Below are positions 1-64,000 of a DNA stretch of 64,000 bases, piece by piece. The number at the start of each line of letters is the position of its first letter. The stretch's first letter is position 1. The notes below the pieces were generated by a model. The model did no database searches, was not told the DNA's origin, and saw only the letters and a list, made by a program, of their open reading frames with translations. The position numbers and the translations under genes were made by a program. Source of the DNA: Neolewinella persica DSM 23188 (lineage in GTDB: Bacteria; Bacteroidota; Bacteroidia; Chitinophagales; Saprospiraceae). The stretch covers positions 186,001-250,000 of the forward strand of contig NZ_KB890458.1 in NCBI RefSeq assembly GCF_000373105.1. Direction: 5' to 3'.

Positions 1-1
1 C

Positions 2-151
2 GTTGCTGTCGATAATGCTTTTATTCTGACCAATTACTCAGGATATGATCCGGAAGTCAGCGTTGGAAATAACCCGCTAACGCCTGGTGTTGACAACGAT
101 AGCTACCCCCGCCAACGCACTTACCGCGCTGGCCTGAGCGTAACTTTCTAA
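2..151 (+). CDS. SusC/RagA-type TonB-dependent receptor, C-terminal end only
   Basis: Only the last 49 residues are inside the window; the gene starts upstream. The reading frame opens at base 2 and ends with TAA at 149-151. The visible tail has the usual SusC ending: a GYDPEVS-like strand, then a GVDNDSYP turn, then RTYRAGLSVTF with the terminal aromatic residue needed for outer-membrane beta-barrel insertion. SusC proteins import glycan oligomers through the outer membrane with energy from TonB. The SusD partner follows 71 bp downstream, which is the standard pair order. The fragment is short, so the assignment rests on this tail plus the neighbour. Confidence 0.85.
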   Translation, partial: VAVDNAFILTNYSGYDPEVSVGNNPLTPGVDNDSYPRQRTYRAGLSVTF

Positions 152-222
152 CCATAACTTAAAACTATCACCCCTGCTCGATTGGCCCCGCCAATTGGGC
201 AGGGATATTTAACACAATAATC

Positions 223-1758
223 ATGCAAGACAAGTTAAAATTCCTCTGCTTGTTGCTGCTTCCTTTGTTGGTTCTTCTCCCTTCGTGTGATGATGAACTT
301 CTAATTGAATCACCAACCAACTTCCTTTCTCCGGTTAACTTCTATCGAAATGCGGCTGATGCCCAAATCGCACTGAATGGCCTTTACGCCGGCCAGCAAC
401 GTTGCCAGGGCTATTCTGGCGGTGATGCAGGTGTAGCTCTCCTCTGGGGTATGCACGGAGCGGATGAAATCGTAGTTCCGCCATGGACGCCACCTGGCCG
501 CCGTACGCTTTTCCTCTTCTCCCTCACGCCCAGTATCGATGTTGTACTCACCATATACGAGCGTCACTATCAGGAAATTAACCGTGCCAATACGGTTATT
601 AACCAGGTCTCTTTAATGACGGAAGACAAGATCAATGACGACGAAAAGAAGCGCATTCTCGCTGAAGCCAGAGCACTACGCGGTAGTTTCTACTTCAACC
701 TGGTGCGTATCTACAACCGTGTTGTATTGGTGACCGAAGAACGGACCGACCTGAATAACCTCGACTTTGTCCAGTCCGAACCGGAAGAAGTCTACGCTCA
801 GGTCATTAGCGACCTTTCCGCAGCTATTCCCGATCTCGAAGTGGAGGGTGAAACCGGCCGGATTACTAAAGGTGCCGCACAGGCACTACTGGGTAAGGTC
901 TACCTGCAGATGGCCGGCATCCCGCTGAACCAAACCGATAAGTATGCCCTCGCTGCCCAGCAGTTCGAAGCGGTAATCAACAGCGGTACCTACGAACTGC
1001 TCGATGATTTCCAGCAGATTTTCGATGAGGAAAATGAACTGAACAAGGAAATGGTTTGGGTCGTAGAGCACGACGCTCCCGGTGAAACCATCGACGGATC
1101 ACAGAACTCTAACCTTGGTAGTTTCATGGGGCCTGGCGGCTCACTGAACGATGGCGGAGGCTGGGGAACGGCATGGTCTGCCTATGACCTGGAGCTGGCT
1201 TATGATCGTAAAGATCAGCGCCGTAGGGTGACCATCGCTTATGGTAATGCGCCCACTGCCATTGACAGCACCAATGGCCCTAATCAGTTCCGCCCCTGGA
1301 AATGGCAAAAACCCGCAGGTCAGGCCTGGGGTAACGATACACCCTTCGACTACCCCTACATTCGTTACGCCAACGTGCTACTTCGTTATGCGGAAGCCCA
1401 TGCTATGGCCGCAGGTAGTGTAACACCGGAGGCAGTAGCTGCTTTCAACGAGGTACGTGCCCGTGCCCGCGCTGGTGCGAACCCTGCTACTACTTCACCA
1501 CCGATTACGACTGCTATGCCACTCGATGAATTTATGGCCGAAATGGACCAGGAATGTTACCGGGAGCTTGCTTTTGAAGGCCACCGTAAAGGTGACCTGA
1601 TACGCTGGGGAACCCTGATTAACCGAATGAATACCATGGCACCACAAACTGCGGTTTGGCCCGGACAACCAGATGCTCAGGACTACGAGATCATCTGGCC
1701 GATCCCACAGGAAGTGCTTGACCTGAACCCACTGATGGAACAGAACCCAGGTTGGTAA
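223..1758 (+). CDS. SusD/RagB-family glycan-binding lipoprotein
   Basis: 511 residues, normal for SusD. The N-terminus is a lipoprotein signal ending LLPSC, with the lipidated Cys at residue 22, so the protein should sit on the outer-membrane surface capping SusC. The N-terminal half is the TPR-rich SusD fold, including a RALRGSFYFNLVRIYN-like helix. The C-terminal half has the diagnostic RagB/SusD strings YPYIRYANVLLRYAEAH, LAFEGHRKGDLIRWG, and an ending WPIP...NPLMEQNPGW. It binds the glycan and delivers it to SusC. The substrate cannot be read from the sequence, but the downstream sulfatase and fucosidase suggest a sulfated fucose-containing glycan. Confidence 0.96.
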   Translation: MQDKLKFLCLLLLPLLVLLPSCDDELLIESPTNFLSPVNFYRNAADAQIALNGLYAGQQRCQGYSGGDAGVALLWGMHGADEIVVPPWTPPGRRTLFLFSLTPSIDVVLTIYERHYQEINRANTVINQVSLMTEDKINDDEKKRILAEARALRGSFYFNLVRIYNRVVLVTEERTDLNNLDFVQSEPEEVYAQVISDLSAAIPDLEVEGETGRITKGAAQALLGKVYLQMAGIPLNQTDKYALAAQQFEAVINSGTYELLDDFQQIFDEENELNKEMVWVVEHDAPGETIDGSQNSNLGSFMGPGGSLNDGGGWGTAWSAYDLELAYDRKDQRRRVTIAYGNAPTAIDSTNGPNQFRPWKWQKPAGQAWGNDTPFDYPYIRYANVLLRYAEAHAMAAGSVTPEAVAAFNEVRARARAGANPATTSPPITTAMPLDEFMAEMDQECYRELAFEGHRKGDLIRWGTLINRMNTMAPQTAVWPGQPDAQDYEIIWPIPQEVLDLNPLMEQNPGW

Positions 1759-1796
1759 AACCCAGTTGGATCTTTCCTGTAATGGATATACCCGAG

Positions 1797-1842
1797 TAAA
1801 AGAAGCCCCGGCAAATACAGGTTATTTGTCGGGATTCTTTTT
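1797..1842 (+). terminator. Intrinsic terminator after susD
   Basis: An imperfect stem pairs GAAGCCCCGGCAAATA with TATTTGTCGGGATTC around a short loop and is followed directly by TTTTT. It lies 39 bp after the SusD stop codon. Confidence 0.7.
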
Positions 1843-1843
1843 G

Positions 1844-1864
1844 GGCGCGAACGCAGGTGCAGGG
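1844..1864 (-). repeat. Dispersed core repeat, copy 1 (minus orientation)
   Basis: Reads GGCGCGAACGCAGGTGCAGGG on the plus strand, the reverse complement of the family core CTGCACCTGCGNCCGCGCC. It is followed on the plus strand by an AG-rich tract, the complement of the CT-rich tract that precedes other copies. Together with copy 2 at 1938 it forms a ~113-bp imperfect palindrome whose arms are core plus purine/pyrimidine tract. Confidence 0.75.
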
Positions 1865-1937
1865 AAAAGAATAAAAGAGCAAAGGGTGGAAAGTTGGTAA
1901 CACCAGCCCTTTATCCTTGCTCCTTTTATCCTTTACA

Positions 1938-1956
1938 TTGCACCAGCGGCCGCGCC
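1938..1956 (+). repeat. Dispersed core repeat, copy 2
   Basis: TTGCACCAGCGGCCGCGCC, one base different from the core, preceded by a CT-rich tract (about 1900-1937). It faces copy 1 as an inverted pair. Confidence 0.75.
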
Positions 1957-2001
1957 ACATCAAACAATTGCAGTGTAACAAAAATTTTCTGACTTATTCC
2001 G

Positions 2002-2028
2002 TACGGACGGGGCTTGCCCCCGTCCGTA
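2002..2028. repeat. Perfect 11-bp inverted repeat
   Basis: Arms TACGGACGGGG (2002-2012) and CCCCGTCCGTA (2018-2028) with a 5-base loop. There is no T tract after it, so it is not a classic terminator. It lies in the 369-bp gap between the SusD gene and the next gene, which holds no credible ORF and three separate palindromes (a weaker one, CGTTCG/CGAACG, is at 2053-2069). Confidence 0.75.
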
Positions 2029-2086
2029 TCGGCACCCTGAAAACGCTTTATTCGTTCGTTTAGCGAACGCGTAGGATCGCACTCGG

Positions 2087-2119
2087 CTGTAGGGGCGAGG
2101 GCACGCCCCGCCCCTACAG
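2087..2119. repeat. Perfect 11-bp inverted repeat upstream of the FG-GAP lipoprotein
   Basis: Arms CTGTAGGGGCG (2087-2097) and CGCCCCTACAG (2109-2119) around an 11-base GC-rich loop. It lies about 70 bp before the preferred start at 2188, so it would fall in the 5' leader if transcription starts further upstream. Confidence 0.7.
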
Positions 2120-2187
2120 GCTATTCCATGATTAACAAAATTATGAATCAATCCACTCGGTTGAATACTACCTTCCAATTTAGAAAT

Positions 2188-5100
2188 ATGCGTTATTTAC
2201 TATCCATATCGTTGCTCACTTTCCTGCTAGTCTCCTGTACCAACGAGGATACAACCGGCACGATCCCTTCTTCGGGGCAGGAGACCGGGGAGGCCATTTT
2301 TGAGCGCGTCCCTTCCTCTGCAAGCAGGATAACCTTCAATAACCACGTTGAGGAAAACTTCAGGAATTTCTTTGCCCGTTTTCAGTATGTGTACAATGGA
2401 GGTGGGGTCGCCATTGGCGACATTGACGGGGACGGTTTGCAGGACATTTACTTCACCGCAAACGAACAGCCTAACACCCTGTACCGGAATACGGGAGATA
2501 TGACCTTCGAAGACATAACCGAAACGGCCGGTGTAGGTGGTGCCGGTCGCAGTGGTTGGGATAACGGCGTGGTGATGGCCGATATTGACGGCGACGGCAG
2601 GCTGGATATTTATGTCTGTAGGGGTGGCTCCGCAGACGGTAGCCGACCTGAAGACCGCGCCAATCTCCTCTACCTTAACCAGGGTGACGGCAAGTTCCGC
2701 GAAGCGGCCAGCGAATTCGGACTGGCGGATACCGGCTACTCCCTACAGGCGGTCTTCTTCGATATGGACAACGATAATGACCTCGATGCTTACGTAACCA
2801 ACCGGCCGGACCAGTTCTTCCTATCTTATGTCCAGGTACTGGAGGCGAAGAAAAAACAAGACCCGGTTTTCAGCGACCAACTATACCGGAACGATGATAA
2901 TCGGTTTACCCGCGTGACGGAGGATGCGGGCATCACCGGTAATTTCGGCTACGGCCTCGGCCTCGTTACCGCCGATGTGAATAACGATGGCTATACCGAT
3001 ATCCTGGTCTCTAATGATTACCTCGAAAACGATTACCTCTACGAAAACCAGGGGGACGGCACCTTCGCCGAAAGTATCGAAAAGTACACCAACCACACCA
3101 GTTTTTACGGGATGGGTATTGACGCAACGGACCTGAATAACGATGGTTTTGAAGATCTGGTCCAACTTGATATGTCTCCCGAAGACTACGTTCGCTCAAA
3201 GACCACAATGGCCAGTATGAACGTAGACGAATACCGGCGGATTATGGCAAGCGGATTCCATGACCAGTACATGCACAACAGCTTGCAGCTGAACCGGGGC
3301 AATGGTTTTTTTAGCGAGATCAGTCAACTGTCGGGCGTTGCTAAATCAGATTGGAGTTGGGCGGTTTTGGGTGCGGACTTCGACAACGACGCAAAAAAAG
3401 AGCTGTTCATCACGAATGGTTACCGGCGGGATGTCGCGGACAAAGACGGTAACATCCGTTTCCGCGCCTACATGCAAAGCCAGGAACGGAGAGAGCGGAC
3501 TGATGAAGAAAACGCCCGGGTGGTCATAGACATGTTCAACTCCGTCCCGTTGCAAAATTACCTGTACGATGATGCCGGGGAGTTGACCTACCGTAGCTCG
3601 GCCACGAGCTGGGGCTTGCCGGAGAAGTCATTTTCCAATGGTGCCGCTTACGGAGACCTGGACAACGACGGGGACCTGGATCTCGTCATCAATAACCTGG
3701 AAGAAGAGGCATTCCTTTACCGAAATAATTCTATTGCAGCCCAATCCAGCCTTCGCCTGCGTTTGCTGGGGCCCAGGGGAAATACCTTTGGCCTGGGCGC
3801 TAAGGTCACCCTTGAGCAAACGGGAGGACAACAGTTTCAGCAGCTAAAAACGGTACGGGGCTATCTTTCTTCAGTGGAACCTTACGTTCACTTTGGCTTG
3901 GGGGACCTTGGCGCCGTGAACCGCGTCCGGGTGGTCTGGCCAGACGGTAAAGAATCCGTTTTGGAGCAACCGGTAATTAATCAGCTGATTACCGTTGATT
4001 ATAAAACAGCCGGCCAGCAACTATCTCCTCCGGTACCCGTAGCACCCCTGTTTAAGGAGATAACCGGGGCACACTTTGCCAAAACGTTTATTCAGGAAGA
4101 GAATGAATTCGACGATTACGCCAGTCAGGTGCTGCTGCCCCATGGGCACAGTAAATCTGGTCCGGCCATTGCGGTTGGAGACGTAAACGGAGATGGTCTG
4201 GAGGACTTTTACATTAGCGGAGCGAAGCGGATAGCCGGCGTACTTTATCGCCAGGGCCAGGACGGGAAATTCTCCGCAGCAACCAATTCGTTTAGTGAAG
4301 AAGACGCTGGCCACGAGGATACCGCTGCCGCTTTTTTCGATGCAGATGGTGACGGAGACCAGGACCTTTACGTAGTTAGTGGTGGAAGCGAGTTCCCGGA
4401 AGCATCCCCTAAATTCCAGGACCGGCTTTACCTGAATGATGGAAAAGGCAATTTTACCAAGTCCTCAGGTCTCCCCGAAATTTTAAGCAGTGGCTCCTGT
4501 GTCGTACCGCATGACCTGGATGGAGACGGTGATCTGGACCTGTTCGTTGGGGGTAGGGTAGTGCCGGCCCGGTATCCGGCTGCACCACAGAGTTATATTT
4601 TGGAAAACGATGGGGGCATATTCCGGAATATTACCGAAGAAATGGCACCTGAACTGGCAGGTATCGGTATGGTTACTTCTGCTGTGTGGAGTGACATCGA
4701 TGGCGATCAAGTGTCGGAGTTGCTTGTAGTAGGAGAGTGGATGCCGGTATCAATATTTAAAAAGAAAGGAGGCACCTACCAAAACGTGACCGCAAATGAA
4801 GGGCTGGGTGAAACTCAGGGATGGTGGAATAAAATTGTTGCCGCTGACCTCGACGGTGACGGCGATGAAGACTACGTGCTGGGGAACCTGGGTCTGAACT
4901 ATAAGTTCCATGCCTCAGCGGAGAAGCCATTCTACGTATTTGCTTCTGATTTCGATCAAAACGGTAGCAACGACATTTTCCTGGCTAAAGCAAATGGTGA
5001 AAACCTGGTGCCCATCAGGGGGCGGGAGTGCTCGAGCCAGCAGGTTCCGGGAATCGCGGAAAAATTCCCCACCTATAACGCCTATGCCCAGGCGGAGCTG

Positions 5101-5520
5101 GCGGAGATCATTGACCTGGAAAAAGCGGATGCCATCCGATATGAAGTCAGGGAATTTGCTAACGCCTGGTTAGAGAATGTTGATGGTGAGCTGACCTTAC
5201 GCCGGTTACCATTGGAAACTCAGTTTTCGGTGATCAACAGTATTTTGGTTGCGGACCTGAATGGCGACGGTAAACAGGACCTGGTCACGGCGGGGAACAA
5301 ATACGAGGTCGAGATAGAAACCACCCGCGCAGACGCCGGAACCGGAACGGTACTGCTGAGTACCGGCGGGGGTGAATTTGAGGTGCTTGCCCCGACCAAC
5401 TCAGGCTTGTTCTTACCTGAAAACGTGAAGGGGATTTATCCGATCCGTTTGGGGAAAGATGGCGACCGGGGGCTGTTGGTCGGCATTAACGAGGGGCCGC
5501 TTCGGTTGCTCCGGTATTAA
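2188..5520 (+). CDS. Large FG-GAP/VCBS repeat lipoprotein with ASPIC/UnbV domain (CRTAC1-like)
   Basis: 1110 residues from the ATG at 2188. An in-frame ATG at 2128 would add 20 residues, but the signal peptide MRYLLSISLLTFLLVSC with a lipobox Cys at residue 17 begins at 2188. About fourteen calcium-type DxDxDG repeats (e.g. DIDGDGLQDIYF, DLDGDGDLDLFV) indicate two seven-bladed FG-GAP beta-propellers. An ASPIC/UnbV segment lies between them around residues 520-590 (RLLGPRGNTFGLGAKV, then HFGLGDLGAVNRVRVVWPDG). Proteins of this type often accompany SusC/SusD pairs in Saprospiria-like genomes. They are predicted surface carbohydrate- or protein-binding propellers, but no specific ligand is established. 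The adjacent SusCD supports a surface role in glycan handling; this is inference. Confidence 0.9.
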   Translation: MRYLLSISLLTFLLVSCTNEDTTGTIPSSGQETGEAIFERVPSSASRITFNNHVEENFRNFFARFQYVYNGGGVAIGDIDGDGLQDIYFTANEQPNTLYRNTGDMTFEDITETAGVGGAGRSGWDNGVVMADIDGDGRLDIYVCRGGSADGSRPEDRANLLYLNQGDGKFREAASEFGLADTGYSLQAVFFDMDNDNDLDAYVTNRPDQFFLSYVQVLEAKKKQDPVFSDQLYRNDDNRFTRVTEDAGITGNFGYGLGLVTADVNNDGYTDILVSNDYLENDYLYENQGDGTFAESIEKYTNHTSFYGMGIDATDLNNDGFEDLVQLDMSPEDYVRSKTTMASMNVDEYRRIMASGFHDQYMHNSLQLNRGNGFFSEISQLSGVAKSDWSWAVLGADFDNDAKKELFITNGYRRDVADKDGNIRFRAYMQSQERRERTDEENARVVIDMFNSVPLQNYLYDDAGELTYRSSATSWGLPEKSFSNGAAYGDLDNDGDLDLVINNLEEEAFLYRNNSIAAQSSLRLRLLGPRGNTFGLGAKVTLEQTGGQQFQQLKTVRGYLSSVEPYVHFGLGDLGAVNRVRVVWPDGKESVLEQPVINQLITVDYKTAGQQLSPPVPVAPLFKEITGAHFAKTFIQEENEFDDYASQVLLPHGHSKSGPAIAVGDVNGDGLEDFYISGAKRIAGVLYRQGQDGKFSAATNSFSEEDAGHEDTAAAFFDADGDGDQDLYVVSGGSEFPEASPKFQDRLYLNDGKGNFTKSSGLPEILSSGSCVVPHDLDGDGDLDLFVGGRVVPARYPAAPQSYILENDGGIFRNITEEMAPELAGIGMVTSAVWSDIDGDQVSELLVVGEWMPVSIFKKKGGTYQNVTANEGLGETQGWWNKIVAADLDGDGDEDYVLGNLGLNYKFHASAEKPFYVFASDFDQNGSNDIFLAKANGENLVPIRGRECSSQQVPGIAEKFPTYNAYAQAELAEIIDLEKADAIRYEVREFANAWLENVDGELTLRRLPLETQFSVINSILVADLNGDGKQDLVTAGNKYEVEIETTRADAGTGTVLLSTGGGEFEVLAPTNSGLFLPENVKGIYPIRLGKDGDRGLLVGINEGPLRLLRY

Positions 5521-5556
5521 TACAGTGTAACATAAGTTGTAGCTGCTTTTCATTTG

Positions 5557-5636
5557 TCGCGTAGCGTCGTTAGGTTAATTTTCAGCCCGTTACCCCGGAC
5601 AAAGTCCGGGGTAACGAATGTGTATTAGCTACGCGA
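5557..5636. repeat. Nested palindrome
   Basis: Outer arms TCGCGTAGC (5557-5565) and GCTACGCGA (5628-5636) are perfect. Inside is a perfect 13-bp hairpin CGTTACCCCGGAC / GTCCGGGGTAACG (5588-5600 and 5604-5616) with a 3-base AAA loop. No T tract follows. It starts 37 bp after the stop of the FG-GAP lipoprotein gene. Confidence 0.8.
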
Positions 5637-5828
5637 AATTCGTATCACCCTAATCAACTTCCTCTCTCCTCCGCGCGAAAATGGTTTAGGTTCTCGCGTG
5701 AAGTGGCGGAGAAGAGGAGAAACGCGGAGTTAATATTGGAATCAAGGTTGACCCAGTATGCCGAATGGATTAAGGAAGCATTTAATAGAACATGCCCATG
5801 CCCATCTTTTTGCTCCGAATCCCCCTCC

Positions 5829-5848
5829 TTGCACCTGCGGCCCCGCCC
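5829..5848 (+). repeat. Dispersed core repeat, copy 3
   Basis: TTGCACCTGCGGCCCCGCCC, preceded by a C/T-rich stretch (about 5800-5828). One mismatch to the core in the GC half. Confidence 0.75.
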
Positions 5849-6031
5849 AAAACCGGGAAATACGCCGAAAAGACCTCACTTTTCTGCCCTTAAATCCATA
5901 TGTGTCCTGCTTTTAAACATCCGTTGCCCCGTATGGCGCGGAATGACTGGATATTTACATCGATCATGTGAGTAACCGGAATCATTTAAATTCTGGTCTG
6001 ACTTAAGTTCATTACAACTCATAGCTTAAAT

Positions 6032-7522
6032 ATGAAACCACCCTTTTTCAACTACCTAGGCAGACTCTTAATTCTTTGCCTCGCCGCAACGGCGCTATTC
6101 ACCGCTTGTGAGCCTGAAGATGACGACTTCTTCGACTTCCGCCCGGTTGACTTTTTTATCAGTGCGGACGGACTCCTTATTGATGCAGGAGAAAGCATTA
6201 CTTATAAGGATTCGTCCAACAATGCCTCCAGCAGAGAATGGACTTTTGAAGGCGGTATCCCAGCTACGTCTACTGATGCGACACCGACCGTTAATTACGC
6301 CGAAGCTGGAACATTTCTGACATTCGTGACGACCACTTTTTCGGATGGTTCCAAGCAAACCCGTCGCTTGACCGTCAACGTTGTTCCTCAGATAGTAGCG
6401 GACTTCTCAGCCAACCCGGTCCAGGCGGTGATCGATGGTCCGGTAAAACTGACAAACCTGACGCAAGGGGTTGGTACGATTCCGCCCGTTCTGTCTGAAG
6501 CGGACTCTGCCATCATTTATAAATGGGTGGTCGAAGGTATTGCAGATACCCTCCGGCAAAGTAACCCGACGATCAGTTTCAGCGCAGTTGGCACTTATGA
6601 TGTTACCCTTATTGTGACCCGCCGGTCAACTGGCTTCACCAATTCGATCACTAAGGCCGACTTTATCAATATCGTCGCTGTCCCGATTCTCCAACCGCGT
6701 AATGTCGACTTCGACCGCGACGGTTCCTCCTTCCTGGTTACTACCGGCGAACCGCTGGGGGCTGTAGCAGGAGCTGCTGCTAATTTCAGCCTGGTAGACG
6801 GTGCTGGAAACGCAGTAGCCATTACTAGTGTTGAGAAACCAGTCTGGGGCGACAACACCATTAAGGTAAACTACGATGCCGCAGGCCTTACTGCTGGTAC
6901 CGACTATACCCTGAGTTTCTCCGGAGACGGTATCCTCTTCGCCAGCGAATCTATTCTCGGAGCCTTCTCTTCAACGAGGACCTATGGCGGTGCTAATCCG
7001 GACTGGCTGGATTTTCTCTACCCAGAAATGGATCCCAACCAGCCGCTTACGGCAATGCTGAACGGTAAATCCTTCACCTCCGACGCCGAAGGCGTGCTCT
7101 ACGCATGGGGCTGTAACCCCGCCGTTAACGTATTAAACCCTGTTGACGGCTACCGCTGCCCTGGTGTAAACGCTGCTAGTAACTATTCCGTGGTGATCAC
7201 TGGCGACGGAGGTGCTACTTTGGACGACTTAGCTGACGTTGGCTTCGAGCTCAGCTTCCTCGGCCCCGACGGTACTACCTGGGAATTTAGCCAGCCCGTA
7301 ACAGACCTGCGTTTCCACAACACCTTTGGTAACATGGCACAAGTCCCCGAGGCGACGGTAAGTACTGACGGTTTGACCGTCACCGTGAACTTCCAGGGAG
7401 CACGTAATGGTGGTGCTCGCATCACCGGAATCCTGGAATCCGGCATTGCCGCCAGTGGATTGCAAATTAAATCCCTGGCTCCGGAAGACGCCAACGCTTA
7501 CGTTACCGCTACGGTGAAGTAA
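6032..7522 (+). CDS. PKD-domain surface lipoprotein of the SusCD locus
   Basis: 496 residues. The N-terminal signal ends LFTAC, giving a lipidated Cys at residue 26, followed by an acidic EPEDDDFFDF stretch typical of surface-exposed lipoproteins. Residues about 40-118 form a PKD-like domain (GESITYKDSSNNASSREWTF, then ATPTVNYAEAGTF). A second PKD-like unit follows at about 120-215 (NPTISFSAVGTYDVTLIV). The C-terminal half is a beta-rich region of unknown family. This position, after SusCD and before the sulfatase and fucosidase, is where surface glycan-binding proteins (SGBP/SusE-like) usually sit. Glycan binding is inferred from context only. Confidence 0.8.
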   Translation: MKPPFFNYLGRLLILCLAATALFTACEPEDDDFFDFRPVDFFISADGLLIDAGESITYKDSSNNASSREWTFEGGIPATSTDATPTVNYAEAGTFLTFVTTTFSDGSKQTRRLTVNVVPQIVADFSANPVQAVIDGPVKLTNLTQGVGTIPPVLSEADSAIIYKWVVEGIADTLRQSNPTISFSAVGTYDVTLIVTRRSTGFTNSITKADFINIVAVPILQPRNVDFDRDGSSFLVTTGEPLGAVAGAAANFSLVDGAGNAVAITSVEKPVWGDNTIKVNYDAAGLTAGTDYTLSFSGDGILFASESILGAFSSTRTYGGANPDWLDFLYPEMDPNQPLTAMLNGKSFTSDAEGVLYAWGCNPAVNVLNPVDGYRCPGVNAASNYSVVITGDGGATLDDLADVGFELSFLGPDGTTWEFSQPVTDLRFHNTFGNMAQVPEATVSTDGLTVTVNFQGARNGGARITGILESGIAASGLQIKSLAPEDANAYVTATVK

Positions 7523-7614
7523 ATGGTACAGAGGTTTTTAGCCTGCCTGACTCCTTCCGGTTGGCGGCATGATTAAACCTCGATTGACCTAACGCATACT
7601 ATGTGTTTTTATAG

Positions 7615-7649
7615 AGTGGTCCGGGCCAGCGGTCCGGACCACTTCTTTT
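7615..7649 (+). terminator. Probable intrinsic terminator after the PKD lipoprotein
   Basis: Arms AGTGGTCCGG (7615-7624) and CCGGACCACT (7634-7643) are perfect over 10 bp, followed by TCTTTT. It sits 92 bp after the stop at 7522 and 39 bp before the next start at 7688. Confidence 0.6.
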
Positions 7650-7650
7650 A

Positions 7651-7683
7651 CAGACAACCCGATAACCCGACAACTCGACTTTC
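7651..7683 (+). repeat. Degenerate octamer word array, GACAACCC type
   Basis: Four successive 8-base words, GACAACCC, GATAACCC, GACAACTC and GACTTTCA, directly before the ATG at 7688. The same word family recurs at 28548-28587 after pheS. Confidence 0.6.
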
Positions 7684-7687
7684 AACC

Positions 7688-9718
7688 ATGACCAGGACCT
7701 TTGCCATAATGCTGTGGTGTTCCTTTGCCATGCTGCCGGCATTAACCGGTCAGGCATTTCGGGACGTAAGCGAAGCTGCAGGGATCGATGCCAAAGCAAT
7801 CGACCCCATCATCATGGCCGGAGGCGCGGTCTGGTTCGACTACAACAACGACCGCTACCCAGATCTCCTGCTAACTAATGGCAAGGCTACCACCAGCCTG
7901 TTCCGGAACAACTGGGACGGTACGTTTGCGGACGTTAGTGAAAGCGCCGGACTGCTCAACGTAGCCGGAACCATGGGGGCGGTAAGCGGAGATTTTGATA
8001 ATGACGGCTTTGCCGACCTTTTCATCACCACGATGAAAAGCACCCATAACCGGCTCTTACGAAACAATGGCGCTGGTCGCTTTATTGACGTTTCGGTCAG
8101 CGCCGGCATCACGGAAACATCCTTTGGTGCCTCAGCGGCCACCGGGGATTATGACGGCGATGGTGACCTCGATATTTACGTAACCAATTACCTGGCCGGT
8201 GAGAATGCTCAGGATGGTGGGCAACCAAACTTCCTTTACCGCAACGATGGTAATTTCACCTTCACCGAAGTAGCTACAGCATTAGAACTCGATGACGACG
8301 GATGTGGTCTCGGAGCAGTATTCTCCGACTTAAATAACGACGGACGACCAGACTTATACGTAGCCAATGATTTTGGATACCTCATCAAGCCAAATGCCTA
8401 TTTTCAAAACGAATTTCCTTTCTTTTCCCAAAAAGCTGAAGACAATGGTACCGCAGCCACCATTAACGCCATGGGGATAGCGAAGGGAGATTACGATAAC
8501 GATGGAGACATCGATCTTTACATCACCAATATCAGAGAGAATCCTCTTTTTGAAAACGATGCAGCGAGAAGCTTTTTCAGTTTTCGGTCGTTTGCCGCGG
8601 GCGTTGCCCTGCCCGAACTGACCAGTTGGGGAACTTCATTTACCGACTTCGACCTCGACGGTTACCTGGATCTGATCGTCGCCAATGGGCAGGTGGCCGA
8701 GGAATTGAATAAGCCTGAAGCACAGCGGTACTTCCATAATAAAGGAGACGGCACCTTCACCGACACTTCAGTGTCTTCTGGTATTGACGATATAGTAATG
8801 ATGGGCCGCGGCCTTGCCGTGGCTGATTACGATCTTGATGGCTATCCGGATGTGGCGATTAATGCCGTACAGCCTGATATTACGGGTAGCGAAACAGCGA
8901 CTTTATTACACAACGTAGGCACCGGTGCGGGCCAGTGGTTGGCCATCGAAGTGCCCGTAAATACGCTCAATCTGACACTTTACACCGGTGATCAAAGCTG
9001 GTTCCGGGAAGTGGATGGCGGATCTAGCTATCTTTCCCATTCTGCCGGGCCAATACATTTTGGTGCACCGTCCCCGGGCGCTCCGATCGACAGTCTGGTC
9101 GTCACTTTTACGGATCGGCAGACGCAAACATTTACGGACCTGACCTGGAACCGTCTGATGGGCATTCGCTCAGATGGAACCTGGTACCTGATCAGCCACA
9201 AAACCCGGATCCAGTGTGGTGAGGCGGCAACAACGCCAACAATTGATGCGCTTTGGCAAACCCAGGCTAACGGGCGTGAAGAGCTGTTGCTGACACGTAC
9301 GGAAACAATTCTTTTTCCGGAGTTGGAGGAGCAGGTCGTGGAGCTGTCCGTAGGGGATATTTACCGGGGTTTGGCGCGGACGCAGGATGCCGTACTTGTG
9401 GACACGATAGCAGGGGATGGGCCCTGCCCGGGCCTGCGGCCTGTCCGCATAAAAGTGTTGCCAGCCATCGGGCAACCGTTAGTTTATCCCAATCCAATAA
9501 TTTCCGATCAACTTAGCCTGCAGCTTCCACGGGGAGGTGGCTCCCTTAAAGTTAATATGTGGACTTCCTCCGGAGCTCTGGTCTTTAATCGTTTCCGGGA
9601 AATAGCAACTGACCAACGTATTGTCCCATTTACTATGTCGTCCCTTCCCCCGGGAGCCTACCTGATGAGACTGGAATTTGCCGGGGTAGTCACCTACCAT
9701 AAACTTATTCGACTGTGA
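7688..9718 (+). CDS. FG-GAP/VCBS repeat protein with T9SS sorting domain
   Basis: 676 residues from the ATG at 7688; upstream in-frame codons run through the hairpin at 7615 and lack signal-peptide character. MTRTFAIMLWCSFAMLPALTGQ is a cleavable signal. Seven DxDxDG repeats (e.g. DFDNDGFADLFI, DYDGDGDLDIYV, DYDNDGDIDLYI) make one seven-bladed propeller. A UnbV/ASPIC-like section follows (GGSSYLSHSAGPIHFGAP). The last ~80 residues begin VYPNPI and end PGAYLMRLEFAGVVTYHKLIRL, a type IX secretion C-terminal sorting domain, so export and anchoring by the T9SS is expected. The stop overlaps the GTG start of the sulfatase, pointing to translational coupling. Confidence 0.88.
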   Translation: MTRTFAIMLWCSFAMLPALTGQAFRDVSEAAGIDAKAIDPIIMAGGAVWFDYNNDRYPDLLLTNGKATTSLFRNNWDGTFADVSESAGLLNVAGTMGAVSGDFDNDGFADLFITTMKSTHNRLLRNNGAGRFIDVSVSAGITETSFGASAATGDYDGDGDLDIYVTNYLAGENAQDGGQPNFLYRNDGNFTFTEVATALELDDDGCGLGAVFSDLNNDGRPDLYVANDFGYLIKPNAYFQNEFPFFSQKAEDNGTAATINAMGIAKGDYDNDGDIDLYITNIRENPLFENDAARSFFSFRSFAAGVALPELTSWGTSFTDFDLDGYLDLIVANGQVAEELNKPEAQRYFHNKGDGTFTDTSVSSGIDDIVMMGRGLAVADYDLDGYPDVAINAVQPDITGSETATLLHNVGTGAGQWLAIEVPVNTLNLTLYTGDQSWFREVDGGSSYLSHSAGPIHFGAPSPGAPIDSLVVTFTDRQTQTFTDLTWNRLMGIRSDGTWYLISHKTRIQCGEAATTPTIDALWQTQANGREELLLTRTETILFPELEEQVVELSVGDIYRGLARTQDAVLVDTIAGDGPCPGLRPVRIKVLPAIGQPLVYPNPIISDQLSLQLPRGGGSLKVNMWTSSGALVFNRFREIATDQRIVPFTMSSLPPGAYLMRLEFAGVVTYHKLIRL

Positions 9719-11334
9719 TCAATCTACCATTAAAGTCAGGCTTCATTGGGCTTGTTGTTTTATTATTCACGGCTTGTGGTGACGGTGCCGCTCCGAAGAA
9801 GGACGTAACGGAAAAACCTGAACGTCCCAACATCATCTTCATCATGTCTGATGACCACACTACCCAGGCCGTTGGGGCTTACGGTAGCCGGCTTGCCGGG
9901 CTGAATCCTACCCCTAATATTGACGCACTTGCTGCCGATGGCGCTTTGTTCAGCCACGTTTTCTGTACCAACTCCATCTGTACGCCCTCGAGGGGCAACA
10001 TCATGACCGGGCAGTATAGCCAGACTAACGGTATTCTTACGCTCGACGATACCCTCCCACCATCCCGGCAGTACCTCCCCATGGAGATGAGTAAACTGGG
10101 TTACCAAACGGCCATGATCGGCAAATGGCACCTCAAGGCCGAGCCTGCCGCTTATGATTACTACCACGTTCTGGAAAGTCAGGGGAAATACTTCGACCCT
10201 GAATTCCGGGCCAGCGATCAAGGGACATGGCCCGATAACTTTGTTAAATACGAAGGGCACTCCACCGACATCGTTACCGACGTTACCCTGGATTGGTTAA
10301 AAACCAAGCGGAAAACGGACCAACCGTTTTTCCTTATGCACCATTATAAGGCGCCCCACGACGACTTTGAGTTTGCACCCCGGTATACTGACTACCTGGA
10401 GAACACCCACATCCCCGAACCCGCTAACCTGTACGAACAAAACCAACCTGACTTTGGCTCAGAGGCTACCCGTGGGCGACATGATTCTTTGCGTAATCGT
10501 ATTGGTACATCGGTCTCGGACCGCCATCCATACCGGAGTTATACGGCAGACTATAAGATCAACAAGACTCCCCGGGACTCCGCGACCAGTGCTGCCTACC
10601 AGGAATACCTCAAGCGATACCTGCGCTGCGTAAAGGGAGTGGACGATAACCTGGGCCGGCTTTTTGATTACCTGAAGGCGGAAGGACTCTGGGAGAATAC
10701 TGTGATTATCTACACGGGAGATCAAGGCTTTATGTTGGGAGAGCACGACTATATGGACAAGCGATGGATGTATGATGAAAGTATGCGGATGCCCTTCATT
10801 ATGCATTACCCTAAAGCAATTAAGGCAGGAACGAAAAGTGAGCTCCTCGTTAATAATACCGACTTTGGCCCCACCATGCTTTCTATCGCCGGGGGGCAAA
10901 CACCGGCCTATATGCAGGGCAAAAGTTTTGCGGAACACCTGGATGGTAGCGAACCTGATGACTGGCGTACTTCCACGTATTACCGTTACTGGATGCACCT
11001 GACGCATCACGATGTGCCGGCCAACTTTGGCCTGAGGACTAAAGATTACAAACTGATATTCTACTACGCCCAACCGTACAAAGAAGAGCTCGTTGGTACG
11101 AGCAGTATGTGGTGGAAAGACGATGCCTATCAAATACAACCAACACCGGTCGCCTGGGAGTTCTATGATTTGCAAAAGGACCCCAATGAAAATGTAAACC
11201 GGTACGATGATCCGGTCTACGCCGAGGTCATTTCCGAATTGAAGAAAGACCTGCAAGAAAAGCGAATAGAACTAAATGAAACAGATGAAAAATACCCTCG
11301 CTTTCAAAAGGTAATTACAGGAAATTGGGATTAA
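9715..11334 (+). CDS. Sulfatase (S1 family), lipoprotein
   Basis: 539 residues with a GTG start that overlaps the previous stop by four bases (GTGA). The signal ends LLFTAC, so it is lipidated at Cys 21. The active-site motif is CTPSRGNIMTG, with Cys89 as the residue converted to formylglycine by the anaerobic or FGE maturase. The metal-binding Asp pair is at IIFIMSDDH (residues 46-47), and a GKWHLK string holds the usual sulfate-binding Lys/His. Its job is to remove sulfate esters from a sugar. The neighbouring GH29 fucosidase makes sulfated fucose the likely target, but S1 subfamily and regiospecificity cannot be read by eye. Confidence 0.95.
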   Translation: MINLPLKSGFIGLVVLLFTACGDGAAPKKDVTEKPERPNIIFIMSDDHTTQAVGAYGSRLAGLNPTPNIDALAADGALFSHVFCTNSICTPSRGNIMTGQYSQTNGILTLDDTLPPSRQYLPMEMSKLGYQTAMIGKWHLKAEPAAYDYYHVLESQGKYFDPEFRASDQGTWPDNFVKYEGHSTDIVTDVTLDWLKTKRKTDQPFFLMHHYKAPHDDFEFAPRYTDYLENTHIPEPANLYEQNQPDFGSEATRGRHDSLRNRIGTSVSDRHPYRSYTADYKINKTPRDSATSAAYQEYLKRYLRCVKGVDDNLGRLFDYLKAEGLWENTVIIYTGDQGFMLGEHDYMDKRWMYDESMRMPFIMHYPKAIKAGTKSELLVNNTDFGPTMLSIAGGQTPAYMQGKSFAEHLDGSEPDDWRTSTYYRYWMHLTHHDVPANFGLRTKDYKLIFYYAQPYKEELVGTSSMWWKDDAYQIQPTPVAWEFYDLQKDPNENVNRYDDPVYAEVISELKKDLQEKRIELNETDEKYPRFQKVITGNWD

Positions 11335-11341
11335 CCCAAAT

Positions 11342-11360
11342 TGGAATTATAGTAATTCCA
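11342..11360. repeat. Short perfect palindrome after the sulfatase
   Basis: TGGAATTA-TAG-TAATTCCA, 8-bp arms, 8 bp after the sulfatase stop. No T run follows. The rest of the 237-bp AT-rich gap to the fucosidase shows no gene. Confidence 0.5.
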
Positions 11361-11571
11361 TTCCAAAACCATTAAAGACTAGCACAAATGATGCATTTGA
11401 CGGGCTTATTTGTACTGATTTAATGATCAATCCCTATCATACCACGTCTTACAATATCTTATTCTTCAGCTGATATACCATTGAATATACCTACTTTAAA
11501 GATTAGGGTTAACCTCACCTGGAAGCTAATAGAATAGAATGGAATAAAAATCATCATCAAAACCACCCATC

Positions 11572-13095
11572 ATGAAATTTTGTCTGCCCTTTTTGGCATT
11601 GTTACTTTTTGCTCAGTCGTGTACTATGGCCAACGTTGAAGAGGCTGAACAAACGGAAACATCTGTAGACGCCGACTTCTCTGCTGATTGGGAATCACTT
11701 GCTAAAGTCAATGAATCGCCAGATTGGTTCGCAGATTCCAAGCTTGGAATCTACTTCCACTGGGGGCCTTATGTGGTTCCGGAAAACTCTAGTGAGTGGT
11801 ATCCACGAAATATGTACGTTCCGGGCCATGGCGCCTACAAACACCACAAAGCTACCTACGGGGATCAGTCTGAATTTGGCTACCATGAGTTCATCCCTAT
11901 GTTCACTGCCGATAAATTCGATGCCGAGGCAATTGCTGACCTGATGGTTACCGCAGGTGCCAGGTGGGGCGGCCCGGTAGCACAGCACCATGATGGCTTC
12001 GCAATGTGGGACAGCGAAGTTAACCCCTGGAATGCAAGTGACATGGGCCCGAAGCGGGACGTAACGGGGGAGGTTGCTGCGGCCGTCAGGAAAAGGGGCC
12101 TGAAGCTGATCACGTCTTTTCACCACGCCCGAAACCTGCAGCGTAACGCTGCGGACGAAAAAAATTGGGCGGGATGGTCAAGCCATTATCCTTACAATCC
12201 AGACTGGCACACCTCCACTGAAGACGACAAACTCCGCTGGCTCTATGGCAACGTTCCTGCCGAAGAATGGTACCCCTACTGGCAAAAGCAGTTGGAGGAA
12301 GTAATCGATAAGTATGACCCGGATATCATTTGGTTTGATGTTTGGCTCAATATGATACCCGAAAAGTACCGCCAGGAGTTCTGTGCCTACTACTTAAACC
12401 ACGCAAAAGCAGAGGGGAAGGAAGTCGTAATCGCTCATAAGAAGGATGATTTACCACTCGACGTAAGTATCCTTGATATCGAGCAGGGTGGCAAGAAAGA
12501 TGTGTCTGAACGTGTTTGGTTGACGGACATCACTCTAAGCAACCAGTCCTGGAGTTACATTAAAGGACAGACCTACAAAGACCCAAATCTGGTGTTACGG
12601 AATTTTATCGATGTAGTAAGTAAAAACGGCGTTGTACTCCTCAATATCTCTCCTCGTGCCGATGGCAGCATTCCTCAGGAGCAGGTGGCCGTATTGGAGG
12701 AAATGGGCGGCTGGCTAAAAGAATACGGTGAGGCTATTTATAACACCCGCCCGAGATCTGAATATGGCTTCGGCTCCGCCAAAGCGACAGACAATAAATA
12801 TGGTGGCCAAACGGCCACCATTGAGTATGGCCCCGGAGACATCCGTTTCACCGAAGCGAAAGACCACAGCGCCATCTATGCCATCTTCCTGGGGGCTCCG
12901 GAACAAGGCAAGAAAATTGACCTGAAAAGCTTGTCCAGGATTAACTTTCCGCCAGCCTCCGCAGTGAAAAAAGCTACTGTGCTGGGTAGTGGTACTGAAC
13001 TAAAGTTTGCCTTCAACGATCTTGAAAACTACATCGTACTTCCCAACGAGCCAATGAATGAAATGGCTACAGTCGTTAAGTTGGATTTAGAGTAA
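11572..13095 (+). CDS. Alpha-L-fucosidase, GH29
   Basis: 507 residues with an N-terminal signal peptide containing a possible lipobox (FAQSC, Cys17). The GH29 barrel shows HWGPY (about 62-66), QHHDGFAMWDS (about 138-148) and DIIWFDVW, where Asp256 matches the catalytic nucleophile of the family. NQSWSYIKG and LLNISPRADGSIP are further GH29 hallmarks. A C-terminal beta domain of about 90 residues follows. It releases L-fucose from non-reducing ends with retention. With the sulfatase directly upstream and a fucose-type catabolic operon downstream, it probably completes surface or periplasmic breakdown of a sulfated fucan-like glycan. Confidence 0.95.
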   Translation: MKFCLPFLALLLFAQSCTMANVEEAEQTETSVDADFSADWESLAKVNESPDWFADSKLGIYFHWGPYVVPENSSEWYPRNMYVPGHGAYKHHKATYGDQSEFGYHEFIPMFTADKFDAEAIADLMVTAGARWGGPVAQHHDGFAMWDSEVNPWNASDMGPKRDVTGEVAAAVRKRGLKLITSFHHARNLQRNAADEKNWAGWSSHYPYNPDWHTSTEDDKLRWLYGNVPAEEWYPYWQKQLEEVIDKYDPDIIWFDVWLNMIPEKYRQEFCAYYLNHAKAEGKEVVIAHKKDDLPLDVSILDIEQGGKKDVSERVWLTDITLSNQSWSYIKGQTYKDPNLVLRNFIDVVSKNGVVLLNISPRADGSIPQEQVAVLEEMGGWLKEYGEAIYNTRPRSEYGFGSAKATDNKYGGQTATIEYGPGDIRFTEAKDHSAIYAIFLGAPEQGKKIDLKSLSRINFPPASAVKKATVLGSGTELKFAFNDLENYIVLPNEPMNEMATVVKLDLE

Positions 13096-13155
13096 CGTCA
13101 TTAAGTTGAGGTGGTTTTGCGCTCGCTTAATCGAACGCGGTCATTTGTGAAACAG

Positions 13156-13191
13156 CCATCAGGGGCGATCCCTTGCGGTCACCCCTGATGG
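13156..13191. repeat. Inverted repeat after the fucosidase
   Basis: Arms CCATCAGGGG (13156-13165) and CCCCTGATGG (13182-13191), perfect over 10 bp with a 16-base loop. No T tract. It may mark the 3' end of the fucosidase transcript or be another palindromic intergenic element. Confidence 0.6.
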
Positions 13192-13346
13192 ACAATGCTT
13201 TTATCTCAGGTGACCGAAAGCAGTATAGCGTGATCCGCCCCGGATATCGTCACTGCCAAACTTCTAATCAGTACTTTTAAAACTCGAAAGAAATTGATTC
13301 TCCAGGCTACGGTCGTTTGGCCTAACTGATAAACCCAGTCCAATAT

Positions 13347-14999
13347 ATGCAACACGAATGGTTAAGGTTACACCCGGCAGATAACCTGGTGGTTGCCCTA
13401 AGAGACTTACCCGCCGGACACCTGATCGAAGCTGCGGGCAAGCCCCTGCGGCTGGTCGAAGAAATTAAGGCTAAACATAAATTTACCGACCAGCTTGTTA
13501 CCAAGGGCGAATTGCTGTATATGTACGGCGTTTTAGTGGGGAAGGCGCTGTCGGATATCCCCGCAGGAGCATTAATTCACACTGGCAACGTAGTACACGC
13601 CGCTCAAACCTATGTCTCCCGGGAGCAAGCCTATACCTGGCAGCCGCCCGACGTCAGTAAGTGGGAGAACCGTCAGTTTCTGGGCTACCACCGGGCCGAT
13701 GGCTCGGTAGGCACGGCAAATTACTGGCTGGTTATCCCGCTGGTTTTCTGCGAAAACCGCAACGTCGAAGCCATACGTGACGCCATGGTGGAACAACTTG
13801 GCTACGGTCACCAACCGGATACGGTGGTTGACGTAAATACCCTGGTAGCCGCTTACCGAAAGGGGGCAGATGCGGAGGCTATCCTTAAACTGGATCCGCT
13901 GCGGAAGGGAGAAGAGGTACGCCCGGCAAGAGTGTTCCCTAACGTCGATGGGATAAAATTCCTGACCCACGACGGTGGCTGCGGAGGCATTCGCCAGGAT
14001 TCAGAAGTTCTCTGCGAACTACTTGCCGGCTACATCAGTCACCCCAACGTAGCCGGGGCAACCGTACTAAGTCTCGGATGCCAGAACGCTCAGATCTCCT
14101 TACTTCGCAGTGCGTTGGAAAAACGTGGTGTGGCGGGTGAGAAGACCGTGTATTACCTCGAACAGCAAGCGAGTAAAAGCGAGCGTGCATTCGTCGCCCA
14201 GGCAGTGAAAGCAACCTTCGCCGGGCTCATGAAAGCAAATCTTTGCACCCGCGCGCCGTCGCCCTTATCTGCCCTCACCCTCGGACTGGAATGTGGCGGC
14301 TCCGACGGCTTTTCCGGCCTCTCTGCCAACCCGACACTCGGTCATGTTTCCGATATGCTGGTGGCCCTGAAAGCTAAAACCGTCCTGGCAGAATTTCCCG
14401 AATTGAATGGCGTGGAGCAAGAACTGATCGATCGATGTGAAACCACGGCCCTGGCCGACAAGTTCGCCAAATTGATGCGGTCCTATTCAGATGCAGCGGA
14501 AGCTGTTGGCTCCGGTTTTAAGAACAACCCTTCTCCCGGCAACATCCGGGACGGGCTAATCACCGACGCCATGAAATCCGCAGGTGCCGCCAAAAAAGGC
14601 GGGTCCGGACCGGTTTCAGACGTACTGGACTACGCGGAACCAGTCACTAAAACCGGATTGAATTTGCTGTGTACCCCCGGCAACGACGTGGAAAGCACCA
14701 CCGGCCTGGCTGGCTCGGGCTGCAACCTGATCGTCTTTACCACCGGCCTTGGTACCCCTACGGGCAACCCCATCGTACCGGTGGTAAAAATGGCCAGCAA
14801 CACGACACTGGCGGACCGGATGGCGGACATCATCGATTTCGACGCCGGACCCGTCATCACCGGACAACAAACCATCGAAGAACGTGGCGAAGCCCTCCTG
14901 GAATTGTTAATCGACGTTGCCTCGGGCACCACCCAAACCGCTGCCCAGCGATTAGGGCAGGATGATTTTATTCCCTGGAAACGTGGCGTTTCCCTTTAA
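13347..14999 (+). CDS. UxaA-family dehydratase (altronate dehydratase type)
   Basis: 550 residues. An N-terminal SAF domain (about 1-95) is followed by the D-galactarate/altronate dehydratase core: GYHRADGSVGTANYW, THDGGCGG, LECGGSDGFSG and GSGCNLIVFTTGLGTPTGNP. Cytoplasmic, iron-dependent in the family. The classic reaction is D-altronate to 2-keto-3-deoxygluconate. Here it starts an operon with an UxaB-type reductase 9 bp downstream and then an SDR, FucP and mutarotase. In the C. jejuni fucose island, UxaA-like halves accompany the same SDR, FucP and mutarotase set, so a fuconate-type substrate is an alternative. Family is certain; substrate is open. Confidence 0.88.
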   Translation: MQHEWLRLHPADNLVVALRDLPAGHLIEAAGKPLRLVEEIKAKHKFTDQLVTKGELLYMYGVLVGKALSDIPAGALIHTGNVVHAAQTYVSREQAYTWQPPDVSKWENRQFLGYHRADGSVGTANYWLVIPLVFCENRNVEAIRDAMVEQLGYGHQPDTVVDVNTLVAAYRKGADAEAILKLDPLRKGEEVRPARVFPNVDGIKFLTHDGGCGGIRQDSEVLCELLAGYISHPNVAGATVLSLGCQNAQISLLRSALEKRGVAGEKTVYYLEQQASKSERAFVAQAVKATFAGLMKANLCTRAPSPLSALTLGLECGGSDGFSGLSANPTLGHVSDMLVALKAKTVLAEFPELNGVEQELIDRCETTALADKFAKLMRSYSDAAEAVGSGFKNNPSPGNIRDGLITDAMKSAGAAKKGGSGPVSDVLDYAEPVTKTGLNLLCTPGNDVESTTGLAGSGCNLIVFTTGLGTPTGNPIVPVVKMASNTTLADRMADIIDFDAGPVITGQQTIEERGEALLELLIDVASGTTQTAAQRLGQDDFIPWKRGVSL

Positions 15000-15008
15000 A
15001 CAAAACTA

Positions 15009-16421
15009 ATGCTTAATCCCCAGGATTTTGACCGTCCACAACGCCCGTTGCGCATCCTCCAGTTTGGTGGTGGCAATTTTTTACGCGCCTTTGTGGACTG
15101 GATGATCGACGTGCTCAACGAGCAAACGGATTTCAATGGTGGTGTCGCCATCGTTAAGCCGACAAGCCGTGGTGATTACGACGAGCTCCGTGCGCAGCAA
15201 GGCCTTTTTACCGTTGCTCTCGACGGTATCCGGCAAGGGGAATTGATCGCAGACCGGCGGGTGGTGACCTGCATACAGCAGGTGATTCAGCCCTACCTTG
15301 ACCGGGCGGCTTTCCTCGCTACGGCCGAGCTTCCGGAACTGCGGTTCATCATTTCGAATACGACAGAGGCTGGCATCCGCTTTCGGGAAGAACCGCTACC
15401 TGCGGAAGGAATGCCATCGGAATTTCCGGCTAAACTTTGCCTATGGCTGCACCACCGCTTTCAGTATTTCGGAGTAAAAGGGCGCGGGCGCGGGTGCATA
15501 GTTTTGCCTTTAGAACTTATCGAGAATAATGGGGACGAGCTCCGGGATTGTCTCCTCCGGTATGCCCGGCATTGGGGCCTGTCGGAAGCTTTTCAGCAAT
15601 GGACGTTGGAGGAAAACTACTTCTGTAATACGCTCGTTGATCGGATTGTTTCGGGTTACCCGGCCGACCGCGCGGCGGCTATCGCCGCCGAAACCGGCCA
15701 CGACGATCCTCTGCTGGTCGCCGGTGAATACTACCACAGTTGGGTCATTTCCGGCCCGGACCTGGTGGCCTTGGAACTGCCCTTCGGTAAAACAGACCTC
15801 AACGTCACCTTTACGGAAGACCTGGATGCCTACCGGGAGATCAAGGTGCGCATCCTTAATGGTGCTCATACCAGCATCGTCCCCACCGGCTACCTGGCTG
15901 GTCTGGAAACCGTGGGCGATGTGATGGCCGACGAAAAAATGAATGCTTTCCTCGAAGGTGTGCTTAACGACGAAATCATCCCCTCGCTGGATTACCCGAA
16001 AGCCGAGCTGAAAGCATTTGCCGCCGACGTGCTCGACCGCTTCCGCAACCCAAGCATCCATCACAAACTGATGGACATTTCACTAAACTCCACCAGCAAA
16101 TTCCGGACCAGGCTACTACCATCTTTGCTGGCCTACCAGGCTAAAAAAGGTACCCTCCCCACCGGTATTCTACGGGCCTTTGCAGCCCTGATCCGCTTTT
16201 ACCGGGGAGACCGGAACGGTGAGTCCATCGCCCTGCGTGATGACGCAGGACGAATTGCCTTCTTAAAAGCGCAATGGGCCAACGTACTATCCGGACAACA
16301 AACGCTCCACCAACTAACCGGAAATGTACTCGGCCGGGCAGATTGGTGGGACATCGACTTGAATACAGTTCCCGGCCTGACCAGGGAACTTACCGAAGCC
16401 CTCAAAAAATACCAAGACTAA
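15009..16421 (+). CDS. UxaB-family (mannitol dehydrogenase superfamily) reductase
   Basis: 470 residues, the usual length for tagaturonate reductase. The N-terminal Rossmann motif is ILQFGGGNFLRAF, followed by the family strings FIISNTTEAGI, VLPLELIENNGDEL, NTLVDRIVSGYP and LNGAHTSIVPTGYLAG. It is an NAD(P)-linked polyol or uronate oxidoreductase in the cytoplasm. The gene lies 9 bp after the UxaA-family gene and 10 bp before the SDR, so all three are probably co-transcribed. Oddity: codons at 15480-15501 encode KGRGRGC and match the dispersed core repeat on the minus strand with two mismatches, which looks like a repeat accommodated inside the gene before the VLPLELIE strand. Confidence 0.88.
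   Translation: MLNPQDFDRPQRPLRILQFGGGNFLRAFVDWMIDVLNEQTDFNGGVAIVKPTSRGDYDELRAQQGLFTVALDGIRQGELIADRRVVTCIQQVIQPYLDRAAFLATAELPELRFIISNTTEAGIRFREEPLPAEGMPSEFPAKLCLWLHHRFQYFGVKGRGRGCIVLPLELIENNGDELRDCLLRYARHWGLSEAFQQWTLEENYFCNTLVDRIVSGYPADRAAAIAAETGHDDPLLVAGEYYHSWVISGPDLVALELPFGKTDLNVTFTEDLDAYREIKVRILNGAHTSIVPTGYLAGLETVGDVMADEKMNAFLEGVLNDEIIPSLDYPKAELKAFAADVLDRFRNPSIHHKLMDISLNSTSKFRTRLLPSLLAYQAKKGTLPTGILRAFAALIRFYRGDRNGESIALRDDAGRIAFLKAQWANVLSGQQTLHQLTGNVLGRADWWDIDLNTVPGLTRELTEALKKYQD
15480..15501 (-). repeat. Dispersed core repeat inside the UxaB-family gene
   Basis: Read on the minus strand it differs from the extended core (CTTTGCACC, TGCG, N, CCGCGCCC) at two positions. It encodes a Gly/Arg-rich KGRGRGC segment in the host protein. 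Confidence 0.55.
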
Positions 16422-16431
16422 AGCAGCCGCC

Positions 16432-17229
16432 ATGGATCTTAAACTGAAAGGAAAAGTCGTCGTAATCTCCGGTGCCGCAGGGCACCGCGGCAGTATTGGC
16501 GAAGTAATGATGCGGGCCATCGCCCGGGAAGGCGCCATTCCAGCCATCATCGACCGCAACGCCCGGGGCTTCGGCTACGTGGAGGAATTACAAGCTGAAG
16601 GCATTGACGCCGCCTTCTTTCAAACAGACGTAACCCAACCCGACCAGATTAAAGTGGCCGTTGACGGTGTCGTAGCTAAGTACGGCCGCATTGACGTGCT
16701 GATCAACAACGTCGGCGTCAACGACGGGGTAGGCCTCGATGGCAGCTACGAAGACTTCATGTACAGCTTGCGGCTGAATATGGTCAGTTATTTCCTGCTG
16801 GCGAAGCATTGCCTGCCGCAGCTGAAGGCGGCAAAAGGAAACATCCTTAATATCGGCTCCAAGGTAGGTTACACCGGGCAGGGCAATACCTCCGGTTACG
16901 CCGCGGCGAAGGGTGGGGTATTGGCCCTGACACGAGAATGGGCCGTAGACTTCGTTAAGTGGGGTGGTCGTTCTAACGCCATCATCATTGCCGAAAGCTG
17001 GACCCCCGCCTACGATACCTGGATCAACTCGCTGCCCAACGGGGCGGAAAAGCTAAAAGGCATTGTCGAGAAAATCCCGCTGGAAAACCGGATGACCACT
17101 CCGGAGGAGATCGCCAACACCGCCTTGTTCCTAATTTCCGATTGCGCTTCGCATACCACCGGCCAGCATGTGTTTTGCGATGGGGGGTATGTGCACTTGG
17201 ATCGGTCTTTGTTGACGCAGGCGCCATAA
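16432..17229 (+). CDS. SDR-family sugar dehydrogenase, probable L-fucose dehydrogenase
   Basis: 265 residues, classical short-chain dehydrogenase. The cofactor loop is SGAAGHRGSIG at the N-terminus, NNVG follows at about 92-95, and the catalytic pair is SGYAAAKGG with Tyr and Lys four apart. The C-terminal DGGYVHLDRSL is normal. It oxidises a sugar or sugar acid with NAD(P). Position between the UxaA/UxaB-type genes and FucP plus mutarotase parallels FucX (Cj0485), the L-fucose dehydrogenase of C. jejuni. Alternatives are a 2-keto-3-deoxy-fuconate or gluconate-type dehydrogenase. The family call is secure and the substrate is inferred. Confidence 0.8.
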   Translation: MDLKLKGKVVVISGAAGHRGSIGEVMMRAIAREGAIPAIIDRNARGFGYVEELQAEGIDAAFFQTDVTQPDQIKVAVDGVVAKYGRIDVLINNVGVNDGVGLDGSYEDFMYSLRLNMVSYFLLAKHCLPQLKAAKGNILNIGSKVGYTGQGNTSGYAAAKGGVLALTREWAVDFVKWGGRSNAIIIAESWTPAYDTWINSLPNGAEKLKGIVEKIPLENRMTTPEEIANTALFLISDCASHTTGQHVFCDGGYVHLDRSLLTQAP

Positions 17230-17363
17230 TTTTTGGGCCCATCAATCTTGTTCCCGGCTAACCGCCGAAGGCAGACGCGAAGCGAACCCGGTGCCGCCTT
17301 ACAAAGCTCTGCGAGCTGAACAACTTTTTTAATTCGATCACGCACTACAAGACATACCCATTC

Positions 17364-18749
17364 ATGGAAAACTCTAAAGCTTTAGTCCCCAAGCAATATC
17401 TCCTTCCCTTTATCATCGTTACCTCCTTGTTTGCCTTGTGGGGATTCGCCAACGATATTACTAACCCGATGGTTTCCGCTTTTAAGAAGGTGCTGGAGCT
17501 GGATAATACCAGTGCATCTTACGTTCAAGGTGCTTTTTACGTCGGTTACTTTTTCATGGCCCTTCCTGCGGCCATCTTTGCGAAGAAGTATTCTTATAAA
17601 AAAGCCATCATAATTGGTTTAGCACTCTATGCTATTGGTGCACTCCTGTTTTATCCAGCAGCAAAAACGGAAAGTTTTAGTTTCTTCCTGCTTTCGTACT
17701 TCGTGATCACCTGTGGACTGGCTTTTCTAGAGACAACTGCGAGTCCATATGTTATGACCCTCGGCTCAGAGGAGACCGCTACACAACGACTAAATTTGGC
17801 ACAGGCGTTTAATCCCATTGGAGCGCTTGGTGGCCTACTGGTGGCACAGCAATTCATCCTGTCTAAACTCCGGGTGGAAGACCTTGGACATTCAGCCTAT
17901 GAAGCGCTTCCAATAGGGGAGCGGCTAGGCCAAACTGCCGGAGACCTGGGAGCAAAAGCTTATGCCGCCTTAGATGCGACCGAGAGAGCTGGTATCCGGA
18001 CGGAAGACCTGGCTACTATTCGTAACCCCTACGTTGTACTGGGCATCGCCGTGATTGGGATGTTAATCCTGTTTCTTCTGACCAAAATGCCGGAGAAAGA
18101 GGAAAAAGATGATGGCCTGGGAATTTGGGCAGCTCTGGGGCGATTATGGTCACAATATCGATTTGTTGGTGGCGTCGTTGCCCAGGCTTTCTATGTTGGT
18201 GCTCAGATTATGTGTTGGACTTACGTCTACCAGCTTGCTGAATCTATCGGTATTGCCAATGCGGATGCAGTGTATTACGCAGTAGCTGCATTGGTTATCT
18301 TTATGGTCGGTCGCTGGATAGGCACTTTCTTGCTTAAGTACTTCACTGGTGGTCGCCTCCTGTTCTTCTTTGCGGTCGGCGCAGGTGCCTTTACACTTTG
18401 TACCATATTCGTTCAGGGCATAACAGGTCTTTACAGTTTAGTGGGGGTATCTCTATTCATGTCCATCATGTTCCCGACCATCTACGGCATTGCCCTGGAG
18501 GGCCAGGGAGAAGACGCCAAGTTTGGAGCAGCTTTCCTTGTAATGGCTATTGTTGGTGGTGCGGCTATGCCCGTAATGCAAGGTAAAATTCTTGACATCG
18601 GTGGAGGAGGCTACACGGATACCCTGATCATGGGTGTTCCGGAAGTAAACTTCTCCTTCATCCTTCCCTTTTGCTGCTTTGTGGTTGTCGCAATTTACGG
18701 CCTGACGGTAGCGGGATATAAGGTGCAAGCAGCAACTGAAAACGACTAA
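17364..18749 (+). CDS. fucP: L-fucose:H+ symporter FucP (MFS)
   Basis: 461 residues with twelve predicted membrane segments. N-terminal LFALWGFANDITNPMVSAFKK is the FucP signature, including the Asp needed for proton coupling. TCGLAFLETTASPYVMTLG and QRLNLAQAFNPIGALGG are also typical of the FGHS family. It imports free L-fucose across the inner membrane. A longer-than-usual cytoplasmic or loop segment at about 170-210 (RLGQTAGDLGAKAYAALDATERAG) is seen in Bacteroidota members. It follows the SDR after 134 bp and precedes the mutarotase by 12 bp. Other MFS hexose carriers of this family (glucose/galactose) are less likely given the neighbours. Confidence 0.9.
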   Translation: MENSKALVPKQYLLPFIIVTSLFALWGFANDITNPMVSAFKKVLELDNTSASYVQGAFYVGYFFMALPAAIFAKKYSYKKAIIIGLALYAIGALLFYPAAKTESFSFFLLSYFVITCGLAFLETTASPYVMTLGSEETATQRLNLAQAFNPIGALGGLLVAQQFILSKLRVEDLGHSAYEALPIGERLGQTAGDLGAKAYAALDATERAGIRTEDLATIRNPYVVLGIAVIGMLILFLLTKMPEKEEKDDGLGIWAALGRLWSQYRFVGGVVAQAFYVGAQIMCWTYVYQLAESIGIANADAVYYAVAALVIFMVGRWIGTFLLKYFTGGRLLFFFAVGAGAFTLCTIFVQGITGLYSLVGVSLFMSIMFPTIYGIALEGQGEDAKFGAAFLVMAIVGGAAMPVMQGKILDIGGGGYTDTLIMGVPEVNFSFILPFCCFVVVAIYGLTVAGYKVQAATEND

Positions 18750-18761
18750 ACTCAGGATTCT

Positions 18762-19100
18762 ATGTCAAACCGCCGCTTTTTTGCCTGTGATCTGAAAGAT
18801 GATCCTGCCCTTATCGAAAAATACAAAACTTACCATGCCGCCGGCAACGCCTGGCCCGAGATAACCGAGAGTATTACCTCTGCGGGCATCACCGATATGG
18901 AGATATTCCTGGCAGGAAACCGGCTGTTCATGATCATGACGACCACGGATGATTATGACCCGGCGGCGAAAGCCGCCGCAGATGCCGCCAGCCCCAAAGT
19001 GCAGGAATGGGAAAGGTTGATGGATACCTTTCAGCAACGCTTGCCTTTTGCCCGCGATGGGGAGAAATGGGTGGAGATGGAAAGGATTTTTAAATTATAA
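18762..19100 (+). CDS. L-rhamnose/L-fucose mutarotase (RhaM/DUF718 family)
   Basis: 112 residues, the normal size for the ferredoxin-like RhaM fold. Visible family features are YKTYHAAGNAWPEI with the conserved Tyr/His/Trp and the ending FARDGEKWVEMERIFKL. It interconverts alpha and beta anomers of a 6-deoxy sugar in the cytoplasm. Because it lies 12 bp after fucP it most likely serves L-fucose, as the comparable Cj0488 protein does in C. jejuni; rhamnose is the alternative. Confidence 0.85.
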   Translation: MSNRRFFACDLKDDPALIEKYKTYHAAGNAWPEITESITSAGITDMEIFLAGNRLFMIMTTTDDYDPAAKAAADAASPKVQEWERLMDTFQQRLPFARDGEKWVEMERIFKL

Positions 19101-19118
19101 AATCGAACCTTGTAAATT

Positions 19119-19126
19119 TACTTTTG
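19119..19126 (+). promoter_or_regulatory. Candidate -7 box (TACTTTTG)
   Basis: Exact match to the Bacteroidota TAnnTTTG element, 33 bp before the PAP2-like start at 19160. No TTTG is seen at the usual 19-21 bp spacing upstream, so support is partial. Confidence 0.35.
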
Positions 19127-19159
19127 GTTGTAGGGGGGGCAGTATTAACACCCCTCCTT

Positions 19160-20032
19160 ATGAAACTTACGTTTTTTTCGCTTCTACTGGTCTTTACCGG
19201 AAGCCTCCAGCTTACCGCACAATTCTCCGACACTATAGCTCCTGCTTTTGGCGAGGAGGACTATGAAATTCACCGGGTAAATCGTTGGGTCAGTGCTCCA
19301 TTGGTGATCATCGGGTCATACGCCAGCGCTACAAGGTTGCGGAGCTTACAGGACAAGCCAGTGATCACGCAGATAGAACTGGATGTGCTGAACCCTGACG
19401 ATGTTGCAGGCATCGACCGGATCGCCCTGCGGCAGGACTTCAGTAAACATAAGCAGGCGGCCATCGTCTCCGACTACCTGTTCGGTGCCGGTCAACTGGC
19501 ACCACTGGCACTGTTCGGTTGGAAGAAATACCGTAAAGACTGGATCAACATCGGTTTGATGTACCTCGAAGCACAAGCAACCCAGGGCCTGTTTTACGGC
19601 TACGCGCCGTTCGGCCCGACGAGCATTGACCGCTACCGGCCACGGGTATATTACGACGAAGCGGAGTTTGACTCCCGTACCAATGGCCAACAACGCAGCA
19701 GTACCTTCAGTGGGCACGTCAGCACGGCGTCTACCGGGTTTTATTTTCTGGCTAAGATGATCGACGATTATAACCCGGACCTTACCGGGGGACAAAAAGT
19801 GCTGCTTTATTCCGCTGCTTCAGTACCCGGATTGGCTACGGCCTACCTCCGGGTCAGGGCCGTAAAGCATTACCCAACGGATACAATGATTGGTTTGGGT
19901 GTTGGTGCCATCAGCGGTATCATGGTGCCGGAGTTTCACCGGTGGTGGGCGAAGCGCCACCGTACGAGGGCCATGGTCGCCCCGCTCTACGGCGGCGGAG
20001 CGGTTGGTGGCAGCTTTACCCTACACTTTTGA
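19160..20032 (+). CDS. PAP2-superfamily membrane/periplasmic phosphatase, paralogue 1
   Basis: 290 residues from the ATG at 19160, chosen because MKLTFFSLLLVFTGSLQLTAQ is a clean signal peptide; a longer frame opens at 19124. The three PAP2 motifs are visible in weakened form: IDRYRPR (motif 1), TFSGHVST with the SGH of motif 2 at about 184-186, and RVRAVKHYPTD with the motif-3 His and Asp at 237 and 241. Family members dephosphorylate lipid phosphates or pyrophosphates. Motif 2 has Phe-Ser-Gly-His where Pro-Ser-Gly-His is usual. A close paralogue follows 53 bp downstream in the same orientation. Confidence 0.8.
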   Translation: MKLTFFSLLLVFTGSLQLTAQFSDTIAPAFGEEDYEIHRVNRWVSAPLVIIGSYASATRLRSLQDKPVITQIELDVLNPDDVAGIDRIALRQDFSKHKQAAIVSDYLFGAGQLAPLALFGWKKYRKDWINIGLMYLEAQATQGLFYGYAPFGPTSIDRYRPRVYYDEAEFDSRTNGQQRSSTFSGHVSTASTGFYFLAKMIDDYNPDLTGGQKVLLYSAASVPGLATAYLRVRAVKHYPTDTMIGLGVGAISGIMVPEFHRWWAKRHRTRAMVAPLYGGGAVGGSFTLHF

Positions 20033-20085
20033 GTGAACTTGTTTCAGGTTAACCAAGTTCTCACCAGCATATTCAACCCCGCTCA

Positions 20086-20943
20086 ATGAAAGCATCCTTA
20101 CTTCCCTTGCTCCTTATTCTTTCCTTCTGCACCAGCGTCCGCGCCCAAATAAGTGATTCGCTGGAACCGCCTGCAAAGATCTATCGCGTCAAACCGCTGA
20201 TCAGCCTTCCGGTGACCATCGCCGGCTTTTATTTTGGACAGGAAAAACTCAAAGATTTTCGGGAAAAGACGCCCCTTACCCAAATTGATCTTGATCTCTT
20301 GAATCCCGACGATGTCCCGGGTATCGACCGCATTGGTCTGCGGCAAGACTACGATAAGGCCGAAAGTGCGGCGAAGCTCTCTGATGCTTTTTTCATCGGT
20401 GGGCAGGTGGCCCCTTTCACCCTGTTCATCTGGAAAAAATACCGTGATGAATGGAAGGACATCACCATGATGTACCTCGAAGCACAAATGGTCCAGGGCC
20501 TCTTTTATGGCTATGCACCCTTTGGTCCTGCTGGTATTGATCGCCTCCGTCCCCGCGCCTTTTATGAAGAAGAAGAATTTGGCCAGCGGACCAACGGCAA
20601 CACCCAGAACAGCACCTTCAGTGGGCACGTAAGCACGACGGCTACCGGCTGGTATTTCTACGCCAAGATCATCACCGATCATAACCCCGACCTGACTGGA
20701 GGCCAAAAAGCGCTGATCTATGGGGCGGCTTCCGTCCCTGGCATCGTCACCGGAATATTGCGGGTAAAGGCACTCAAACATTTCCCTACCGACTCGGCCA
20801 TCGGCCTGGGAGTCGGTGCCTTCAGCGGCATCATGGTGCCAGAATTCCACCGTTGGTGGGAGAAGAAGCATAAGACTAAGGCGATGGTGACCCCGCTGTA
20901 CGGGAATGGGGCCGCAGGGCTGGGGTTCTCGTTGGTTTTTTAA
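20086..20943 (+). CDS. PAP2-superfamily phosphatase, paralogue 2
   Basis: 285 residues, more than half identical by eye to the protein just upstream (shared IDRI.LRQD, MMYLEAQ..QGLFYGYAPFGP, TFSGHVST, PTD..IGLGVGA.SGIMVPEFHRWW). This is a tandem duplication. The motifs are IDRLRPR, TFSGHVST and RVKALKHFPTD. Its signal peptide, ending LILSFCTSVRAQ, is encoded by a CT-rich tract plus a copy of the dispersed core repeat at 20128-20146, in sense orientation. Paralogue 1 has an unrelated signal sequence, so the two signals differ more than the mature proteins do. Confidence 0.8.
   Translation: MKASLLPLLLILSFCTSVRAQISDSLEPPAKIYRVKPLISLPVTIAGFYFGQEKLKDFREKTPLTQIDLDLLNPDDVPGIDRIGLRQDYDKAESAAKLSDAFFIGGQVAPFTLFIWKKYRDEWKDITMMYLEAQMVQGLFYGYAPFGPAGIDRLRPRAFYEEEEFGQRTNGNTQNSTFSGHVSTTATGWYFYAKIITDHNPDLTGGQKALIYGAASVPGIVTGILRVKALKHFPTDSAIGLGVGAFSGIMVPEFHRWWEKKHKTKAMVTPLYGNGAAGLGFSLVF
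20128..20146 (+). repeat. Dispersed core repeat forming a signal-peptide end
   Basis: TGCACCAGCGTCCGCGCCC preceded by a CT-rich tract from 20101. In the PAP2 paralogue 2 frame it encodes CTSVRAQ, the end of the signal peptide. Confidence 0.75.
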
Positions 20944-20982
20944 CCCCCCTCCCAACCGTGCGCTTCGCGGCTGCCTGCGGCG

Positions 20983-21035
20983 GTCACACTGGTGAGGGCT
21001 ACCGAAAACGCTTCGCGTTTTTAGCCAAATGTGAC
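20983..21035. repeat. Nested hairpin between PAP2 paralogue 2 and a small ORF
   Basis: GTCAC/GTGAC outermost, then GGCTA/TAGCC, then AAAACGC/GCGTTTT around a TTC loop (21005-21021). The inner hairpin followed by TT could act as a terminator for the PAP2 pair. Confidence 0.6.
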
Positions 21036-21039
21036 TAGG

Positions 21040-21234
21040 GTGAAAATAAAAACAGCCCTATTTTCACTACTATTCTTGTCTGGGCCCGCCAGTGAGAATA
21101 AAGACGATCCCAACGCTGAGGATTTTGCAAAGACAATTCAGCCTGCTCCCATTGCCGACACTTCAGAACGGATCCCGATCAAAGAACTTGAAGAGAAAAG
21201 CATCGAGGAGCTACGGAAGATTCCGCAAGTCTAG
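21040..21234 (+). CDS. Small hypothetical protein
   Basis: Possible 64-residue protein from the GTG at 21040; another GTG at 21031 lies in the preceding palindrome. The start resembles a short signal peptide (KIKTALFSLLFLSG) and the rest is acidic and helical with a repeated I-EEL pattern at the end. I recognise no family. It could be a degraded secreted protein. Confidence 0.3.
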   Translation: MKIKTALFSLLFLSGPASENKDDPNAEDFAKTIQPAPIADTSERIPIKELEEKSIEELRKIPQV

Positions 21235-21257
21235 AATTTACCAGCGCCAGTGAGCAT

Positions 21258-21292
21258 CGCACTACCGACTACGAACTACCCACTACTCCCTC
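21258..21292. repeat. Degenerate heptamer array
   Basis: Successive 7-base words: GCACTAC/CGACTAC/GAACTAC/CCACTAC pattern, i.e. ACTAC every 7 bases. The complementary GTAGT words recur at 62561-62588. Confidence 0.55.
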
Positions 21293-22029
21293 CGAACCCG
21301 AATATTTCGAAACCGGCATAAATGCCCATGATCCTGTAAGCCCAGGTGTCCGGGTTTATCTTGGGCGTAGGTGGGGTAATCGGCAAATTTACTTTTGGCG
21401 TAGCGCGCTTTCCAGTCGTCGGAATACAGGTCGTATTCGATGACCAGGTTACCGTTCAGCCAGTGCTCCACGTGGTTGCCCTTTTTGGTGATACGCGCTT
21501 TGTTCCATTCCCCGATCGGGTTGCTGTGGTTGATCTTCTGCGGGTGCATATCATAGTTGGCACCGGTACATTGGGCCAGGGTAAGACCCTCGTATGTTGC
21601 TTTGTAAGTCTCGTCATCAAGCAGTTGGTATTCCGGAGCGGAGTGCCAGATGGGGGTGCTTTCGATTTCCTGAACGAGGTAGAAAATACCACTGTTGGAA
21701 GTGTCGGTGAGGGCAAACTCCACTTCCAGTTCGAAGTCGGTGAATTTATCCTTGGTGATAATATCCCCACCGAAGCCGTCTTCTTCGGTGCCGGAGTGCT
21801 CCACCATGAGTTCATCGTTTTCTATCCGCCAGCCCCTGGTGGGAAAGGTTGCTTTATTATAGCTGCGCCATTTGTCGGTGGAGGAACCGTCGAACAGGAC
21901 TTCCCAGGTACTGGAGAAAGCAGGTGATTCCATCATCCCCGTATCGTCGGTTGCGGTGTCAACTGTTTTAGGGGCGGGGTCGCAGGTGCAAAGTAAGGAC
22001 ATTAAGAGCAGGGACAAGAGAGTTCTCAT
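21283..22029 (-). CDS. DUF1080 (3-keto-disaccharide hydrolase-like) lipoprotein
   Basis: 248 residues. The signal ends LLCTCDP, with a lipidated Cys. The rest is a single concanavalin-like DUF1080 domain: LFDGSSTDKW, GWRIENDELMV, FTDFELEVEFALTDTSNSGIFYLV, HSAPEYQLLDDE, and the C-terminal GHLGLQDHGHLCRFRNIRVR. Family members bind or hydrolyse glycosides, often 3-keto sugars, in the periplasm or on the outer membrane. The lipobox codons (21971-21993) coincide with a sense-oriented copy of the dispersed core repeat, so the repeat supplies the lipidation signal. Confidence 0.9.
   Translation of the reverse strand: MRTLLSLLLMSLLCTCDPAPKTVDTATDDTGMMESPAFSSTWEVLFDGSSTDKWRSYNKATFPTRGWRIENDELMVEHSGTEEDGFGGDIITKDKFTDFELEVEFALTDTSNSGIFYLVQEIESTPIWHSAPEYQLLDDETYKATYEGLTLAQCTGANYDMHPQKINHSNPIGEWNKARITKKGNHVEHWLNGNLVIEYDLYSDDWKARYAKSKFADYPTYAQDKPGHLGLQDHGHLCRFRNIRVRRE
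21971..21993 (-). repeat. Dispersed core repeat forming a lipobox
   Basis: On the minus strand CTTTGCACCTGCGACCCCGC followed by CCC. In the DUF1080 lipoprotein frame it encodes LCTCDPA, i.e. the lipobox. Confidence 0.75.
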
Positions 22030-22124
22030 AGCGGTTAATTAGAAAATTCAGGTAAAACGTTTACATCGCTTTGGGATCGGTTAAGGTAGAAAAAAGTGGG
22101 TTTATCTCATTCCTGCAAAATTAC

Positions 22125-22132
22125 TAGCTTTG
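22125..22132 (+). promoter_or_regulatory. Candidate -7 box (TAGCTTTG)
   Basis: Exact TAnnTTTG, 99 bp before the NagB-LmbE start. No clear TTTG at -33, so moderate support only. Confidence 0.35.
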
Positions 22133-22231
22133 GCCTGGGAGTCATTTTTTTTTCATTTGTGGATGTCTGTTCCATATCTGTCCCTGCTCCTTTACGCACG
22201 CTGAAACAGATTCAGCTAAAAGTCAGTATCC

Positions 22232-24178
22232 ATGCTACCTATCCATACTACCGCCAAAGCCGATATCTCCTACCGTCATGTAGGCCGTACGGACGTTACC
22301 CGCTACGAGAAAATGCACGTGGAAGTTTTTGGAGATTCCGGTGACGCATCCGTTGCTGTTGCTCACGAGATTGCCGATCTGATTCGGGCCAAGGCTTATG
22401 CACGCCAGAAATGCGTGCTGGGGCTGGCCACGGGGTCTTCACCGATCCGGGTGTACGAAGAACTGGTCAGGTTACACAAAGAAGAAGGACTCAGCTTCAG
22501 CAACGTTGTCACTTTCAATCTCGACGAATACTTCCCGATGGACCGCTCAGACCATCGGTCCTACTGGTACTTCATGCACGAGCACCTGTTTAGCCACGTC
22601 GATATCGATCCGAAGAACGTTCACTTGCCCGATGGCCGGATCGAACTGGCGGATGTATACCAGCACTGTATGGATTATGAGCAGATGATCAACGACCACG
22701 GAGGACTCGATTTTCAGCTGCTGGGCATCGGCCGAACGGGGCACGTAGGTTTCAATGAGCCTGGTTCTAATCCCCGCAGCCTGACCCGACTAATCACCCT
22801 CGATCACCTGACAAGGGTGGATGCCGCTCCAGATTTTCAGGGAATGAATAATGTGCCTACCCGGGCCATTACGATGGGCATTGATACGATCAGGAAAGCC
22901 CACCGTGTGGTCCTCGTTGCCTGGGGACATAAGAAAGCGGGAATAGTCCAGACGGCGGTAGAAGGTCCCCGGACCGGAACCGTGCCCGCGTCTTACCTCC
23001 AGGACCATGAGAACCTGACCATTCTTCTCGACCAGGAAGCGTGCTCGGAACTCCGTCGTTTCAAAACTCCCTGGTTAGTGGGCCCCTGTACCTGGGACGA
23101 CAGCCTTTCCCGAAAAGCCATCGTTTGGCTCTCTACCTACGTAGAAAAGCCGATCCTCAAGCTAACGGAACGCGACTACAATAATAACGGTATGTCTGAC
23201 CTGCTCGCACGCGACGGTTCCGCCTATGAACTGAACATCCAGATGTTCAACATCCTGCAACATACCATTACCGGTTGGCCGGGGGGCAAACCGAACGTCG
23301 ACGATAGCCAGCGACCAGAGCGGAAGGACCCGGCAAAGAAGCGGGTGATCCTCTTCAGCCCTCACCCCGACGATGACGTCATTAGCATGGGGGGCACCTT
23401 CCTCCGGCTGGTAGATCAGGGGCACGAAGTCCATGTTGCCTATCAAACAAGTGGCAACATTGCCGTATCCGATTTGGATGCCCTGCGGTTTGCTGAATTT
23501 GCGCAAGATTTTAACCAACGTGATCAGGTAGAGAACCCTGCGCTGGATGAAGCCATTGCAGCGCTGCGTAATCCTGACCCCAGCCGGGAGAAAGACCTGA
23601 AGGTTGTGCGAAGCATCAAGGGGTTGATCCGCCGCGGCGAAGCCGCAGCGGGTGCCAGGTTCTGCGGCCTGAATGATGATCAGATCCACTTCCTGGATAT
23701 GCCCTTTTACGAAACGGGAAAGAGTAAAAAGAACCCCATCAGCCAAGCTGATATAGATATCGTGATGAACCTGATCAGGGAGGTGCGGCCGCACCAAATC
23801 TTTGCTGCCGGAGACCTGGCTGATCCGCACGGTACGCACAAGGTCTGCCTCGACGCCATCTTCGCCGCACTGGATCAACTGAAGGGAGATAAGGCGATTA
23901 AAGACACCTGGCTTTGGCTTTATCGGGGAGCCTGGCAGGAATGGCCAATTAACGAGATTGAAATGGCCATCCCACTCAGTCCGCAAGAAGTTGAAAAGAA
24001 GCGTCAGGCTATTTTCTTCCACCAGAGCCAGAAAGATGGGGTAATGTTCCAGGGAGAAGATGACCGAGAGTTCTGGCAGCGTGCCGAACAGCGGAACCGG
24101 GAGACGGCGCGGGCCTACAACCAACTTGGGCTTACGGAGTATGAGGCGATTGAGGCGTTTCGGCGGTGGCGGTTTTAA
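22232..24178 (+). CDS. Glucosamine-6-phosphate deaminase fused to PIG-L/LmbE deacetylase-like domain
   Basis: 648 residues. Residues about 30-310 are Nag[43 protein letters not shown], and [18 protein letters not shown]. NagB converts GlcN-6-P to fructose-6-P and ammonia. Residues about 370-640 are a PIG-L/LmbE domain with the metal motif [13 protein letters not shown] and a distal [13 protein letters not shown], a family that removes N-acetyl groups from GlcNAc derivatives. A fusion could in principle couple deacetylation and deamination of GlcNAc-6-P. This architecture is known in Bacteroidota. In NagB the usual active-site GxGxxGHIGFNEP has Arg-Thr-Gly-His-Val here, close to normal. Confidence 0.92.
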
Positions 24179-24189
24179 CTGCGTTCGCA

Positions 24190-24224
24190 GTTACAAGTTG
24201 CAAGTTACAAGTTGCAAGTTGCAA
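24190..24224 (+). repeat. Five-copy heptamer array
   Basis: GTTACAA, GTTGCAA, GTTACAA, GTTGCAA, GTTGCAA in immediate succession, 12 bp after the NagB-LmbE stop. It is the left end of a larger composite element that ends near 24475. Confidence 0.85.
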
Positions 24225-24326
24225 GGTCGCTTACGCTCCCATTGCAGGTTGCAGCTACCGCATGAGGCAGCTCGCTGTGCTCGTAAAACGAGGTTTCTGT
24301 CAAAAAAAACACCAAAAAATTCGCTG

Positions 24327-24349
24327 AATTGCCTGCGGCAATTTTTTTT
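24327..24349 (+). terminator. Intrinsic terminator
   Basis: AATTGCC-TGC-GGCAATT (24327-24343), 7-bp perfect stem with T run to 24349. It is embedded in the composite repeat and could terminate the NagB-LmbE transcript. Confidence 0.6.
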
Positions 24350-24350
24350 G

Positions 24351-24440
24351 TGCAACCCCTGCAACCCCTGCAACCCCTGCAACCCCTGCAACCCCTGCAA
24401 CCCCTGCAACCCCTGCAACCCCTGCAACCCCTGCAACCCC
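24351..24440 (+). repeat. 9-bp minisatellite, ten copies of TGCAACCCC
   Basis: Ten exact tandem copies of TGCAACCCC followed by the partial unit TGCAAC. The period is a multiple of three, so apparent ORFs through it read CNP, LQG or RGC repeats; these are not credible genes. The 356-bp gap 24179-24534 is otherwise the heptamer array, terminator and inverted arms described separately. Confidence 0.95.
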
Positions 24441-24534
24441 TGCAACGGGAGCGAAGCGACCCCCGCAACGTTACCAAACCAATAAAACCCCGTCCCATAA
24501 CCAACTCTGTCCCTCAAGACATTGTCTTTCCCCC

Positions 24535-25149
24535 ATGCTAAGATTACTTTTTGCGCTTTTTCTTTTTGCACTTTCTCCTTTCTCCCTTTCCACCTTGTCG
24601 GCTCAAACCCCGCAGTTGGTGGCGAAGCTGGACAAAAGCTGGGAGAAGCAACAACGTTGGACGGAACTGAACAACCTCGATGGTCGCTTCCGTGTAGTGA
24701 CGCCGTCAGAACTAACGCATAAGGTTGATACAGTGGAGACGGCGGTTGGGGAGCAGGTGTACCATACTTTCTTTTTACAGGTACCGGACAAGAACGAAGC
24801 GGAAAACATCATTTATGCACTCAGCTACGTCGATTATCCTGCAGGGAGTATCCACCATGATAGTCTGGAGCTGGTCAGTGAATTCCTGGTAAGTACCGAA
24901 GAAGAAGCAGCAATTGCTGTGGGAGGAGAAGTGATCTATGCTACAGACAAAGTGATCTCGGGCTACCCCGCCCGTCAGTGGCGGATTGATTACCCAAGTA
25001 AAGGGGGGACCGCCAGCGCGCGTACACTTGCCGGCGTTGCCGGCAACCGGTACTACGAACTAAAGGTTTTTAGCCTTCAGGCTGCAGGACTTAATAAGAG
25101 CGCTGACCGGTTTTTTGACTCAGTACGGTTGTTTGCACCGCCTTTTTAG
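24535..25149 (+). CDS. Secreted hypothetical protein
   Basis: 204 residues. MLRLLFALFLFALSPFSLSTLSAQ is a clear signal peptide. It is encoded by a CT-rich tract of about 8-base words, resembling the tracts that precede the core repeat, but without the GC core. The mature part is mixed alpha/beta with FRVVTPSELTHKVDTVETAVG and IRTLAG-like segments; I do not recognise a family by eye. It stands between the composite repeat and the ABM gene, with no obvious operon partner. Confidence 0.75.
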   Translation: MLRLLFALFLFALSPFSLSTLSAQTPQLVAKLDKSWEKQQRWTELNNLDGRFRVVTPSELTHKVDTVETAVGEQVYHTFFLQVPDKNEAENIIYALSYVDYPAGSIHHDSLELVSEFLVSTEEEAAIAVGGEVIYATDKVISGYPARQWRIDYPSKGGTASARTLAGVAGNRYYELKVFSLQAAGLNKSADRFFDSVRLFAPPF

Positions 25150-25298
25150 TCGGGTAATCGAGTAATTTATACTTAAATAGTCCGCCCGTTCAGCTTGTTG
25201 GGGCATGTTGGGTGGCTATTACTTTCGTATCCTTTTCGACTTTGCGCTGAACCTACCGGCTACGACCTGCATTGTACGAGGGTAACTAACCAACGCCC

Positions 25299-25598
25299 AT
25301 GTCAAAGCAACTTTACCTCGTCGCCAAATTTGAACTCGACAACGCCGATAATTTCGCACCTATTTTCGCTAAGCACGCCGCAGATAGTCGCCGTAAGGAA
25401 GGCTGCCTCTTCTTTTACCTTATCCGTGACCGTGAAGACCCGAGCCAGTTTGCCACGATGGAATGTTGGGATACTTATGCAGACTTTGAGGCCCACGTAG
25501 CCGACGCAGAACACGATGCTTTCTTCAAGCAAATCAAGCCTTTATTCCGGAAAGACCCGGAGGTAATGGAGGCGGATCTGCTGATGGGGATGGAGTAG
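25299..25598 (+). CDS. Antibiotic biosynthesis monooxygenase (ABM/YgiN-like) domain protein
   Basis: 99 residues, the length of a single dimeric ferredoxin-like ABM unit. Pattern: LYLVAKFELDNADNFAPIF, then KEGCLFFYLIRDREDPSQFATMECWDTYADFEAH, then FKQIKPLFRKDPEVMEADL. Members act as quinol monooxygenases or small-molecule oxygenases in the cytoplasm. The substrate is unknown. The upstream 149 bp carry no gene. Confidence 0.85.
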   Translation: MSKQLYLVAKFELDNADNFAPIFAKHAADSRRKEGCLFFYLIRDREDPSQFATMECWDTYADFEAHVADAEHDAFFKQIKPLFRKDPEVMEADLLMGME

Positions 25599-25725
25599 GT
25601 AATTAAGGGCGAGGGCTTTCAGCCCGAGAGCGAACGGGGCCGTCAGGCTCCCGGAGCGGGTGCTTGCGATAGCTTGCATGTGTGACATCTGCCAATGTCG
25701 CTATACTCTCTTGCCCGAGCTCGGA

Positions 25726-26994
25726 CTATAATTCCTCTACCGGAGGTGTGGAGGCTTCCAGGCTTGGTCTGGGGTACCCCGCCACCAACAAAAGAAACAC
25801 GCAAAACATCGTTACTCCCGCAGAGGTCTCCAGGGTGTTCTCCACAAGGCAACTCAGGAAAAAGACACTCCAGACCGCCAGGTAAACGGGCTTTTTGTGC
25901 CTTACGCCAATCCACCCCAATACCAAAAAGCTTCCCAGGGTAACCAGGCCGCCCAGCAGGCCACTACCGGCCAGGGCGCTGACGAACTGGTTGTGTGGCC
26001 GTTTCCCTTCCACGCCGGGGAGCACCTCCGCAAACCGGGCATCCATTTCCTGGAGAAGGTTCCCTGGTCCTACGCCCACAAGTGGATGGTCTTGCCAAAC
26101 CTCTAAGCCCAGCCGGAGGCTGGTCAGGCGTCCCCCGTCGCTATAATCCCCTTTGTCTTCCGCCGGGTTACGATGAAATAGTTCGTACCGGGCATAGTTG
26201 ATCTTGGTTTGGAAACTGGGAACTGCCACATAAGCAACTACCGGTAACGCTGCCAGGCCAATCAGCCCAACTACCGCAGGCCACCACGTCCCCCGTTCCC
26301 ACGCAAGGGCCAGCACCAGCACGCCAATACCGCCGTAAGCTCCGGCCAGTCCACTTCTGACGGCCAGGAAATGCTGCCCGATGAATAGTAAGCCGCCAGT
26401 CACCAGCCAGATTTTTCCCCAACCAAAAGTATTCAAACGGAAAGCGCCAACGCTAAGCAGAGTAGCCAGCGCTACCAGCAAGCTGAAACGAATATGGTTG
26501 CGAGGTACCGGCATGGCCTGTCCTCGCCTGATCATATCGTTGATTTCGGCGAAATTGAGGGAGTAGTTAACCATTACCGCCACCAAAACGCCCAGAACGA
26601 ACAGCGCGAACCCGCCAAACAGCCAACCGCGTTCGCGGGCACTGAAAACTGGTAGGCCGGGCCAGACAATGGGAAGTGCCAGCAGAGGGACCTTTATGCG
26701 TAGTCGCTCCGTGAAATACCCCCAATCTTCGGTTTGCCAGATTCCAACTACTAATAGTAAGTAAAGCGAGGTTATGGCCCAGAACATTGGTGAGCGAAGG
26801 GCCATCACAAAATTCTGCCGCCAACGCGGGTTGATCCCTTTCAGCGGATCCAATAATCCGAGGATCACCAGCGAAATCAAACCTACGGAGATGAAAGGAG
26901 GAGAAAAGATAAGCCCGAAAAAGACGCCGGCGACCATCAGTATGGTCAGGTAATAGCGGGCAATTTCAACGTTGTCGCGGGAGAACAGGGGCAT
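25726..26994 (-). CDS. O-antigen ligase/polymerase family membrane protein
   Basis: 422 residues with about ten to eleven hydrophobic segments. The family's large loop near the C-terminus has GLEVWQDHPLVGVGPGNLLQEMD and the hallmark His in KRPHNQFVSALAGSGLLGG. Such proteins join or polymerise undecaprenyl-linked glycans at the periplasmic face (WaaL/Wzy fold). It stands alone, away from the glycosyltransferase cluster at 51746-55619, so its glycan is not defined. Confidence 0.85.
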   Translation of the reverse strand: MPLFSRDNVEIARYYLTILMVAGVFFGLIFSPPFISVGLISLVILGLLDPLKGINPRWRQNFVMALRSPMFWAITSLYLLLVVGIWQTEDWGYFTERLRIKVPLLALPIVWPGLPVFSARERGWLFGGFALFVLGVLVAVMVNYSLNFAEINDMIRRGQAMPVPRNHIRFSLLVALATLLSVGAFRLNTFGWGKIWLVTGGLLFIGQHFLAVRSGLAGAYGGIGVLVLALAWERGTWWPAVVGLIGLAALPVVAYVAVPSFQTKINYARYELFHRNPAEDKGDYSDGGRLTSLRLGLEVWQDHPLVGVGPGNLLQEMDARFAEVLPGVEGKRPHNQFVSALAGSGLLGGLVTLGSFLVLGWIGVRHKKPVYLAVWSVFFLSCLVENTLETSAGVTMFCVFLLLVAGYPRPSLEASTPPVEEL

Positions 26995-27194
26995 AGTAAG
27001 AGGTGGTTGATCTGCTTTTGCTTTGCGGTGCAGTAACGGCGAAAGTACTACTCAATCGTTTCCTTTGAAGAACAGATACGCTAAACCTGTAGGACGTTGT
27101 ATTACGGCAGGACTAAGCGCTGTTTCCTGCCTGGAAGGAAACAAAATTCCGGAGAACCATTATCCTTTCTCCTTTTGCTCCTTCTCTCCTTTCT

Positions 27195-27213
27195 CTGCAC
27201 CTGCGGCCGCGCC
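27195..27213 (+). repeat. Dispersed core repeat, exact copy (27195)
   Basis: CTGCACCTGCGGCCGCGCC, exact core, preceded by a well-developed CT-rich word tract at about 27164-27194. Confidence 0.8.
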
Positions 27214-27348
27214 TGCAAGAGAATAAGCGAATTTAAGAATAAGTGAATAACCGACGTCGGAATAGCCTTCAGCGTCATGTCTGTTCGCCCATGGTGAGCG
27301 CCCGCAGGGCGGTGAACGGTAGCAGCGGTAGCTCATTCACCCCTTCAC

Positions 27349-27368
27349 TTTGCACCTGCGACCGCGCC
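27349..27368 (+). repeat. Dispersed core repeat, exact copy (27349)
   Basis: TTTGCACCTGCGACCGCGCC, 136 bp after the previous copy and in the same orientation. Both lie in the 480-bp gap 26995-27474, which has no other gene-like content apart from a small CGCCC-GCA-GGGCG hairpin near 27300 and the pheS promoter element. Confidence 0.8.
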
Positions 27369-27459
27369 TACTGACCCTACGCCTCACCGGAAACGGAAAA
27401 GTACCGCAACTTCCGGACTTCGCCATCCTTTCCATGCAAACGCTTTTGTATCAAAAAAC

Positions 27460-27467
27460 TATCTTTG
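27460..27467 (+). promoter_or_regulatory. pheS -7 box (TATCTTTG)
   Basis: Exact TAnnTTTG, ending 7 bp before the ATG at 27475. A transcript starting a few bases after this box would be nearly leaderless. A -33 TTTG is not at canonical spacing. Confidence 0.55.
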
Positions 27468-27474
27468 CGGCAAT

Positions 27475-28533
27475 ATGGCACATGAAGTATTTGACCGGGT
27501 AGAAGCCCTCATTAAAGATATCGAACAAGCTACGGCTACAACGCCCGAAGCTGTGGAAGCATTTCGCATCCGTTATCTCGGTACCAAGAACGTATTGAAG
27601 CCGCTTATGGGCGAGATGCGTAACATCCCGAATGAGCAGAAGCGTGATTTCGGACAGTTGGTAAACCGGGCCAAGGAAGTAGCGCAGGCTAAATTCGATG
27701 CTTTACAGGCGGCCACCGCAGCACAAGCAGGCGCGGACGCAGGTGCAAAGTTCGACCTTTCGGCCCCTGCGGAGCCGTTGCCCCTGGGCAGCCGGCACCC
27801 AATCGCCCTGACGATGCGGCGCATCATCAGCATCTTCGAACGCATCGGATTTACCGTTGCCGAAGGCCCCGAGGTGGAAGACGACTGGCACAACTTCAGT
27901 GCTATGAATACCCCCGAAGATCACCCGGCCCGGGACATGCAGGATACCTTCTACGTAGCCGCTGGCATGCCCGCCGGACCGGATAACGCAGACATGCTGC
28001 TGCGTACCCATACCAGTTCCGTGCAGGCCCGCACGATGGAAAACCAACAGCCTCCCATCCGGATCATCGCTCCTGGTCGCGTGTACCGAAACGAAACGAT
28101 CAGTGCGCGTAGCCACGCCCAGTTCCACCAGGTGGAAGGCTTATACATTGCCGAAAAAGTCAGCTTTGCCGACATGAAGGCAACGCTGCTGCACTTCGCC
28201 CGGGAAATGTATGGTGACAAGACTAAAATACGCCTTCGCCCAAGCTACTTCCCCTTCACCGAACCAAGTGCAGAAATGGACATTTGGTGGGGACTCGAAA
28301 GTGAGCACGATCATCGGATAACCAAAGGCACCGGCTGGCTGGAAATCCTTGGCTGTGGCATGGTTGACCCCCAGGTGTTGATCAATTGCGGTATCGATCC
28401 CGAAAAATATACGGGCTACGCCTTCGGCATGGGTATTGAGCGGCAAGCCATGTTGCTCTATAACATTACGGACATCCGCCTGATGTTTGAAAACGATGTA
28501 CGGTTCCTTAAGCAGTTCGCCGGGGTACTTTGA
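27475..28533 (+). CDS. pheS: Phenylalanine--tRNA ligase alpha subunit
   Basis: 352 residues. Residues 1-85 are the N-terminal tRNA-binding coiled coil (YLGTKNVLKPLMGEMRNIPNEQKRDFGQLVN). The class II catalytic core follows from about residue 105: GFTVAEGPEVEDDWHNFSAMNTPEDHPARDMQDTFY, RTHTSSVQAR, RVYRNETISARSHAQFHQVEGL, FRPSYFPFTEPSAE-type motif 2/3 and GMGIERQAML (motif 3). It charges tRNA-Phe together with PheT, which is not in the window. Oddity: the linker between coil and core (residues 86-92, GADAGAK) is encoded by an antisense copy of the dispersed core repeat at 27730-27749. Confidence 0.97.
   Translation: MAHEVFDRVEALIKDIEQATATTPEAVEAFRIRYLGTKNVLKPLMGEMRNIPNEQKRDFGQLVNRAKEVAQAKFDALQAATAAQAGADAGAKFDLSAPAEPLPLGSRHPIALTMRRIISIFERIGFTVAEGPEVEDDWHNFSAMNTPEDHPARDMQDTFYVAAGMPAGPDNADMLLRTHTSSVQARTMENQQPPIRIIAPGRVYRNETISARSHAQFHQVEGLYIAEKVSFADMKATLLHFAREMYGDKTKIRLRPSYFPFTEPSAEMDIWWGLESEHDHRITKGTGWLEILGCGMVDPQVLINCGIDPEKYTGYAFGMGIERQAMLLYNITDIRLMFENDVRFLKQFAGVL
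27730..27749 (-). repeat. Dispersed core repeat inside pheS
   Basis: GGCGCGGACGCAGGTGCAAA on the plus strand, exact extended core on the minus strand. It encodes GADAGAK in the PheS inter-domain linker. Confidence 0.8.
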
Positions 28534-28547
28534 GCCGCGCAACGGCT

Positions 28548-28587
28548 TTCGAGTTGTTCACAACCCGACAACCCGATAACCTGACAA
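28548..28587 (+). repeat. Degenerate octamer array, GACAACCC type
   Basis: Words CACAACCC, GACAACCC, GATAACCT, GACAACCT, CACTGTCC start 15 bp after the pheS stop. Same word family as 7651-7683. Confidence 0.6.
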
Positions 28588-28699
28588 CCTCACTGTCCTT
28601 AAACAGAGCCATGGATCCTTACTCTGGGCTGATCATGCGCCAGGTGCTGTGTTTAATTACGGAGCAGGCCGTCTCTCTTTGCTTTTTTGTCTTCCATCC

Positions 28700-28718
28700 C
28701 TGTACCTGCGACCGCGCC
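28700..28718 (+). repeat. Dispersed core repeat (28700)
   Basis: CTGTACCTGCGACCGCGCC, one mismatch, preceded by a CT-rich tract from about 28668. Confidence 0.75.
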
Positions 28719-28772
28719 TGATGCTTTTCCGGAGCAGCTGAAAAAGGTAATAGCTATTTGCTTGATTTACTG

Positions 28773-28803
28773 TTTGCCGATCCTAGTTATATGCCTACCT
28801 TCG
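28773..28803 (+). promoter_or_regulatory. Bacteroidota-type promoter for the CorA gene
   Basis: TTTG at 28773-28776, exactly 19 bp spacer, TACCTTCG at 28796-28803. This matches the -33/-7 arrangement (TTTG-N19-TAnnTTtG) with one change in the last box. The start codon is 23 bp after the -7 box. Confidence 0.75.
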
Positions 28804-28826
28804 TCCCTTAACCAAACCATCCCTCC

Positions 28827-29783
28827 ATGATCAGCTACTATGCCTCCCGCAACGGCCGTCTGGAAGAGATGGAACAGCTGGAAGATCACTGCTGGATTTG
28901 CCTGACGCCGCCTTTTGCCGCCGAGGAGCTTGCCCGCGTTGCTAATGATTTCGAGTTGCCGCCTGACTTCCTTACTGACCCACTGGATACCGACGAACGC
29001 TCCCGCTACGAACGGGAAGACGGTGCACGTCTTATTGTTGTCAATACGCCGGTGCTCTCGCAGGTCGACGGTGACAATGAAGGCATTTACATCACCGTTC
29101 CAATTGGTATCATCCTGGCGGATGATCATCTGATCACCATTACTTCATCTGCAAATCACCCGGTCTTACGGTTGTTTATCGAAAATAAGATCAGGAACAT
29201 TGACCCGGCTCTGCGGTCCCATTTTGTTCTGCGCATCTTTGAGCACACGGTTTATCGTTTTCTTACCTGCCTGAAGCGCCTCAACGTGAAGCGGAACCTG
29301 ATTGAGCAGGAGCTTTATGAAAGCAGCCAGAACAAGGAATTGAAACAGCTGCTGAGCATCGAAAAGTCGCTGGTCTATTTCATCAATGCGCTTAATGGTA
29401 ACGAACTGTTGAAGATGAAAATGAAGCGCACGGATTTTCTGGAGATACGCCATGACGAGGACCAGGCAGATCTGTTTGAAGACATCATTATTGATAACGG
29501 CCAGGCTTTGGAAATGGCCAATATCTACATCAATATCCTCAACGGAACGATGGATGCTTACGGTTCCATCATCTCGAATAACCTCAACATCACCATTCAG
29601 CGGCTTACGCTCATCACGATTGTGCTTACCGTGCCAATGGTCATCGCCAGCTTTTTCGGGATGAACGTTACCGTGCCTTACGAGCAGGGAGGGAGCCTGC
29701 TGGCCTTCATTGGCATCATTGTCCTCTCCATCATTCTGAGCTTTGCCGTTATCTACTATTTCCGGCGTAAACGAATGTTTTAG
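28827..29783 (+). CDS. CorA-family magnesium transporter
   Basis: 318 residues, usual CorA length. A cytoplasmic alpha/beta N-terminal domain leads to long helices (KRLNVKRNLIEQELYESSQNKELKQL), then two C-terminal membrane segments. The signature GMN motif is in IASFFGMNVTVPYEQ between them, and the protein ends with a basic RRKRMF tail. It conducts Mg2+ (or Co2+/Ni2+) across the inner membrane as a pentamer. The gene is monocistronic with its own promoter and is followed by a shared bidirectional terminator. Confidence 0.93.
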   Translation: MISYYASRNGRLEEMEQLEDHCWICLTPPFAAEELARVANDFELPPDFLTDPLDTDERSRYEREDGARLIVVNTPVLSQVDGDNEGIYITVPIGIILADDHLITITSSANHPVLRLFIENKIRNIDPALRSHFVLRIFEHTVYRFLTCLKRLNVKRNLIEQELYESSQNKELKQLLSIEKSLVYFINALNGNELLKMKMKRTDFLEIRHDEDQADLFEDIIIDNGQALEMANIYINILNGTMDAYGSIISNNLNITIQRLTLITIVLTVPMVIASFFGMNVTVPYEQGGSLLAFIGIIVLSIILSFAVIYYFRRKRMF

Positions 29784-29913
29784 GACGCGCTTTTGAGGAA
29801 CCATTAAGAACACTCAGGCATTAAGTTCTATTTAGAAACTAAACGAAAGGCACTTTATATACCCTGGCTCGGAGGTCCTTTGCTAGTTTTCCTTTCATTC
29901 TTATCATGATAAG

Positions 29914-29933
29914 GGCGCGGTCGCAGGTGCAAA
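29914..29933 (-). repeat. Dispersed core repeat (29914)
   Basis: Minus-strand TTTGCACCTGCGACCGCGCC, exact core, with its CT-rich tract (AG-rich on plus) at 29934-29958. It lies in a convergent gap, so it is not upstream of any gene start. Confidence 0.8.
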
Positions 29934-29990
29934 GTGAAGGAACAAGGAGCAAAGGACTAAGCCCCACGATGTTTCGAAGTTGAGATTTAC

Positions 29991-30037
29991 AAAAAAAGCC
30001 GCCGGCTTCCATCAGGATGCCGGCGGCTTTTTTTTTT
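29991..30037. terminator. Bidirectional intrinsic terminator
   Basis: AAAAAAAGCCGCCGGC and GCCGGCGGCTTTTTTT arms around a 12-base loop. A-run and T-run on opposite sides serve both the CorA gene (plus) and the adhesin operon (minus). Confidence 0.9.
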
Positions 30038-30069
30038 AGCGTCAACGGTTAATTGACCATCCTGCAGCG

Positions 30070-33000
30070 TTACCGAAGAATAGAGATATTACCCTGCTGG
30101 ATGAGCTCTTGCCCCGTAGGACAAATAACCCGCAGCCAGTAGCCGTACACATCCGGTTCGAGATCGTCTCCTTCGATGGTGCCATCCCATGTTTCGAAGA
30201 TGTCATCACTGGAGTAGACTTCCTGCCCCCAGCGGTTAAAGATGATGAAACGGAATTCGGAGATTTGGCTCGCGAAATTGGACCGTACCTGCATCACGTC
30301 GTTCTGGTTGTCTCCGTTCGGAGTGAAAGCATTCGGAACGTAAATGTGTTCAACGTCACAAAGTGGGTCTTCCACCCGAACTTCGATTTCGATGATCTGC
30401 ATACAACCACCACGGGTTACTTCTACTTCATAGATGAGTACTCCGGCTTCGTCAGGAGTAGCCGTTACGATTGCGCCGGTGTTGGGCGTTAAGCTACCGT
30501 TGGGCGGGAACCATTCGTAAGTACAATCGTCACAACCTTCAACGGAGAGGGTAGTGCTTTCGCCCAGGAAGATATCGGCGGGGTCCGCCATGCCCGTAAC
30601 GCCTGCGAAGTCTTCTACGGTGATGGTGATCTCGCGCATAACACTACAGCCGGTAGCGGGGTCCGTAGCGGTTACGGTAACAACGGTGTTTCCACTGCCC
30701 ACAAATACGGGGTTCAGCGGGTCGGAATCATCGATTGCGCCTGCGGGCTCGTAGGTATAGTTGAGGTTGCCTGATGGCCCCTGAGGGCCGAAGATGGAAG
30801 GCGTCTGATCGGTACAGGTTGCCACCGCGTCGAGCGGGAGGCCTGCCGTTAATTCAGAAACCGTTACCGTCACGGGGATTACCTGGGTACATTCAGATGA
30901 CGGATCAGTAGCCTGACCATACACCAAATAAGTTTGTCCGGGTTCGCTGGCTTCCACCACGTAGGTAGTACCGGTGCCAACCTGATTGGTCAGGTCTACA
31001 TCGCTGAACCAGGCAATCTCGACGTTTTCATTAACGGAACTGCCGGTGATCGTTACGTTACCGGGGGCACAAAGCGTGGTGTCTTGTGGCATGGCCATAA
31101 AACTGATCTCGGGGGATACATCAACGGAAATTTCCTGTGTACTGCTACACCCGGTAGCGGGGTCAGTGATGGTGACCATCAGCGTACCGTCTTCCTCAAA
31201 AGTGCCTATGGGATTCGCAGGATCAGTGAGGTTCAGATTATCGGAAGGAACCCATTCGTAGGTGTAACCTTCTACTGCCGGGCCGCCGTTAATGATAAAC
31301 TGATCTTTGAAACAAGGCTGGATGACATCATCGTATGCATTAGGCGTAAACGGTATGGTCGTTACCGTAACGGGGATCATCTGAGTGCATGCAGAAGTTG
31401 GATCAGTTGCCTGGCCGTAAACTGTATAAGTTTGTCCGGGGTCATTGGCCGCTACCACGAAGGTTGCACCGGTACCTACCTGATTAGTTAGTTCAGCATC
31501 ACTGAACCAAACTATCTCAACGTTATCGTTGACGGAACTACCGTTGATGGTTACGTCACCAGGGATACAGATCGAAGTGTCCTGTGGCATGACCATGAAG
31601 CTGATCTCAGGCGCAACCTCAACGGAGATTTCCTGTGTGCTGCTACATCCGGTAGCGGGGTCCGTAATGGTCACCATCAGGCTACCGTTTTCGTCAAACG
31701 TTCCAACGGGGTTTGCAGGATCAGTAAGGTCAAGGCCATCGGAGGGAACCCATTCATAGATGTAACCATCCACTGCCGGGCCTCCGGTAATGGTAAACTG
31801 ATCGGCAAAGCAAGGCTGGATGACGTCGTCATATTCATTTGGCGTAAACGGTGTAGCCATTATTGTAACGGTGATCATCGTATCACAACCAAATTGATTG
31901 GTAACCGTCAGTTGTAAGTCTACTGACCCTTCAGCGGGAGAGGTTATGTTGACGAATTCGTTGGTCAGTGGTCCAGTGATGATGGCATTCGCTCCCCATT
32001 GGTAGCTAAGGGTATCATTCAGGTCAAAATTAATGGCCCGAACAACGGTGTCAGTGGCTGAACAGAAGGTCAGTCCATCTACACCAACATCAATGCCGGC
32101 GTCAACCTGATTGTTAATGAGGACGACCGTGTCACGTTCCATACATCCGAACTGATTAACTGCGGTGATTACTATCGTGTCCCGGCTGTCAGGATTGAGG
32201 GTGAAGGTGCCTCCGGTACCGAGTACATTCCCATCAAGATCGGTGTAAGTAATGTCCACATCGGTATTGGTGGTGATGTCGGCCGAAATATCAACGGGGT
32301 TACCACAGGTGGTAATTGATGGGAGGTCGATTACACCGCCGCCTGAAATCGGACCATCCGGCCCACTGATCACAAGCCTGATACTGTCGGCAATGATAAC
32401 TGTAACTGTATCGGTATTGGAACAGTTAAAGTCTGCTGCATCGGTCGTCACGGAGACGATGTATTGACCGGGAGTGCTGGTGGTCGGGTTTACTTCATTG
32501 GCTCCGAAGTCAGGAGCAGGAGTCCACGTGTAGGTGAGGTCGCTGCTGCCACCAGGATTAAGTTCCGTTGATTCTCCGGGGCAGATGACAATTTCGTCAG
32601 CCAGGCTAACTACGGCTAAATCCACCGTGATGCTGGTGTCCAGCGATGAAGTACAATCATCGGCTGAGGTTACCATTAGGCTGGCGGTTACTGTCCCTGA
32701 TCCGTCAACAGTGACTGAAGGGTTGGCATCCGTACTGGAAGTTGGGGTTACACCGGTAAAGGTCCAACTGTAAGTTAGGTTGGCACCCGTAGCATTAAGG
32801 CTATTATCGGAGAAATTCAACGACGCTGATCCGTTGTCACAGTCTCCCAGGCTGATCTCCATATCTGCCACCAATACAGCATCGAATGTAGTGACATCCC
32901 GGGTTACACTGAGGACACAGTCCTGATCATAGATCAGGGAAAGGGTGACGGTGTAGGTGCCTGGAGTAGCGTATACATGCGTAGGATTGGTTTCGGTGCT

Positions 33001-35589
33001 GGTTGTTCCGTCTCCGAAATCATAGAGGTAACCAAAGGTTATAGTGCTGTTGTTGGTGAAATCTACGGAAAGACCGTCACAATTAACCGCTGCATCGAAT
33101 GCAAGGGAACCGGTATCATCAATTAAGATGATCTGGACATCTTCGGTCACGGAACAGTTGTACTGGTTCGTAATTACAACGGAAGCAGTGTAGTCGCCTG
33201 GCGTGCCAATGAATACGGGATTCGCAGAATTAATGGTTGCCGGATCAAAAATGTTGGCCGGTGTCCAGCTGTAGGTCAGCACATCGTTTGGATCGAGGTT
33301 GTTTACCGCGAGCGTAACACCGTCGGAAAGACAGGTAAGTACGGTGTCTGGTAATGAAACGTCCACAGGCCCTCCACTAACCGTGAAGATGATGGAGTCC
33401 ATACAATTCTGAGCGTCTGTCGCAATCAGTAAGTAATCCGCCTCTCCACTTACATCGACGGTATAAGTATTGCCAGTACCAACCTGAGTTCCGGCCGCAT
33501 CAAACATGACAATATCCGCATCAACTGCAGTAGTTGCAGTGAAGGTCGTTGTTGGATCACAGATTGGTCCGCCACCGATCACCTGGAGATTAATGTTCGG
33601 AGCTACGTTCAGTCTTATTTGAGCATTTACTTCACAAACGGTACCGTCACTGTTTTCGTTAGTGATGGTTACAGAATAGACAGTGGTATCCGTTGGCGTG
33701 AAGGTTGGTTGATTTGAGTTAATGTCGTCAATTCCGGTAGCGGGGCTCCAGAGGTAGGTATAAGAAGCGTTTCCCGGAGTCGGTAACTGTATGGACTCTC
33801 CAAAGCAAATATCAAGTTCAGCCGGAAGGTCAATGTTGTCGAATTCGGAAGCCATAAGGGTTTTACAAGTCCGATTCGAACAGCCCGTAGGGTCAATAAT
33901 GGTAACACAGTATTCACCGCCGGCACTCACAGAAACGGAGTCGGTGGTTGCACCATCTACTCCGGGGCCTTCCCAGAAAAAAGTAGGCGTACCTACAACA
34001 CCGAAATCAGAAGCCCGCAAGATGGCTGTTTGACCTTCGCAGATGTTGTCAGGACCAGAAATGTTGGCGCTGATTACCGGAACGCGTGCACGGAACTGTG
34101 AGCGACTGTTAGCGAACCACCAGGTATTGAGGGTGCTTTTGTCACCATAGCCCATGGTCTCGCTATCGTTGAAAGTGTTACAGGTCCCGCCTGGGTTAAG
34201 CTGGAAGTTATCCCACGTACGGCAGTTATCATCACAAACACAACCATCGCGGTTGTCTTTGATTGCTCCGGTACCAGGGTCTTCGGGAATTTCCCGGTCA
34301 TCGTAGTAGAGGATATTGGAACTAATGGTCTGGTCGCAGGTGGGGCGAATGGTTTGTACACAGAAACCGTTTTTCATGAATTCCACATCGTAGGCCGACC
34401 AGTGCTGGACGCCCTGAGCATAGGTGATGTAAACATCAACGGTGTCGGTAAAGTCTACTTCGGTGCTGTCTCCACGTAGTCCGTTCCAGGGTATACAAGT
34501 ACTGAGGGAATCAGCATTAAACTCATAAACCAGGGTAACGTCGGTGCTGTTATCGTCCAAAACACCATTACCATTAAAGTCGAGCAGGATATTAACCTGT
34601 CCCGGTAGTGTTACTTCCACGTCAAGGCAGTATGGCGCATCACTACCTCCACAAATGAAGGATTCTCCGGCGATTACTTGTCCGCAAACACCGTCGGGAA
34701 ATATTTCCATGTCGGGTAGGGAGAGGAAAATCTTATGTTGTCGAGCATTAACGGTAGCGTTAGCGTTAGGAACAGATTTTCGATCTTCGGCCAGATCACC
34801 GGTGTTGCCCGGACCTGAGCTATTGAAGGCAATATTGAAAGAAAGTCCCTGGAACCCAGCTCCCTCAAAATCAATTAAGGAGACGAAGCCATCTTCGGTA
34901 TAACTGTAAAGCTTACCATTAAATTCCCGGTCCCAAACACAATCGGGTGGGGTAGTACCGGTCACTTGCGGTGTGCGGAACGCCCAACCCCGGGACCATA
35001 CCCGCCCTTCAACCGGTTGTTCATCTCTGACGACGGTAAAGTCCCAGAAAGGAATATTTACCCGGCTATCACCGTCGGCAGAAACATCATCGAATTCGAT
35101 GTAATAATCGCCGGCTTGTCCCGGACGGAAAACATACATGAATTCTCCGCCTACCTGCTGGGTAGTGTCATAGATCCCATATTCAGCCTCAGCATACGAG
35201 TTTACGTTTGCGTTGAGGTTCGTCAGGGTGAAAGGTCCATGGACTACAGGGTCAGTACCTCCGGGGTTGTCCCTCCGGATACGAAACTGGTACCGACTTG
35301 AAATCGTGTTGCTGAAAGGAACGCCGTCATTGGTATATTCCGGAGCAAGACCGAGGTAGAGCACCTCGTCTGCGCGCCCGATGGAGATATAAAGACGACC
35401 TTCTTCAGGGCCGCCATAATCCGCAAACCGATTAAAGCCTTCTCGGCCTGTTTCCAGTAGAACTGGAGCGTCAGCAGCTGTTGGAGCTACGTCTTTGATG
35501 CCACCGGCATAAAGGGTAGTAAAAGTCAATAAGCATAGTATTGGAATAAACCAACTACCAGCGAAACGAGGAGAAAGAATTTTTTTCAC
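30070..35589 (-). CDS. Giant PKD-repeat adhesin with CHU_C/T9SS C-terminal domain
   Basis: 1839 residues with a signal peptide ending LYAGG. After an N-terminal region of about 450 residues there are many Ig/PKD-like units, e.g. NPTHVYATPGTYTVTLSL and CSVTEDVQIILIDD. Two units of 166 residues are tandem near-duplicates (DNA period 498 bp, about 30868-31865). The C-terminus begins HIYVPNAFTPNGDNQNDVM and continues FNRWGQEVYSSDD, the gliding-motility-associated CHU_C domain used by the T9SS. It should be a surface adhesin similar in role to SprB. It is last in an operon with an OmpA-like protein (35 bp upstream) and PorP/SprF. Confidence 0.92.
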   Translation of the reverse strand: MKKILSPRFAGSWFIPILCLLTFTTLYAGGIKDVAPTAADAPVLLETGREGFNRFADYGGPEEGRLYISIGRADEVLYLGLAPEYTNDGVPFSNTISSRYQFRIRRDNPGGTDPVVHGPFTLTNLNANVNSYAEAEYGIYDTTQQVGGEFMYVFRPGQAGDYYIEFDDVSADGDSRVNIPFWDFTVVRDEQPVEGRVWSRGWAFRTPQVTGTTPPDCVWDREFNGKLYSYTEDGFVSLIDFEGAGFQGLSFNIAFNSSGPGNTGDLAEDRKSVPNANATVNARQHKIFLSLPDMEIFPDGVCGQVIAGESFICGGSDAPYCLDVEVTLPGQVNILLDFNGNGVLDDNSTDVTLVYEFNADSLSTCIPWNGLRGDSTEVDFTDTVDVYITYAQGVQHWSAYDVEFMKNGFCVQTIRPTCDQTISSNILYYDDREIPEDPGTGAIKDNRDGCVCDDNCRTWDNFQLNPGGTCNTFNDSETMGYGDKSTLNTWWFANSRSQFRARVPVISANISGPDNICEGQTAILRASDFGVVGTPTFFWEGPGVDGATTDSVSVSAGGEYCVTIIDPTGCSNRTCKTLMASEFDNIDLPAELDICFGESIQLPTPGNASYTYLWSPATGIDDINSNQPTFTPTDTTVYSVTITNENSDGTVCEVNAQIRLNVAPNINLQVIGGGPICDPTTTFTATTAVDADIVMFDAAGTQVGTGNTYTVDVSGEADYLLIATDAQNCMDSIIFTVSGGPVDVSLPDTVLTCLSDGVTLAVNNLDPNDVLTYSWTPANIFDPATINSANPVFIGTPGDYTASVVITNQYNCSVTEDVQIILIDDTGSLAFDAAVNCDGLSVDFTNNSTITFGYLYDFGDGTTSTETNPTHVYATPGTYTVTLSLIYDQDCVLSVTRDVTTFDAVLVADMEISLGDCDNGSASLNFSDNSLNATGANLTYSWTFTGVTPTSSTDANPSVTVDGSGTVTASLMVTSADDCTSSLDTSITVDLAVVSLADEIVICPGESTELNPGGSSDLTYTWTPAPDFGANEVNPTTSTPGQYIVSVTTDAADFNCSNTDTVTVIIADSIRLVISGPDGPISGGGVIDLPSITTCGNPVDISADITTNTDVDITYTDLDGNVLGTGGTFTLNPDSRDTIVITAVNQFGCMERDTVVLINNQVDAGIDVGVDGLTFCSATDTVVRAINFDLNDTLSYQWGANAIITGPLTNEFVNITSPAEGSVDLQLTVTNQFGCDTMITVTIMATPFTPNEYDDVIQPCFADQFTITGGPAVDGYIYEWVPSDGLDLTDPANPVGTFDENGSLMVTITDPATGCSSTQEISVEVAPEISFMVMPQDTSICIPGDVTINGSSVNDNVEIVWFSDAELTNQVGTGATFVVAANDPGQTYTVYGQATDPTSACTQMIPVTVTTIPFTPNAYDDVIQPCFKDQFIINGGPAVEGYTYEWVPSDNLNLTDPANPIGTFEEDGTLMVTITDPATGCSSTQEISVDVSPEISFMAMPQDTTLCAPGNVTITGSSVNENVEIAWFSDVDLTNQVGTGTTYVVEASEPGQTYLVYGQATDPSSECTQVIPVTVTVSELTAGLPLDAVATCTDQTPSIFGPQGPSGNLNYTYEPAGAIDDSDPLNPVFVGSGNTVVTVTATDPATGCSVMREITITVEDFAGVTGMADPADIFLGESTTLSVEGCDDCTYEWFPPNGSLTPNTGAIVTATPDEAGVLIYEVEVTRGGCMQIIEIEVRVEDPLCDVEHIYVPNAFTPNGDNQNDVMQVRSNFASQISEFRFIIFNRWGQEVYSSDDIFETWDGTIEGDDLEPDVYGYWLRVICPTGQELIQQGNISILR
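30868..31865 (-). repeat. Tandem 498-bp duplication inside the adhesin gene
   Basis: Matching landmarks are 498 bp apart, e.g. the GTAGCGGGGTC segments near 31150 and 31648 and the AAGTTTGTCCGGG segments near 30929 and 31427. Each unit encodes 166 residues with the TNP-x-CSSTQEIS and PQDT strings. Edges are approximate. Confidence 0.8.
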
Positions 35590-35624
35590 GGTTACGATAC
35601 TTTAATTGTAAGGCTGGAGGGAGG

Positions 35625-38381
35625 TTATTTTTTCTTGGAGGATAAGCCATTGCGAAGCATTACCCGGCGTTCAAGAGAGGCGATCGTACTGTAAATAGAT
35701 TCGCGCTCTCTGTCGATCCGTTCATAAATCTTGTCCAGGTTAGCAGTGGTTTCACCCAAAGCTGCTTCTGTAAAGGTGAGTTGTCCACTCTTAATAAACT
35801 TAGCAAGTGCTTTATTACGGTACTCCTGGAAGAAGTTCTTCAGAGACATATTTCTACGGGCACTTAAGCGACGGTTATATTCCGTCGGTGCACGAGGACT
35901 GGCGTACCCCTGAAGCTCAAGGGTAAAGCTTTTACCACTACGGAGATGTAGAATCAGCGCATCGGAAAAACGAGAAAGCTGTTTCCAGCCAGCTTCTACT
36001 TCCTGGTCGAAGAACTGATCAATGTCGCCTCGAACGAGGAACGCGTCTTCAGTACTCATGTCCGTACTGGCTTCGGCTTTGAAGTCATTGCGCCGCATTA
36101 CATAAGGGCGGTAAGTTTCGTCGTAAGCCATTTTTGTTGTCAACGATATGGCATCCGGGTCGGGGTGGTCATTATCGAAGTAAACTTCAAAAGGGAGGAA
36201 TTCATTGATGTCGTCACTAAATAGTGGTACATAGTAGACAAGTTTTCCTCCGCCATCAATTAAGTCCTGCTGCGTGAATCTAAGCGTATCCACCCGTGGG
36301 AAATAACCTGATCTACTGGTGTTAAGCACGAAAGGTTGATCGAGGTTAACGGTGTAGTAGTAGTCATTACCTTCGGTATTGGTTGATTCCGAGACCAGGC
36401 TGCCGTCAGCTTTAAGGAGTCTGAGCGTAGCATTGCTCAGCGGTTCGTCGGTCCGACCGTCAATGACGTATACTTCCAATGATTGGCCCAGGTACAGATC
36501 ACGTCTGATGTTGCCACCTCCGTCATTCGGATCGTAGCCACGCAGGTCAACTTCGGTAGTAGCCTTGCCAAAACCCGGCTTAGTTGCTTCTACCAGGTAG
36601 TTTTTACCAATCTCCAGGTCAAAATGTCCTTCGTTGGCTAAAGGATCAGTGATTTCTTCAATCAGGGTCAGCTTTCCATCTTCACCAACGGTGAACAGTT
36701 TGATAGTGGTTCCGGGCAGTTCGGACTCATCTACATTATTGAAGGTGAATACATCAAGAACAACTTTAGGATTAAGCTCAAGCCTGCGCTCAATGAAGGC
36801 CAGGTCTTTCAATTCAGGGCTTGAAAGGTCGAACTCATCAATAACACTGGTAAAGCCATCCTTTTCAGCCGTCAATCGATACATGGCACCTTGCTCAACT
36901 TTGAAATTGAACTCGTTGTCCTCCAGGTTGATAACTTCTTCGATGAGTTCCGGTCCATCCGGAGTAATCTTATATAACTTAACCGTTGCTCCGATGAGTT
37001 CATCTTTGGTCAGCTTGTTAAAAGTCAAGGCCTGTAAGTCAATTCGGGGGTCGGGCGTGAACTCATAAAGGTCATAACAACAAACATCTCTTTCGCTGGA
37101 ATAGAAAATAGCTTCACTATCCGGCTTACGGCTACTTACGTAAGCCTGGTCCGGGTCGTCAAAACGCGTATAATAGGCCTCATCTGCGGACGTATTTATG
37201 GGCGCTCCAATATTTACCGGGCGACGAAATCTACCGTCGATCAGAAAGGATTTGTATATGTCAAGACCACCGAAAGTGAAGCGGCCATTAGTTGCGAAGT
37301 AGAGTGTTTGACGGGGAGCATACCAAAAGGGAGAGGCTTCGTCACCTGCGGTGTTTACGGAGGAAAGGTTTTCCGGCGTGCCAATTGTTCCATCCGAAGA
37401 AAGAGAGGCACGGTATAGGTCAAGACCTCCCTGACCACCTGGTCTATCTGATGCGAAATACAGGTATTCTCCACCTTTAGTCGCGTCAAACCCGATACTT
37501 GGTTGTGTAGTGCTATAGTTCGATTGGTTGATGTCGGTCTTTACGGGGTTAGACCATTTTCCGTCCGTACCCACATCAGCTCTATAGACATCACAGATCA
37601 TCTCGTCGTAGTTCCTGAAGTCACAGACGGAGTAGTAGACCTTTGTCATTGCCTTGTTAAAAGCTGTATGGGCGACATTCTTTCCAGGAAGATTGATTGT
37701 AGCGGGCAATGGGACTGCAGTTGCTTCTCCCGTTTGACGAAGAATCCTGCTGAGCATCCGTCTTGGTGTAAGAGAATCCTGCTTGTATTCGAAGCTGTTG
37801 GAAGAGAAGTAACGGGTTCCGTTAGGACCGCGGGTATACATAATATCGGAATCAGGCGTATTGATACCCGCGGGAAGGTGACGTAACTGAATATCTTCTG
37901 CACGAGTCATGGCATCAATGGCCCAGTCAGCATCATTTATCTGAGCCAACGCTGTAGAACGGTAAGCCTCCGGAGCCCGGGGCTGGTCATCGAGGAACTG
38001 TTGGAAATAAGCAACTGCCTGATCGTACCTTCCTTGTCGGAAAACTGCTTGACCAAGGTAGTATTTAGTAAGAGGGTACTTGCTAATGCTAGGGTCACTC
38101 TGCAGTTTAACCAGGTATTTTTCAGCCTCTGTATAGGCTGTAGACCGGTAAGCGGCGGTTCCGGTTTTATAGTAAACTTCGCCAATTCGATCTTCGTATT
38201 CATTATCTTCTTGCCAGTCGTCCTCTGCTGCAATGGCATAAAGCCGATAGGCATTATAGTGGTCATCGCGAGCGGAAGCCATATCCGCAGCTTCGATATA
38301 ACCAGTGAAAGACTGAGTCTGAGCCTGTAATCCCGTTAATGACAGGAGGAAAAAGGTAGTAAGTATGTAAATTCTTTTCAT
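35625..38381 (-). CDS. TPR/PD40/OmpA-family outer-membrane-associated protein (PorE-like)
   Basis: 918 residues. A signal peptide ending GLQAQ is followed by TPR-like repeats (about 30-165), then a WD40-like PD40 beta-propeller (YLYFASDRPGGQGGLDLYRASL, LYFATNGRFTFGGLDIYKSF). CarboxypepD_reg-like beta modules follow at about 450-690. The C-terminal OmpA domain (VYFDNDHPDPDAISLTT through LELQGYASPRAPTEYNRRLSARRNMSL) binds peptidoglycan. This domain order matches the T9SS protein PorE and its paralogues. Genes of this type commonly sit between PorP/SprF and a CHU_C adhesin, exactly as here, and probably attach the adhesin module to the cell wall. Confidence 0.9.
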   Translation of the reverse strand: MKRIYILTTFFLLSLTGLQAQTQSFTGYIEAADMASARDDHYNAYRLYAIAAEDDWQEDNEYEDRIGEVYYKTGTAAYRSTAYTEAEKYLVKLQSDPSISKYPLTKYYLGQAVFRQGRYDQAVAYFQQFLDDQPRAPEAYRSTALAQINDADWAIDAMTRAEDIQLRHLPAGINTPDSDIMYTRGPNGTRYFSSNSFEYKQDSLTPRRMLSRILRQTGEATAVPLPATINLPGKNVAHTAFNKAMTKVYYSVCDFRNYDEMICDVYRADVGTDGKWSNPVKTDINQSNYSTTQPSIGFDATKGGEYLYFASDRPGGQGGLDLYRASLSSDGTIGTPENLSSVNTAGDEASPFWYAPRQTLYFATNGRFTFGGLDIYKSFLIDGRFRRPVNIGAPINTSADEAYYTRFDDPDQAYVSSRKPDSEAIFYSSERDVCCYDLYEFTPDPRIDLQALTFNKLTKDELIGATVKLYKITPDGPELIEEVINLEDNEFNFKVEQGAMYRLTAEKDGFTSVIDEFDLSSPELKDLAFIERRLELNPKVVLDVFTFNNVDESELPGTTIKLFTVGEDGKLTLIEEITDPLANEGHFDLEIGKNYLVEATKPGFGKATTEVDLRGYDPNDGGGNIRRDLYLGQSLEVYVIDGRTDEPLSNATLRLLKADGSLVSESTNTEGNDYYYTVNLDQPFVLNTSRSGYFPRVDTLRFTQQDLIDGGGKLVYYVPLFSDDINEFLPFEVYFDNDHPDPDAISLTTKMAYDETYRPYVMRRNDFKAEASTDMSTEDAFLVRGDIDQFFDQEVEAGWKQLSRFSDALILHLRSGKSFTLELQGYASPRAPTEYNRRLSARRNMSLKNFFQEYRNKALAKFIKSGQLTFTEAALGETTANLDKIYERIDRERESIYSTIASLERRVMLRNGLSSKKK

Positions 38382-38401
38382 CGGTATCTAATTGGGCGGG
38401 T

Positions 38402-39463
38402 TTAGATTAAGGGGCAGACCTTAAATTCAGGAAGCGGCCGGACTTTTCTAATGAGGTAGCGTACGGACAATTCCATGCCGCCTCTGTTCTCGGTCGCGAT
38501 GTCAAACTGGCTGGTGTTAAAATCATAATTCAAACCTACTTTGAGGTTGTTGTAACTCACTTCAAAGGTCGGCCAATAAGCATCCTGGATTTTATCGCGA
38601 CGAAGGCCCATGCCAGCCATCAGGCTGATTTGTTTACCCAGTGTATTCTTCACCCATACTTTGCCACCCAGCATCATTACTAATTCATCGTAAAACGACC
38701 CCTGGTTCTGATAAGTGATGCCGGCAACCGCATCAACGGAAGGAAGTACTTGTAAAGTGCCGGTCACGTACGGACTTAGCCGTCGTTCAAGAGGAACCTT
38801 AAAGTCGTCATAGAAGGCCTGGTCGGGGGTGAGAAGGTGATGCAGCGCAACGCCTAGATCAAGTTTGGTCCTCCGGTCATTCCGAAAAACTAACTCACTG
38901 GTCTGCTTTGACTGCAAACGAAGGTTTATGCCAATACTGAAGTCCGGGAAAATGTGACCATCAGAGTCAAAGGCTTCTCCAGTAGGTAATCCAAGATTAA
39001 CGTCACCGCGTAATTCATCGAAGTTGTTATTGAACCTGAGATTTCCCTGATCAAAAGACCGTTGGATCAGCGCTGCCTTACCTCCAACGGAAAGTATGGC
39101 TTTGGGAGAGAAGACCTTGGTGTAGGAAAGGTTGAGGTCAAGATTCGCCCAGGTAAGTTTACTATCACCAGCACGGTCATAATTAAAAACGACACCACCG
39201 GAGAAAAAGCCATCCTTATTGATAACCTTAAGGAACTTCTTATCTACCGCAAGCGTAACGGTCTTATAGTCTACCGGGACATCTGTCCATTGAGACTTAT
39301 AATTGCCCATCGCTCTGATGTCTCCTCTGAATATTCCCGTAAGTGCTGGGTTCAGATGAAGGGGAGCATTGTAGAATTGGGAGTAATGAAAATCCTGAGC
39401 AAAGCAGGTACCCGACAGTGTTGCGAAAAGCAACACCGCCATTAGCAGGCGCAAGGGATGCAT
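38402..39463 (-). CDS. PorP/SprF-family type IX secretion outer-membrane protein
   Basis: 353 residues from the ATG at 39463, which gives the signal peptide MHPLRLLMAVLLFATLSGTCFAQ; the frame stays open to 39550. The mature start DFHYSQFYNAPLHLNPALTG is the family signature, followed by alternating beta strands (YKSQWTDVPVDYKTVTLAVD, FEVSYNNLKVGLNYDFNTS) and the ending GGMELSVRYLI. SprF helps secrete and hold the SprB adhesin on the cell surface. It leads an operon: the OmpA-like gene starts 20 bp after its stop and the adhesin is third, so this set probably builds one surface appendage. Confidence 0.9.
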   Translation of the reverse strand: MHPLRLLMAVLLFATLSGTCFAQDFHYSQFYNAPLHLNPALTGIFRGDIRAMGNYKSQWTDVPVDYKTVTLAVDKKFLKVINKDGFFSGGVVFNYDRAGDSKLTWANLDLNLSYTKVFSPKAILSVGGKAALIQRSFDQGNLRFNNNFDELRGDVNLGLPTGEAFDSDGHIFPDFSIGINLRLQSKQTSELVFRNDRRTKLDLGVALHHLLTPDQAFYDDFKVPLERRLSPYVTGTLQVLPSVDAVAGITYQNQGSFYDELVMMLGGKVWVKNTLGKQISLMAGMGLRRDKIQDAYWPTFEVSYNNLKVGLNYDFNTSQFDIATENRGGMELSVRYLIRKVRPLPEFKVCPLI

Positions 39464-39981
39464 AGAAAATAGACTTAGAGGAGTGGAAGATGTAAACATG
39501 GTCAATAAAACGGGTAGCAGTCGTGGATTACGTATAGACACAAATATCAATTGTGCCTTGTTTGTGTTGGTTTGTTTCTAAACAGCCGGCTCAAGTGCCT
39601 TTTTCCCATTTCAGTCCGAATACGCTGCAATCTACAACGAATTAGAGAAAAATCCATACTACCGCTCCTTATATTTTTTGTACCGTTCCATAAGTCTATT
39701 GGCTAATTTCGCGCCAACTAGCACACTTGTGTGATGAAATGCCTACTTTGGTGCTCAAATCAGTAATGATTTTTTTAGTTTGACACTCTTAAGCACCCAA
39801 TAAATTCAATTAACACCTTCGGATTTTGGCTTTCCCTTTGACAAGGAGAGCTTAGTTAAAGGGTTGTCTCTTTGCAACCCAATCTCTGTGTTTTTCCATA
39901 TGATGCTTTCCTCTTGACGAGTTCCGACTTTACAGTCGTTACCGGTATTTTTTTTTGGGATCTAGAATCAATGGATTAAAC
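39464..39981. other. 518-bp AT-rich divergent intergenic region
   Basis: No gene found. It is clearly AT-richer than its surroundings, as expected for divergent promoters of the PorP operon (minus) and the beta-helix gene (plus). A CACACTTGTGTG palindrome lies at about 39723-39734. I cannot fix either promoter with confidence. Confidence 0.5.
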
Positions 39982-40980
39982 GTGAAACAAATCTTCCTCT
40001 TTACATCATGCCTCTTACTCTCCTTCACTTGTGTGGCGGAGCGGTTCTTCGTAACTCCAAACGGTGCTTCCAATGCATCAGGGAAGAGTTGGGCTGAAGC
40101 CACAAACATCCAGGTCGCTCTGGATCGCGCTACTGCTTCCGACGAAATCTGGACAAAGCGAGGCACTTATCAACTTAACGCAGCCAAGGGCCGTGCAGCA
40201 ACCTTCGTAATTCGCCCCGGGGTGAAGCTATACGGTGGGTTCCTCGGTACAGAAGTTGATCTTTCACAACGGCAGGCAGGTGTCTTCTCTACCTTCTCTG
40301 GAGAAATGGGTGATCCCACGGCTAACGCCGACAACGCTTTCACCGTAGTAACCATGGAGTCCTCCATGAATCACAATTCCACACTTGATGGTTTCCTCAT
40401 CACAGGCGGTACGAGCCGTAACTTTAAGGAAGGCCTTACTTCAGGCAGCTCAGGTGGCGGACTTTACATCAAGGCTGGTTCCACTCCTTCCAATCACCTG
40501 ATCGTCAATTGCATTTTTACGGAAAATCGTGCTCACAACGGCGGTGCGGTACTGGTTGACTCTGGTCGCCCATCCTTCATCAACTGTAAGTTTAACCGTA
40601 ATGCTGCCGACTTTAACGGTGGAGCTGTATACAATAAGGGGATGGCTTCCGTTGCCAGTCCAATCTTTCGGGACTGCATTTTTGAAGACAATAGCAGTAA
40701 CTCCGGCGCAGGGATGACAAACAATGGCTCTAACGGTAGTGCAAGCCCACTGTTGATTGGTTGTGATTTTATCAACAATACTTCCTTGATGAATGGTGCC
40801 GCGATCTACAACATTAAGAACGACAACGGTGAAACCGAACCGGTTTTAGAGAACTGCTCTTTCGTCGGTAACGATTCTATTCTTGGAGACGACGTCTCCG
40901 GTAACGGAGTTACCCGTACCATCGCTGACAAAGCCCGCCAAAATGGTGGTGGTAACCTACGGCCAACTGTACGCCGGTAG
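39982..40980 (+). CDS. Secreted right-handed beta-helix protein (Pmp/choice-of-anchor-like)
   Basis: 332 residues from a GTG at 39982, chosen because MKQIFLFTSCLLLSFTCVAE is a signal peptide; nothing in the preceding nine codons is conserved. Repeating turns such as GGGLYIKAG, NGGAVLVDSGRPSFINCKFNRNAADFNGGAVYNKG and GAGMTNNGSNGSASPLLIGCDFINN have the GGA(I/V) plus FxxN spacing seen in chlamydial Pmp-type and DUF1565 helices. No C-terminal T9SS sorting domain is seen; the protein ends in a basic RPTVRR. The role is probably surface or periplasmic binding, but no substrate can be named. Confidence 0.75.
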   Translation: MKQIFLFTSCLLLSFTCVAERFFVTPNGASNASGKSWAEATNIQVALDRATASDEIWTKRGTYQLNAAKGRAATFVIRPGVKLYGGFLGTEVDLSQRQAGVFSTFSGEMGDPTANADNAFTVVTMESSMNHNSTLDGFLITGGTSRNFKEGLTSGSSGGGLYIKAGSTPSNHLIVNCIFTENRAHNGGAVLVDSGRPSFINCKFNRNAADFNGGAVYNKGMASVASPIFRDCIFEDNSSNSGAGMTNNGSNGSASPLLIGCDFINNTSLMNGAAIYNIKNDNGETEPVLENCSFVGNDSILGDDVSGNGVTRTIADKARQNGGGNLRPTVRR

Positions 40981-41012
40981 GACCTAAGTACATTGATTCA
41001 AGATTCCCAATT

Positions 41013-41049
41013 AAAAAGGAGTAAGCCTACCCGGTTTACTCCTTTTTTT
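41013..41049. terminator. Bidirectional intrinsic terminator
   Basis: AAAAAGGAGTAAGCC and GGTTTACTCCTTTTTTT pair around a 4-6 base loop, 33 bp after the beta-helix stop. The 273-bp gap between convergent genes also holds a core repeat. Confidence 0.9.
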
Positions 41050-41187
41050 ATTGACGAAAGTATCAGGGCTTAGCCCTTGATTTGCGTTGATCATCTAAGC
41101 CTGGCAGCATTTGCTTCCAGGATCAGGGTTGGAACTGGTGGTTACGAAAAGAGGTACGCATGGGGCCTGCTTCTTTATCCCTTCACG

Positions 41188-41206
41188 GCATCCTGCGACC
41201 GCGCCC
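41188..41206 (+). repeat. Dispersed core repeat (41188)
   Basis: CATCCTGCGACCGCGCCCC, a diverged 5' half but intact GC half, preceded by the CT-rich TTCTTTATCCCTTCA. Located between convergent gene ends. Confidence 0.65.
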
Positions 41207-41253
41207 CTCTAAAGACCTGCCTAAGATGTGGACGGACTCAGGTAGCTGAGACC

Positions 41254-44200
41254 TTATTCCTGAATACCGTTCTGCCTGCGAACGTTCTTTTTGAAGCTGG
41301 AAAAGAACTCCTTCAGGCTGTCAAATTCCCGTCGCCAGCTAAGGCCGGTACCAACCTGAAGCCTTCGGCCACCGGCAATATCTGGTTCCAGACGCTCATA
41401 ACCCCTCAATTTGAGGGTTCTGGCATCATTGAGGTAATACTCGAGTACAAGGTTATTGCCCACAAAGGTGCCGGATGAGGTAGAACTTGCGAAGGCATCA
41501 TTATTAAACACATTGAGATCATGGCGCAACGTGAGGCGATTATTAAAATCCTTGCTCACAGAGAATTCAAAAGCGGAACCTCTGGTGTTGGAGGTTGAAT
41601 TACTTAGACTGGCGTTACGATAACTATTGTACGCAACATCAAAATCAAGCGTGGAGATGAAGGCTTCCTCCCCAAATGCGTCACGAACGAGGTCATTAAG
41701 TAATAAACTGACGTAGTTTGACAGCCACTCGCTGACGGTGTTAACTACTACGTCTGCACCGCTGAAGGAAAGGTCCGAAGGAAGGAACTGCCCCGCAACG
41801 ATGAGACCGAAAACCTGACGGTTCAGTTCATTGGGGTCCAGGAGCAGAAGCCGTCGTTTATTGTTGGCGTAGCTTTCCAATTGGCCATCGAGGTTAGGGA
41901 ATCCAATGTCGAAACTGATGTCGGGCTTGGTGAGAATGCCTGAGAGGCCCAGTGTCAGGTCGATGTCGGTGGCCCGACTTGCGTCGGTCGTTAGGGTATT
42001 GGAGACGTCGGTGACCAGGTACTCCTGAATGAAATTCAGGATCGGTGCTTTCAGGTTCTCATAATCAGCTTCAATGTCGATCAGGGCCTCAAATGGATCT
42101 CCAGTCCAGGTAACTGTTCCACCCGACCGAACGGAAAACTCCTTATTAATGATGTTGGCAAAGGTGAAAAGGTAGTTTCCTTTGGCAATGGTAAAGGTGC
42201 CGAACATTTCCAGATCACCGTCGCGGGGGATGAGTAAACGAAGGTTCCCGTTGCCCTGCCCCCGAAGAATATCTCCAACTTCTTCGTCAAAGATTATTTC
42301 CCCGATCGCTTCATCGGTTACGGTCAGTTCCATCTCCAGGCTGACTCCCGTAGGCACCTGAGCTGTTTCTGAGTCGTCTTCCTCCTGGTAAACCCCCCGG
42401 TTGACGAAGCGTACGTTATCGATCGGGCCTGCTTCCGAACCATAGTCTACGGGAATAGACAAGCGGGAATCGCTGCCCACGGTTGCCCTGACGTATATAT
42501 CGGGTTGCCGGAAATTCCCCGTAAAGAATACTGCGCCACTTCCGATAGCAATGCCGTAGAAGTTGGGGTTTTGACCGGGAGCCAGATCAAGGGCAAGGAA
42601 CCGGTTAGTATTGATCTGAGCTTTTAAGCCAAGGTTTTTCAAACGGTTGTGGGTGATGCCGCCACTTAAGGTGGCTCCGTTGCCATACCGATCAATCAGG
42701 CGGGTACCGGTCAGGTCGAACAGGCTGTTGTTGATTTTGACGATGCTCTGATAATAACGGTAGCGGGTCTGGAGGTAATCAATTGTAAAGGCACCGCCTA
42801 AAGGATTGATGTAGCCGCTGACGTCCAGCTCTTTTGGCGGACCGGCAACTTTCAGTTCAGCGTTGAACTGCCCCGTAATGTCCGATACGGATCCTCCTAC
42901 CCAATACCTGGCAATATCAAGTGGATAGCCATTGATGTTTATACTTAGATCAAGGTAATTTTTTTGCTGTTTTGGTAGCGGGTCACTGTTTACCAGGTCG
43001 GCAAGGTTGTAAGTAGCTTCGGCAATTAGCTGGGAGGTGTCCCGGTTGAGGTTGAGGTAGGTAGTTAGTTTACTTTTAGGCGTTGGGGCAGAAGCATCAA
43101 TGCGGAGGTAGCCGTAGTCGTCTCCGTTCATCAGGAAAGTATCGGACCGAACCTGGGCGCGTAGACCCTTTTGCCGGAAAACGTCTGCTACGGAAATATT
43201 TACGTCAATGTCTCCGCTGAAATTTAATTGTGGATAGTCCCAGATGGAATCGATCAGCGAAAGATCCATGTTGACAAGGTCCAGGTCCAGGCCTCTCTCC
43301 CCGAATTTGTTCAGCCGGATACTCCGACGGCCGCTCCGAAGTGCGAAGTTTTGGGTGTCAATATAATCAGGTCCGAAAACGATGTAATTGTTACTGCGAA
43401 TATTCCAGCGCTGCTGAAATAGCTTCAGCTCAGACTCGTCAAACCGTAGTTCAAAATTCAGGCTGTCGGGAAGGCTTAACTCTCCGTCAAGTTCTATCTT
43501 CTCTAAAAGGATATTATCCTTATCTCCTCCGTAAGTAATGCCAAAGTCAATAAGGTCATTATCGATAAGGCTCAGGAGAGTGATCTTATTAAGGAGTGGG
43601 CGCTTGTTTACAATCGTTGAACCTACGGCAAAATCGAGGCCGCCTTCTCCACGGTCGCTGCTGGCTCTGAGGATGCAGTCGGTAAATTGAAAATCTTCAA
43701 AGTAGAGGTTGGGCGCGGTAAACTCAAGGTCAATGGAATCAACGAATCCATCATAGCTCCCCCGAAGGTTTACGTCTACCAAAGCGCCCAGTTTGGGTGT
43801 AATTAGTCGGTTTAAACCTCTGGAGTCAAGTATTTTAAGGTCAAAGCTGAAGCGGTTTGGCGCAGGAAACCGGCGGGGAGGCGCGATGTTTAACCTGCTG
43901 GCCCATTTAGGATAATAGTCGACCAGAAAACTAATCAGGCTGCTGGTTACCTCGTCGAGATCGAAGCGCCCGATGAGCTCTGCCTGGGCAATGTCACTTT
44001 CCAGCTTAACTACTTTTTGCCCCGCCTGGTTGAAATTGCTGTAGGCCAGCAGGCTGTCGATTTCGATCACCACGGTGTCAACCTTAACCTCAAAGCTGTC
44101 CAACTCGACCCGACCCTCCATTTCACTAAAATCGGTGCCGATGAGGTTAAGGTCAATATTACCGGAAAGCGCAATGGGCTTTTTGCTGAGATTGAGGCGG

Positions 44201-46116
44201 TACAAATCCAGTTCTCCCACCGAAGCGTCGAAGTCAAAGGTGGGGATGGAGTCCCGAAAGTCGAGTTCTCCGAGAAAGCTAAAGTCGATGTTGTCATCGG
44301 CAATGGTAAAACTTCCGTCGAAGAACCGGTCCTCCAGCCGGCCGTCAATTACGGCATTTTGGTAGGTATAATCCCTGAAGGTGAAATCCCTGATCGTAGC
44401 CTCCAGGTCTGCTTTCGCAGTATTGGCTTCCAGGCCGATGCCGTTATTAATGGTGCCATTGAGGCTGATGGTACCAAACTGTGGGTTGCCGAGCCAGGTG
44501 CCGAGGTTGAAGTCATCAAGGCTGAGGGCACCCCGGTAGGTAGCGGGGTTGTACTTATTGGCCGTCACCAGTTTCATATCGACGGTTGTTTGCCCGATAT
44601 CCGTCTTCAGGTTACCGTTGAACACAAAATCGGTGAAAAAGCCGTCAAAGGTGCCATTGAAATTTAACCTGCCAAGCCGGTCGAAATTTTCCGGAGGGGT
44701 GAAGGCAGGGATAAGCCGGCGCAACGTATTCATGTTGGTCGTCAGCTGGCGAAGTTGAAGGTTAAGGGCTTCAGATCCCTTTTTCGTCAGATTACGGGAA
44801 CTGAAACTTCCTTCCAGTCGGGTATAATTATCGAGGGCAAGTTTGATGTCTTTGCCACGCAGGTTGTTGACGCGGCTGCTGAAATGACCGCCGATGTTGA
44901 TCTTTTGCCGGCGATTGTCCCGGAAAAACTGGTTGAAGCGCAGGTTACGGGCAAAGTAGAGAATGTCCCTCACGGCAACTTCACTATCCTTCACCCGTAC
45001 GTTCAAACTAACCCGGTCGTTGAACTCCGACCAACTGCTCCAGCCTCCGGGGAAACTGAACCGCAGGCTGTCGGAGAGAGAACTCTCCGCCGTCTCCAGC
45101 TTAAGGTCGTACAACTGAAGCAGGGTAGGGGTGATCTTTAAGTCCTGGACACTTAGCCGGTCCAGGACGAAGCCTGACTTTTCTTCCAGGCTGAGGTGTT
45201 TTAGCTTTCCGGTAAAAATGGCTTTGTAGAAATCGACCTCCGTCAGTTCCATATCAATATTGCGGGTGCCGAGGCGCGCGAAATCCACCGCCGAAATGTC
45301 ACTTTCGTCAATCGGTGCTTTTCGGAAGTTGTCCAGGTCAAATACACCATCAATAATCTCAATACTGTTGGCCAGGATATGCAGGTAGGTCTCGTTAGTA
45401 TCGACGATGTTCTCGTCAAGCTCCCGTAGCAGGCTGTCCCTGAGGTCGGTGATGGGAGTTGGAGGAATGCTGGTCTGCTTTACGCGCGGGCTTCGTAATT
45501 CAGCACTGGCAATACGGATAATTTTGTTGGGGAGGTCGAGGTCGCTTATCCGGGCCACCGCTGATTGCAGGCTGACGTCAAAACGTTGCCCCCTGACGCT
45601 GTCGTTTTGTAGGAAGGAAATACGCTGAAGGTCAAGTCGGTTAAGCTTAAGGTTCAGCGGATTGGACTTCACGTCGGAAGGAGGGAACAACTTCTGGAGC
45701 GCAGTTTCGAGGTTGCTTTCCGGATCCCCGAGGTCACGTCGGATCTTAAATTGAGTGTCTGCTATCAGAATTGATTCGATGACAAGGCCGTTAAACAAGG
45801 CAAAATCGGCAGCAATGGTCTTACCATACAGCAGGGTGTCTCCGTACTTGTCCTCAATAAACAACCCCTCGATGGTCATTTCATCGAGCCAGGAGATGTG
45901 TACGTTGTCAACCGAAACCCGGGTTTCAAGCGTCCGTTCCAGGGAGGCGGTTACCTGCCTGGCCAACCAGTTTTGAACCGCAGGTAACTGCAGTATTAAC
46001 ACCAGCGCAACGAAGAGGAAGGTCAGACCGAGGAAGATTCTGCGCGCTAATTTCCAGGCTCGCCGCTTGGGGCGAGTTGGAGGTGGAGGCACATTATTTT
46101 CAACTTTTTGGCTCAT
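41254..46116 (-). CDS. TamB/translocation and assembly module-type protein (DUF490)
   Basis: 1620 residues from the ATG at 46116; the frame is open to 46158 but a candidate -7 box at 46126-46133 supports the shorter start. A Pro-rich cytoplasmic start is followed by one membrane anchor (IFLGLTFLFVALVLILQL). Then comes a very long beta-taco region of repeated short strands. The conserved DUF490 C-terminus includes DILRGQGNGNLRLLIPRDGDLEMFGTFTIAKGNYLFTF, GGTVTWTGDPFEALIDIEADY and LDPNELNRQVFGLIVAGQFLP. TamB-like proteins span the periplasm and support outer-membrane lipid or protein insertion. The gene stands alone. Confidence 0.93.
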   Translation of the reverse strand: MSQKVENNVPPPPTRPKRRAWKLARRIFLGLTFLFVALVLILQLPAVQNWLARQVTASLERTLETRVSVDNVHISWLDEMTIEGLFIEDKYGDTLLYGKTIAADFALFNGLVIESILIADTQFKIRRDLGDPESNLETALQKLFPPSDVKSNPLNLKLNRLDLQRISFLQNDSVRGQRFDVSLQSAVARISDLDLPNKIIRIASAELRSPRVKQTSIPPTPITDLRDSLLRELDENIVDTNETYLHILANSIEIIDGVFDLDNFRKAPIDESDISAVDFARLGTRNIDMELTEVDFYKAIFTGKLKHLSLEEKSGFVLDRLSVQDLKITPTLLQLYDLKLETAESSLSDSLRFSFPGGWSSWSEFNDRVSLNVRVKDSEVAVRDILYFARNLRFNQFFRDNRRQKINIGGHFSSRVNNLRGKDIKLALDNYTRLEGSFSSRNLTKKGSEALNLQLRQLTTNMNTLRRLIPAFTPPENFDRLGRLNFNGTFDGFFTDFVFNGNLKTDIGQTTVDMKLVTANKYNPATYRGALSLDDFNLGTWLGNPQFGTISLNGTINNGIGLEANTAKADLEATIRDFTFRDYTYQNAVIDGRLEDRFFDGSFTIADDNIDFSFLGELDFRDSIPTFDFDASVGELDLYRLNLSKKPIALSGNIDLNLIGTDFSEMEGRVELDSFEVKVDTVVIEIDSLLAYSNFNQAGQKVVKLESDIAQAELIGRFDLDEVTSSLISFLVDYYPKWASRLNIAPPRRFPAPNRFSFDLKILDSRGLNRLITPKLGALVDVNLRGSYDGFVDSIDLEFTAPNLYFEDFQFTDCILRASSDRGEGGLDFAVGSTIVNKRPLLNKITLLSLIDNDLIDFGITYGGDKDNILLEKIELDGELSLPDSLNFELRFDESELKLFQQRWNIRSNNYIVFGPDYIDTQNFALRSGRRSIRLNKFGERGLDLDLVNMDLSLIDSIWDYPQLNFSGDIDVNISVADVFRQKGLRAQVRSDTFLMNGDDYGYLRIDASAPTPKSKLTTYLNLNRDTSQLIAEATYNLADLVNSDPLPKQQKNYLDLSININGYPLDIARYWVGGSVSDITGQFNAELKVAGPPKELDVSGYINPLGGAFTIDYLQTRYRYYQSIVKINNSLFDLTGTRLIDRYGNGATLSGGITHNRLKNLGLKAQINTNRFLALDLAPGQNPNFYGIAIGSGAVFFTGNFRQPDIYVRATVGSDSRLSIPVDYGSEAGPIDNVRFVNRGVYQEEDDSETAQVPTGVSLEMELTVTDEAIGEIIFDEEVGDILRGQGNGNLRLLIPRDGDLEMFGTFTIAKGNYLFTFANIINKEFSVRSGGTVTWTGDPFEALIDIEADYENLKAPILNFIQEYLVTDVSNTLTTDASRATDIDLTLGLSGILTKPDISFDIGFPNLDGQLESYANNKRRLLLLDPNELNRQVFGLIVAGQFLPSDLSFSGADVVVNTVSEWLSNYVSLLLNDLVRDAFGEEAFISTLDFDVAYNSYRNASLSNSTSNTRGSAFEFSVSKDFNNRLTLRHDLNVFNNDAFASSTSSGTFVGNNLVLEYYLNDARTLKLRGYERLEPDIAGGRRLQVGTGLSWRREFDSLKEFFSSFKKNVRRQNGIQE

Positions 46117-46125
46117 TTCGGGGGG

Positions 46126-46133
46126 CGAAGATA
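46126..46133 (-). promoter_or_regulatory. Candidate -7 box for the TamB gene
   Basis: TATCTTCG on the minus strand, 9 bp before the chosen ATG at 46116. A TTG at 46156-46158 lies 22 bp upstream as a possible -33. Confidence 0.45.
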
Positions 46134-46356
46134 AGGTTTGCAGAGACCTTATATACAAGAACGTTTTTTCCTGGAGGGTGGTTAATGCTGGCAGTGGGAT
46201 TTAACCGGGGTTTAACGGGGGCAGAGTAGCTTCCTCCTGTTGCAGGGGTTACAGGGTGGAATTTGATGTTTTTCGACAAAAACTTTTCAAAACGAACGAA
46301 GTGAGCTGCCCGGTGCGGTAGCTGCAACCTGCGACAAGGAGCGAAGTGACTGGCCT

Positions 46357-46466
46357 GCAACGGGAGCGAAGCGACCCTGCAACGGGAGCGAAGCGACCCA
46401 GCAACGGGAGCGAAGCGACCCAGCAACGGGAGCAAAGCGACCCTGCACCGGGAGCGAAGCGACCCA
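46357..46466 (+). repeat. 22-bp tandem repeat, five copies
   Basis: Five consecutive 22-bp units with consensus GCAACGGGAGCGAAGCGACC followed by C and A or T, starting at 46357, 46379, 46401, 46423 and 46445. One degenerate unit precedes (46335) and one truncated unit follows. Copies differ by 0-2 bases. The same unit occurs once at 24442-24463 beside the 9-bp minisatellite. ORFs through it are artefacts. Confidence 0.95.
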
Positions 46467-46478
46467 GCAACTTCTTTA

Positions 46479-46499
46479 GGCGCGGCCGCAGGTGCAGGG
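46479..46499 (-). repeat. Dispersed core repeat (46479)
   Basis: GGCGCGGCCGCAGGTGCAGGG on plus, exact core on minus, followed on plus by an AG-rich tract. It abuts the 22-bp array. Confidence 0.8.
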
Positions 46500-46561
46500 A
46501 AGGGACTGAAGAAGCAGACAAAGCCACACCGGATTATCCTCAGATCGCCCAAAAGCGTACC

Positions 46562-46580
46562 TTGCACCTGCGTTCGCGCC
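46562..46580 (+). repeat. Dispersed core repeat (46562)
   Basis: TTGCACCTGCGTTCGCGCC, one mismatch, 55 bp before pdxJ. Copies at 46479 and 46562 are inverted and 62 bp apart, repeating the pair geometry of 1844/1938. The 518-bp divergent gap before pdxJ has no gene. Confidence 0.75.
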
Positions 46581-46634
46581 CACCCCGATAGGACGCAGCG
46601 TAACTCAACTCACCTTAATAATACTTTTCCGCTT

Positions 46635-47366
46635 ATGGTTCGTCTTTCCGTTAACCTCAACAAAGTAGCCCTCATCAGAAACAGCAGGGGGGCGGACTAT
46701 CCAAGTTTGGTACAGGTTGCGATTGATTGTGAGCGGTTTGGCGCACAGGGGATTACCATTCACCCCCGACCCGACGAAAGGCATGCCCGCTACACCGATG
46801 TAGCAGCCCTTAAGGAAGTAACCACTACCGAGTTAAACATTGAAGGTTACCCTACAGAGAAATTTATGCAAGTGGTACTTGCACAGCGCCCGGACCAGGT
46901 AACGCTGGTACCGGATGAACCTGGTCAACTGACCAGTGATCACGGTTGGGATACCGTAGGGAAAGCAGAATTTCTTAAAAAAACCATCGGCCGACTCCGG
47001 GATGCAGGAATCCGAAGTTCCATTTTTGTTGATCCTGAAGAAAAAATGATAGAAGGGGCTAAAATGGTGGGAACTGACCGGATCGAGTTCTACACCGGAC
47101 CGTTTGCCCACGACTACTCCAAGGATCGCGCCGCAGCAGTTGCTCCATTTACGAAAGCCTGTTTATTTGCCGCAGATGCAGGCTTAGGCATCAACGCCGG
47201 GCATGACCTCAATTTGGATAACCTAACCTTCTTCGCTGCACGAATGCCAGGTCTTCAGGAAGTTAGCATCGGGCATGCGTTGGTCTCCGACGCACTATAC
47301 TACGGATTAGCCAACACCATTCAGATGTATCTGCGGTGCCTACACAACGCCGACACAATAGGTTAA
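46635..47366 (+). CDS. pdxJ: Pyridoxine 5'-phosphate synthase
   Basis: 243 residues, the usual PdxJ length. Start MVRLSVNLNKVALIRNSRG is the family signature, followed by GAQGITIHPRPDERHAR with the catalytic His/Arg residues, TTELNIEGYP, VTLVPDEPGQLTSDHGWD, SIFVDPEE, and GINAGHDLNLDNL near the end. It condenses 1-deoxyxylulose-5-phosphate with 3-amino-2-oxopropyl phosphate to make pyridoxine 5'-phosphate in the cytoplasm. No PdxA or other B6 gene adjoins it. Confidence 0.97.
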   Translation: MVRLSVNLNKVALIRNSRGADYPSLVQVAIDCERFGAQGITIHPRPDERHARYTDVAALKEVTTTELNIEGYPTEKFMQVVLAQRPDQVTLVPDEPGQLTSDHGWDTVGKAEFLKKTIGRLRDAGIRSSIFVDPEEKMIEGAKMVGTDRIEFYTGPFAHDYSKDRAAAVAPFTKACLFAADAGLGINAGHDLNLDNLTFFAARMPGLQEVSIGHALVSDALYYGLANTIQMYLRCLHNADTIG

Positions 47367-47405
47367 TTTAAAGGGTTGGACCGTTCTCCTGACTCAAACC
47401 CCGTT

Positions 47406-47858
47406 TTACCACTCGATGGTATATGTGTATCCGCCACCTGGTTGCGGCGGCTTACCGACGACTTTGCCACTGACCTTGCCGCTTGAGGCGGTATAAGAAA
47501 TATTCACTTGCTGGATGTTACCGGCCTTTTTAGGCTTTTGCTTGGGCAGTTTAAAGTGGATGTTGATGTCCTGATGAATCCGCACCTTTTTTTTATTGTT
47601 TTGGGGGACGGTGAACCGGAGTAGCTTGACGACGCGCAGGGCTTCTTCGTCGCACCCATGACCGAGTCCTTTTTTCACCTTCACGTCGGTTACTTTTCCC
47701 CGGTAATCAAGACCATAGCGAATGAGTACGGTTCCCTCCACCTTAGCCTCCATTGCGGCCTTAGGGTACTTCAGGTGCTGCGCTACAAATTTTTTCATGG
47801 CCGCTAACCCACCAGGATAGACAGGTTTGGAGACGTGAGTGGGGCGATTTTTGGCCAT
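47406..47858 (-). CDS. Stand-alone TonB C-terminal domain protein
   Basis: 150 residues. Residues about 10-105 are a TonB C-terminal domain: YPGGLAAMKKFVAQHLKYPKAAMEAKVEGTVLIRYGLDYRGKVTDVKVKKGLGHGCDEEALRVVKLL. There is no N-terminal membrane anchor, no Pro-rich periplasm-spanning linker and no signal peptide, so the normal TonB attachment is missing. A Lys/Gly-rich tail ending GGGYTYTIEW follows. It may be a cytoplasmic or trans-acting variant, or a fragment of a formerly larger TonB-fused protein. It converges with pdxJ and is the only gene in its orientation nearby. Confidence 0.85.
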   Translation of the reverse strand: MAKNRPTHVSKPVYPGGLAAMKKFVAQHLKYPKAAMEAKVEGTVLIRYGLDYRGKVTDVKVKKGLGHGCDEEALRVVKLLRFTVPQNNKKKVRIHQDINIHFKLPKQKPKKAGNIQQVNISYTASSGKVSGKVVGKPPQPGGGYTYTIEW

Positions 47859-48015
47859 GGAGCGAAGAAGTTAGTGAAGGAGCTATAATTGTTGCTAAGG
47901 TAGGGAAACCGTCTGCTAAACTCTCTTTGCAATGGTGAAACAGATCACTTAGTAGAATTACTGCTTCGTCAGCAGATAACCTTTAACCTTTTCCTTGCTC
48001 CCTTTTACCTTTTTT

Positions 48016-48034
48016 CTGCACCTGCGTCCGCGCC
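48016..48034 (+). repeat. Dispersed core repeat, exact copy (48016)
   Basis: CTGCACCTGCGTCCGCGCC with one of the clearest CT-rich tracts (about 47981-48015). 76 bp before the GMC oxidoreductase start. Confidence 0.8.
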
Positions 48035-48109
48035 TTAAAAGAAGACGCCAGTTCTATATGGAAATGGAGTAGTCATGGCTTATATTGGACGCTCATCAAA
48101 AGCCGATCA

Positions 48110-49846
48110 GTGCAGATAAAGAAAAACGATAAAGAATACGACGCGGTGATCGTCGGTTCTGGAGCTGGAGGAGGAATGACGGCCAACCGTCTGGCCGCAG
48201 CCGGTCTTAACATTGCCATCATTGAAGCAGGCCCCTATTTTGACCCCGCTGACCCTAAACAAAAGACCCAACTCCGTTGGCCGTGGGAAAGCCCACGCCG
48301 TGGCGCAGGAACCCTACGCTCCTTTGGTGATTTTCACGCTGGATACGGAGGGTGGAACGTTGAGGGAGAGCCCTATTCCACCGTTGGAGATACCAAGTTT
48401 AGTTGGTGGCGAACCCGCGTGCTGGGCGGCCGGACCAACCACTGGGGCCGGATAAGCCTGCGGTTCGGACCGGACGATTTTCACCGTAAGGACCTGGATG
48501 GTCTGGGTGAGAACTGGCCCATAACTTATGATGAAGTCAAGCCCTACTACGATAAACTGGACAAGATGGTCGGTGTATTCGGAACCAACGAAGGCCTGCC
48601 AAACGACCCGGATGGGTTCTTTTTGCCACCACCTAAACCCCGCCTGCACGAACTGATGGCGGTGAAAGGAGCCACCAAGACCGGTATCCCGATGTACCCC
48701 GGGCGCCTGAGTATGGTGACCAAACGAATCAACAAGGATCGGGGCGTATGCTTCTATTGCGGGCAGTGTTCCCGAGCCTGTTCCGTGTACGCTGATTTCA
48801 GCGCCGGTACCGTACTGATCTTCCCCGCCATGAAAAATGGAAAAGAAGGTAAGGGCGGCCAGGTGGACCTGTACGTCAATTCCATGGCCCGGGAGGTCAT
48901 AACTGACGGCAATGGTAAAGCGACCGCCGTAAGCTACATTAGTAAAGATGATCGGCGAGAGTACCAAATAAAGGGAAAAGTGATCGTGCTGGCGGCCTCC
49001 GCCTGTGAAACTTCCCGTCTTTTGATGAACTCCAAAGCCCCCGGCCATACCAACGGCCTTGGCAATAGCTCCGGCACCCTGGGGCGTTACTTGCACGATA
49101 GTACCGGAGCGGGAACCAGTGCTTTCATCCCCAGTCTGATGGACCGGGATCGGTATAATGAAGACGGTGTAGGTGGAATGCACGTTTACGCACCCTGGTG
49201 GGGCAAGAACAAAAAACTTGACTTTCCACGTGGCTATCACCTGGAAGTTTACGGTGGGATGGGCATGCCGAGCTACGGTTTCGGCGGTGGCCATAAGGAC
49301 ATCCAGAAGATGCTGGGGTATAAACCCGGCGGCTACGGTAACCCGCTGATGAAAGAGGTGAAAGCGCATTATGGCGCGGTGGTTGGCTTTGCCGGTCGTG
49401 GTGAAGCGGTGGCACTTTACGATAATTACTGTGAAATTGATCCTGGTAAGGTCGATCAGTGGGGAATTCCCACCCTCCGGTTCCATTATAAATGGAGCGA
49501 CCACGAACGGTTACAGGCAAAGCATATGCACGAGTCTATCCGGGAGATACTTACCAACATGGGCGGGAAACTCTTCGACGATGAAATCCCGTCGTATGAA
49601 AAGGACCACGGGTTGCTGCCCCCCGGTGCAATCATCCACGAAGTAGGCACGGCACGCATGCACAATGATCCCAAAAAAGGGGTGACCAATAAGCACAGTG
49701 CATTGCACGAGGTACCCAACCTTTACCTGACCGACGCTTCGGTCTTTACCTCGCAGGCGGACAAAAATCCAACCTGGACCATCATGGCCCTAGCCATGCG
49801 GGCCGCCGACCACATCATTTCCGAACGCAAAAAAATGAACATCTGA
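48110..49846 (+). CDS. GMC-family FAD-dependent oxidoreductase
   Basis: 578 residues; start GTG at 48110 places YDAVIVGSGAGGGMTANRLAAAGLNIAIIEAG at the N-terminus, but the frame is open upstream, so the start is provisional. Other marks are the RVLGGRTNHWGRISLR FAD segment, a CFYCGQCSRACS cysteine cluster at about 220-230, and the C-terminal EVGTARMHNDPKKGV plus TDASVFTSQADKNPTWTIMALAMRAA. It oxidises a sugar, polyol or sugar acid. The next gene overlaps its stop by one base and encodes the usual small partner subunit, so they probably form a membrane-linked dehydrogenase. The Cys cluster is unusual for plain GMC enzymes and may bind a metal. Confidence 0.93.
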   Translation: MQIKKNDKEYDAVIVGSGAGGGMTANRLAAAGLNIAIIEAGPYFDPADPKQKTQLRWPWESPRRGAGTLRSFGDFHAGYGGWNVEGEPYSTVGDTKFSWWRTRVLGGRTNHWGRISLRFGPDDFHRKDLDGLGENWPITYDEVKPYYDKLDKMVGVFGTNEGLPNDPDGFFLPPPKPRLHELMAVKGATKTGIPMYPGRLSMVTKRINKDRGVCFYCGQCSRACSVYADFSAGTVLIFPAMKNGKEGKGGQVDLYVNSMAREVITDGNGKATAVSYISKDDRREYQIKGKVIVLAASACETSRLLMNSKAPGHTNGLGNSSGTLGRYLHDSTGAGTSAFIPSLMDRDRYNEDGVGGMHVYAPWWGKNKKLDFPRGYHLEVYGGMGMPSYGFGGGHKDIQKMLGYKPGGYGNPLMKEVKAHYGAVVGFAGRGEAVALYDNYCEIDPGKVDQWGIPTLRFHYKWSDHERLQAKHMHESIREILTNMGGKLFDDEIPSYEKDHGLLPPGAIIHEVGTARMHNDPKKGVTNKHSALHEVPNLYLTDASVFTSQADKNPTWTIMALAMRAADHIISERKKMNI

Positions 49847-50562
49847 TGAATCGCAGAACAACCCTCAAAAACCTCCTGGCCGGAGCAGCGGGCGCTGCGC
49901 TGTTGGGCAATGCCACCAGTTGTGAATCTCCTGCGGTGGAGGCCGGAGCCGTGGCCGCAGAACCCGCAGGCTATGGCCTGCGCTTTCCGCACGAAATCAA
50001 GCATGATGCCCGAATTGCTGCGGATAACTTCTTTACCGACGCTGAAAAGACCGATCTGGGCATTCTGGCGGACATCATTGCCCCAGGGACGGAAACGGAA
50101 CCTAAAGCAACGGATACCGGCGTTGTTGATTTCTTCGAATTCATGGCCCTTGACCTGCCGGATTATTACCAGGGCATTCTTCGGGGTGGCCTTGGCTGGC
50201 TGAACATCGAGGCAGGTCGGCGCTTCGAGCGATATTTTGCAGACCTCACGCCCGCAGAACGCATCGAGATTATTGACGACATTGCTTACCCGGAAGATGC
50301 AGAAGGCACGGAATTTGAAGCCGGAGCTGCCTTCTTTGACCGCGTTCGTTATTTGACGCTAACGGGCTACTTTACCAGTAAGGAAGGCATTAAAACACTC
50401 GACTACCAAGGTAATTCTCCCAATGTTTGGGACGGCGTCCCGCAGGAAGTCCTGGATAAGCACGACCTGGCTTACGATCCGAAATACCTGCCACTCTATG
50501 TAGACCAGAGTAAACGGGACATCCAGGCGGAGTGGGATGATGATATGAATTTGATCACTTAG
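49846..50562 (+). CDS. Gluconate 2-dehydrogenase subunit 3-family protein
   Basis: 238 residues. MNRRTTLKNLLAGAAGAALLG is a Tat-type signal (RR then a hydrophobic run), followed by a Cys in TSCESP that could be a lipobox. The mature part has the GMC-partner pattern LADIIAPGTETEPKATDTGVVDFFEFMALDLP and RFERYFADLTPAERIEII. The family supplies the small Tat-exported subunit that carries the FAD subunit to the periplasm. Its ATG overlaps the previous TGA. No cytochrome c subunit gene follows, so electron acceptor identity is unknown. Confidence 0.88.
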   Translation: MNRRTTLKNLLAGAAGAALLGNATSCESPAVEAGAVAAEPAGYGLRFPHEIKHDARIAADNFFTDAEKTDLGILADIIAPGTETEPKATDTGVVDFFEFMALDLPDYYQGILRGGLGWLNIEAGRRFERYFADLTPAERIEIIDDIAYPEDAEGTEFEAGAAFFDRVRYLTLTGYFTSKEGIKTLDYQGNSPNVWDGVPQEVLDKHDLAYDPKYLPLYVDQSKRDIQAEWDDDMNLIT

Positions 50563-50597
50563 ACTTGCTTTAGGTCTTGATTCGTGTTTTTGGGTCA

Positions 50598-50713
50598 GAT
50601 GTACTTCCGTAGAAGTACGGGGGAGTCCTTTTTTTAGCAAGAATGTACTTCCGTAGAAGTACGGGGAGACATTGTTTTTGGCTAGAATGTACTTCCGTAG
50701 AAGTACGGAAAGA
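50598..50713. repeat. Triple 44-bp-period palindromic repeat
   Basis: GTACTTCCGTAGAAGTACGG at exactly 50601, 50645 and 50689. Each holds the hairpin GTACTTC-CGTA-GAAGTAC and is followed by a T-rich spacer. The conserved unit extends to about 28 bp (AGAATGTAC... to ...GGGGAG) and the spacers are about 16 bp and unrelated except for T content. It lies between the GMC operon and an acyltransferase remnant. Confidence 0.9.
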
Positions 50714-50727
50714 CCATCGGCTCTTTT

Positions 50728-51078
50728 TTATTGCGTTGTCTTTGGCATTAAACCGTTTTTGATCCATTTACTGTCTCTGATTTTCATCAGCGGGAGTTCA
50801 ACGTATTTGTAGAGAAGAATGGAGACAAGCAGCGTCAAGCCCAGATACGATATGTATTTAATCAAAACGTTCAAGTACTTGACGGGGACGATTTCACTCC
50901 AGCCAATCCGGTGAACGATAAGCTCCAGAATAATGGTGTTATGTACTAAATATGCAGAATAAGACACGAGGCTGATTAAGGTGACGGCTTTATTCCTAAA
51001 GGTAAACCTATGGCGGAAACTGCCCGTGGCCAGAATAAAAATTCCCTTTGTAGCAAAAAAAGTGCGAAACACTACCAA
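50728..51078 (-). pseudogene. Truncated acyltransferase-3 (OafA/YrhL-like) remnant
   Basis: A 116-codon frame matching only the C-terminal end of an acyltransferase-3 membrane protein: SYSAYLVHNTIILELIVHR, then YLGLTLLVSILLYKYVELPLMKIRDS. These are normally preceded by some 250 residues with about eight further membrane segments, which are absent: the sequence upstream is the SRP RNA gene. The frame opens at a TTG and continues without start into the RNA gene. It is best read as a decayed or truncated gene. It may have been cut when the region was rearranged. Confidence 0.7.
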
Positions 51079-51095
51079 ACTATCAAATACCGTAC

Positions 51096-51103
51096 TACCT
51101 TCG
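51096..51103 (+). promoter_or_regulatory. Candidate -7 box for SRP RNA (TACCTTCG)
   Basis: Same variant of TAnnTTTG as the CorA promoter, 4 bp before the predicted 5' end of the SRP RNA. No TTTG is seen at the canonical -33. Confidence 0.5.
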
Positions 51104-51106
51104 CGC

Positions 51107-51200
51107 CGGGCAGCGCACGGTCAGCTCCCCTTGAACTCCCCCAGGGCGGAAACGCAGCAAGGGTAGAGGGTTGTAGCGACCGGTGCGTCTGCCTATTTTT
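51107..51200 (+). ncRNA. ffs: Signal recognition particle RNA (bacterial small type, 4.5S-like)
   Basis: About 90 nt. The conserved apical SRP loop is present: CCCAGGGCGGAAACGCAGCAAGGGTAG, shown by GGGCGGAAACGCAGCAAGG at 51144-51162, with the GGAA tetraloop and the asymmetric AGCA bulge that bind Ffh. The 5' arm GGGCAG-CGCAC-GGTC pairs with the 3' arm GACCG-GTGCG-TCTGCC, closing the hairpin. A short T run follows (ATTTTT). The RNA forms the SRP with Ffh for membrane targeting. Ends are judged from pairing only. Confidence 0.9.
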
Positions 51201-51272
51201 ATGCCCATTATTGAGATTCTATGACCAGTCCCCTGCCCATTCATGGCGCGACTGGTGTCTTGAATCCTGCAG

Positions 51273-51692
51273 ATGCAACAAGCAATAAAGATGACAAACG
51301 GAAATATTGACCTCGGCCTTTTAGTGCTCCGCCTGTGGTTTGGCCTTGAAATGGCTTTTGCCCACGGCCTGCCCAAGTTGATGAAAATCCTTGACGGGAA
51401 CATGAGTTTTGGCGACCCGATCGGTATTGGTGTTGGGCCAAGTCTGGTCCTGGCTACTTTTGGTGAATTTGTTTGCGGCCTGCTGATTGCGGCGGGCTTC
51501 TTTACCCGGTTATCTTGCATCCCTTACATCATTACGATGCTGGTAGCGGCATTTATTGCCCACGCAGGCGACGGCTGGGGAAAAATGTCTTTTCCCCTTA
51601 TGTACGCGGTGGCGGCTATCGTTTTGCTTATCACGGGTCCGGGTAAATACTCGTTGGATTACCGGATGTTTGTGTCTAAGACTGGGGTTTAG
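51273..51692 (+). CDS. DoxX-family membrane protein
   Basis: 139 residues with four hydrophobic segments. DoxX marks are DLGLLVLRLWFGLEMAFAHGLPKLMKI near the start and the GEFVCGLLIAAGFFTRLSCIP segment. A second in-frame ATG at 51291 is an alternative start. Members are small inner-membrane proteins linked to redox or thiol stress complexes. The core repeat begins 3 bp after its stop. Confidence 0.88.
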   Translation: MQQAIKMTNGNIDLGLLVLRLWFGLEMAFAHGLPKLMKILDGNMSFGDPIGIGVGPSLVLATFGEFVCGLLIAAGFFTRLSCIPYIITMLVAAFIAHAGDGWGKMSFPLMYAVAAIVLLITGPGKYSLDYRMFVSKTGV

Positions 51693-51694
51693 TA

Positions 51695-51714
51695 GGCGCG
51701 GCCGCAGGTGCAGG
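51695..51714 (-). repeat. Dispersed core repeat (51695)
   Basis: GGCGCGGCCGCAGGTGCAGG on plus, exact core on minus, immediately after the DoxX stop and 32 bp before the GT2 stop on the other strand. Confidence 0.8.
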
Positions 51715-51745
51715 AAATGGCTTGAGGAGCAGTGTAAATGCCCGG

Positions 51746-52636
51746 TTATCTTCCGTAGCCAACCAATACCTTAATTAAGGACTTTCCCGACTGCCTTATA
51801 AAACAACCTCTGGCCATTACAAATGCCCGGAACCAGGTGTCCAGTGCTTTACTGCGGTTTCCCTGCCGACTCAACTGATGAGCAAGATGCAAGTGAAGGT
51901 GATGGATTCTTTTTTTGAGCAGTTTTTCGGGAACTCTCGATGCAACTCCCTCCAGAGCATAAGCCTGTTTCAACCGGTCCACCATTTTAGGTAGCACCTC
52001 CAGCGAATGGTAGGTCCTCGTACGGCTGGCATCATGCTCAACGTATATGACCGTCGCTGGCTCGCATTGAAAGAGTTCAGTTTTTGTCAGAGCCTCATTG
52101 AGCCAGACAAAATCGTCGAGGAGGAGGTCTTCTTCATTGAATGGCTGCTGGCGCAGCAGGTGAGTCTTAATGGCCAGTGGCAGGAGGTTGCCCGGGTTAT
52201 CCCAATGCTGCATCAGGCTGTCCCGGTGGTTTTGGAAGGGTAGGGCAGGAATAGCCTTTTCTCCCCGAAGTAGCTTCATGTTTACCCTGAAAATACCGTA
52301 TTCCTCTCCCCGGACTTGAATGGCCGAGCTTAAGGCAGCAAGGTGCTTCGGAAGAAAACGATCGTCGTCATCCAGAAAACAGCAGAAGGCTCCCCTGGCG
52401 TGTCGGACGCCGGTATTTCGTGCACCGTTCAGTTCTCTATTTTCCTGATGCACATACCTGATGCGCTCGTCTTTAAGGTAGGGGATACAGACCTGCCTGG
52501 TGTTATCCTCCGAGCCATCGTCTACAATGATTAACTCCCATTGCTCAAACACCTGCTCCTGCACACTAAGAATGGTTTCCGGCAGGAACCGGGCACGGTT
52601 GTAGGTAGGGATGATGACGGAGAAAGTGGGGTCCAA
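51746..52636 (-). CDS. GT2-family glycosyltransferase
   Basis: 296 residues. GT-A marks: FSVIIPTYNRARFLPETILSV, IIVDDGSEDNTRQV, ARNTGVRHARGAFCCFLDDDDRF with the DxD metal site. The C-terminal part includes WFRAFVMA helices. It transfers a sugar from an NDP-sugar, probably during surface polysaccharide or glycan assembly with the following genes. Acceptor and donor cannot be read. Confidence 0.9.
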   Translation of the reverse strand: MDPTFSVIIPTYNRARFLPETILSVQEQVFEQWELIIVDDGSEDNTRQVCIPYLKDERIRYVHQENRELNGARNTGVRHARGAFCCFLDDDDRFLPKHLAALSSAIQVRGEEYGIFRVNMKLLRGEKAIPALPFQNHRDSLMQHWDNPGNLLPLAIKTHLLRQQPFNEEDLLLDDFVWLNEALTKTELFQCEPATVIYVEHDASRTRTYHSLEVLPKMVDRLKQAYALEGVASRVPEKLLKKRIHHLHLHLAHQLSRQGNRSKALDTWFRAFVMARGCFIRQSGKSLIKVLVGYGR

Positions 52637-52678
52637 GTCTGTTCTGTTAATTGCTGCGGGGGATCGGGAGAGGTTTTA

Positions 52679-53701
52679 CTAAGTTGTCTTTAACCAGTTT
52701 TTGAAGCCAGTTGGGAGCCAGGATGTACCATGGAGGCGTAACCATTCAGTCCTCCGGAAGCCAAGTAGTTGATAGGCCCGCAAAAAGGACTTACTGATCA
52801 TGGGCTGCCCGAACAAGCTAGTGAGGTCTGTTGAATGAAAATATTTTCTGTAATTCTCGAACGCTAAAGATAAATCATGGGTGGCCAGAATGCGGATAGT
52901 GCTAAGTAGTGCTGCGCTAAAATAATTGCTGTTCTGTTCCCAATAGTCAGGCTGGTGGTGCTTTAGAAACTGGTTAACTTCGGCGAGCATATGTATTCTC
53001 CGCTGGTTACCAGCTACAGGACTATTCGTGCTAACTCTCCCCGGAGCATTATGTTGGTAATAATTAGTTTCTACAGCCAGCGTGACCAGATGAGGTACAC
53101 CGGCTTTAAGTAGCTCGAAGTGGAGATAGGGGTCGGTGTTGTCGGGTAAAGCTTCGTTCCAGTTACCTACGGTGGCAAGAGATTCGCGGCGGTAAAGATT
53201 TGAGCAGGTGTAACCCGTTCGGTACTGGTAAACGAGCCCTTTCCAGAGGTCCGCTGTCGGCATATTGACCAGGATATTGCCGTCCGGGAAGAGAATTCGG
53301 TAAGGGCTGATGATCCAACCGGTGTCGGCCTTAATTACTGCAACCTGGTTCTTTATTTTTCCCGGCTCCAGAGCGTCATCGGCGTCCAGAAACTGAAGCC
53401 ATTCCCCTTTACTCAGTTTGATGCCCCAGTTTCGGGCGGCACTGCAGCCCTGAATCGGACAATTACTTACCCTGATCTTTTCCGGATGCTCTAATGCTGC
53501 CGCTTCCATTATTTTCAGGGTACCATCGGAAGAATTATTGTCAACCAGAATGAGCTCGGTATCCTGATGGTCCTGTACAAGAGCGGATGCTATGGTACGT
53601 TTGATCGTACCGGCGGCATTATGGGCAGGAATGATAATGGATACCAGCAATGGGTATGGATTTTGATGGAGGCGGGCTATCGCACAGTCGGGTAATGCCA
53701 C
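52679..53701 (-). CDS. GT2-family glycosyltransferase
   Basis: 340 residues. VSIIIPAHNAAGTIKRTIASALVQDH, LILVDNNSSDGTLKIM, AARNWGIKLSKGEWLQFLDADDAL (DxD). It lies 42 bp upstream of the previous GT2 gene in the same orientation, so the two are probably co-transcribed. The first residues (MALPDCAIARLHQNPYPL) are not conserved, and the start may be internal. Specificity unknown. Confidence 0.88.
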   Translation of the reverse strand: MALPDCAIARLHQNPYPLLVSIIIPAHNAAGTIKRTIASALVQDHQDTELILVDNNSSDGTLKIMEAAALEHPEKIRVSNCPIQGCSAARNWGIKLSKGEWLQFLDADDALEPGKIKNQVAVIKADTGWIISPYRILFPDGNILVNMPTADLWKGLVYQYRTGYTCSNLYRRESLATVGNWNEALPDNTDPYLHFELLKAGVPHLVTLAVETNYYQHNAPGRVSTNSPVAGNQRRIHMLAEVNQFLKHHQPDYWEQNSNYFSAALLSTIRILATHDLSLAFENYRKYFHSTDLTSLFGQPMISKSFLRAYQLLGFRRTEWLRLHGTSWLPTGFKNWLKTT

Positions 53702-53815
53702 AAAGATACAGGCTAAAATTCCCGTTGCTGCCGTCTCGCGGCGAGAAGCACTTACCTTGTGATGGAATTAAACCTGCTCGAATTAAACGAGCGATTTACC
53801 AAGCCAGGATTCCTG

Positions 53816-54727
53816 ATGCAATTATCAGTAGTAATAACAACTTTTAACCGGCCGGACCTGCTCAGAATTTGTCTGGATAGTCTTCGAATACAAACGGCAG
53901 AAAAAGAAGACTACGAGGTGATCGTAGTCGATAACGCAGGAGATGAGGCCTGTGCGGATCTGGTAGCTGCTTATCCCGCCCGATACGTACACGAACAGCG
54001 TACGGGGCATTCTCATGCCAGAAACCGTGGACTTCAGGAGGCTGCCAGCCCATGGGTGCTTTATTTTGACGACGATACCATTATCCCCCCGGATCTCATC
54101 CGGGACTTTCTCACTTACCTTCCTCGAGTGCCAGGCGCCGCCTTTGGCGGGCGATTTAACCATTGGTATCTCGACCCTCCGCCTGCCTGGCTGGTGCAAC
54201 AGCAGGGCGTGGGGACCTTTCCCGGTCGTGCCGCTAAGTTTGGAATTTTGCCTGCTGATGAATACCTGATCGGTTGTTTTTTCGGCGTCAGGGTGGATAC
54301 GGTACTTTCTTTGGGCGGCTTCGACCCTGAACTTGGAATGAAAGGTAAAGAGGTGGGTTGGGCGGATGAAACGGAGTTGCAGCATCGCCTGAGAATGAAT
54401 GACCATCAGGTCTATTATGCGCCGGAGTTGGTTATTGAGCACCTCGTACAGCCCTGGAAGTGTACGTTCCGTGGCCAACTCAGATTCGCTTATTCACATG
54501 GCGTTGCAAGTCGGTTAGTAGAACCCAATGCTATTGGCTTCGGTATTCCTGAGTATCTGCTTGAAATTCTAAGGACTACCTTTATTGTTCTGCCAGTAAC
54601 CCTGCTTCGCTGGGTATTCAAACATCGCGAATGGTATTGGCAAAATGTAGTACTTCGGGTTGCTTCTAAACTGGCTTTTGCCAGTGGCAGATTGCTGAAT
54701 AATTGGAAGATTTACTCCGAAAAATGA
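53816..54727 (+). CDS. GT2-family glycosyltransferase
   Basis: 303 residues from the ATG at 53816, giving MQLSVVITTFNRPDLLRICLDSL, the normal GT2 start; a GTG at 53759 would add 19 unconserved residues. VIVVDNAGDEACADLVAA, SHARNRGLQEAASPWVLYFDDDTIIP (DDD metal site). C-terminal hydrophobic helices (TFIVLPVTLLRWVFKH) suggest membrane association. Divergent from the previous GT2 pair and 7 bp before the fucosyltransferase. Confidence 0.88.
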   Translation: MQLSVVITTFNRPDLLRICLDSLRIQTAEKEDYEVIVVDNAGDEACADLVAAYPARYVHEQRTGHSHARNRGLQEAASPWVLYFDDDTIIPPDLIRDFLTYLPRVPGAAFGGRFNHWYLDPPPAWLVQQQGVGTFPGRAAKFGILPADEYLIGCFFGVRVDTVLSLGGFDPELGMKGKEVGWADETELQHRLRMNDHQVYYAPELVIEHLVQPWKCTFRGQLRFAYSHGVASRLVEPNAIGFGIPEYLLEILRTTFIVLPVTLLRWVFKHREWYWQNVVLRVASKLAFASGRLLNNWKIYSEK

Positions 54728-54734
54728 TCTCAAT

Positions 54735-55619
54735 ATGGTAATTTCAAGGCTACATTCCGGTTTAGGTAACCAAATGTTCCAGTATGCCTTCGCTCGTCGG
54801 ATTCAGCTTCAACTGAACGTGAAATTACGTATCGATTTGTCCATACTTCTTGACTCCAGACCACCCGATGGATACATCAAAAGGGAGTACGACCTTGACA
54901 TTTTTAAGCTGTCTCCAGCTTACCACTGTAACCCCACTAGTCTGCGAATACTCTATGCTCCGGGGAAATACCGCTGGAGTCAGGTCGTGCGAGATCTGGC
55001 TAGAAAAGGCTATCCCGTTTATATGGAAAAATCGTTTTCAGTAGACAACACTTTACTTGATAGTCCGCCTGACAACGTAATTTATCAGGGATATTGGCAA
55101 AGTGAACGTTACTTCTCGGAGGTTGCCAATACGATCAGGAAAGATTTCGCTTTTCAGCATTCAATACAACCTCAAAGTGAAAGTTTAGCCAGAGAAATCA
55201 GGAAAGAAGATTCAGTTTGTCTGAATATTCGCAGGAAGGATTACTTAGCGTCTCCTACGCATAACGTGACGGATGAAACTTACTACGAAAATTGCATTCA
55301 GCAGATGAGAGAGCGATTTTCAGGCGCTCGTTTTTTTCTCTTTTCAGACGACCTTGTCTGGTGCCGTGAGTTCTTTGCAGATTTTCATGACGTAGTAATT
55401 GTTGGCCACGATCACGCTGGGCCAAAGTTCGGAAATTACCTCCAACTCATGGCGCAATGCCATCATTACATTATCCCCAACAGTACTTTCGCCTGGTGGG
55501 CAGCCTGGCTGGGCGAACGAACGGGGTCAGTTATCATGGCCCCGGAGCGTTGGTTCGGGACGGATGAATTCGACTACAGAGATGTGGTGCCGGAACGTTG
55601 GTTGAAGGTGCCAAATTAG
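54735..55619 (+). CDS. GT11-family alpha-1,2-fucosyltransferase
   Basis: 294 residues. GT11 signatures: SRLHSGLGNQMFQYAFARRIQ at the start, YQGYWQSERYF, the GDP-binding CLNIRRKDY (the family's HxRRGDY with Asn for His and Lys for Gly), DETYYENCIQQM, FFLFSDDLVWC, and the IIPNSTFAWWAAWLG ending motif. It transfers fucose from GDP-fucose to a galactose-type acceptor. Start ATG follows the GT2 stop by 7 bp, so one transcript is likely. Its ending and the C25 protease gene end only 2 bp apart in convergence. Confidence 0.92.
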   Translation: MVISRLHSGLGNQMFQYAFARRIQLQLNVKLRIDLSILLDSRPPDGYIKREYDLDIFKLSPAYHCNPTSLRILYAPGKYRWSQVVRDLARKGYPVYMEKSFSVDNTLLDSPPDNVIYQGYWQSERYFSEVANTIRKDFAFQHSIQPQSESLAREIRKEDSVCLNIRRKDYLASPTHNVTDETYYENCIQQMRERFSGARFFLFSDDLVWCREFFADFHDVVIVGHDHAGPKFGNYLQLMAQCHHYIIPNSTFAWWAAWLGERTGSVIMAPERWFGTDEFDYRDVVPERWLKVPN

Positions 55620-55621
55620 TA

Positions 55622-58600
55622 TTACCGCAAAATAACCACCTTTCCCATTTCACGGGCAAAGAACTGGTCGGTACCAGTATCGTACTTTTCCAGGGTGGAA
55701 CCACTGCTATCAGAAGTGATGACCCGGTAGAGGTAAACGCCATTGGCCAGCAGATCGCCGTACTCATCCGTACCGTCCCAGGCAAAATCCGTCTGGTGCG
55801 TACCAATACGCAATTCTTCGTGGGCCAACAGGTCAATGTCCCGAACCACCCGGCCTGAAATGGTCATGATCTGGATACGGAAAACCTCGGGTATTTCATT
55901 TCCCGTCAGGGTATAAACGAACCGGGTTTGTGTCGTAAACGGATTTGGGTAAGTAAGGACATTGGCCACCATTTGCTCGTTGATAACCTCAAATTCCTGA
56001 CGGAAATCTATGCGGCCGGCTGCATTGCTGGTACGATCGCGGCCCCTTACTTCAAGGGCGTACGTGCCGTTGGTAGAAAGGGTCGGGCGGAAGAATATTT
56101 CCGCCGTATTCTCTGAAGTAGTAGCGGGGAGGAACTCAATTCTGGAGTCGGAAAAGGACAACCGTTCCCGGCTTCCGTCCGGAGCGGAGAGTTCAAGGAA
56201 ATAAGCAGCCGTATCGTTAAGTGCCAGGTACCTGTTTTCGTCCCGAAGCTGTACGTGAATTTCGGGTTTCCCACTTACCAGGTCTCCGTCATTGATTCGC
56301 CGCCCATCAAAGAAAACGGACAAACTGGGGGCAATGATATCTTCACCAACCTTAAACACGGAAGTGAGAATGTTATTAAACAGGACGAATTCCGGTTGGT
56401 CCTGGTCCGGGTTCAAGGTGACATTGAAGCGATGTGGGCCGATGAAAGCCTCCGTTGGTACATCGAAACTAAACTGGTCCGTTGCGCCCGCGGGTAGGGG
56501 AGGCCGACGCTTTAAGTAAGTGGTCGTTTCGTTTCGGTCATTGACCACTTCCAGTTCGATCAAAATGCTGTCCATCCCGATCCTGGAGATGTTCTCGTAG
56601 CCGGCGGCAATGGCGAGGGTCTGGCCCTGATCTATGGAGTCCGGTACGTTATAGGCGATCTGGGGGTTGATGGCCGCGTCACCCGGAGCTTCGTGGTCGA
56701 AATAAACATACTCTACGGTGGGGGTGGTTCTACCGTCTTCATCGTAGAAATTGAACTCGGCCCAGAGGAAGGGAAACTCTTCAGCGCTGACGGAGTTCAG
56801 CGGGAGGGAGAGCGCTCTGGAAGCTTGGAAATCAAATTCCTGGGCCAGAATCTCCGTTTCCACCCCTGCCGAAGAAAGTGCCATTATGCGGACCCCGACA
56901 CTATCCTGATCGGTCAGGTTTAAAGAAGAAAGCCCAAGGTTGACTTTCTTCCAGCTCAAGGCCGGGCCTGCTTTTGCAGAAGTCCACTTCCCTTCCGGCC
57001 AATTACTTAGCAGGCTGGCTTCCATGGCGATGGTGTCGTTAAGACTTTCTGCCATTATTTCAGTAATTGGACCCATCCCTTTTTGATAGGTAAACGCGTA
57101 GGGAACGGAGCCTACTTCGGTCATGCGCCGGGTCAACAGGGCTCCTTCCTGCTCCAGTACGTTGAAGATGGTGTTGCCAAGATTTGTCGAGTCGGTCTCC
57201 CAATCAGCGTTGTAGTAATCACTAAGGTTCCGCTGAACAGTGTAGATCAGAACATACTTCCCCGGTTCAATTCCTTCGGTCAGAAATTGGATCAACCCCG
57301 CCCTTTCTGCGGGGCGCCGGGTGTCAAAATCCCAGGAGCTCCCACTGAATGGCCTGGTACCGTATTCCCCATTTCCCGGGTTACCGTACCAATTTCGGTT
57401 GTTGGTACTATCAATGACCAGCACCTGAATACCGGTAGATATCCTCCATCTGAAGGGAGAAAAGAAGATTTGCCCATCAAATTCAAAGCGAGGCATGGTG
57501 CTGTTCTGATAAGGAGCGTTGAAAATTTTAATGTCCGTAATACTTCGGGATGATCCCCAGCCAAGCTCAGTAGTATCCGCAAATACGTTTTCAAAGGCCC
57601 CGTCAACGGTCTGTCCTGGGTCCTGAAGGGCCCAACTAATCTCATTGTCTGGCTGATCAGCTAACCAGGTAAAGGAGCTTTCGCTCCACAGGAATCCCGC
57701 GCCCTCAGTGAAGGAACTATCGGGGCTGATTCGCCAGTAGTACGTCGTACTGTCAACGGGTTGAAAGCCTGGAGAATACCGAATGATGCCTCCTGGCCGG
57801 TTGATCGTTTCATTGCTTAGTAAATTACGGAACCGGCGGTCGCTGGCCACCTGGATTATATAGTCCCGGTCAGGAGCAAGGGCATTGGTGGTTGAGGCCA
57901 CAAATTCCAGGGCTCCGCCAATAACTCCGTATTGTGGAGGGAAGGCCGCTTTGGCAGTATTGGCAATAATTGTAAGCGGCACTCCTGCCTGACCACCAAT
58001 AACCAGTTCATTGTTTGATTTGGCGGCGGGTAGTGGAGCTTCCACTATTTCATTCTCGGGGTCAATACTGATGAGGATTCGGTTTTGCCCAACGGCAGAA
58101 AAACCTATGTTTGGCAACTCTAATTCAAAGGCTTCCCGATAATCCGGAGCTGCCACCCGGTGGGTGGCCAGCTCAACGACTTCACCGGAAGGAAGCTGTT
58201 GCCTAAATCGAAGCGTGACACTTTCCTGGTCGGGCTTTAGCCCGAGATTAACGAGTTCCAGACTAATGGTGTAATTCGGGTTCTGAGCAGGAACAACTTC
58301 TGGTTCGAAAGAAATGGTTGCCGCATCAACTATCAGATCCGTGCCGGGGCGTGGGTGCATCCGGTAGGCCGGGTCGCCACTGAGCGCGAATTGCTCGAGC
58401 AGGATGCCCAGGGTGAAGTTGGAAGTACCGGCAAATTCTGCAATGGTAGTTCGCATGGCATCTCCAATACCTTCTCCATAGTTGACATTACCCATGCTTT
58501 CATACAGGATATTTCCCCAATTGCCGAGTGCTGAGATGTAGCCTACTCCTTTGGAGGCCGCAAAAGCAATGGCGCCCTTGTCCCGTAGGAAAATGAAGCG

Positions 58601-60607
58601 TTCACTAATGCTCCGTGCTTCGGTAAAGGCGTCACCGCTGTAACAGCCCAGGCTCATCATGTAAGGATACTTACCGAAATTGAAGTAGTTGTCCGGATCA
58701 TCGATGCTGAAGTCAAAGGTTTGGCTGCTGGAGTGCCCGAAGAAGGTGATGATGGAGGTACCATTGTTGATGCGATCGAAAATGGCCTGCTGGCGACTGT
58801 CTTCAATGGGTTCACTGCTTGATTTGTAGAAAGAAACAACATTAGCGCCCATCTCTGAAATTCGGATCGAGTCTTCCATTCGCTGCAATCGGCTTCTTAT
58901 GCTGGACTGCTCTCCCGGAGAAACACCGCCACCGAGATGCATGATCTGTTTCATCCATTCCCGGTCGGCAATCGTCTGATCACCCTGCTCAATCTGCCCT
59001 TCAACGTCACGTAATTTTTTCAGGTACAACTCAACCTCCCCCTCGTTGATGGCCGCAAGGCGGCCAACGGAATAGTTAGGGATGACGCTGCCGAGATCGG
59101 CCGCCATCAGGTTGTCAGAAGCAGGGAAACCGAAGGAAGGAATGAAAAAAGTTTCCTTCGCTCGAACCAGCTGTGCTGGTGTCCGGATGTCCGGATATTC
59201 CCGTCCTTTTCCGATCAGGAACAGGTACTGAAGCTTGGGTATGGCCAACTTCGCCGCACTGAGATAGTTCCGGATCGCCATTGGATGGCGGCCCAACCCG
59301 TAAGCGTACTCGTCGTAAAGGTCTTCCACATCTACAGTGTGTACAACGTAGCTTCCCCCGGTTACCGACCGACGGTAGTCGGCCAGCTCATTAACTGCCT
59401 GACCGTTGAGGCGGCGGCTGGTGATGATCAGGTAGTTGGTGTTGATGTCTGTTGGGAGGTTCGAAGAAAATCGCAGGCCGGAGGATGCCGGTGCCGTCAT
59501 GAAATTTTCGCCCGGAACTAACCGCCAGGTCAGGTCTTCCCCCGAAGCCGGGAATTCAAGCGTAGCTTCCCCCGCCATGTTGATGCTCGCTGAAACAAGA
59601 TCGCCGGTAGCGGGCGCATAGCTCTTAATCTCCCCACTTGCACCTGCGTCCGCGCCCAAACCAGTGAACACTATCCGGGTGGCCGTCCGGGAAGAGGGTA
59701 TGATGAAGCTGTTCAGCCCTTCGTCCCAAGCGGTAGAGGCAGAATAAGTAGCTTTGGCCCAGGCAATGTTTGGCTTGTCGCGGGAGCCTCGCGTACCTTC
59801 AATATTAATTTCAGTAGATTCTCCTGAAGGCGTGAAATTTACCCTGTGTTGCTGCACACTCCAACTGGACTGGGTGACGGTCTTTAGCAGATTGCCGTCA
59901 GCTCTAATTTCAACGATGTGGCCATCAAAGGCGGTGCCAAAACGGACATCCAGTACCGCTTCCGCATTAATGGAGCCGGCCAGAGACAGGGGGAAAACAT
60001 TGTCCCGCCGGCCGTCGGGGGATAAGAGGTCATTCGTGTTTCTACTCCCAAATCCTTCGGCTTTATCGTAATGAGAGTAATAAATACTTGAACCCGCACT
60101 ACGAAAGAAACTCTTACTCATGTGGTCACCGAAAACCTGCTCACTGGTCCGCAGGATAATATCCCGATCAACGATCTGTCCCACAATTGGCCGCGCCTCA
60201 TAATTCTGGCCATCGGCTCCACGGCTCAGGTAGTAGGCCGAGGTATCCGTATGCATGCTGTATTGGTCATTGAGCTGGTCCGCATCCGGATCTGGGAAAA
60301 AGTGACGGTCCATTTCTCCGCGGTTGCGCTCCCCGTAAAAAACAATGCCTTCCGTTGTCTCCTCCAGAGGGACAACCTGCCCTTTGTGATACAGTACCCA
60401 ATCTCCCGATCCGAATGGCCCGGCTGCCGCAATCTCCGCAGGAGAAATCCGGTACATACCATCCTGCGCTACCTTAACTACCAGGTAGTTACGATCATAA
60501 TCAATCCATTCATTACCATAACTCACCGATCCGTCGGGGTTAGGCATTTGCGCGAAGAGGAAAGCAGAAAAGAAAGCAATGCACAGGGTAAGTAAGATTC
60601 GAAACAT
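55622..60607 (-). CDS. C25 (gingipain-type) cysteine peptidase with T9SS sorting domain
   Basis: 1661 residues. Signal peptide MFRILLTLCIAFFSAFLFAQ. An N-terminal PorU-like section (YLVVKVAQDGMYRISPAEIAAAG) precedes the caspase-fold peptidase: catalytic His625 in ITFFGHSSSQTFD and Cys655 in MSLGCYSGDAF, 30 residues apart. A very long beta-rich middle (Ig/CARDB-like, e.g. NYTISLELVNLGLKPDQESVTLRF) follows. The C-terminus has TYPNPFTTQTRFVYTLTG and FAWDGTDEYGDLLANGVYLYRV, a T9SS/FlgD-like sorting domain. It could be a PorU sortase paralogue or a secreted protease. The bases 59638-59657 carry an antisense core repeat encoding GADAGAS. Confidence 0.88.
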   Translation of the reverse strand: MFRILLTLCIAFFSAFLFAQMPNPDGSVSYGNEWIDYDRNYLVVKVAQDGMYRISPAEIAAAGPFGSGDWVLYHKGQVVPLEETTEGIVFYGERNRGEMDRHFFPDPDADQLNDQYSMHTDTSAYYLSRGADGQNYEARPIVGQIVDRDIILRTSEQVFGDHMSKSFFRSAGSSIYYSHYDKAEGFGSRNTNDLLSPDGRRDNVFPLSLAGSINAEAVLDVRFGTAFDGHIVEIRADGNLLKTVTQSSWSVQQHRVNFTPSGESTEINIEGTRGSRDKPNIAWAKATYSASTAWDEGLNSFIIPSSRTATRIVFTGLGADAGASGEIKSYAPATGDLVSASINMAGEATLEFPASGEDLTWRLVPGENFMTAPASSGLRFSSNLPTDINTNYLIITSRRLNGQAVNELADYRRSVTGGSYVVHTVDVEDLYDEYAYGLGRHPMAIRNYLSAAKLAIPKLQYLFLIGKGREYPDIRTPAQLVRAKETFFIPSFGFPASDNLMAADLGSVIPNYSVGRLAAINEGEVELYLKKLRDVEGQIEQGDQTIADREWMKQIMHLGGGVSPGEQSSIRSRLQRMEDSIRISEMGANVVSFYKSSSEPIEDSRQQAIFDRINNGTSIITFFGHSSSQTFDFSIDDPDNYFNFGKYPYMMSLGCYSGDAFTEARSISERFIFLRDKGAIAFAASKGVGYISALGNWGNILYESMGNVNYGEGIGDAMRTTIAEFAGTSNFTLGILLEQFALSGDPAYRMHPRPGTDLIVDAATISFEPEVVPAQNPNYTISLELVNLGLKPDQESVTLRFRQQLPSGEVVELATHRVAAPDYREAFELELPNIGFSAVGQNRILISIDPENEIVEAPLPAAKSNNELVIGGQAGVPLTIIANTAKAAFPPQYGVIGGALEFVASTTNALAPDRDYIIQVASDRRFRNLLSNETINRPGGIIRYSPGFQPVDSTTYYWRISPDSSFTEGAGFLWSESSFTWLADQPDNEISWALQDPGQTVDGAFENVFADTTELGWGSSRSITDIKIFNAPYQNSTMPRFEFDGQIFFSPFRWRISTGIQVLVIDSTNNRNWYGNPGNGEYGTRPFSGSSWDFDTRRPAERAGLIQFLTEGIEPGKYVLIYTVQRNLSDYYNADWETDSTNLGNTIFNVLEQEGALLTRRMTEVGSVPYAFTYQKGMGPITEIMAESLNDTIAMEASLLSNWPEGKWTSAKAGPALSWKKVNLGLSSLNLTDQDSVGVRIMALSSAGVETEILAQEFDFQASRALSLPLNSVSAEEFPFLWAEFNFYDEDGRTTPTVEYVYFDHEAPGDAAINPQIAYNVPDSIDQGQTLAIAAGYENISRIGMDSILIELEVVNDRNETTTYLKRRPPLPAGATDQFSFDVPTEAFIGPHRFNVTLNPDQDQPEFVLFNNILTSVFKVGEDIIAPSLSVFFDGRRINDGDLVSGKPEIHVQLRDENRYLALNDTAAYFLELSAPDGSRERLSFSDSRIEFLPATTSENTAEIFFRPTLSTNGTYALEVRGRDRTSNAAGRIDFRQEFEVINEQMVANVLTYPNPFTTQTRFVYTLTGNEIPEVFRIQIMTISGRVVRDIDLLAHEELRIGTHQTDFAWDGTDEYGDLLANGVYLYRVITSDSSGSTLEKYDTGTDQFFAREMGKVVILR
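59638..59657 (+). repeat. Dispersed core repeat antisense inside the C25 gene
   Basis: TTGCACCTGCGTCCGCGCCC, exact core, opposite to the gene. Encodes GADAGAS in the host frame, the same GADAGA as in PheS. Confidence 0.8.
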
Positions 60608-60639
60608 CTGATAGTTTGTTGGGCGGGGATGTACTGGTA

Positions 60640-60647
60640 CAAAGATA
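60640..60647 (-). promoter_or_regulatory. Candidate -7 box for the C25 peptidase gene
   Basis: TATCTTTG on the minus strand, 32 bp before the ATG at 60607. No canonical -33. Confidence 0.45.
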
Positions 60648-60683
60648 ACGGTATTGTCTGTGCTTCGTTGTGTCTTCGAGGAG

Positions 60684-60775
60684 TCAATTAGTCCAACAGT
60701 CAGATAGTCAAGGAGTCAAAGCGTCACTGTGATAAACGCAGACGACTCTCTGACTATTTAACTTTCTGACTTCCT
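60684..60775. repeat. Inverted octamer-word array
   Basis: Left arm: 8-base words AGTCCAAC, AGTCAGAT, AGTCAAGG, AGTCAAAG, CGTCACTG. Right arm: GACTCTCT, GACTATTT, AACTTTCT, GACTTCCT, whose reverse complements are again AGTC-type words. The arms form a long imperfect palindrome directly beside a core repeat. The 332-bp gap between the C25 and M28 genes is otherwise empty. Confidence 0.7.
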
Positions 60776-60798
60776 GGGGCGGGGCCGCAGGTGCAGAG
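60776..60798 (-). repeat. Dispersed core repeat (60776)
   Basis: GGGGCGGGGCCGCAGGTGCA plus GAG on plus, minus-strand core with one change. The octamer array lies on its GC side, the reverse of the usual CT-tract order. Confidence 0.75.
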
Positions 60799-60939
60799 TA
60801 AGGTTTGAACGCAGGGAACACCCCCGCTTTATGTTTGTCGTCCAAGGCAATACTCGCTGTAGCAAAAGGATTTCTGACGGTTTGTGGTGAAACATACCTA
60901 CTTTACCCGCGTTTTATGCTCAACAATCCCCTCCCACGT

Positions 60940-62541
60940 ATGAATCGTCTCTATTTTGTCCTGATCGCTGCGTTCGCCAGCAGCGTACTGTCTGCCCAAA
61001 TGACTGGTCCGCTGCAGCGCCTGACCACCACCTCCGCTCAGGTTAAAGACCTGGCCGGTACCATCACGGCACAGGACCTTCGCAAGCATCTTACCATCCT
61101 CTCTGCAGATGATATGGAAGGCCGGGAAACCGGCCAACCCGGCCAGAAACGCGCTGCGGCTTACCTCAAAGGTGAGATGCAACGACTTGGAATGCCCGCC
61201 ATTGGAGAAGACAATGGCTACTTTCAGACCATTCTTTTCACCCGGCAGAAGTGGGATAAAATTGACCTTGAACTTAACGGTGAGTCACTTCGTCACCTGT
61301 GGGAGTACAGTAGTGCTCCATCCCAGAACAGCCACCGGGAAATGACCAATATTTCAGAACTGACTTTCCTTGGCTACGGCATCGATGATCCGGCATACAG
61401 TGATTATAAAGACCTGGATGTGAAGGGAAAGCACCTCCTGATTTTTGCGGGAGAACCCAAAGCAAAAAAAGGTAACTATCGGATATCGGGAAGTGATTCC
61501 ACCTCCGTCTGGAGTAAGTCTGACGAGCGAAAACTGGAGATCGCCAAAATGAAAGGCGCAGCTACCGTGTTTGTGATCGATCCTGATTTCAAGGAGAATG
61601 TGCGGAATATCCGTCAGGAAACCCTCGATGGACGTATGAAAATGGCCGAAGCGACTGAGGCAGATCGTAAAACCGCAAACGTGGTTTACCTCACGCCCCA
61701 ACTGGCTAAAAAAATCATGGGGAAAATCGGTAAGAAAGTCATCCGGAGCCGCAAAAAGCTGGAAAAAACCGGCAAACTCAAACCCGTGAAAATTCCGGTT
61801 GATTTAAAACTGACCCAGACTAAATCCGTTCGGGAACTGATCGGTGAAAACGTGCTTGGCTTTGTGGAAGGTAGTGACCCTGCGCTGAAGAAAGAAGTCC
61901 TTGTCGTCAGCGCACACTACGATCACATCGGAAAAAGAGGAGATGATGTTTTCAACGGTGCCGATGATAATGGCTCCGGCACAAGCACTATTCTGGAAGT
62001 GGCGGAAGCCTTCACGATGGCCAAAAAACAAGGAATAGGTCCTCGCCGTAGTGTGCTGTTTTTAATGGTGAGTGGTGAAGAAAAAGGACTGCTTGGCTCG
62101 GAGTATTACGCCAGTCATCCCATTTTTCCATTGGAAAATACCATTGCTGACATCAATGTCGATATGGTCGGCCGGGTAGATGATGAGCACGCCGACAATC
62201 CGAACTACATCTACGTTATTGGTAGTAACCGCCTAAGCACTGAACTGCACCGGATTAACGAAGGAGTTAATAAAGAATACACCCAGTTGGAACTTGATTA
62301 CACCTACAACGCAGAGGATGATCCCAACCGCTACTACTTCCGTTCTGATCACTACAACTTCGCCGTTAAAGGTATTCCCAGTATTTTCTATTTCAACGGT
62401 ACCCACGCTGATTATCATCAGTCGACCGATACCATCGAGAAGATTAACTTCGAGAAAATGGAAAAAATTGGCCGATTGGTTTTCCATACTGCCTGGCAGT
62501 TGAGTAACCAGGATCGGCGGATTGAAGTCGACGTTAAATAG
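60940..62541 (+). CDS. M28-family zinc aminopeptidase, secreted
   Basis: 533 residues from the ATG at 60940, which starts the signal peptide MNRLYFVLIAAFASSVLSAQ; the frame is open 45 codons further upstream without signal character. A PA-like insert lies at about 130-300. Zinc ligands are visible: SAHYDHIG (His326), NGADDNGSGTS (Asp), SGEEKGLLGSEYYA (Glu pair) and INVDMVGRVD (Asp), with a late SDHYNFAVKGIPSIFYFNG (His). It removes N-terminal amino acids in the periplasm or outside the cell. A Lys-rich stretch (KKVIRSRKKLEKTGKLK) in the middle is unusual. Confidence 0.92.
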   Translation: MNRLYFVLIAAFASSVLSAQMTGPLQRLTTTSAQVKDLAGTITAQDLRKHLTILSADDMEGRETGQPGQKRAAAYLKGEMQRLGMPAIGEDNGYFQTILFTRQKWDKIDLELNGESLRHLWEYSSAPSQNSHREMTNISELTFLGYGIDDPAYSDYKDLDVKGKHLLIFAGEPKAKKGNYRISGSDSTSVWSKSDERKLEIAKMKGAATVFVIDPDFKENVRNIRQETLDGRMKMAEATEADRKTANVVYLTPQLAKKIMGKIGKKVIRSRKKLEKTGKLKPVKIPVDLKLTQTKSVRELIGENVLGFVEGSDPALKKEVLVVSAHYDHIGKRGDDVFNGADDNGSGTSTILEVAEAFTMAKKQGIGPRRSVLFLMVSGEEKGLLGSEYYASHPIFPLENTIADINVDMVGRVDDEHADNPNYIYVIGSNRLSTELHRINEGVNKEYTQLELDYTYNAEDDPNRYYFRSDHYNFAVKGIPSIFYFNGTHADYHQSTDTIEKINFEKMEKIGRLVFHTAWQLSNQDRRIEVDVK

Positions 62542-62560
62542 ACGACGGGCTTCGCCCTTT

Positions 62561-62715
62561 GATAGTGGGTAGTAAGTAGTGGGTAGTGCTGCTGCATTTG
62601 GCAGCTCGCTGCGCCCGTTTTGGGTGTTGTTCCGCAGCATTAATGCTGCACGAGCGAAGCGAGCAAAGCCATGCGGCAGCACTACCTACTACCCAATACT
62701 TTACTACCTAATACC
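62561..62715. repeat. Inverted heptamer-word element (MITE-like palindrome)
   Basis: Left arm of 7-base words TAGTGGG, TAGTAAG, TAGTGGG, TAGTGCT; right arm CACTACC, TACTACC, CAATACT and relatives, its reverse complement by word. The arms extend inward through GCTGCTGCA / TGCGGCAGC and enclose the perfect palindrome GCAGCATTAATGCTGC (62635-62650). Starts about 20 bp after the M28 stop. Confidence 0.75.
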
Positions 62716-62735
62716 AGTGGCGAAGCCACACCCCA

Positions 62736-64000
62736 TTATTTCGGCGGAATCCCCATCGTAGCATTATGGTACACGATTGCAATAAGAAAAGCAACGACCG
62801 CCAGGATGATACCAAACAGGAAAATATTGTAGCAAATGCGTAGAAAGGAATACTTCTTGGCCAGTACGACACCGAGGTAATACAGGTCACGCGTCATCGA
62901 GGAGTAAAGGAAGTCTTCATCCCGGATCATCTCCATCATCCCATAATGAAAATCATCAATGGGCATGTTGTAAAAATTACCGAAAAATAGCAGGTTAGAC
63001 CGGCGGGCCTTGATGTCTTCCATGCTGCTTTTTCCCTCGGTAACTTTAGGGCGGGTTGCCTGAATGGCGTAGAAGAGAGAAGAAAGGCAAACCCCGACCA
63101 GAATAATGGTGGGGATGACCAAGTGTGGATTCGAATCCAGTTTAGTGGCCAGATTAGCGACTACGACAGAAAGCACAATAGCGTTGACCGAAAGCATGAT
63201 GTTGGCCTTGTTATCAGCGATGCTGCTTAAGTTGACGTGCGTCCGGTACGTTGCCCGGTACATGGTCTCTACGCCACGCCCTGGTTTGAAATCAGGAGCT
63301 TTTTCGGTGGCCTTTGCCACCGCCTTTTTTAATTTCTTGAGCGCCTTTTTATTTTGCTTTGCTTTTTCCAGCTCTTCCAGGTTCGTGGGCGTTTGATCGG
63401 GGAACAGTGCCTTTTTGCGTTTGTAGAGTTGCTTAACGTGCTTGCTTTTACGCTCCCCGAATATTTCCCGGGCGGCTTCCGTATGGTACTCATGGCTGAG
63501 CATGAAACTCAGCTCGAAGTCGATCCACTCCTGGTCAGACATGACCATGTTACGGGTAATGGCAAACTCCTGCCGAACCCGACCACACCGGTCCCAATAG
63601 CTCAAGTCGCCAAGATGGCTCAAATCGGCATCGGCAACGATTTCTTCCAGGAAGTTTCTAGGCTGTTGCGGCATTCGTGTCGCCCGGATAGCACCGGCGA
63701 TGTTGTTAATGAGTTCTTCATCGCTGACGCCCTGGCTGGTCAGCCAGTTAGTGGCGTTGGTAACACTGCGGTCCTCGTGATCCTCCCATCCTTCGGAATA
63801 ACCTGTGTCATGAAACCAGGCGGCCAGGATAATGGCCAGACGATCACCACGACTGACCTCATAATGATCTGCCAATTCAGTAGCCGCTTCCACTACCGCA
63901 CAGGTATGTTGGAAATTATGATAGACGAAATCAGCTTCAACTTCTTCCTGAATAAACTTTTCTACGTAGGCCTCCACTTCTTTCAGCAGGGCATCAGATT
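62736..64000 (-). CDS. HD phosphohydrolase fused to a PycTM (Pycsar effector-like) membrane domain, 5' end outside window
   Basis: At least 413 residues. The frame remains open to the window edge (SDALLKEVEAYVEK upstream of the GTG at 63977), so the true start is beyond 64000. N-terminal HD domain: YHNFQHTCAVVEAA, AAWFHDTGYSEGWEDHEDRS and VADADLSHLG. After a Lys-rich linker, the C-terminal part is the PycTM/DUF5706 fold: MYRATYRTHVNLSSIADNKANIMLSVNAIVLSVVVANL, then two further membrane segments and a cytoplasmic tail. PycTM proteins are membrane-damage effectors of cyclic-nucleotide antiphage systems, but HD-PycTM fusions also occur without a cyclase. No cyclase lies in the visible neighbourhood. 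Confidence 0.85.
   Translation of the reverse strand, partial: SDALLKEVEAYVEKFIQEEVEADFVYHNFQHTCAVVEAATELADHYEVSRGDRLAIILAAWFHDTGYSEGWEDHEDRSVTNATNWLTSQGVSDEELINNIAGAIRATRMPQQPRNFLEEIVADADLSHLGDLSYWDRCGRVRQEFAITRNMVMSDQEWIDFELSFMLSHEYHTEAAREIFGERKSKHVKQLYKRKKALFPDQTPTNLEELEKAKQNKKALKKLKKAVAKATEKAPDFKPGRGVETMYRATYRTHVNLSSIADNKANIMLSVNAIVLSVVVANLATKLDSNPHLVIPTIILVGVCLSSLFYAIQATRPKVTEGKSSMEDIKARRSNLLFFGNFYNMPIDDFHYGMMEMIRDEDFLYSSMTRDLYYLGVVLAKKYSFLRICYNIFLFGIILAVVAFLIAIVYHNATMGIPPK

Follow-up and report, generated by a model that had tools for sequence, protein, structure and literature searches.

A 19-bp dispersed repeat with species-specific spellings in Neolewinella is a likely DNA-uptake tag in Bacteroidota

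Uptake sequences are so far known only from the Neisseriaceae and Pasteurellaceae (PMC12616744). In the sections of the source papers that treat these features, the DUS of Neisseriaceae are described as species dialects (PMC3630211), uptake sequences as having no orientation bias, opposite-facing close pairs, a noncoding preference, and long-term stability (PMC1626085), those of Pasteurellaceae as having an orientation-specific bias toward gene ends (PMC2346458), and phages as accumulating USS (PMC6776037). Here, we describe a repeat in Bacteroidota that, as judged from genome comparisons, probably tags the genome for specific DNA uptake, akin to DUS and USS. Like these, it is over-represented, at hundreds to thousands of copies.

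The repeat shares with DUS its thousands of copies, intergenic excess, close inverted pairs, and a fixed inner core with dialects around it (in the parts of PMC3630211 and PMC2397512 that describe them); however, DUS are 10–12 bp, while the motif here is ~19 bp with loose flanks, and the DUS hosts belong to a different phylum. With USS, as covered in parts of PMC1626085, it shares a core with loose flanking blocks, long-stable sites, and variation within the group (a variant USS occurs in one subclade), as well as an orientation-dependent gene-end bias (compare portions of PMC2346458) and accumulation in phage (compare portions of PMC6776037). The USS has a 9-bp core with AT-rich blocks 3′ of it, whereas here a 19-bp GC-rich core has CT-rich blocks 5′ of it and one species (G010) carries a motif that is less GC-rich and very different. 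At 19 bp, the repeat exceeds both DUS and USS (9–12 nt) in length. HIP1 of cyanobacteria is also a very abundant short motif, but it is the palindrome GCGATCGC (from the description in part of PMC4390886), while the motif here is asymmetric with species spellings.

The window (the whole 64,000-nucleotide stretch of Neolewinella persica DSM 23188 that was analysed) contains 17 motif copies versus 0.09 expected by chance, and among 100 shuffled windows, none reached 17 (maximum of 1). An initial sequence-only reading had listed 18 copies, most of them differing from the core at 0–2 bases, and judged such conservation not to be expected by chance. Seventeen of the 18 were recovered no more than 2 bases from the positions it gave, all with 0–2 mismatches, and the excess over chance bears it out; the copy near 41188 was not found at ≤4 mismatches. 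The located copies are as follows.

1844..1862, minus strand: left half of a divergent pair, pointing to the 3′ end of ORF 223-1758; 1 mismatch; the pair folds (z −6.1)
1938..1956, plus strand: right half of this divergent pair, pointing to the 5′ end of ORF 2128-5520; 2 mismatches
5829..5847, plus strand: intergenic, pointing to the 5′ end of ORF 6032-7522; 2 mismatches
15481..15499, minus strand: within a mannitol-dehydrogenase-family gene (15009-16421, plus strand; Pfam); 2 mismatches
20127..20145, plus strand: in a PAP2-family gene, where it encodes part of a signal-peptide-like leader (MKASLLPLLLILSFCTSVRAQ) (motif scan; Pfam)
21973..21991, minus strand: in a gene of the 3-keto-disaccharide hydrolase family, where it encodes part of the N-terminal leader (MRTLLSLLLMSLLCTCDPAP) (motif scan; Pfam)
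27195..27213, plus strand: intergenic, upstream of pheS; 0 mismatches
27350..27368, plus strand: intergenic, upstream of pheS; 1 mismatch
27730..27748, minus strand: within pheS (27475-28533, plus strand), codons 86-92, between two Pfam domains (23-85 and 93-348)
28700..28718, plus strand: 5′ of ORF 28827-29783, forming a convergent pair with the copy at 29914
29914..29932, minus strand: 3′ of ORF 28827-29783 and facing into it
46479..46497, minus strand: left half of a divergent pair, pointing to the 5′ end of the TamB-family ORF 41254-46158; 0 mismatches; the pair folds (z −4.0)
46562..46580, plus strand: right half of this divergent pair, pointing to the 5′ end of ORF 46635-47366; 2 mismatches
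48016..48034, plus strand: intergenic, pointing to the 5′ end of ORF 48110-49846; 0 mismatches
51695..51713, minus strand: between ORFs; 0 mismatches
59638..59656, plus strand: within a C25-peptidase-family gene (55622-60607, minus strand), before the C25 domain
60778..60796, minus strand: intergenic, pointing to the 5′ end of the C25-peptidase-family gene 55622-60607; 1 mismatch

Across the 7.08-Mb genome, the 3-mismatch search that the sequence-only reading had proposed as a check on its claim found 1,807 copies, 908 plus and 899 minus, versus 27 (13 plus, 14 minus) for the reversed control pattern, so the frequency is far above background. The repeat is a real genome-wide family and, as had been supposed, it does not behave like REP, BIME, HIP, or MITE. 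There is no overall strand bias: orientations are intermingled in the stretches read, among them 100 kb of G019:C1, and no replication-strand polarity was seen in these stretches (own-genome stretches were mostly picked for already listed copies, which biases any density taken from them). Elsewhere on G019:C1, the copies listed run all plus, but this list probably omits minus copies, as one for G000 does.

The motif is asymmetric, and its consensus in G000 holds ~31 bits. Mean pairwise identity among 132 copies is 0.86 in the core, 0.35 from −25 to −1, 0.28 from +1 to +25, and random (0.25) beyond. Of the CT-rich 8-base words first described 5′ of the core, the CT-rich stretch is real, but the words amount to loose, weakly conserved blocks, roughly CCTTGCTCCTTTTANCCTTYCC 5′ and CAAAA 3′ of the core. 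Folding of two single copies gave no hairpin beyond shuffles (z −1.4 and −0.7), and these copies show neither the palindromic unit nor the terminal inverted repeats typical of REP, REPIN, and MITE, while the two divergent pairs tested (1844/1938 and 46479/46562) do fold.

All 21 Neolewinella genomes carry the repeat in some spelling, at 309–1,807 copies versus 2–138 for controls. The best-matching scanned spelling gives 398–1,807 copies in 19 of the 21 (G004, 309; G015, 389). By scanned spelling, 20 of the 21 reach 309–1,807 copies; the remaining one, G010, has 1,048 copies of its own spelling, CAYTGCTACTTTGNNAGYCA, which is very different, private to this genome, and less GC-rich. The excess over control is modest in GC-rich congeners (G020, 559 vs. 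138; G004, 309 vs. 79). Outside the genus (296 Bacteroidota genomes sampled, 294 of them non-genus, ≤2 mismatches), none has more than 14 copies except G112, with 61. The window spelling at 3 mismatches yields 62 matches versus 38 for the control in G021 and 49 versus 30 in G039, and 100 kb of G021, from a neighbouring genus, shows no strong dispersed motif, which is a weak negative.

Spellings were obtained from logos or copy lists of 11 genomes, de novo from a twelfth, and from genome-wide pattern counts. The inner core ACCYGCG is common to the spellings of the 11 genomes read (nine further genomes were counted only with patterns that include ACCYGCG), so that, as in known dialects, clade-specific spellings surround an invariant core, except in G010, whose spelling departs almost completely from it. 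Motif refinement was weak in G019 (29 vs. 20 in the control), G012 (103 vs. 23), G001 (148 vs. 27), and G006 (67 vs. 8), and in G020 and G016, controls equalled or nearly equalled the matches and the motif drifted to codon periodicity; thus, spellings were taken from the logos, copy lists, and counts instead. At some orthologous sites, the spelling itself differs (G001:110485, G006:38303, and G006:107577). These are examples and give no rate, since many aligned G001/G006 counterparts are not motif-like, e.g., those at G001:14992, at G001:65470, and in G001 opposite G006:107577.

Of 326 copies placed in 9 genomes, with genes called by a simple ORF scorer, 193 are intergenic, against a coding fraction of 0.81–0.91, and 133 lie within coding sequence. 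Most intergenic copies (139 of 193) are nearer the gene they point into; 112 point to a 5′ end and 81 to a 3′ end. Orientation alternates between neighbours within 4 kb: 45 of 57 neighbours <1 kb apart are divergent, and 36 of 61 at 1–2 kb are convergent (context and alternation tables cover genomes other than G020 and G006; the alternation counts pool related genomes and are not fully independent). As in known uptake sequences, a lack of overall strand bias goes together with a noncoding preference and some close inverted pairs. Even spacing is reported for both USS and DUS; here, interval CV is below random in several sets, but among the sets tested, it is significant only in G019 (CV 0.63, p 0.016). 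We also noticed "gene cassettes" bounded by inward-facing copies, some of which look orthologous across species by size and arrangement.

The motif also occurs in phage. A tailed-phage contig piece carries 6 copies in 21.1 kb, equal to host density. Of 56 viral stretches matched, many are GC-rich with chance-like matches, and we counted only the one group that has host-type flanks, as judged by eye. Four relatives of this phage's tape-measure gene have no copies, which is a weak contrast because they are AT-rich (GC 0.32–0.38). From the motif itself, we infer that the phages carrying it infect Neolewinella; one phage group with this presumed host thus matches the accumulation known from long-associated phages. 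When viral DNA was scanned for the G010 and CAG spellings, 8 single matches and at least 120 stretches, with one match shown for each, came up; these are chance-like and provide no phage evidence for those spellings.

The placement could alternatively reflect a gene-boundary function: divergent copies at <1 kb and convergent ones at 1–2 kb would suit sites of an intracellular DNA-binding protein at gene boundaries (an insulator, terminator aid, or nucleoid-structuring factor) whose specificity varies by species. Copies near gene ends and pointing into genes, strong conservation at orthologous sites, stable hairpins in two divergent pairs, and the phage group carrying the motif are all consistent with such a protein. 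However, the 133 of 326 copies in coding sequence have no obvious use as boundary sites, both 5′ and 3′ ends are targeted (112 and 81) so that no transcription direction is strongly favoured, ~31 bits seems more than a site with 1,800 copies needs, and each change in the protein would have to be tracked at every one of the hundreds of sites in a genome, including the two fifths that lie in genes. We consider this explanation unlikely. The sequence-only reading had suggested a binding site for a chromosome-organising protein; this holds if taken broadly, as a motif that some protein recognises, while the spelling changes, phage copies, and many in-gene copies fit uptake recognition better than chromosome organisation.

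The other early suggestion, a miniature mobile element, is not supported by comparison of two congeners. G012 and G016 are syntenic over 377 kb, where 27 of 33 and 29 of 36 mapped copies share position (chance 1.5). The 13 unshared sites (6 + 7) have substitutions or ragged gaps, and none has a clean 19–45 bp insertion, as judged by eye. In coding copies, third codon positions are identical at 102/106 and 114/127 sites in the core (90–96%), compared with 346/601 and 394/692 in the flanks (57–58%) and 0.63 and 0.59 in GC-matched control 19-mers (like the alternation counts, these comparisons pool related genomes and are not fully independent). Coding copies are constrained at the DNA level beyond coding need. 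In this one pair, the sites show the long-term stability of uptake sequences, with change by point mutation and not by insertion. The sequence-only reading had proposed variation in presence among close relatives as a test; 6 of 33 copies do vary, but most are invariant, which weighs against mobility.

A very small repeat of the SDR, REPIN, or MITE type, moved in trans and dispersed across the genus, would explain the high copy number, genus restriction, inverted pairs, and in-gene copies with the frame kept open, and the repeat does resemble REP, REPIN, BIME, and small mobile dispersed repeats in being short, high-copy, often intergenic, and found in inverse pairs. In contrast to these, it shows no hairpin in the two single copies tested, no sign of insertion at the 13 unshared sites, and DNA-level constraint at orthologous sites, which 27 of 33 mapped sites are; the core is conserved far above its flanks, nothing is shared beyond ~25 bp, and species differ in spelling, in places at orthologous sites. 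The repeat is probably not mobile, and small repeats moved in trans are a very improbable source. Transposons and MITEs were also considered and were rejected on orthology, constraint, and flank comparison.

A Chi-like recombination hot spot or FtsK-type polar motif, which would likewise be frequent, asymmetric, and present in phage DNA, is hardly credible given the lack of strand polarity (908/899, with orientations mixed in the stretches read), the alternation rather than agreement of neighbours within 4 kb, and the fact that known Chi and KOPS sites are far shorter than 19 bp.

Of the competence machinery expected with uptake sequences, ComEC turned up in all 19 genomes of the genus that were searched and DprA in 18 (the miss is a 55% complete genome; the search covered the genus except G019 and G020). 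Both are common outside the genus (8/11 and 9/11 non-genus genomes, respectively), so they do not single it out. No PilT-family protein was found in the same 19 genus genomes and, judged on PilT alone, a type IV pilus uptake machine with its pilin receptor is probably lacking. The pilus-driven Proteobacterial route thus probably does not apply unchanged, and the receptor would differ from that of DUS, which is the type IV minor pilin ComP. We infer uptake as the motif's role, the existence of a receptor, and that pointing into genes corresponds to import of homologous DNA on the motif's downstream side. In such a system, a putative cell-surface or periplasmic receptor would prefer DNA with the species' own tag, which would then pass through ComEC, be protected by DprA, and recombine. 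Tagged alleles would be imported more often than untagged ones, leading tags to accumulate, and they would be kept at permissive places such as intergenic DNA, leader-peptide codons, and domain linkers. As receptor specificity drifted, tags would follow and a new spelling would spread.

On balance, we lean toward the fuller proposal that this is the first uptake-sequence system outside the Neisseriaceae and Pasteurellaceae and in another phylum, with a receptor other than a retracting type IV pilus, a spelling rewritten across the genus and once almost completely (G010), and an orientation rule that makes single genes with inward-facing tags the favoured units of exchange. If true, this third case, independent of the other two and found in Bacteroidota that lack PilT, would show that self-recognition by tags has arisen more than once and can use different machines. 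A new, many-spelling system would also become available for testing whether uptake sequences originate by molecular drive or by selection, and the marine Neolewinella would be predicted to be naturally transformable, with a practical rule for transforming it: add the tag.

Depletion of uptake sequences in conjugative elements has been used to detect such elements in Neisseriaceae, as described in part of PMC7371117. In Neolewinella, we located conjugative elements in G001 (contig C4), G008 (C6), and G011 (C29).

Judged by most of the genomic signs we tested, the repeat resembles the DNA uptake sequences of Neisseriaceae (DUS) and Pasteurellaceae (USS), and it is probably an uptake-sequence system of a new variant. 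These two are named in a passage of a 2025 paper (PMC12616744) as the only families known with such uptake discrimination. Among the best-ranked matches in the open-licence literature, titles and opening lines of abstracts report no such motif in Bacteroidota, Saprospiraceae, Lewinella or Neolewinella, and a search there for the motif letters themselves found no paper.

The dispersed GC-rich core proposed by the sequence-only reading was recovered at 17 of its 18 claimed places (0.09 copies of CTGCACCTGCGNCCGCGCC expected at ≤3 mismatches); the copy placed near 41188 was not found on re-search. The genome-wide search called for there, run on the 7.08-Mb, 84-contig N. persica assembly (G000), gave 908 plus- and 899 minus-strand copies, about one per 3.9 kb; the reversed pattern (the control used for counts here) gave 13 and 14. 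A tandem GGGTCGCTTCGCTCCCGTTGCT-type array adjoins one motif copy in the window (~46380-46478). In contrast to the core motif, a separate clustered repeat of this genome, TGCAACCCCTG, is restricted to a few 2-kb bins.

Neolewinella is classified in Lewinellaceae, Saprospirales, Bacteroidota (NCBI). At ≤3 mismatches, the window's spelling of the core occurs 102-1,604 times in 18 of 20 congeners (G001-G020); the highest control, 138, is that of GC-rich G020, which has 559 copies. G001 and G010 are at control level for this spelling, with 37 (control 34) and 16 (control 14) copies, respectively. A second spelling, ACCTGCGCTCCGCCGCC, has 691 copies in G001 (control 2) and 398 in G006 (control 4). 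The motif of G010, a long branch in the rpoB tree, was found de novo: CAYTGCTACTTTGNNAGYCA followed by A-rich DNA, with 1,048 copies (control 2). It is very different from the window spelling and reaches at most six copies in any other of 60 genomes searched. CAG replaces CCG in 10/10 copies displayed from G013 (1,048 copies lie within one mismatch of GCACCYGCGNCAGCGCCC, a tolerance that lets in the CCG form as well), CGGCACCCGCGTCCGCGCC is favored in G012 and G016, and a CCCCGCC ending in G017. By these per-genome counts, therefore, an abundant motif of this type is present in all 21 genomes of the genus. Other over-represented words were local repeats confined to few 2-kb bins (CCCGATAGCTAT in G019, L204-L208; CCTCAATCCC in G020, L182-L191); CATCSGATGT was also over-represented in the same G020 stretches, and TGTCGCGGCTT in G005 (L209-L212).

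A sample of 296 Bacteroidota genomes was scanned with the window spelling, a scan silent on other spellings in other genera; at ≤2 mismatches, G112 alone among the 294 genomes outside the genus exceeded 14 copies, reaching 61, several of which cluster on short stretches. No strong dispersed motif was found in the 100 kb read from a single neighbor genus (G021). Matches listed from a scan of GTDB contigs were mostly Neolewinella, Lewinella, or Bacteroidia/Saprospiraceae MAGs; the unrelated ones listed were Nocardiopsis, Pseudonocardia, Rhodovibrionaceae, and Variovorax, with one match each.

The sequence-only reading had suggested, as one possibility, a miniature mobile element, and had named variable presence between close relatives as a test. 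Across 377 kb of synteny between G012 and G016 (~80% identity), 27 of 34 G012 copies are common to G016 (6 not, 1 unmapped), as are 29 of 37 in the other direction (7 not, 1 unmapped), where chance would give 1.5. Presence does vary, at 6/33 and 7/36 mapped sites, but most copies occupy the same place. Judged by eye, the 13 sites that are not shared differ by substitutions or ragged gaps. In coding copies picked blind to the other genome's state (16/17 and 19/20 aligned), third codon positions are identical at 102/106 and 114/127 in the core; the flanks reach 346/601 and 394/692, and GC-matched 19-mers 0.63 and 0.59. For 16 intergenic sites common to both genomes, identity is 84% in the core and 34-53% in the flanks, a figure biased upward because the sites were selected as shared. 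Copies in G000 have no common sequence past ~25 bp. Shared sites, third-position constraint, ragged unshared sites, and this limit of similarity together make a mobile element unlikely.

Spelling also differs between species at orthologous intergenic sites (G001:110485, G006:38303, and G006:107577), where G001 or G006 has longer cores of the ACCTGCGC type and G012, G016, G017, or G020 the shorter types; from ACC onward, the consensus of one spelling is 17 bases long and that of the other 15, two bases apart. These three sites are examples; at others in the alignments the motif had been lost or was never present. The simplest account would be a trans-acting reader whose specificity changes.

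Placement was assessed for 331 copies in nine genomes, with genes from an ORF scorer: 193 are intergenic, 133 coding, and 5 at sequence edges, in DNA that is 81-91% coding by the same scorer. Copies ≤90 bases from a gene start are in sense in 27/29 cases, and those examined encode leader peptides, e.g., MKASLLPLLLILSFCTSVRAQ and MRTLLSLLLMSLLCTCDPAP in the window. The pheS copy occupies codons 86-92, separating two Pfam domains. For most intergenic copies (139/193), the gene they face is the closer of the two neighbors; of all 193, 112 face a 5′ end and 81 a 3′ end. Across ten genomes, neighboring copies <1 kb apart are divergent in 45/57 cases, those 1-2 kb apart convergent in 36/61, and those >4 kb apart alternate in 97/165 (P = 0.03); the G010 motif likewise alternates (30/40). 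Even spacing is another sign of DUS/USS; copies were spaced more evenly than random in several of the sets tested, significantly so in G019 alone (P = 0.016). Pasteurellaceae USS, like the Neolewinella motif, show an orientation-specific bias toward gene ends, as described in part of PMC2346458. If import favors one side of a tag, tags aimed into conserved genes may have been fixed more often because they would bring in homologous DNA that recombines more.

ComEC was found in 19/19 and DprA in 18/19 of the genus genomes searched (all but G019 and G020). A type IV pilus is a sign of DUS/USS systems, but PilT was found in 0/19 of these genomes. Riemerella, also of the Bacteroidota, is naturally transformable, with comEC, dprA, recA, comM, and TonB studied there (sections of PMC8383284); the phylum can therefore transform. 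TraG-family genes for Bacteroides-type conjugation ATPases (G001:C4 near 46620, G008:C6 near 5963, and G011:C29 near 3946) likely mark conjugative elements.

Pasteurellaceae phages accumulate USS, according to a portion of PMC6776037. Exact matches to the Neolewinella motif occur in 56 viral stretches, and one group of related viral contigs carries it with host-type flanks, judged by eye. Four relatives of the tape-measure gene on contig piece L383 have 0 copies in 79 kb, although all are AT-rich. L383 itself carries the motif 6 times in 21.1 kb (control 0), compared with roughly one per 3.9 kb in G000. The tailed-phage group of L383 and L352 (IMGVR_UViG_3300012037_000001), which share this gene, probably consists of Neolewinella phages. 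The motif is at host density in this group, to which contigs L348, L351, L384, and L385 are related, and an exact copy immediately precedes its tape-measure gene.
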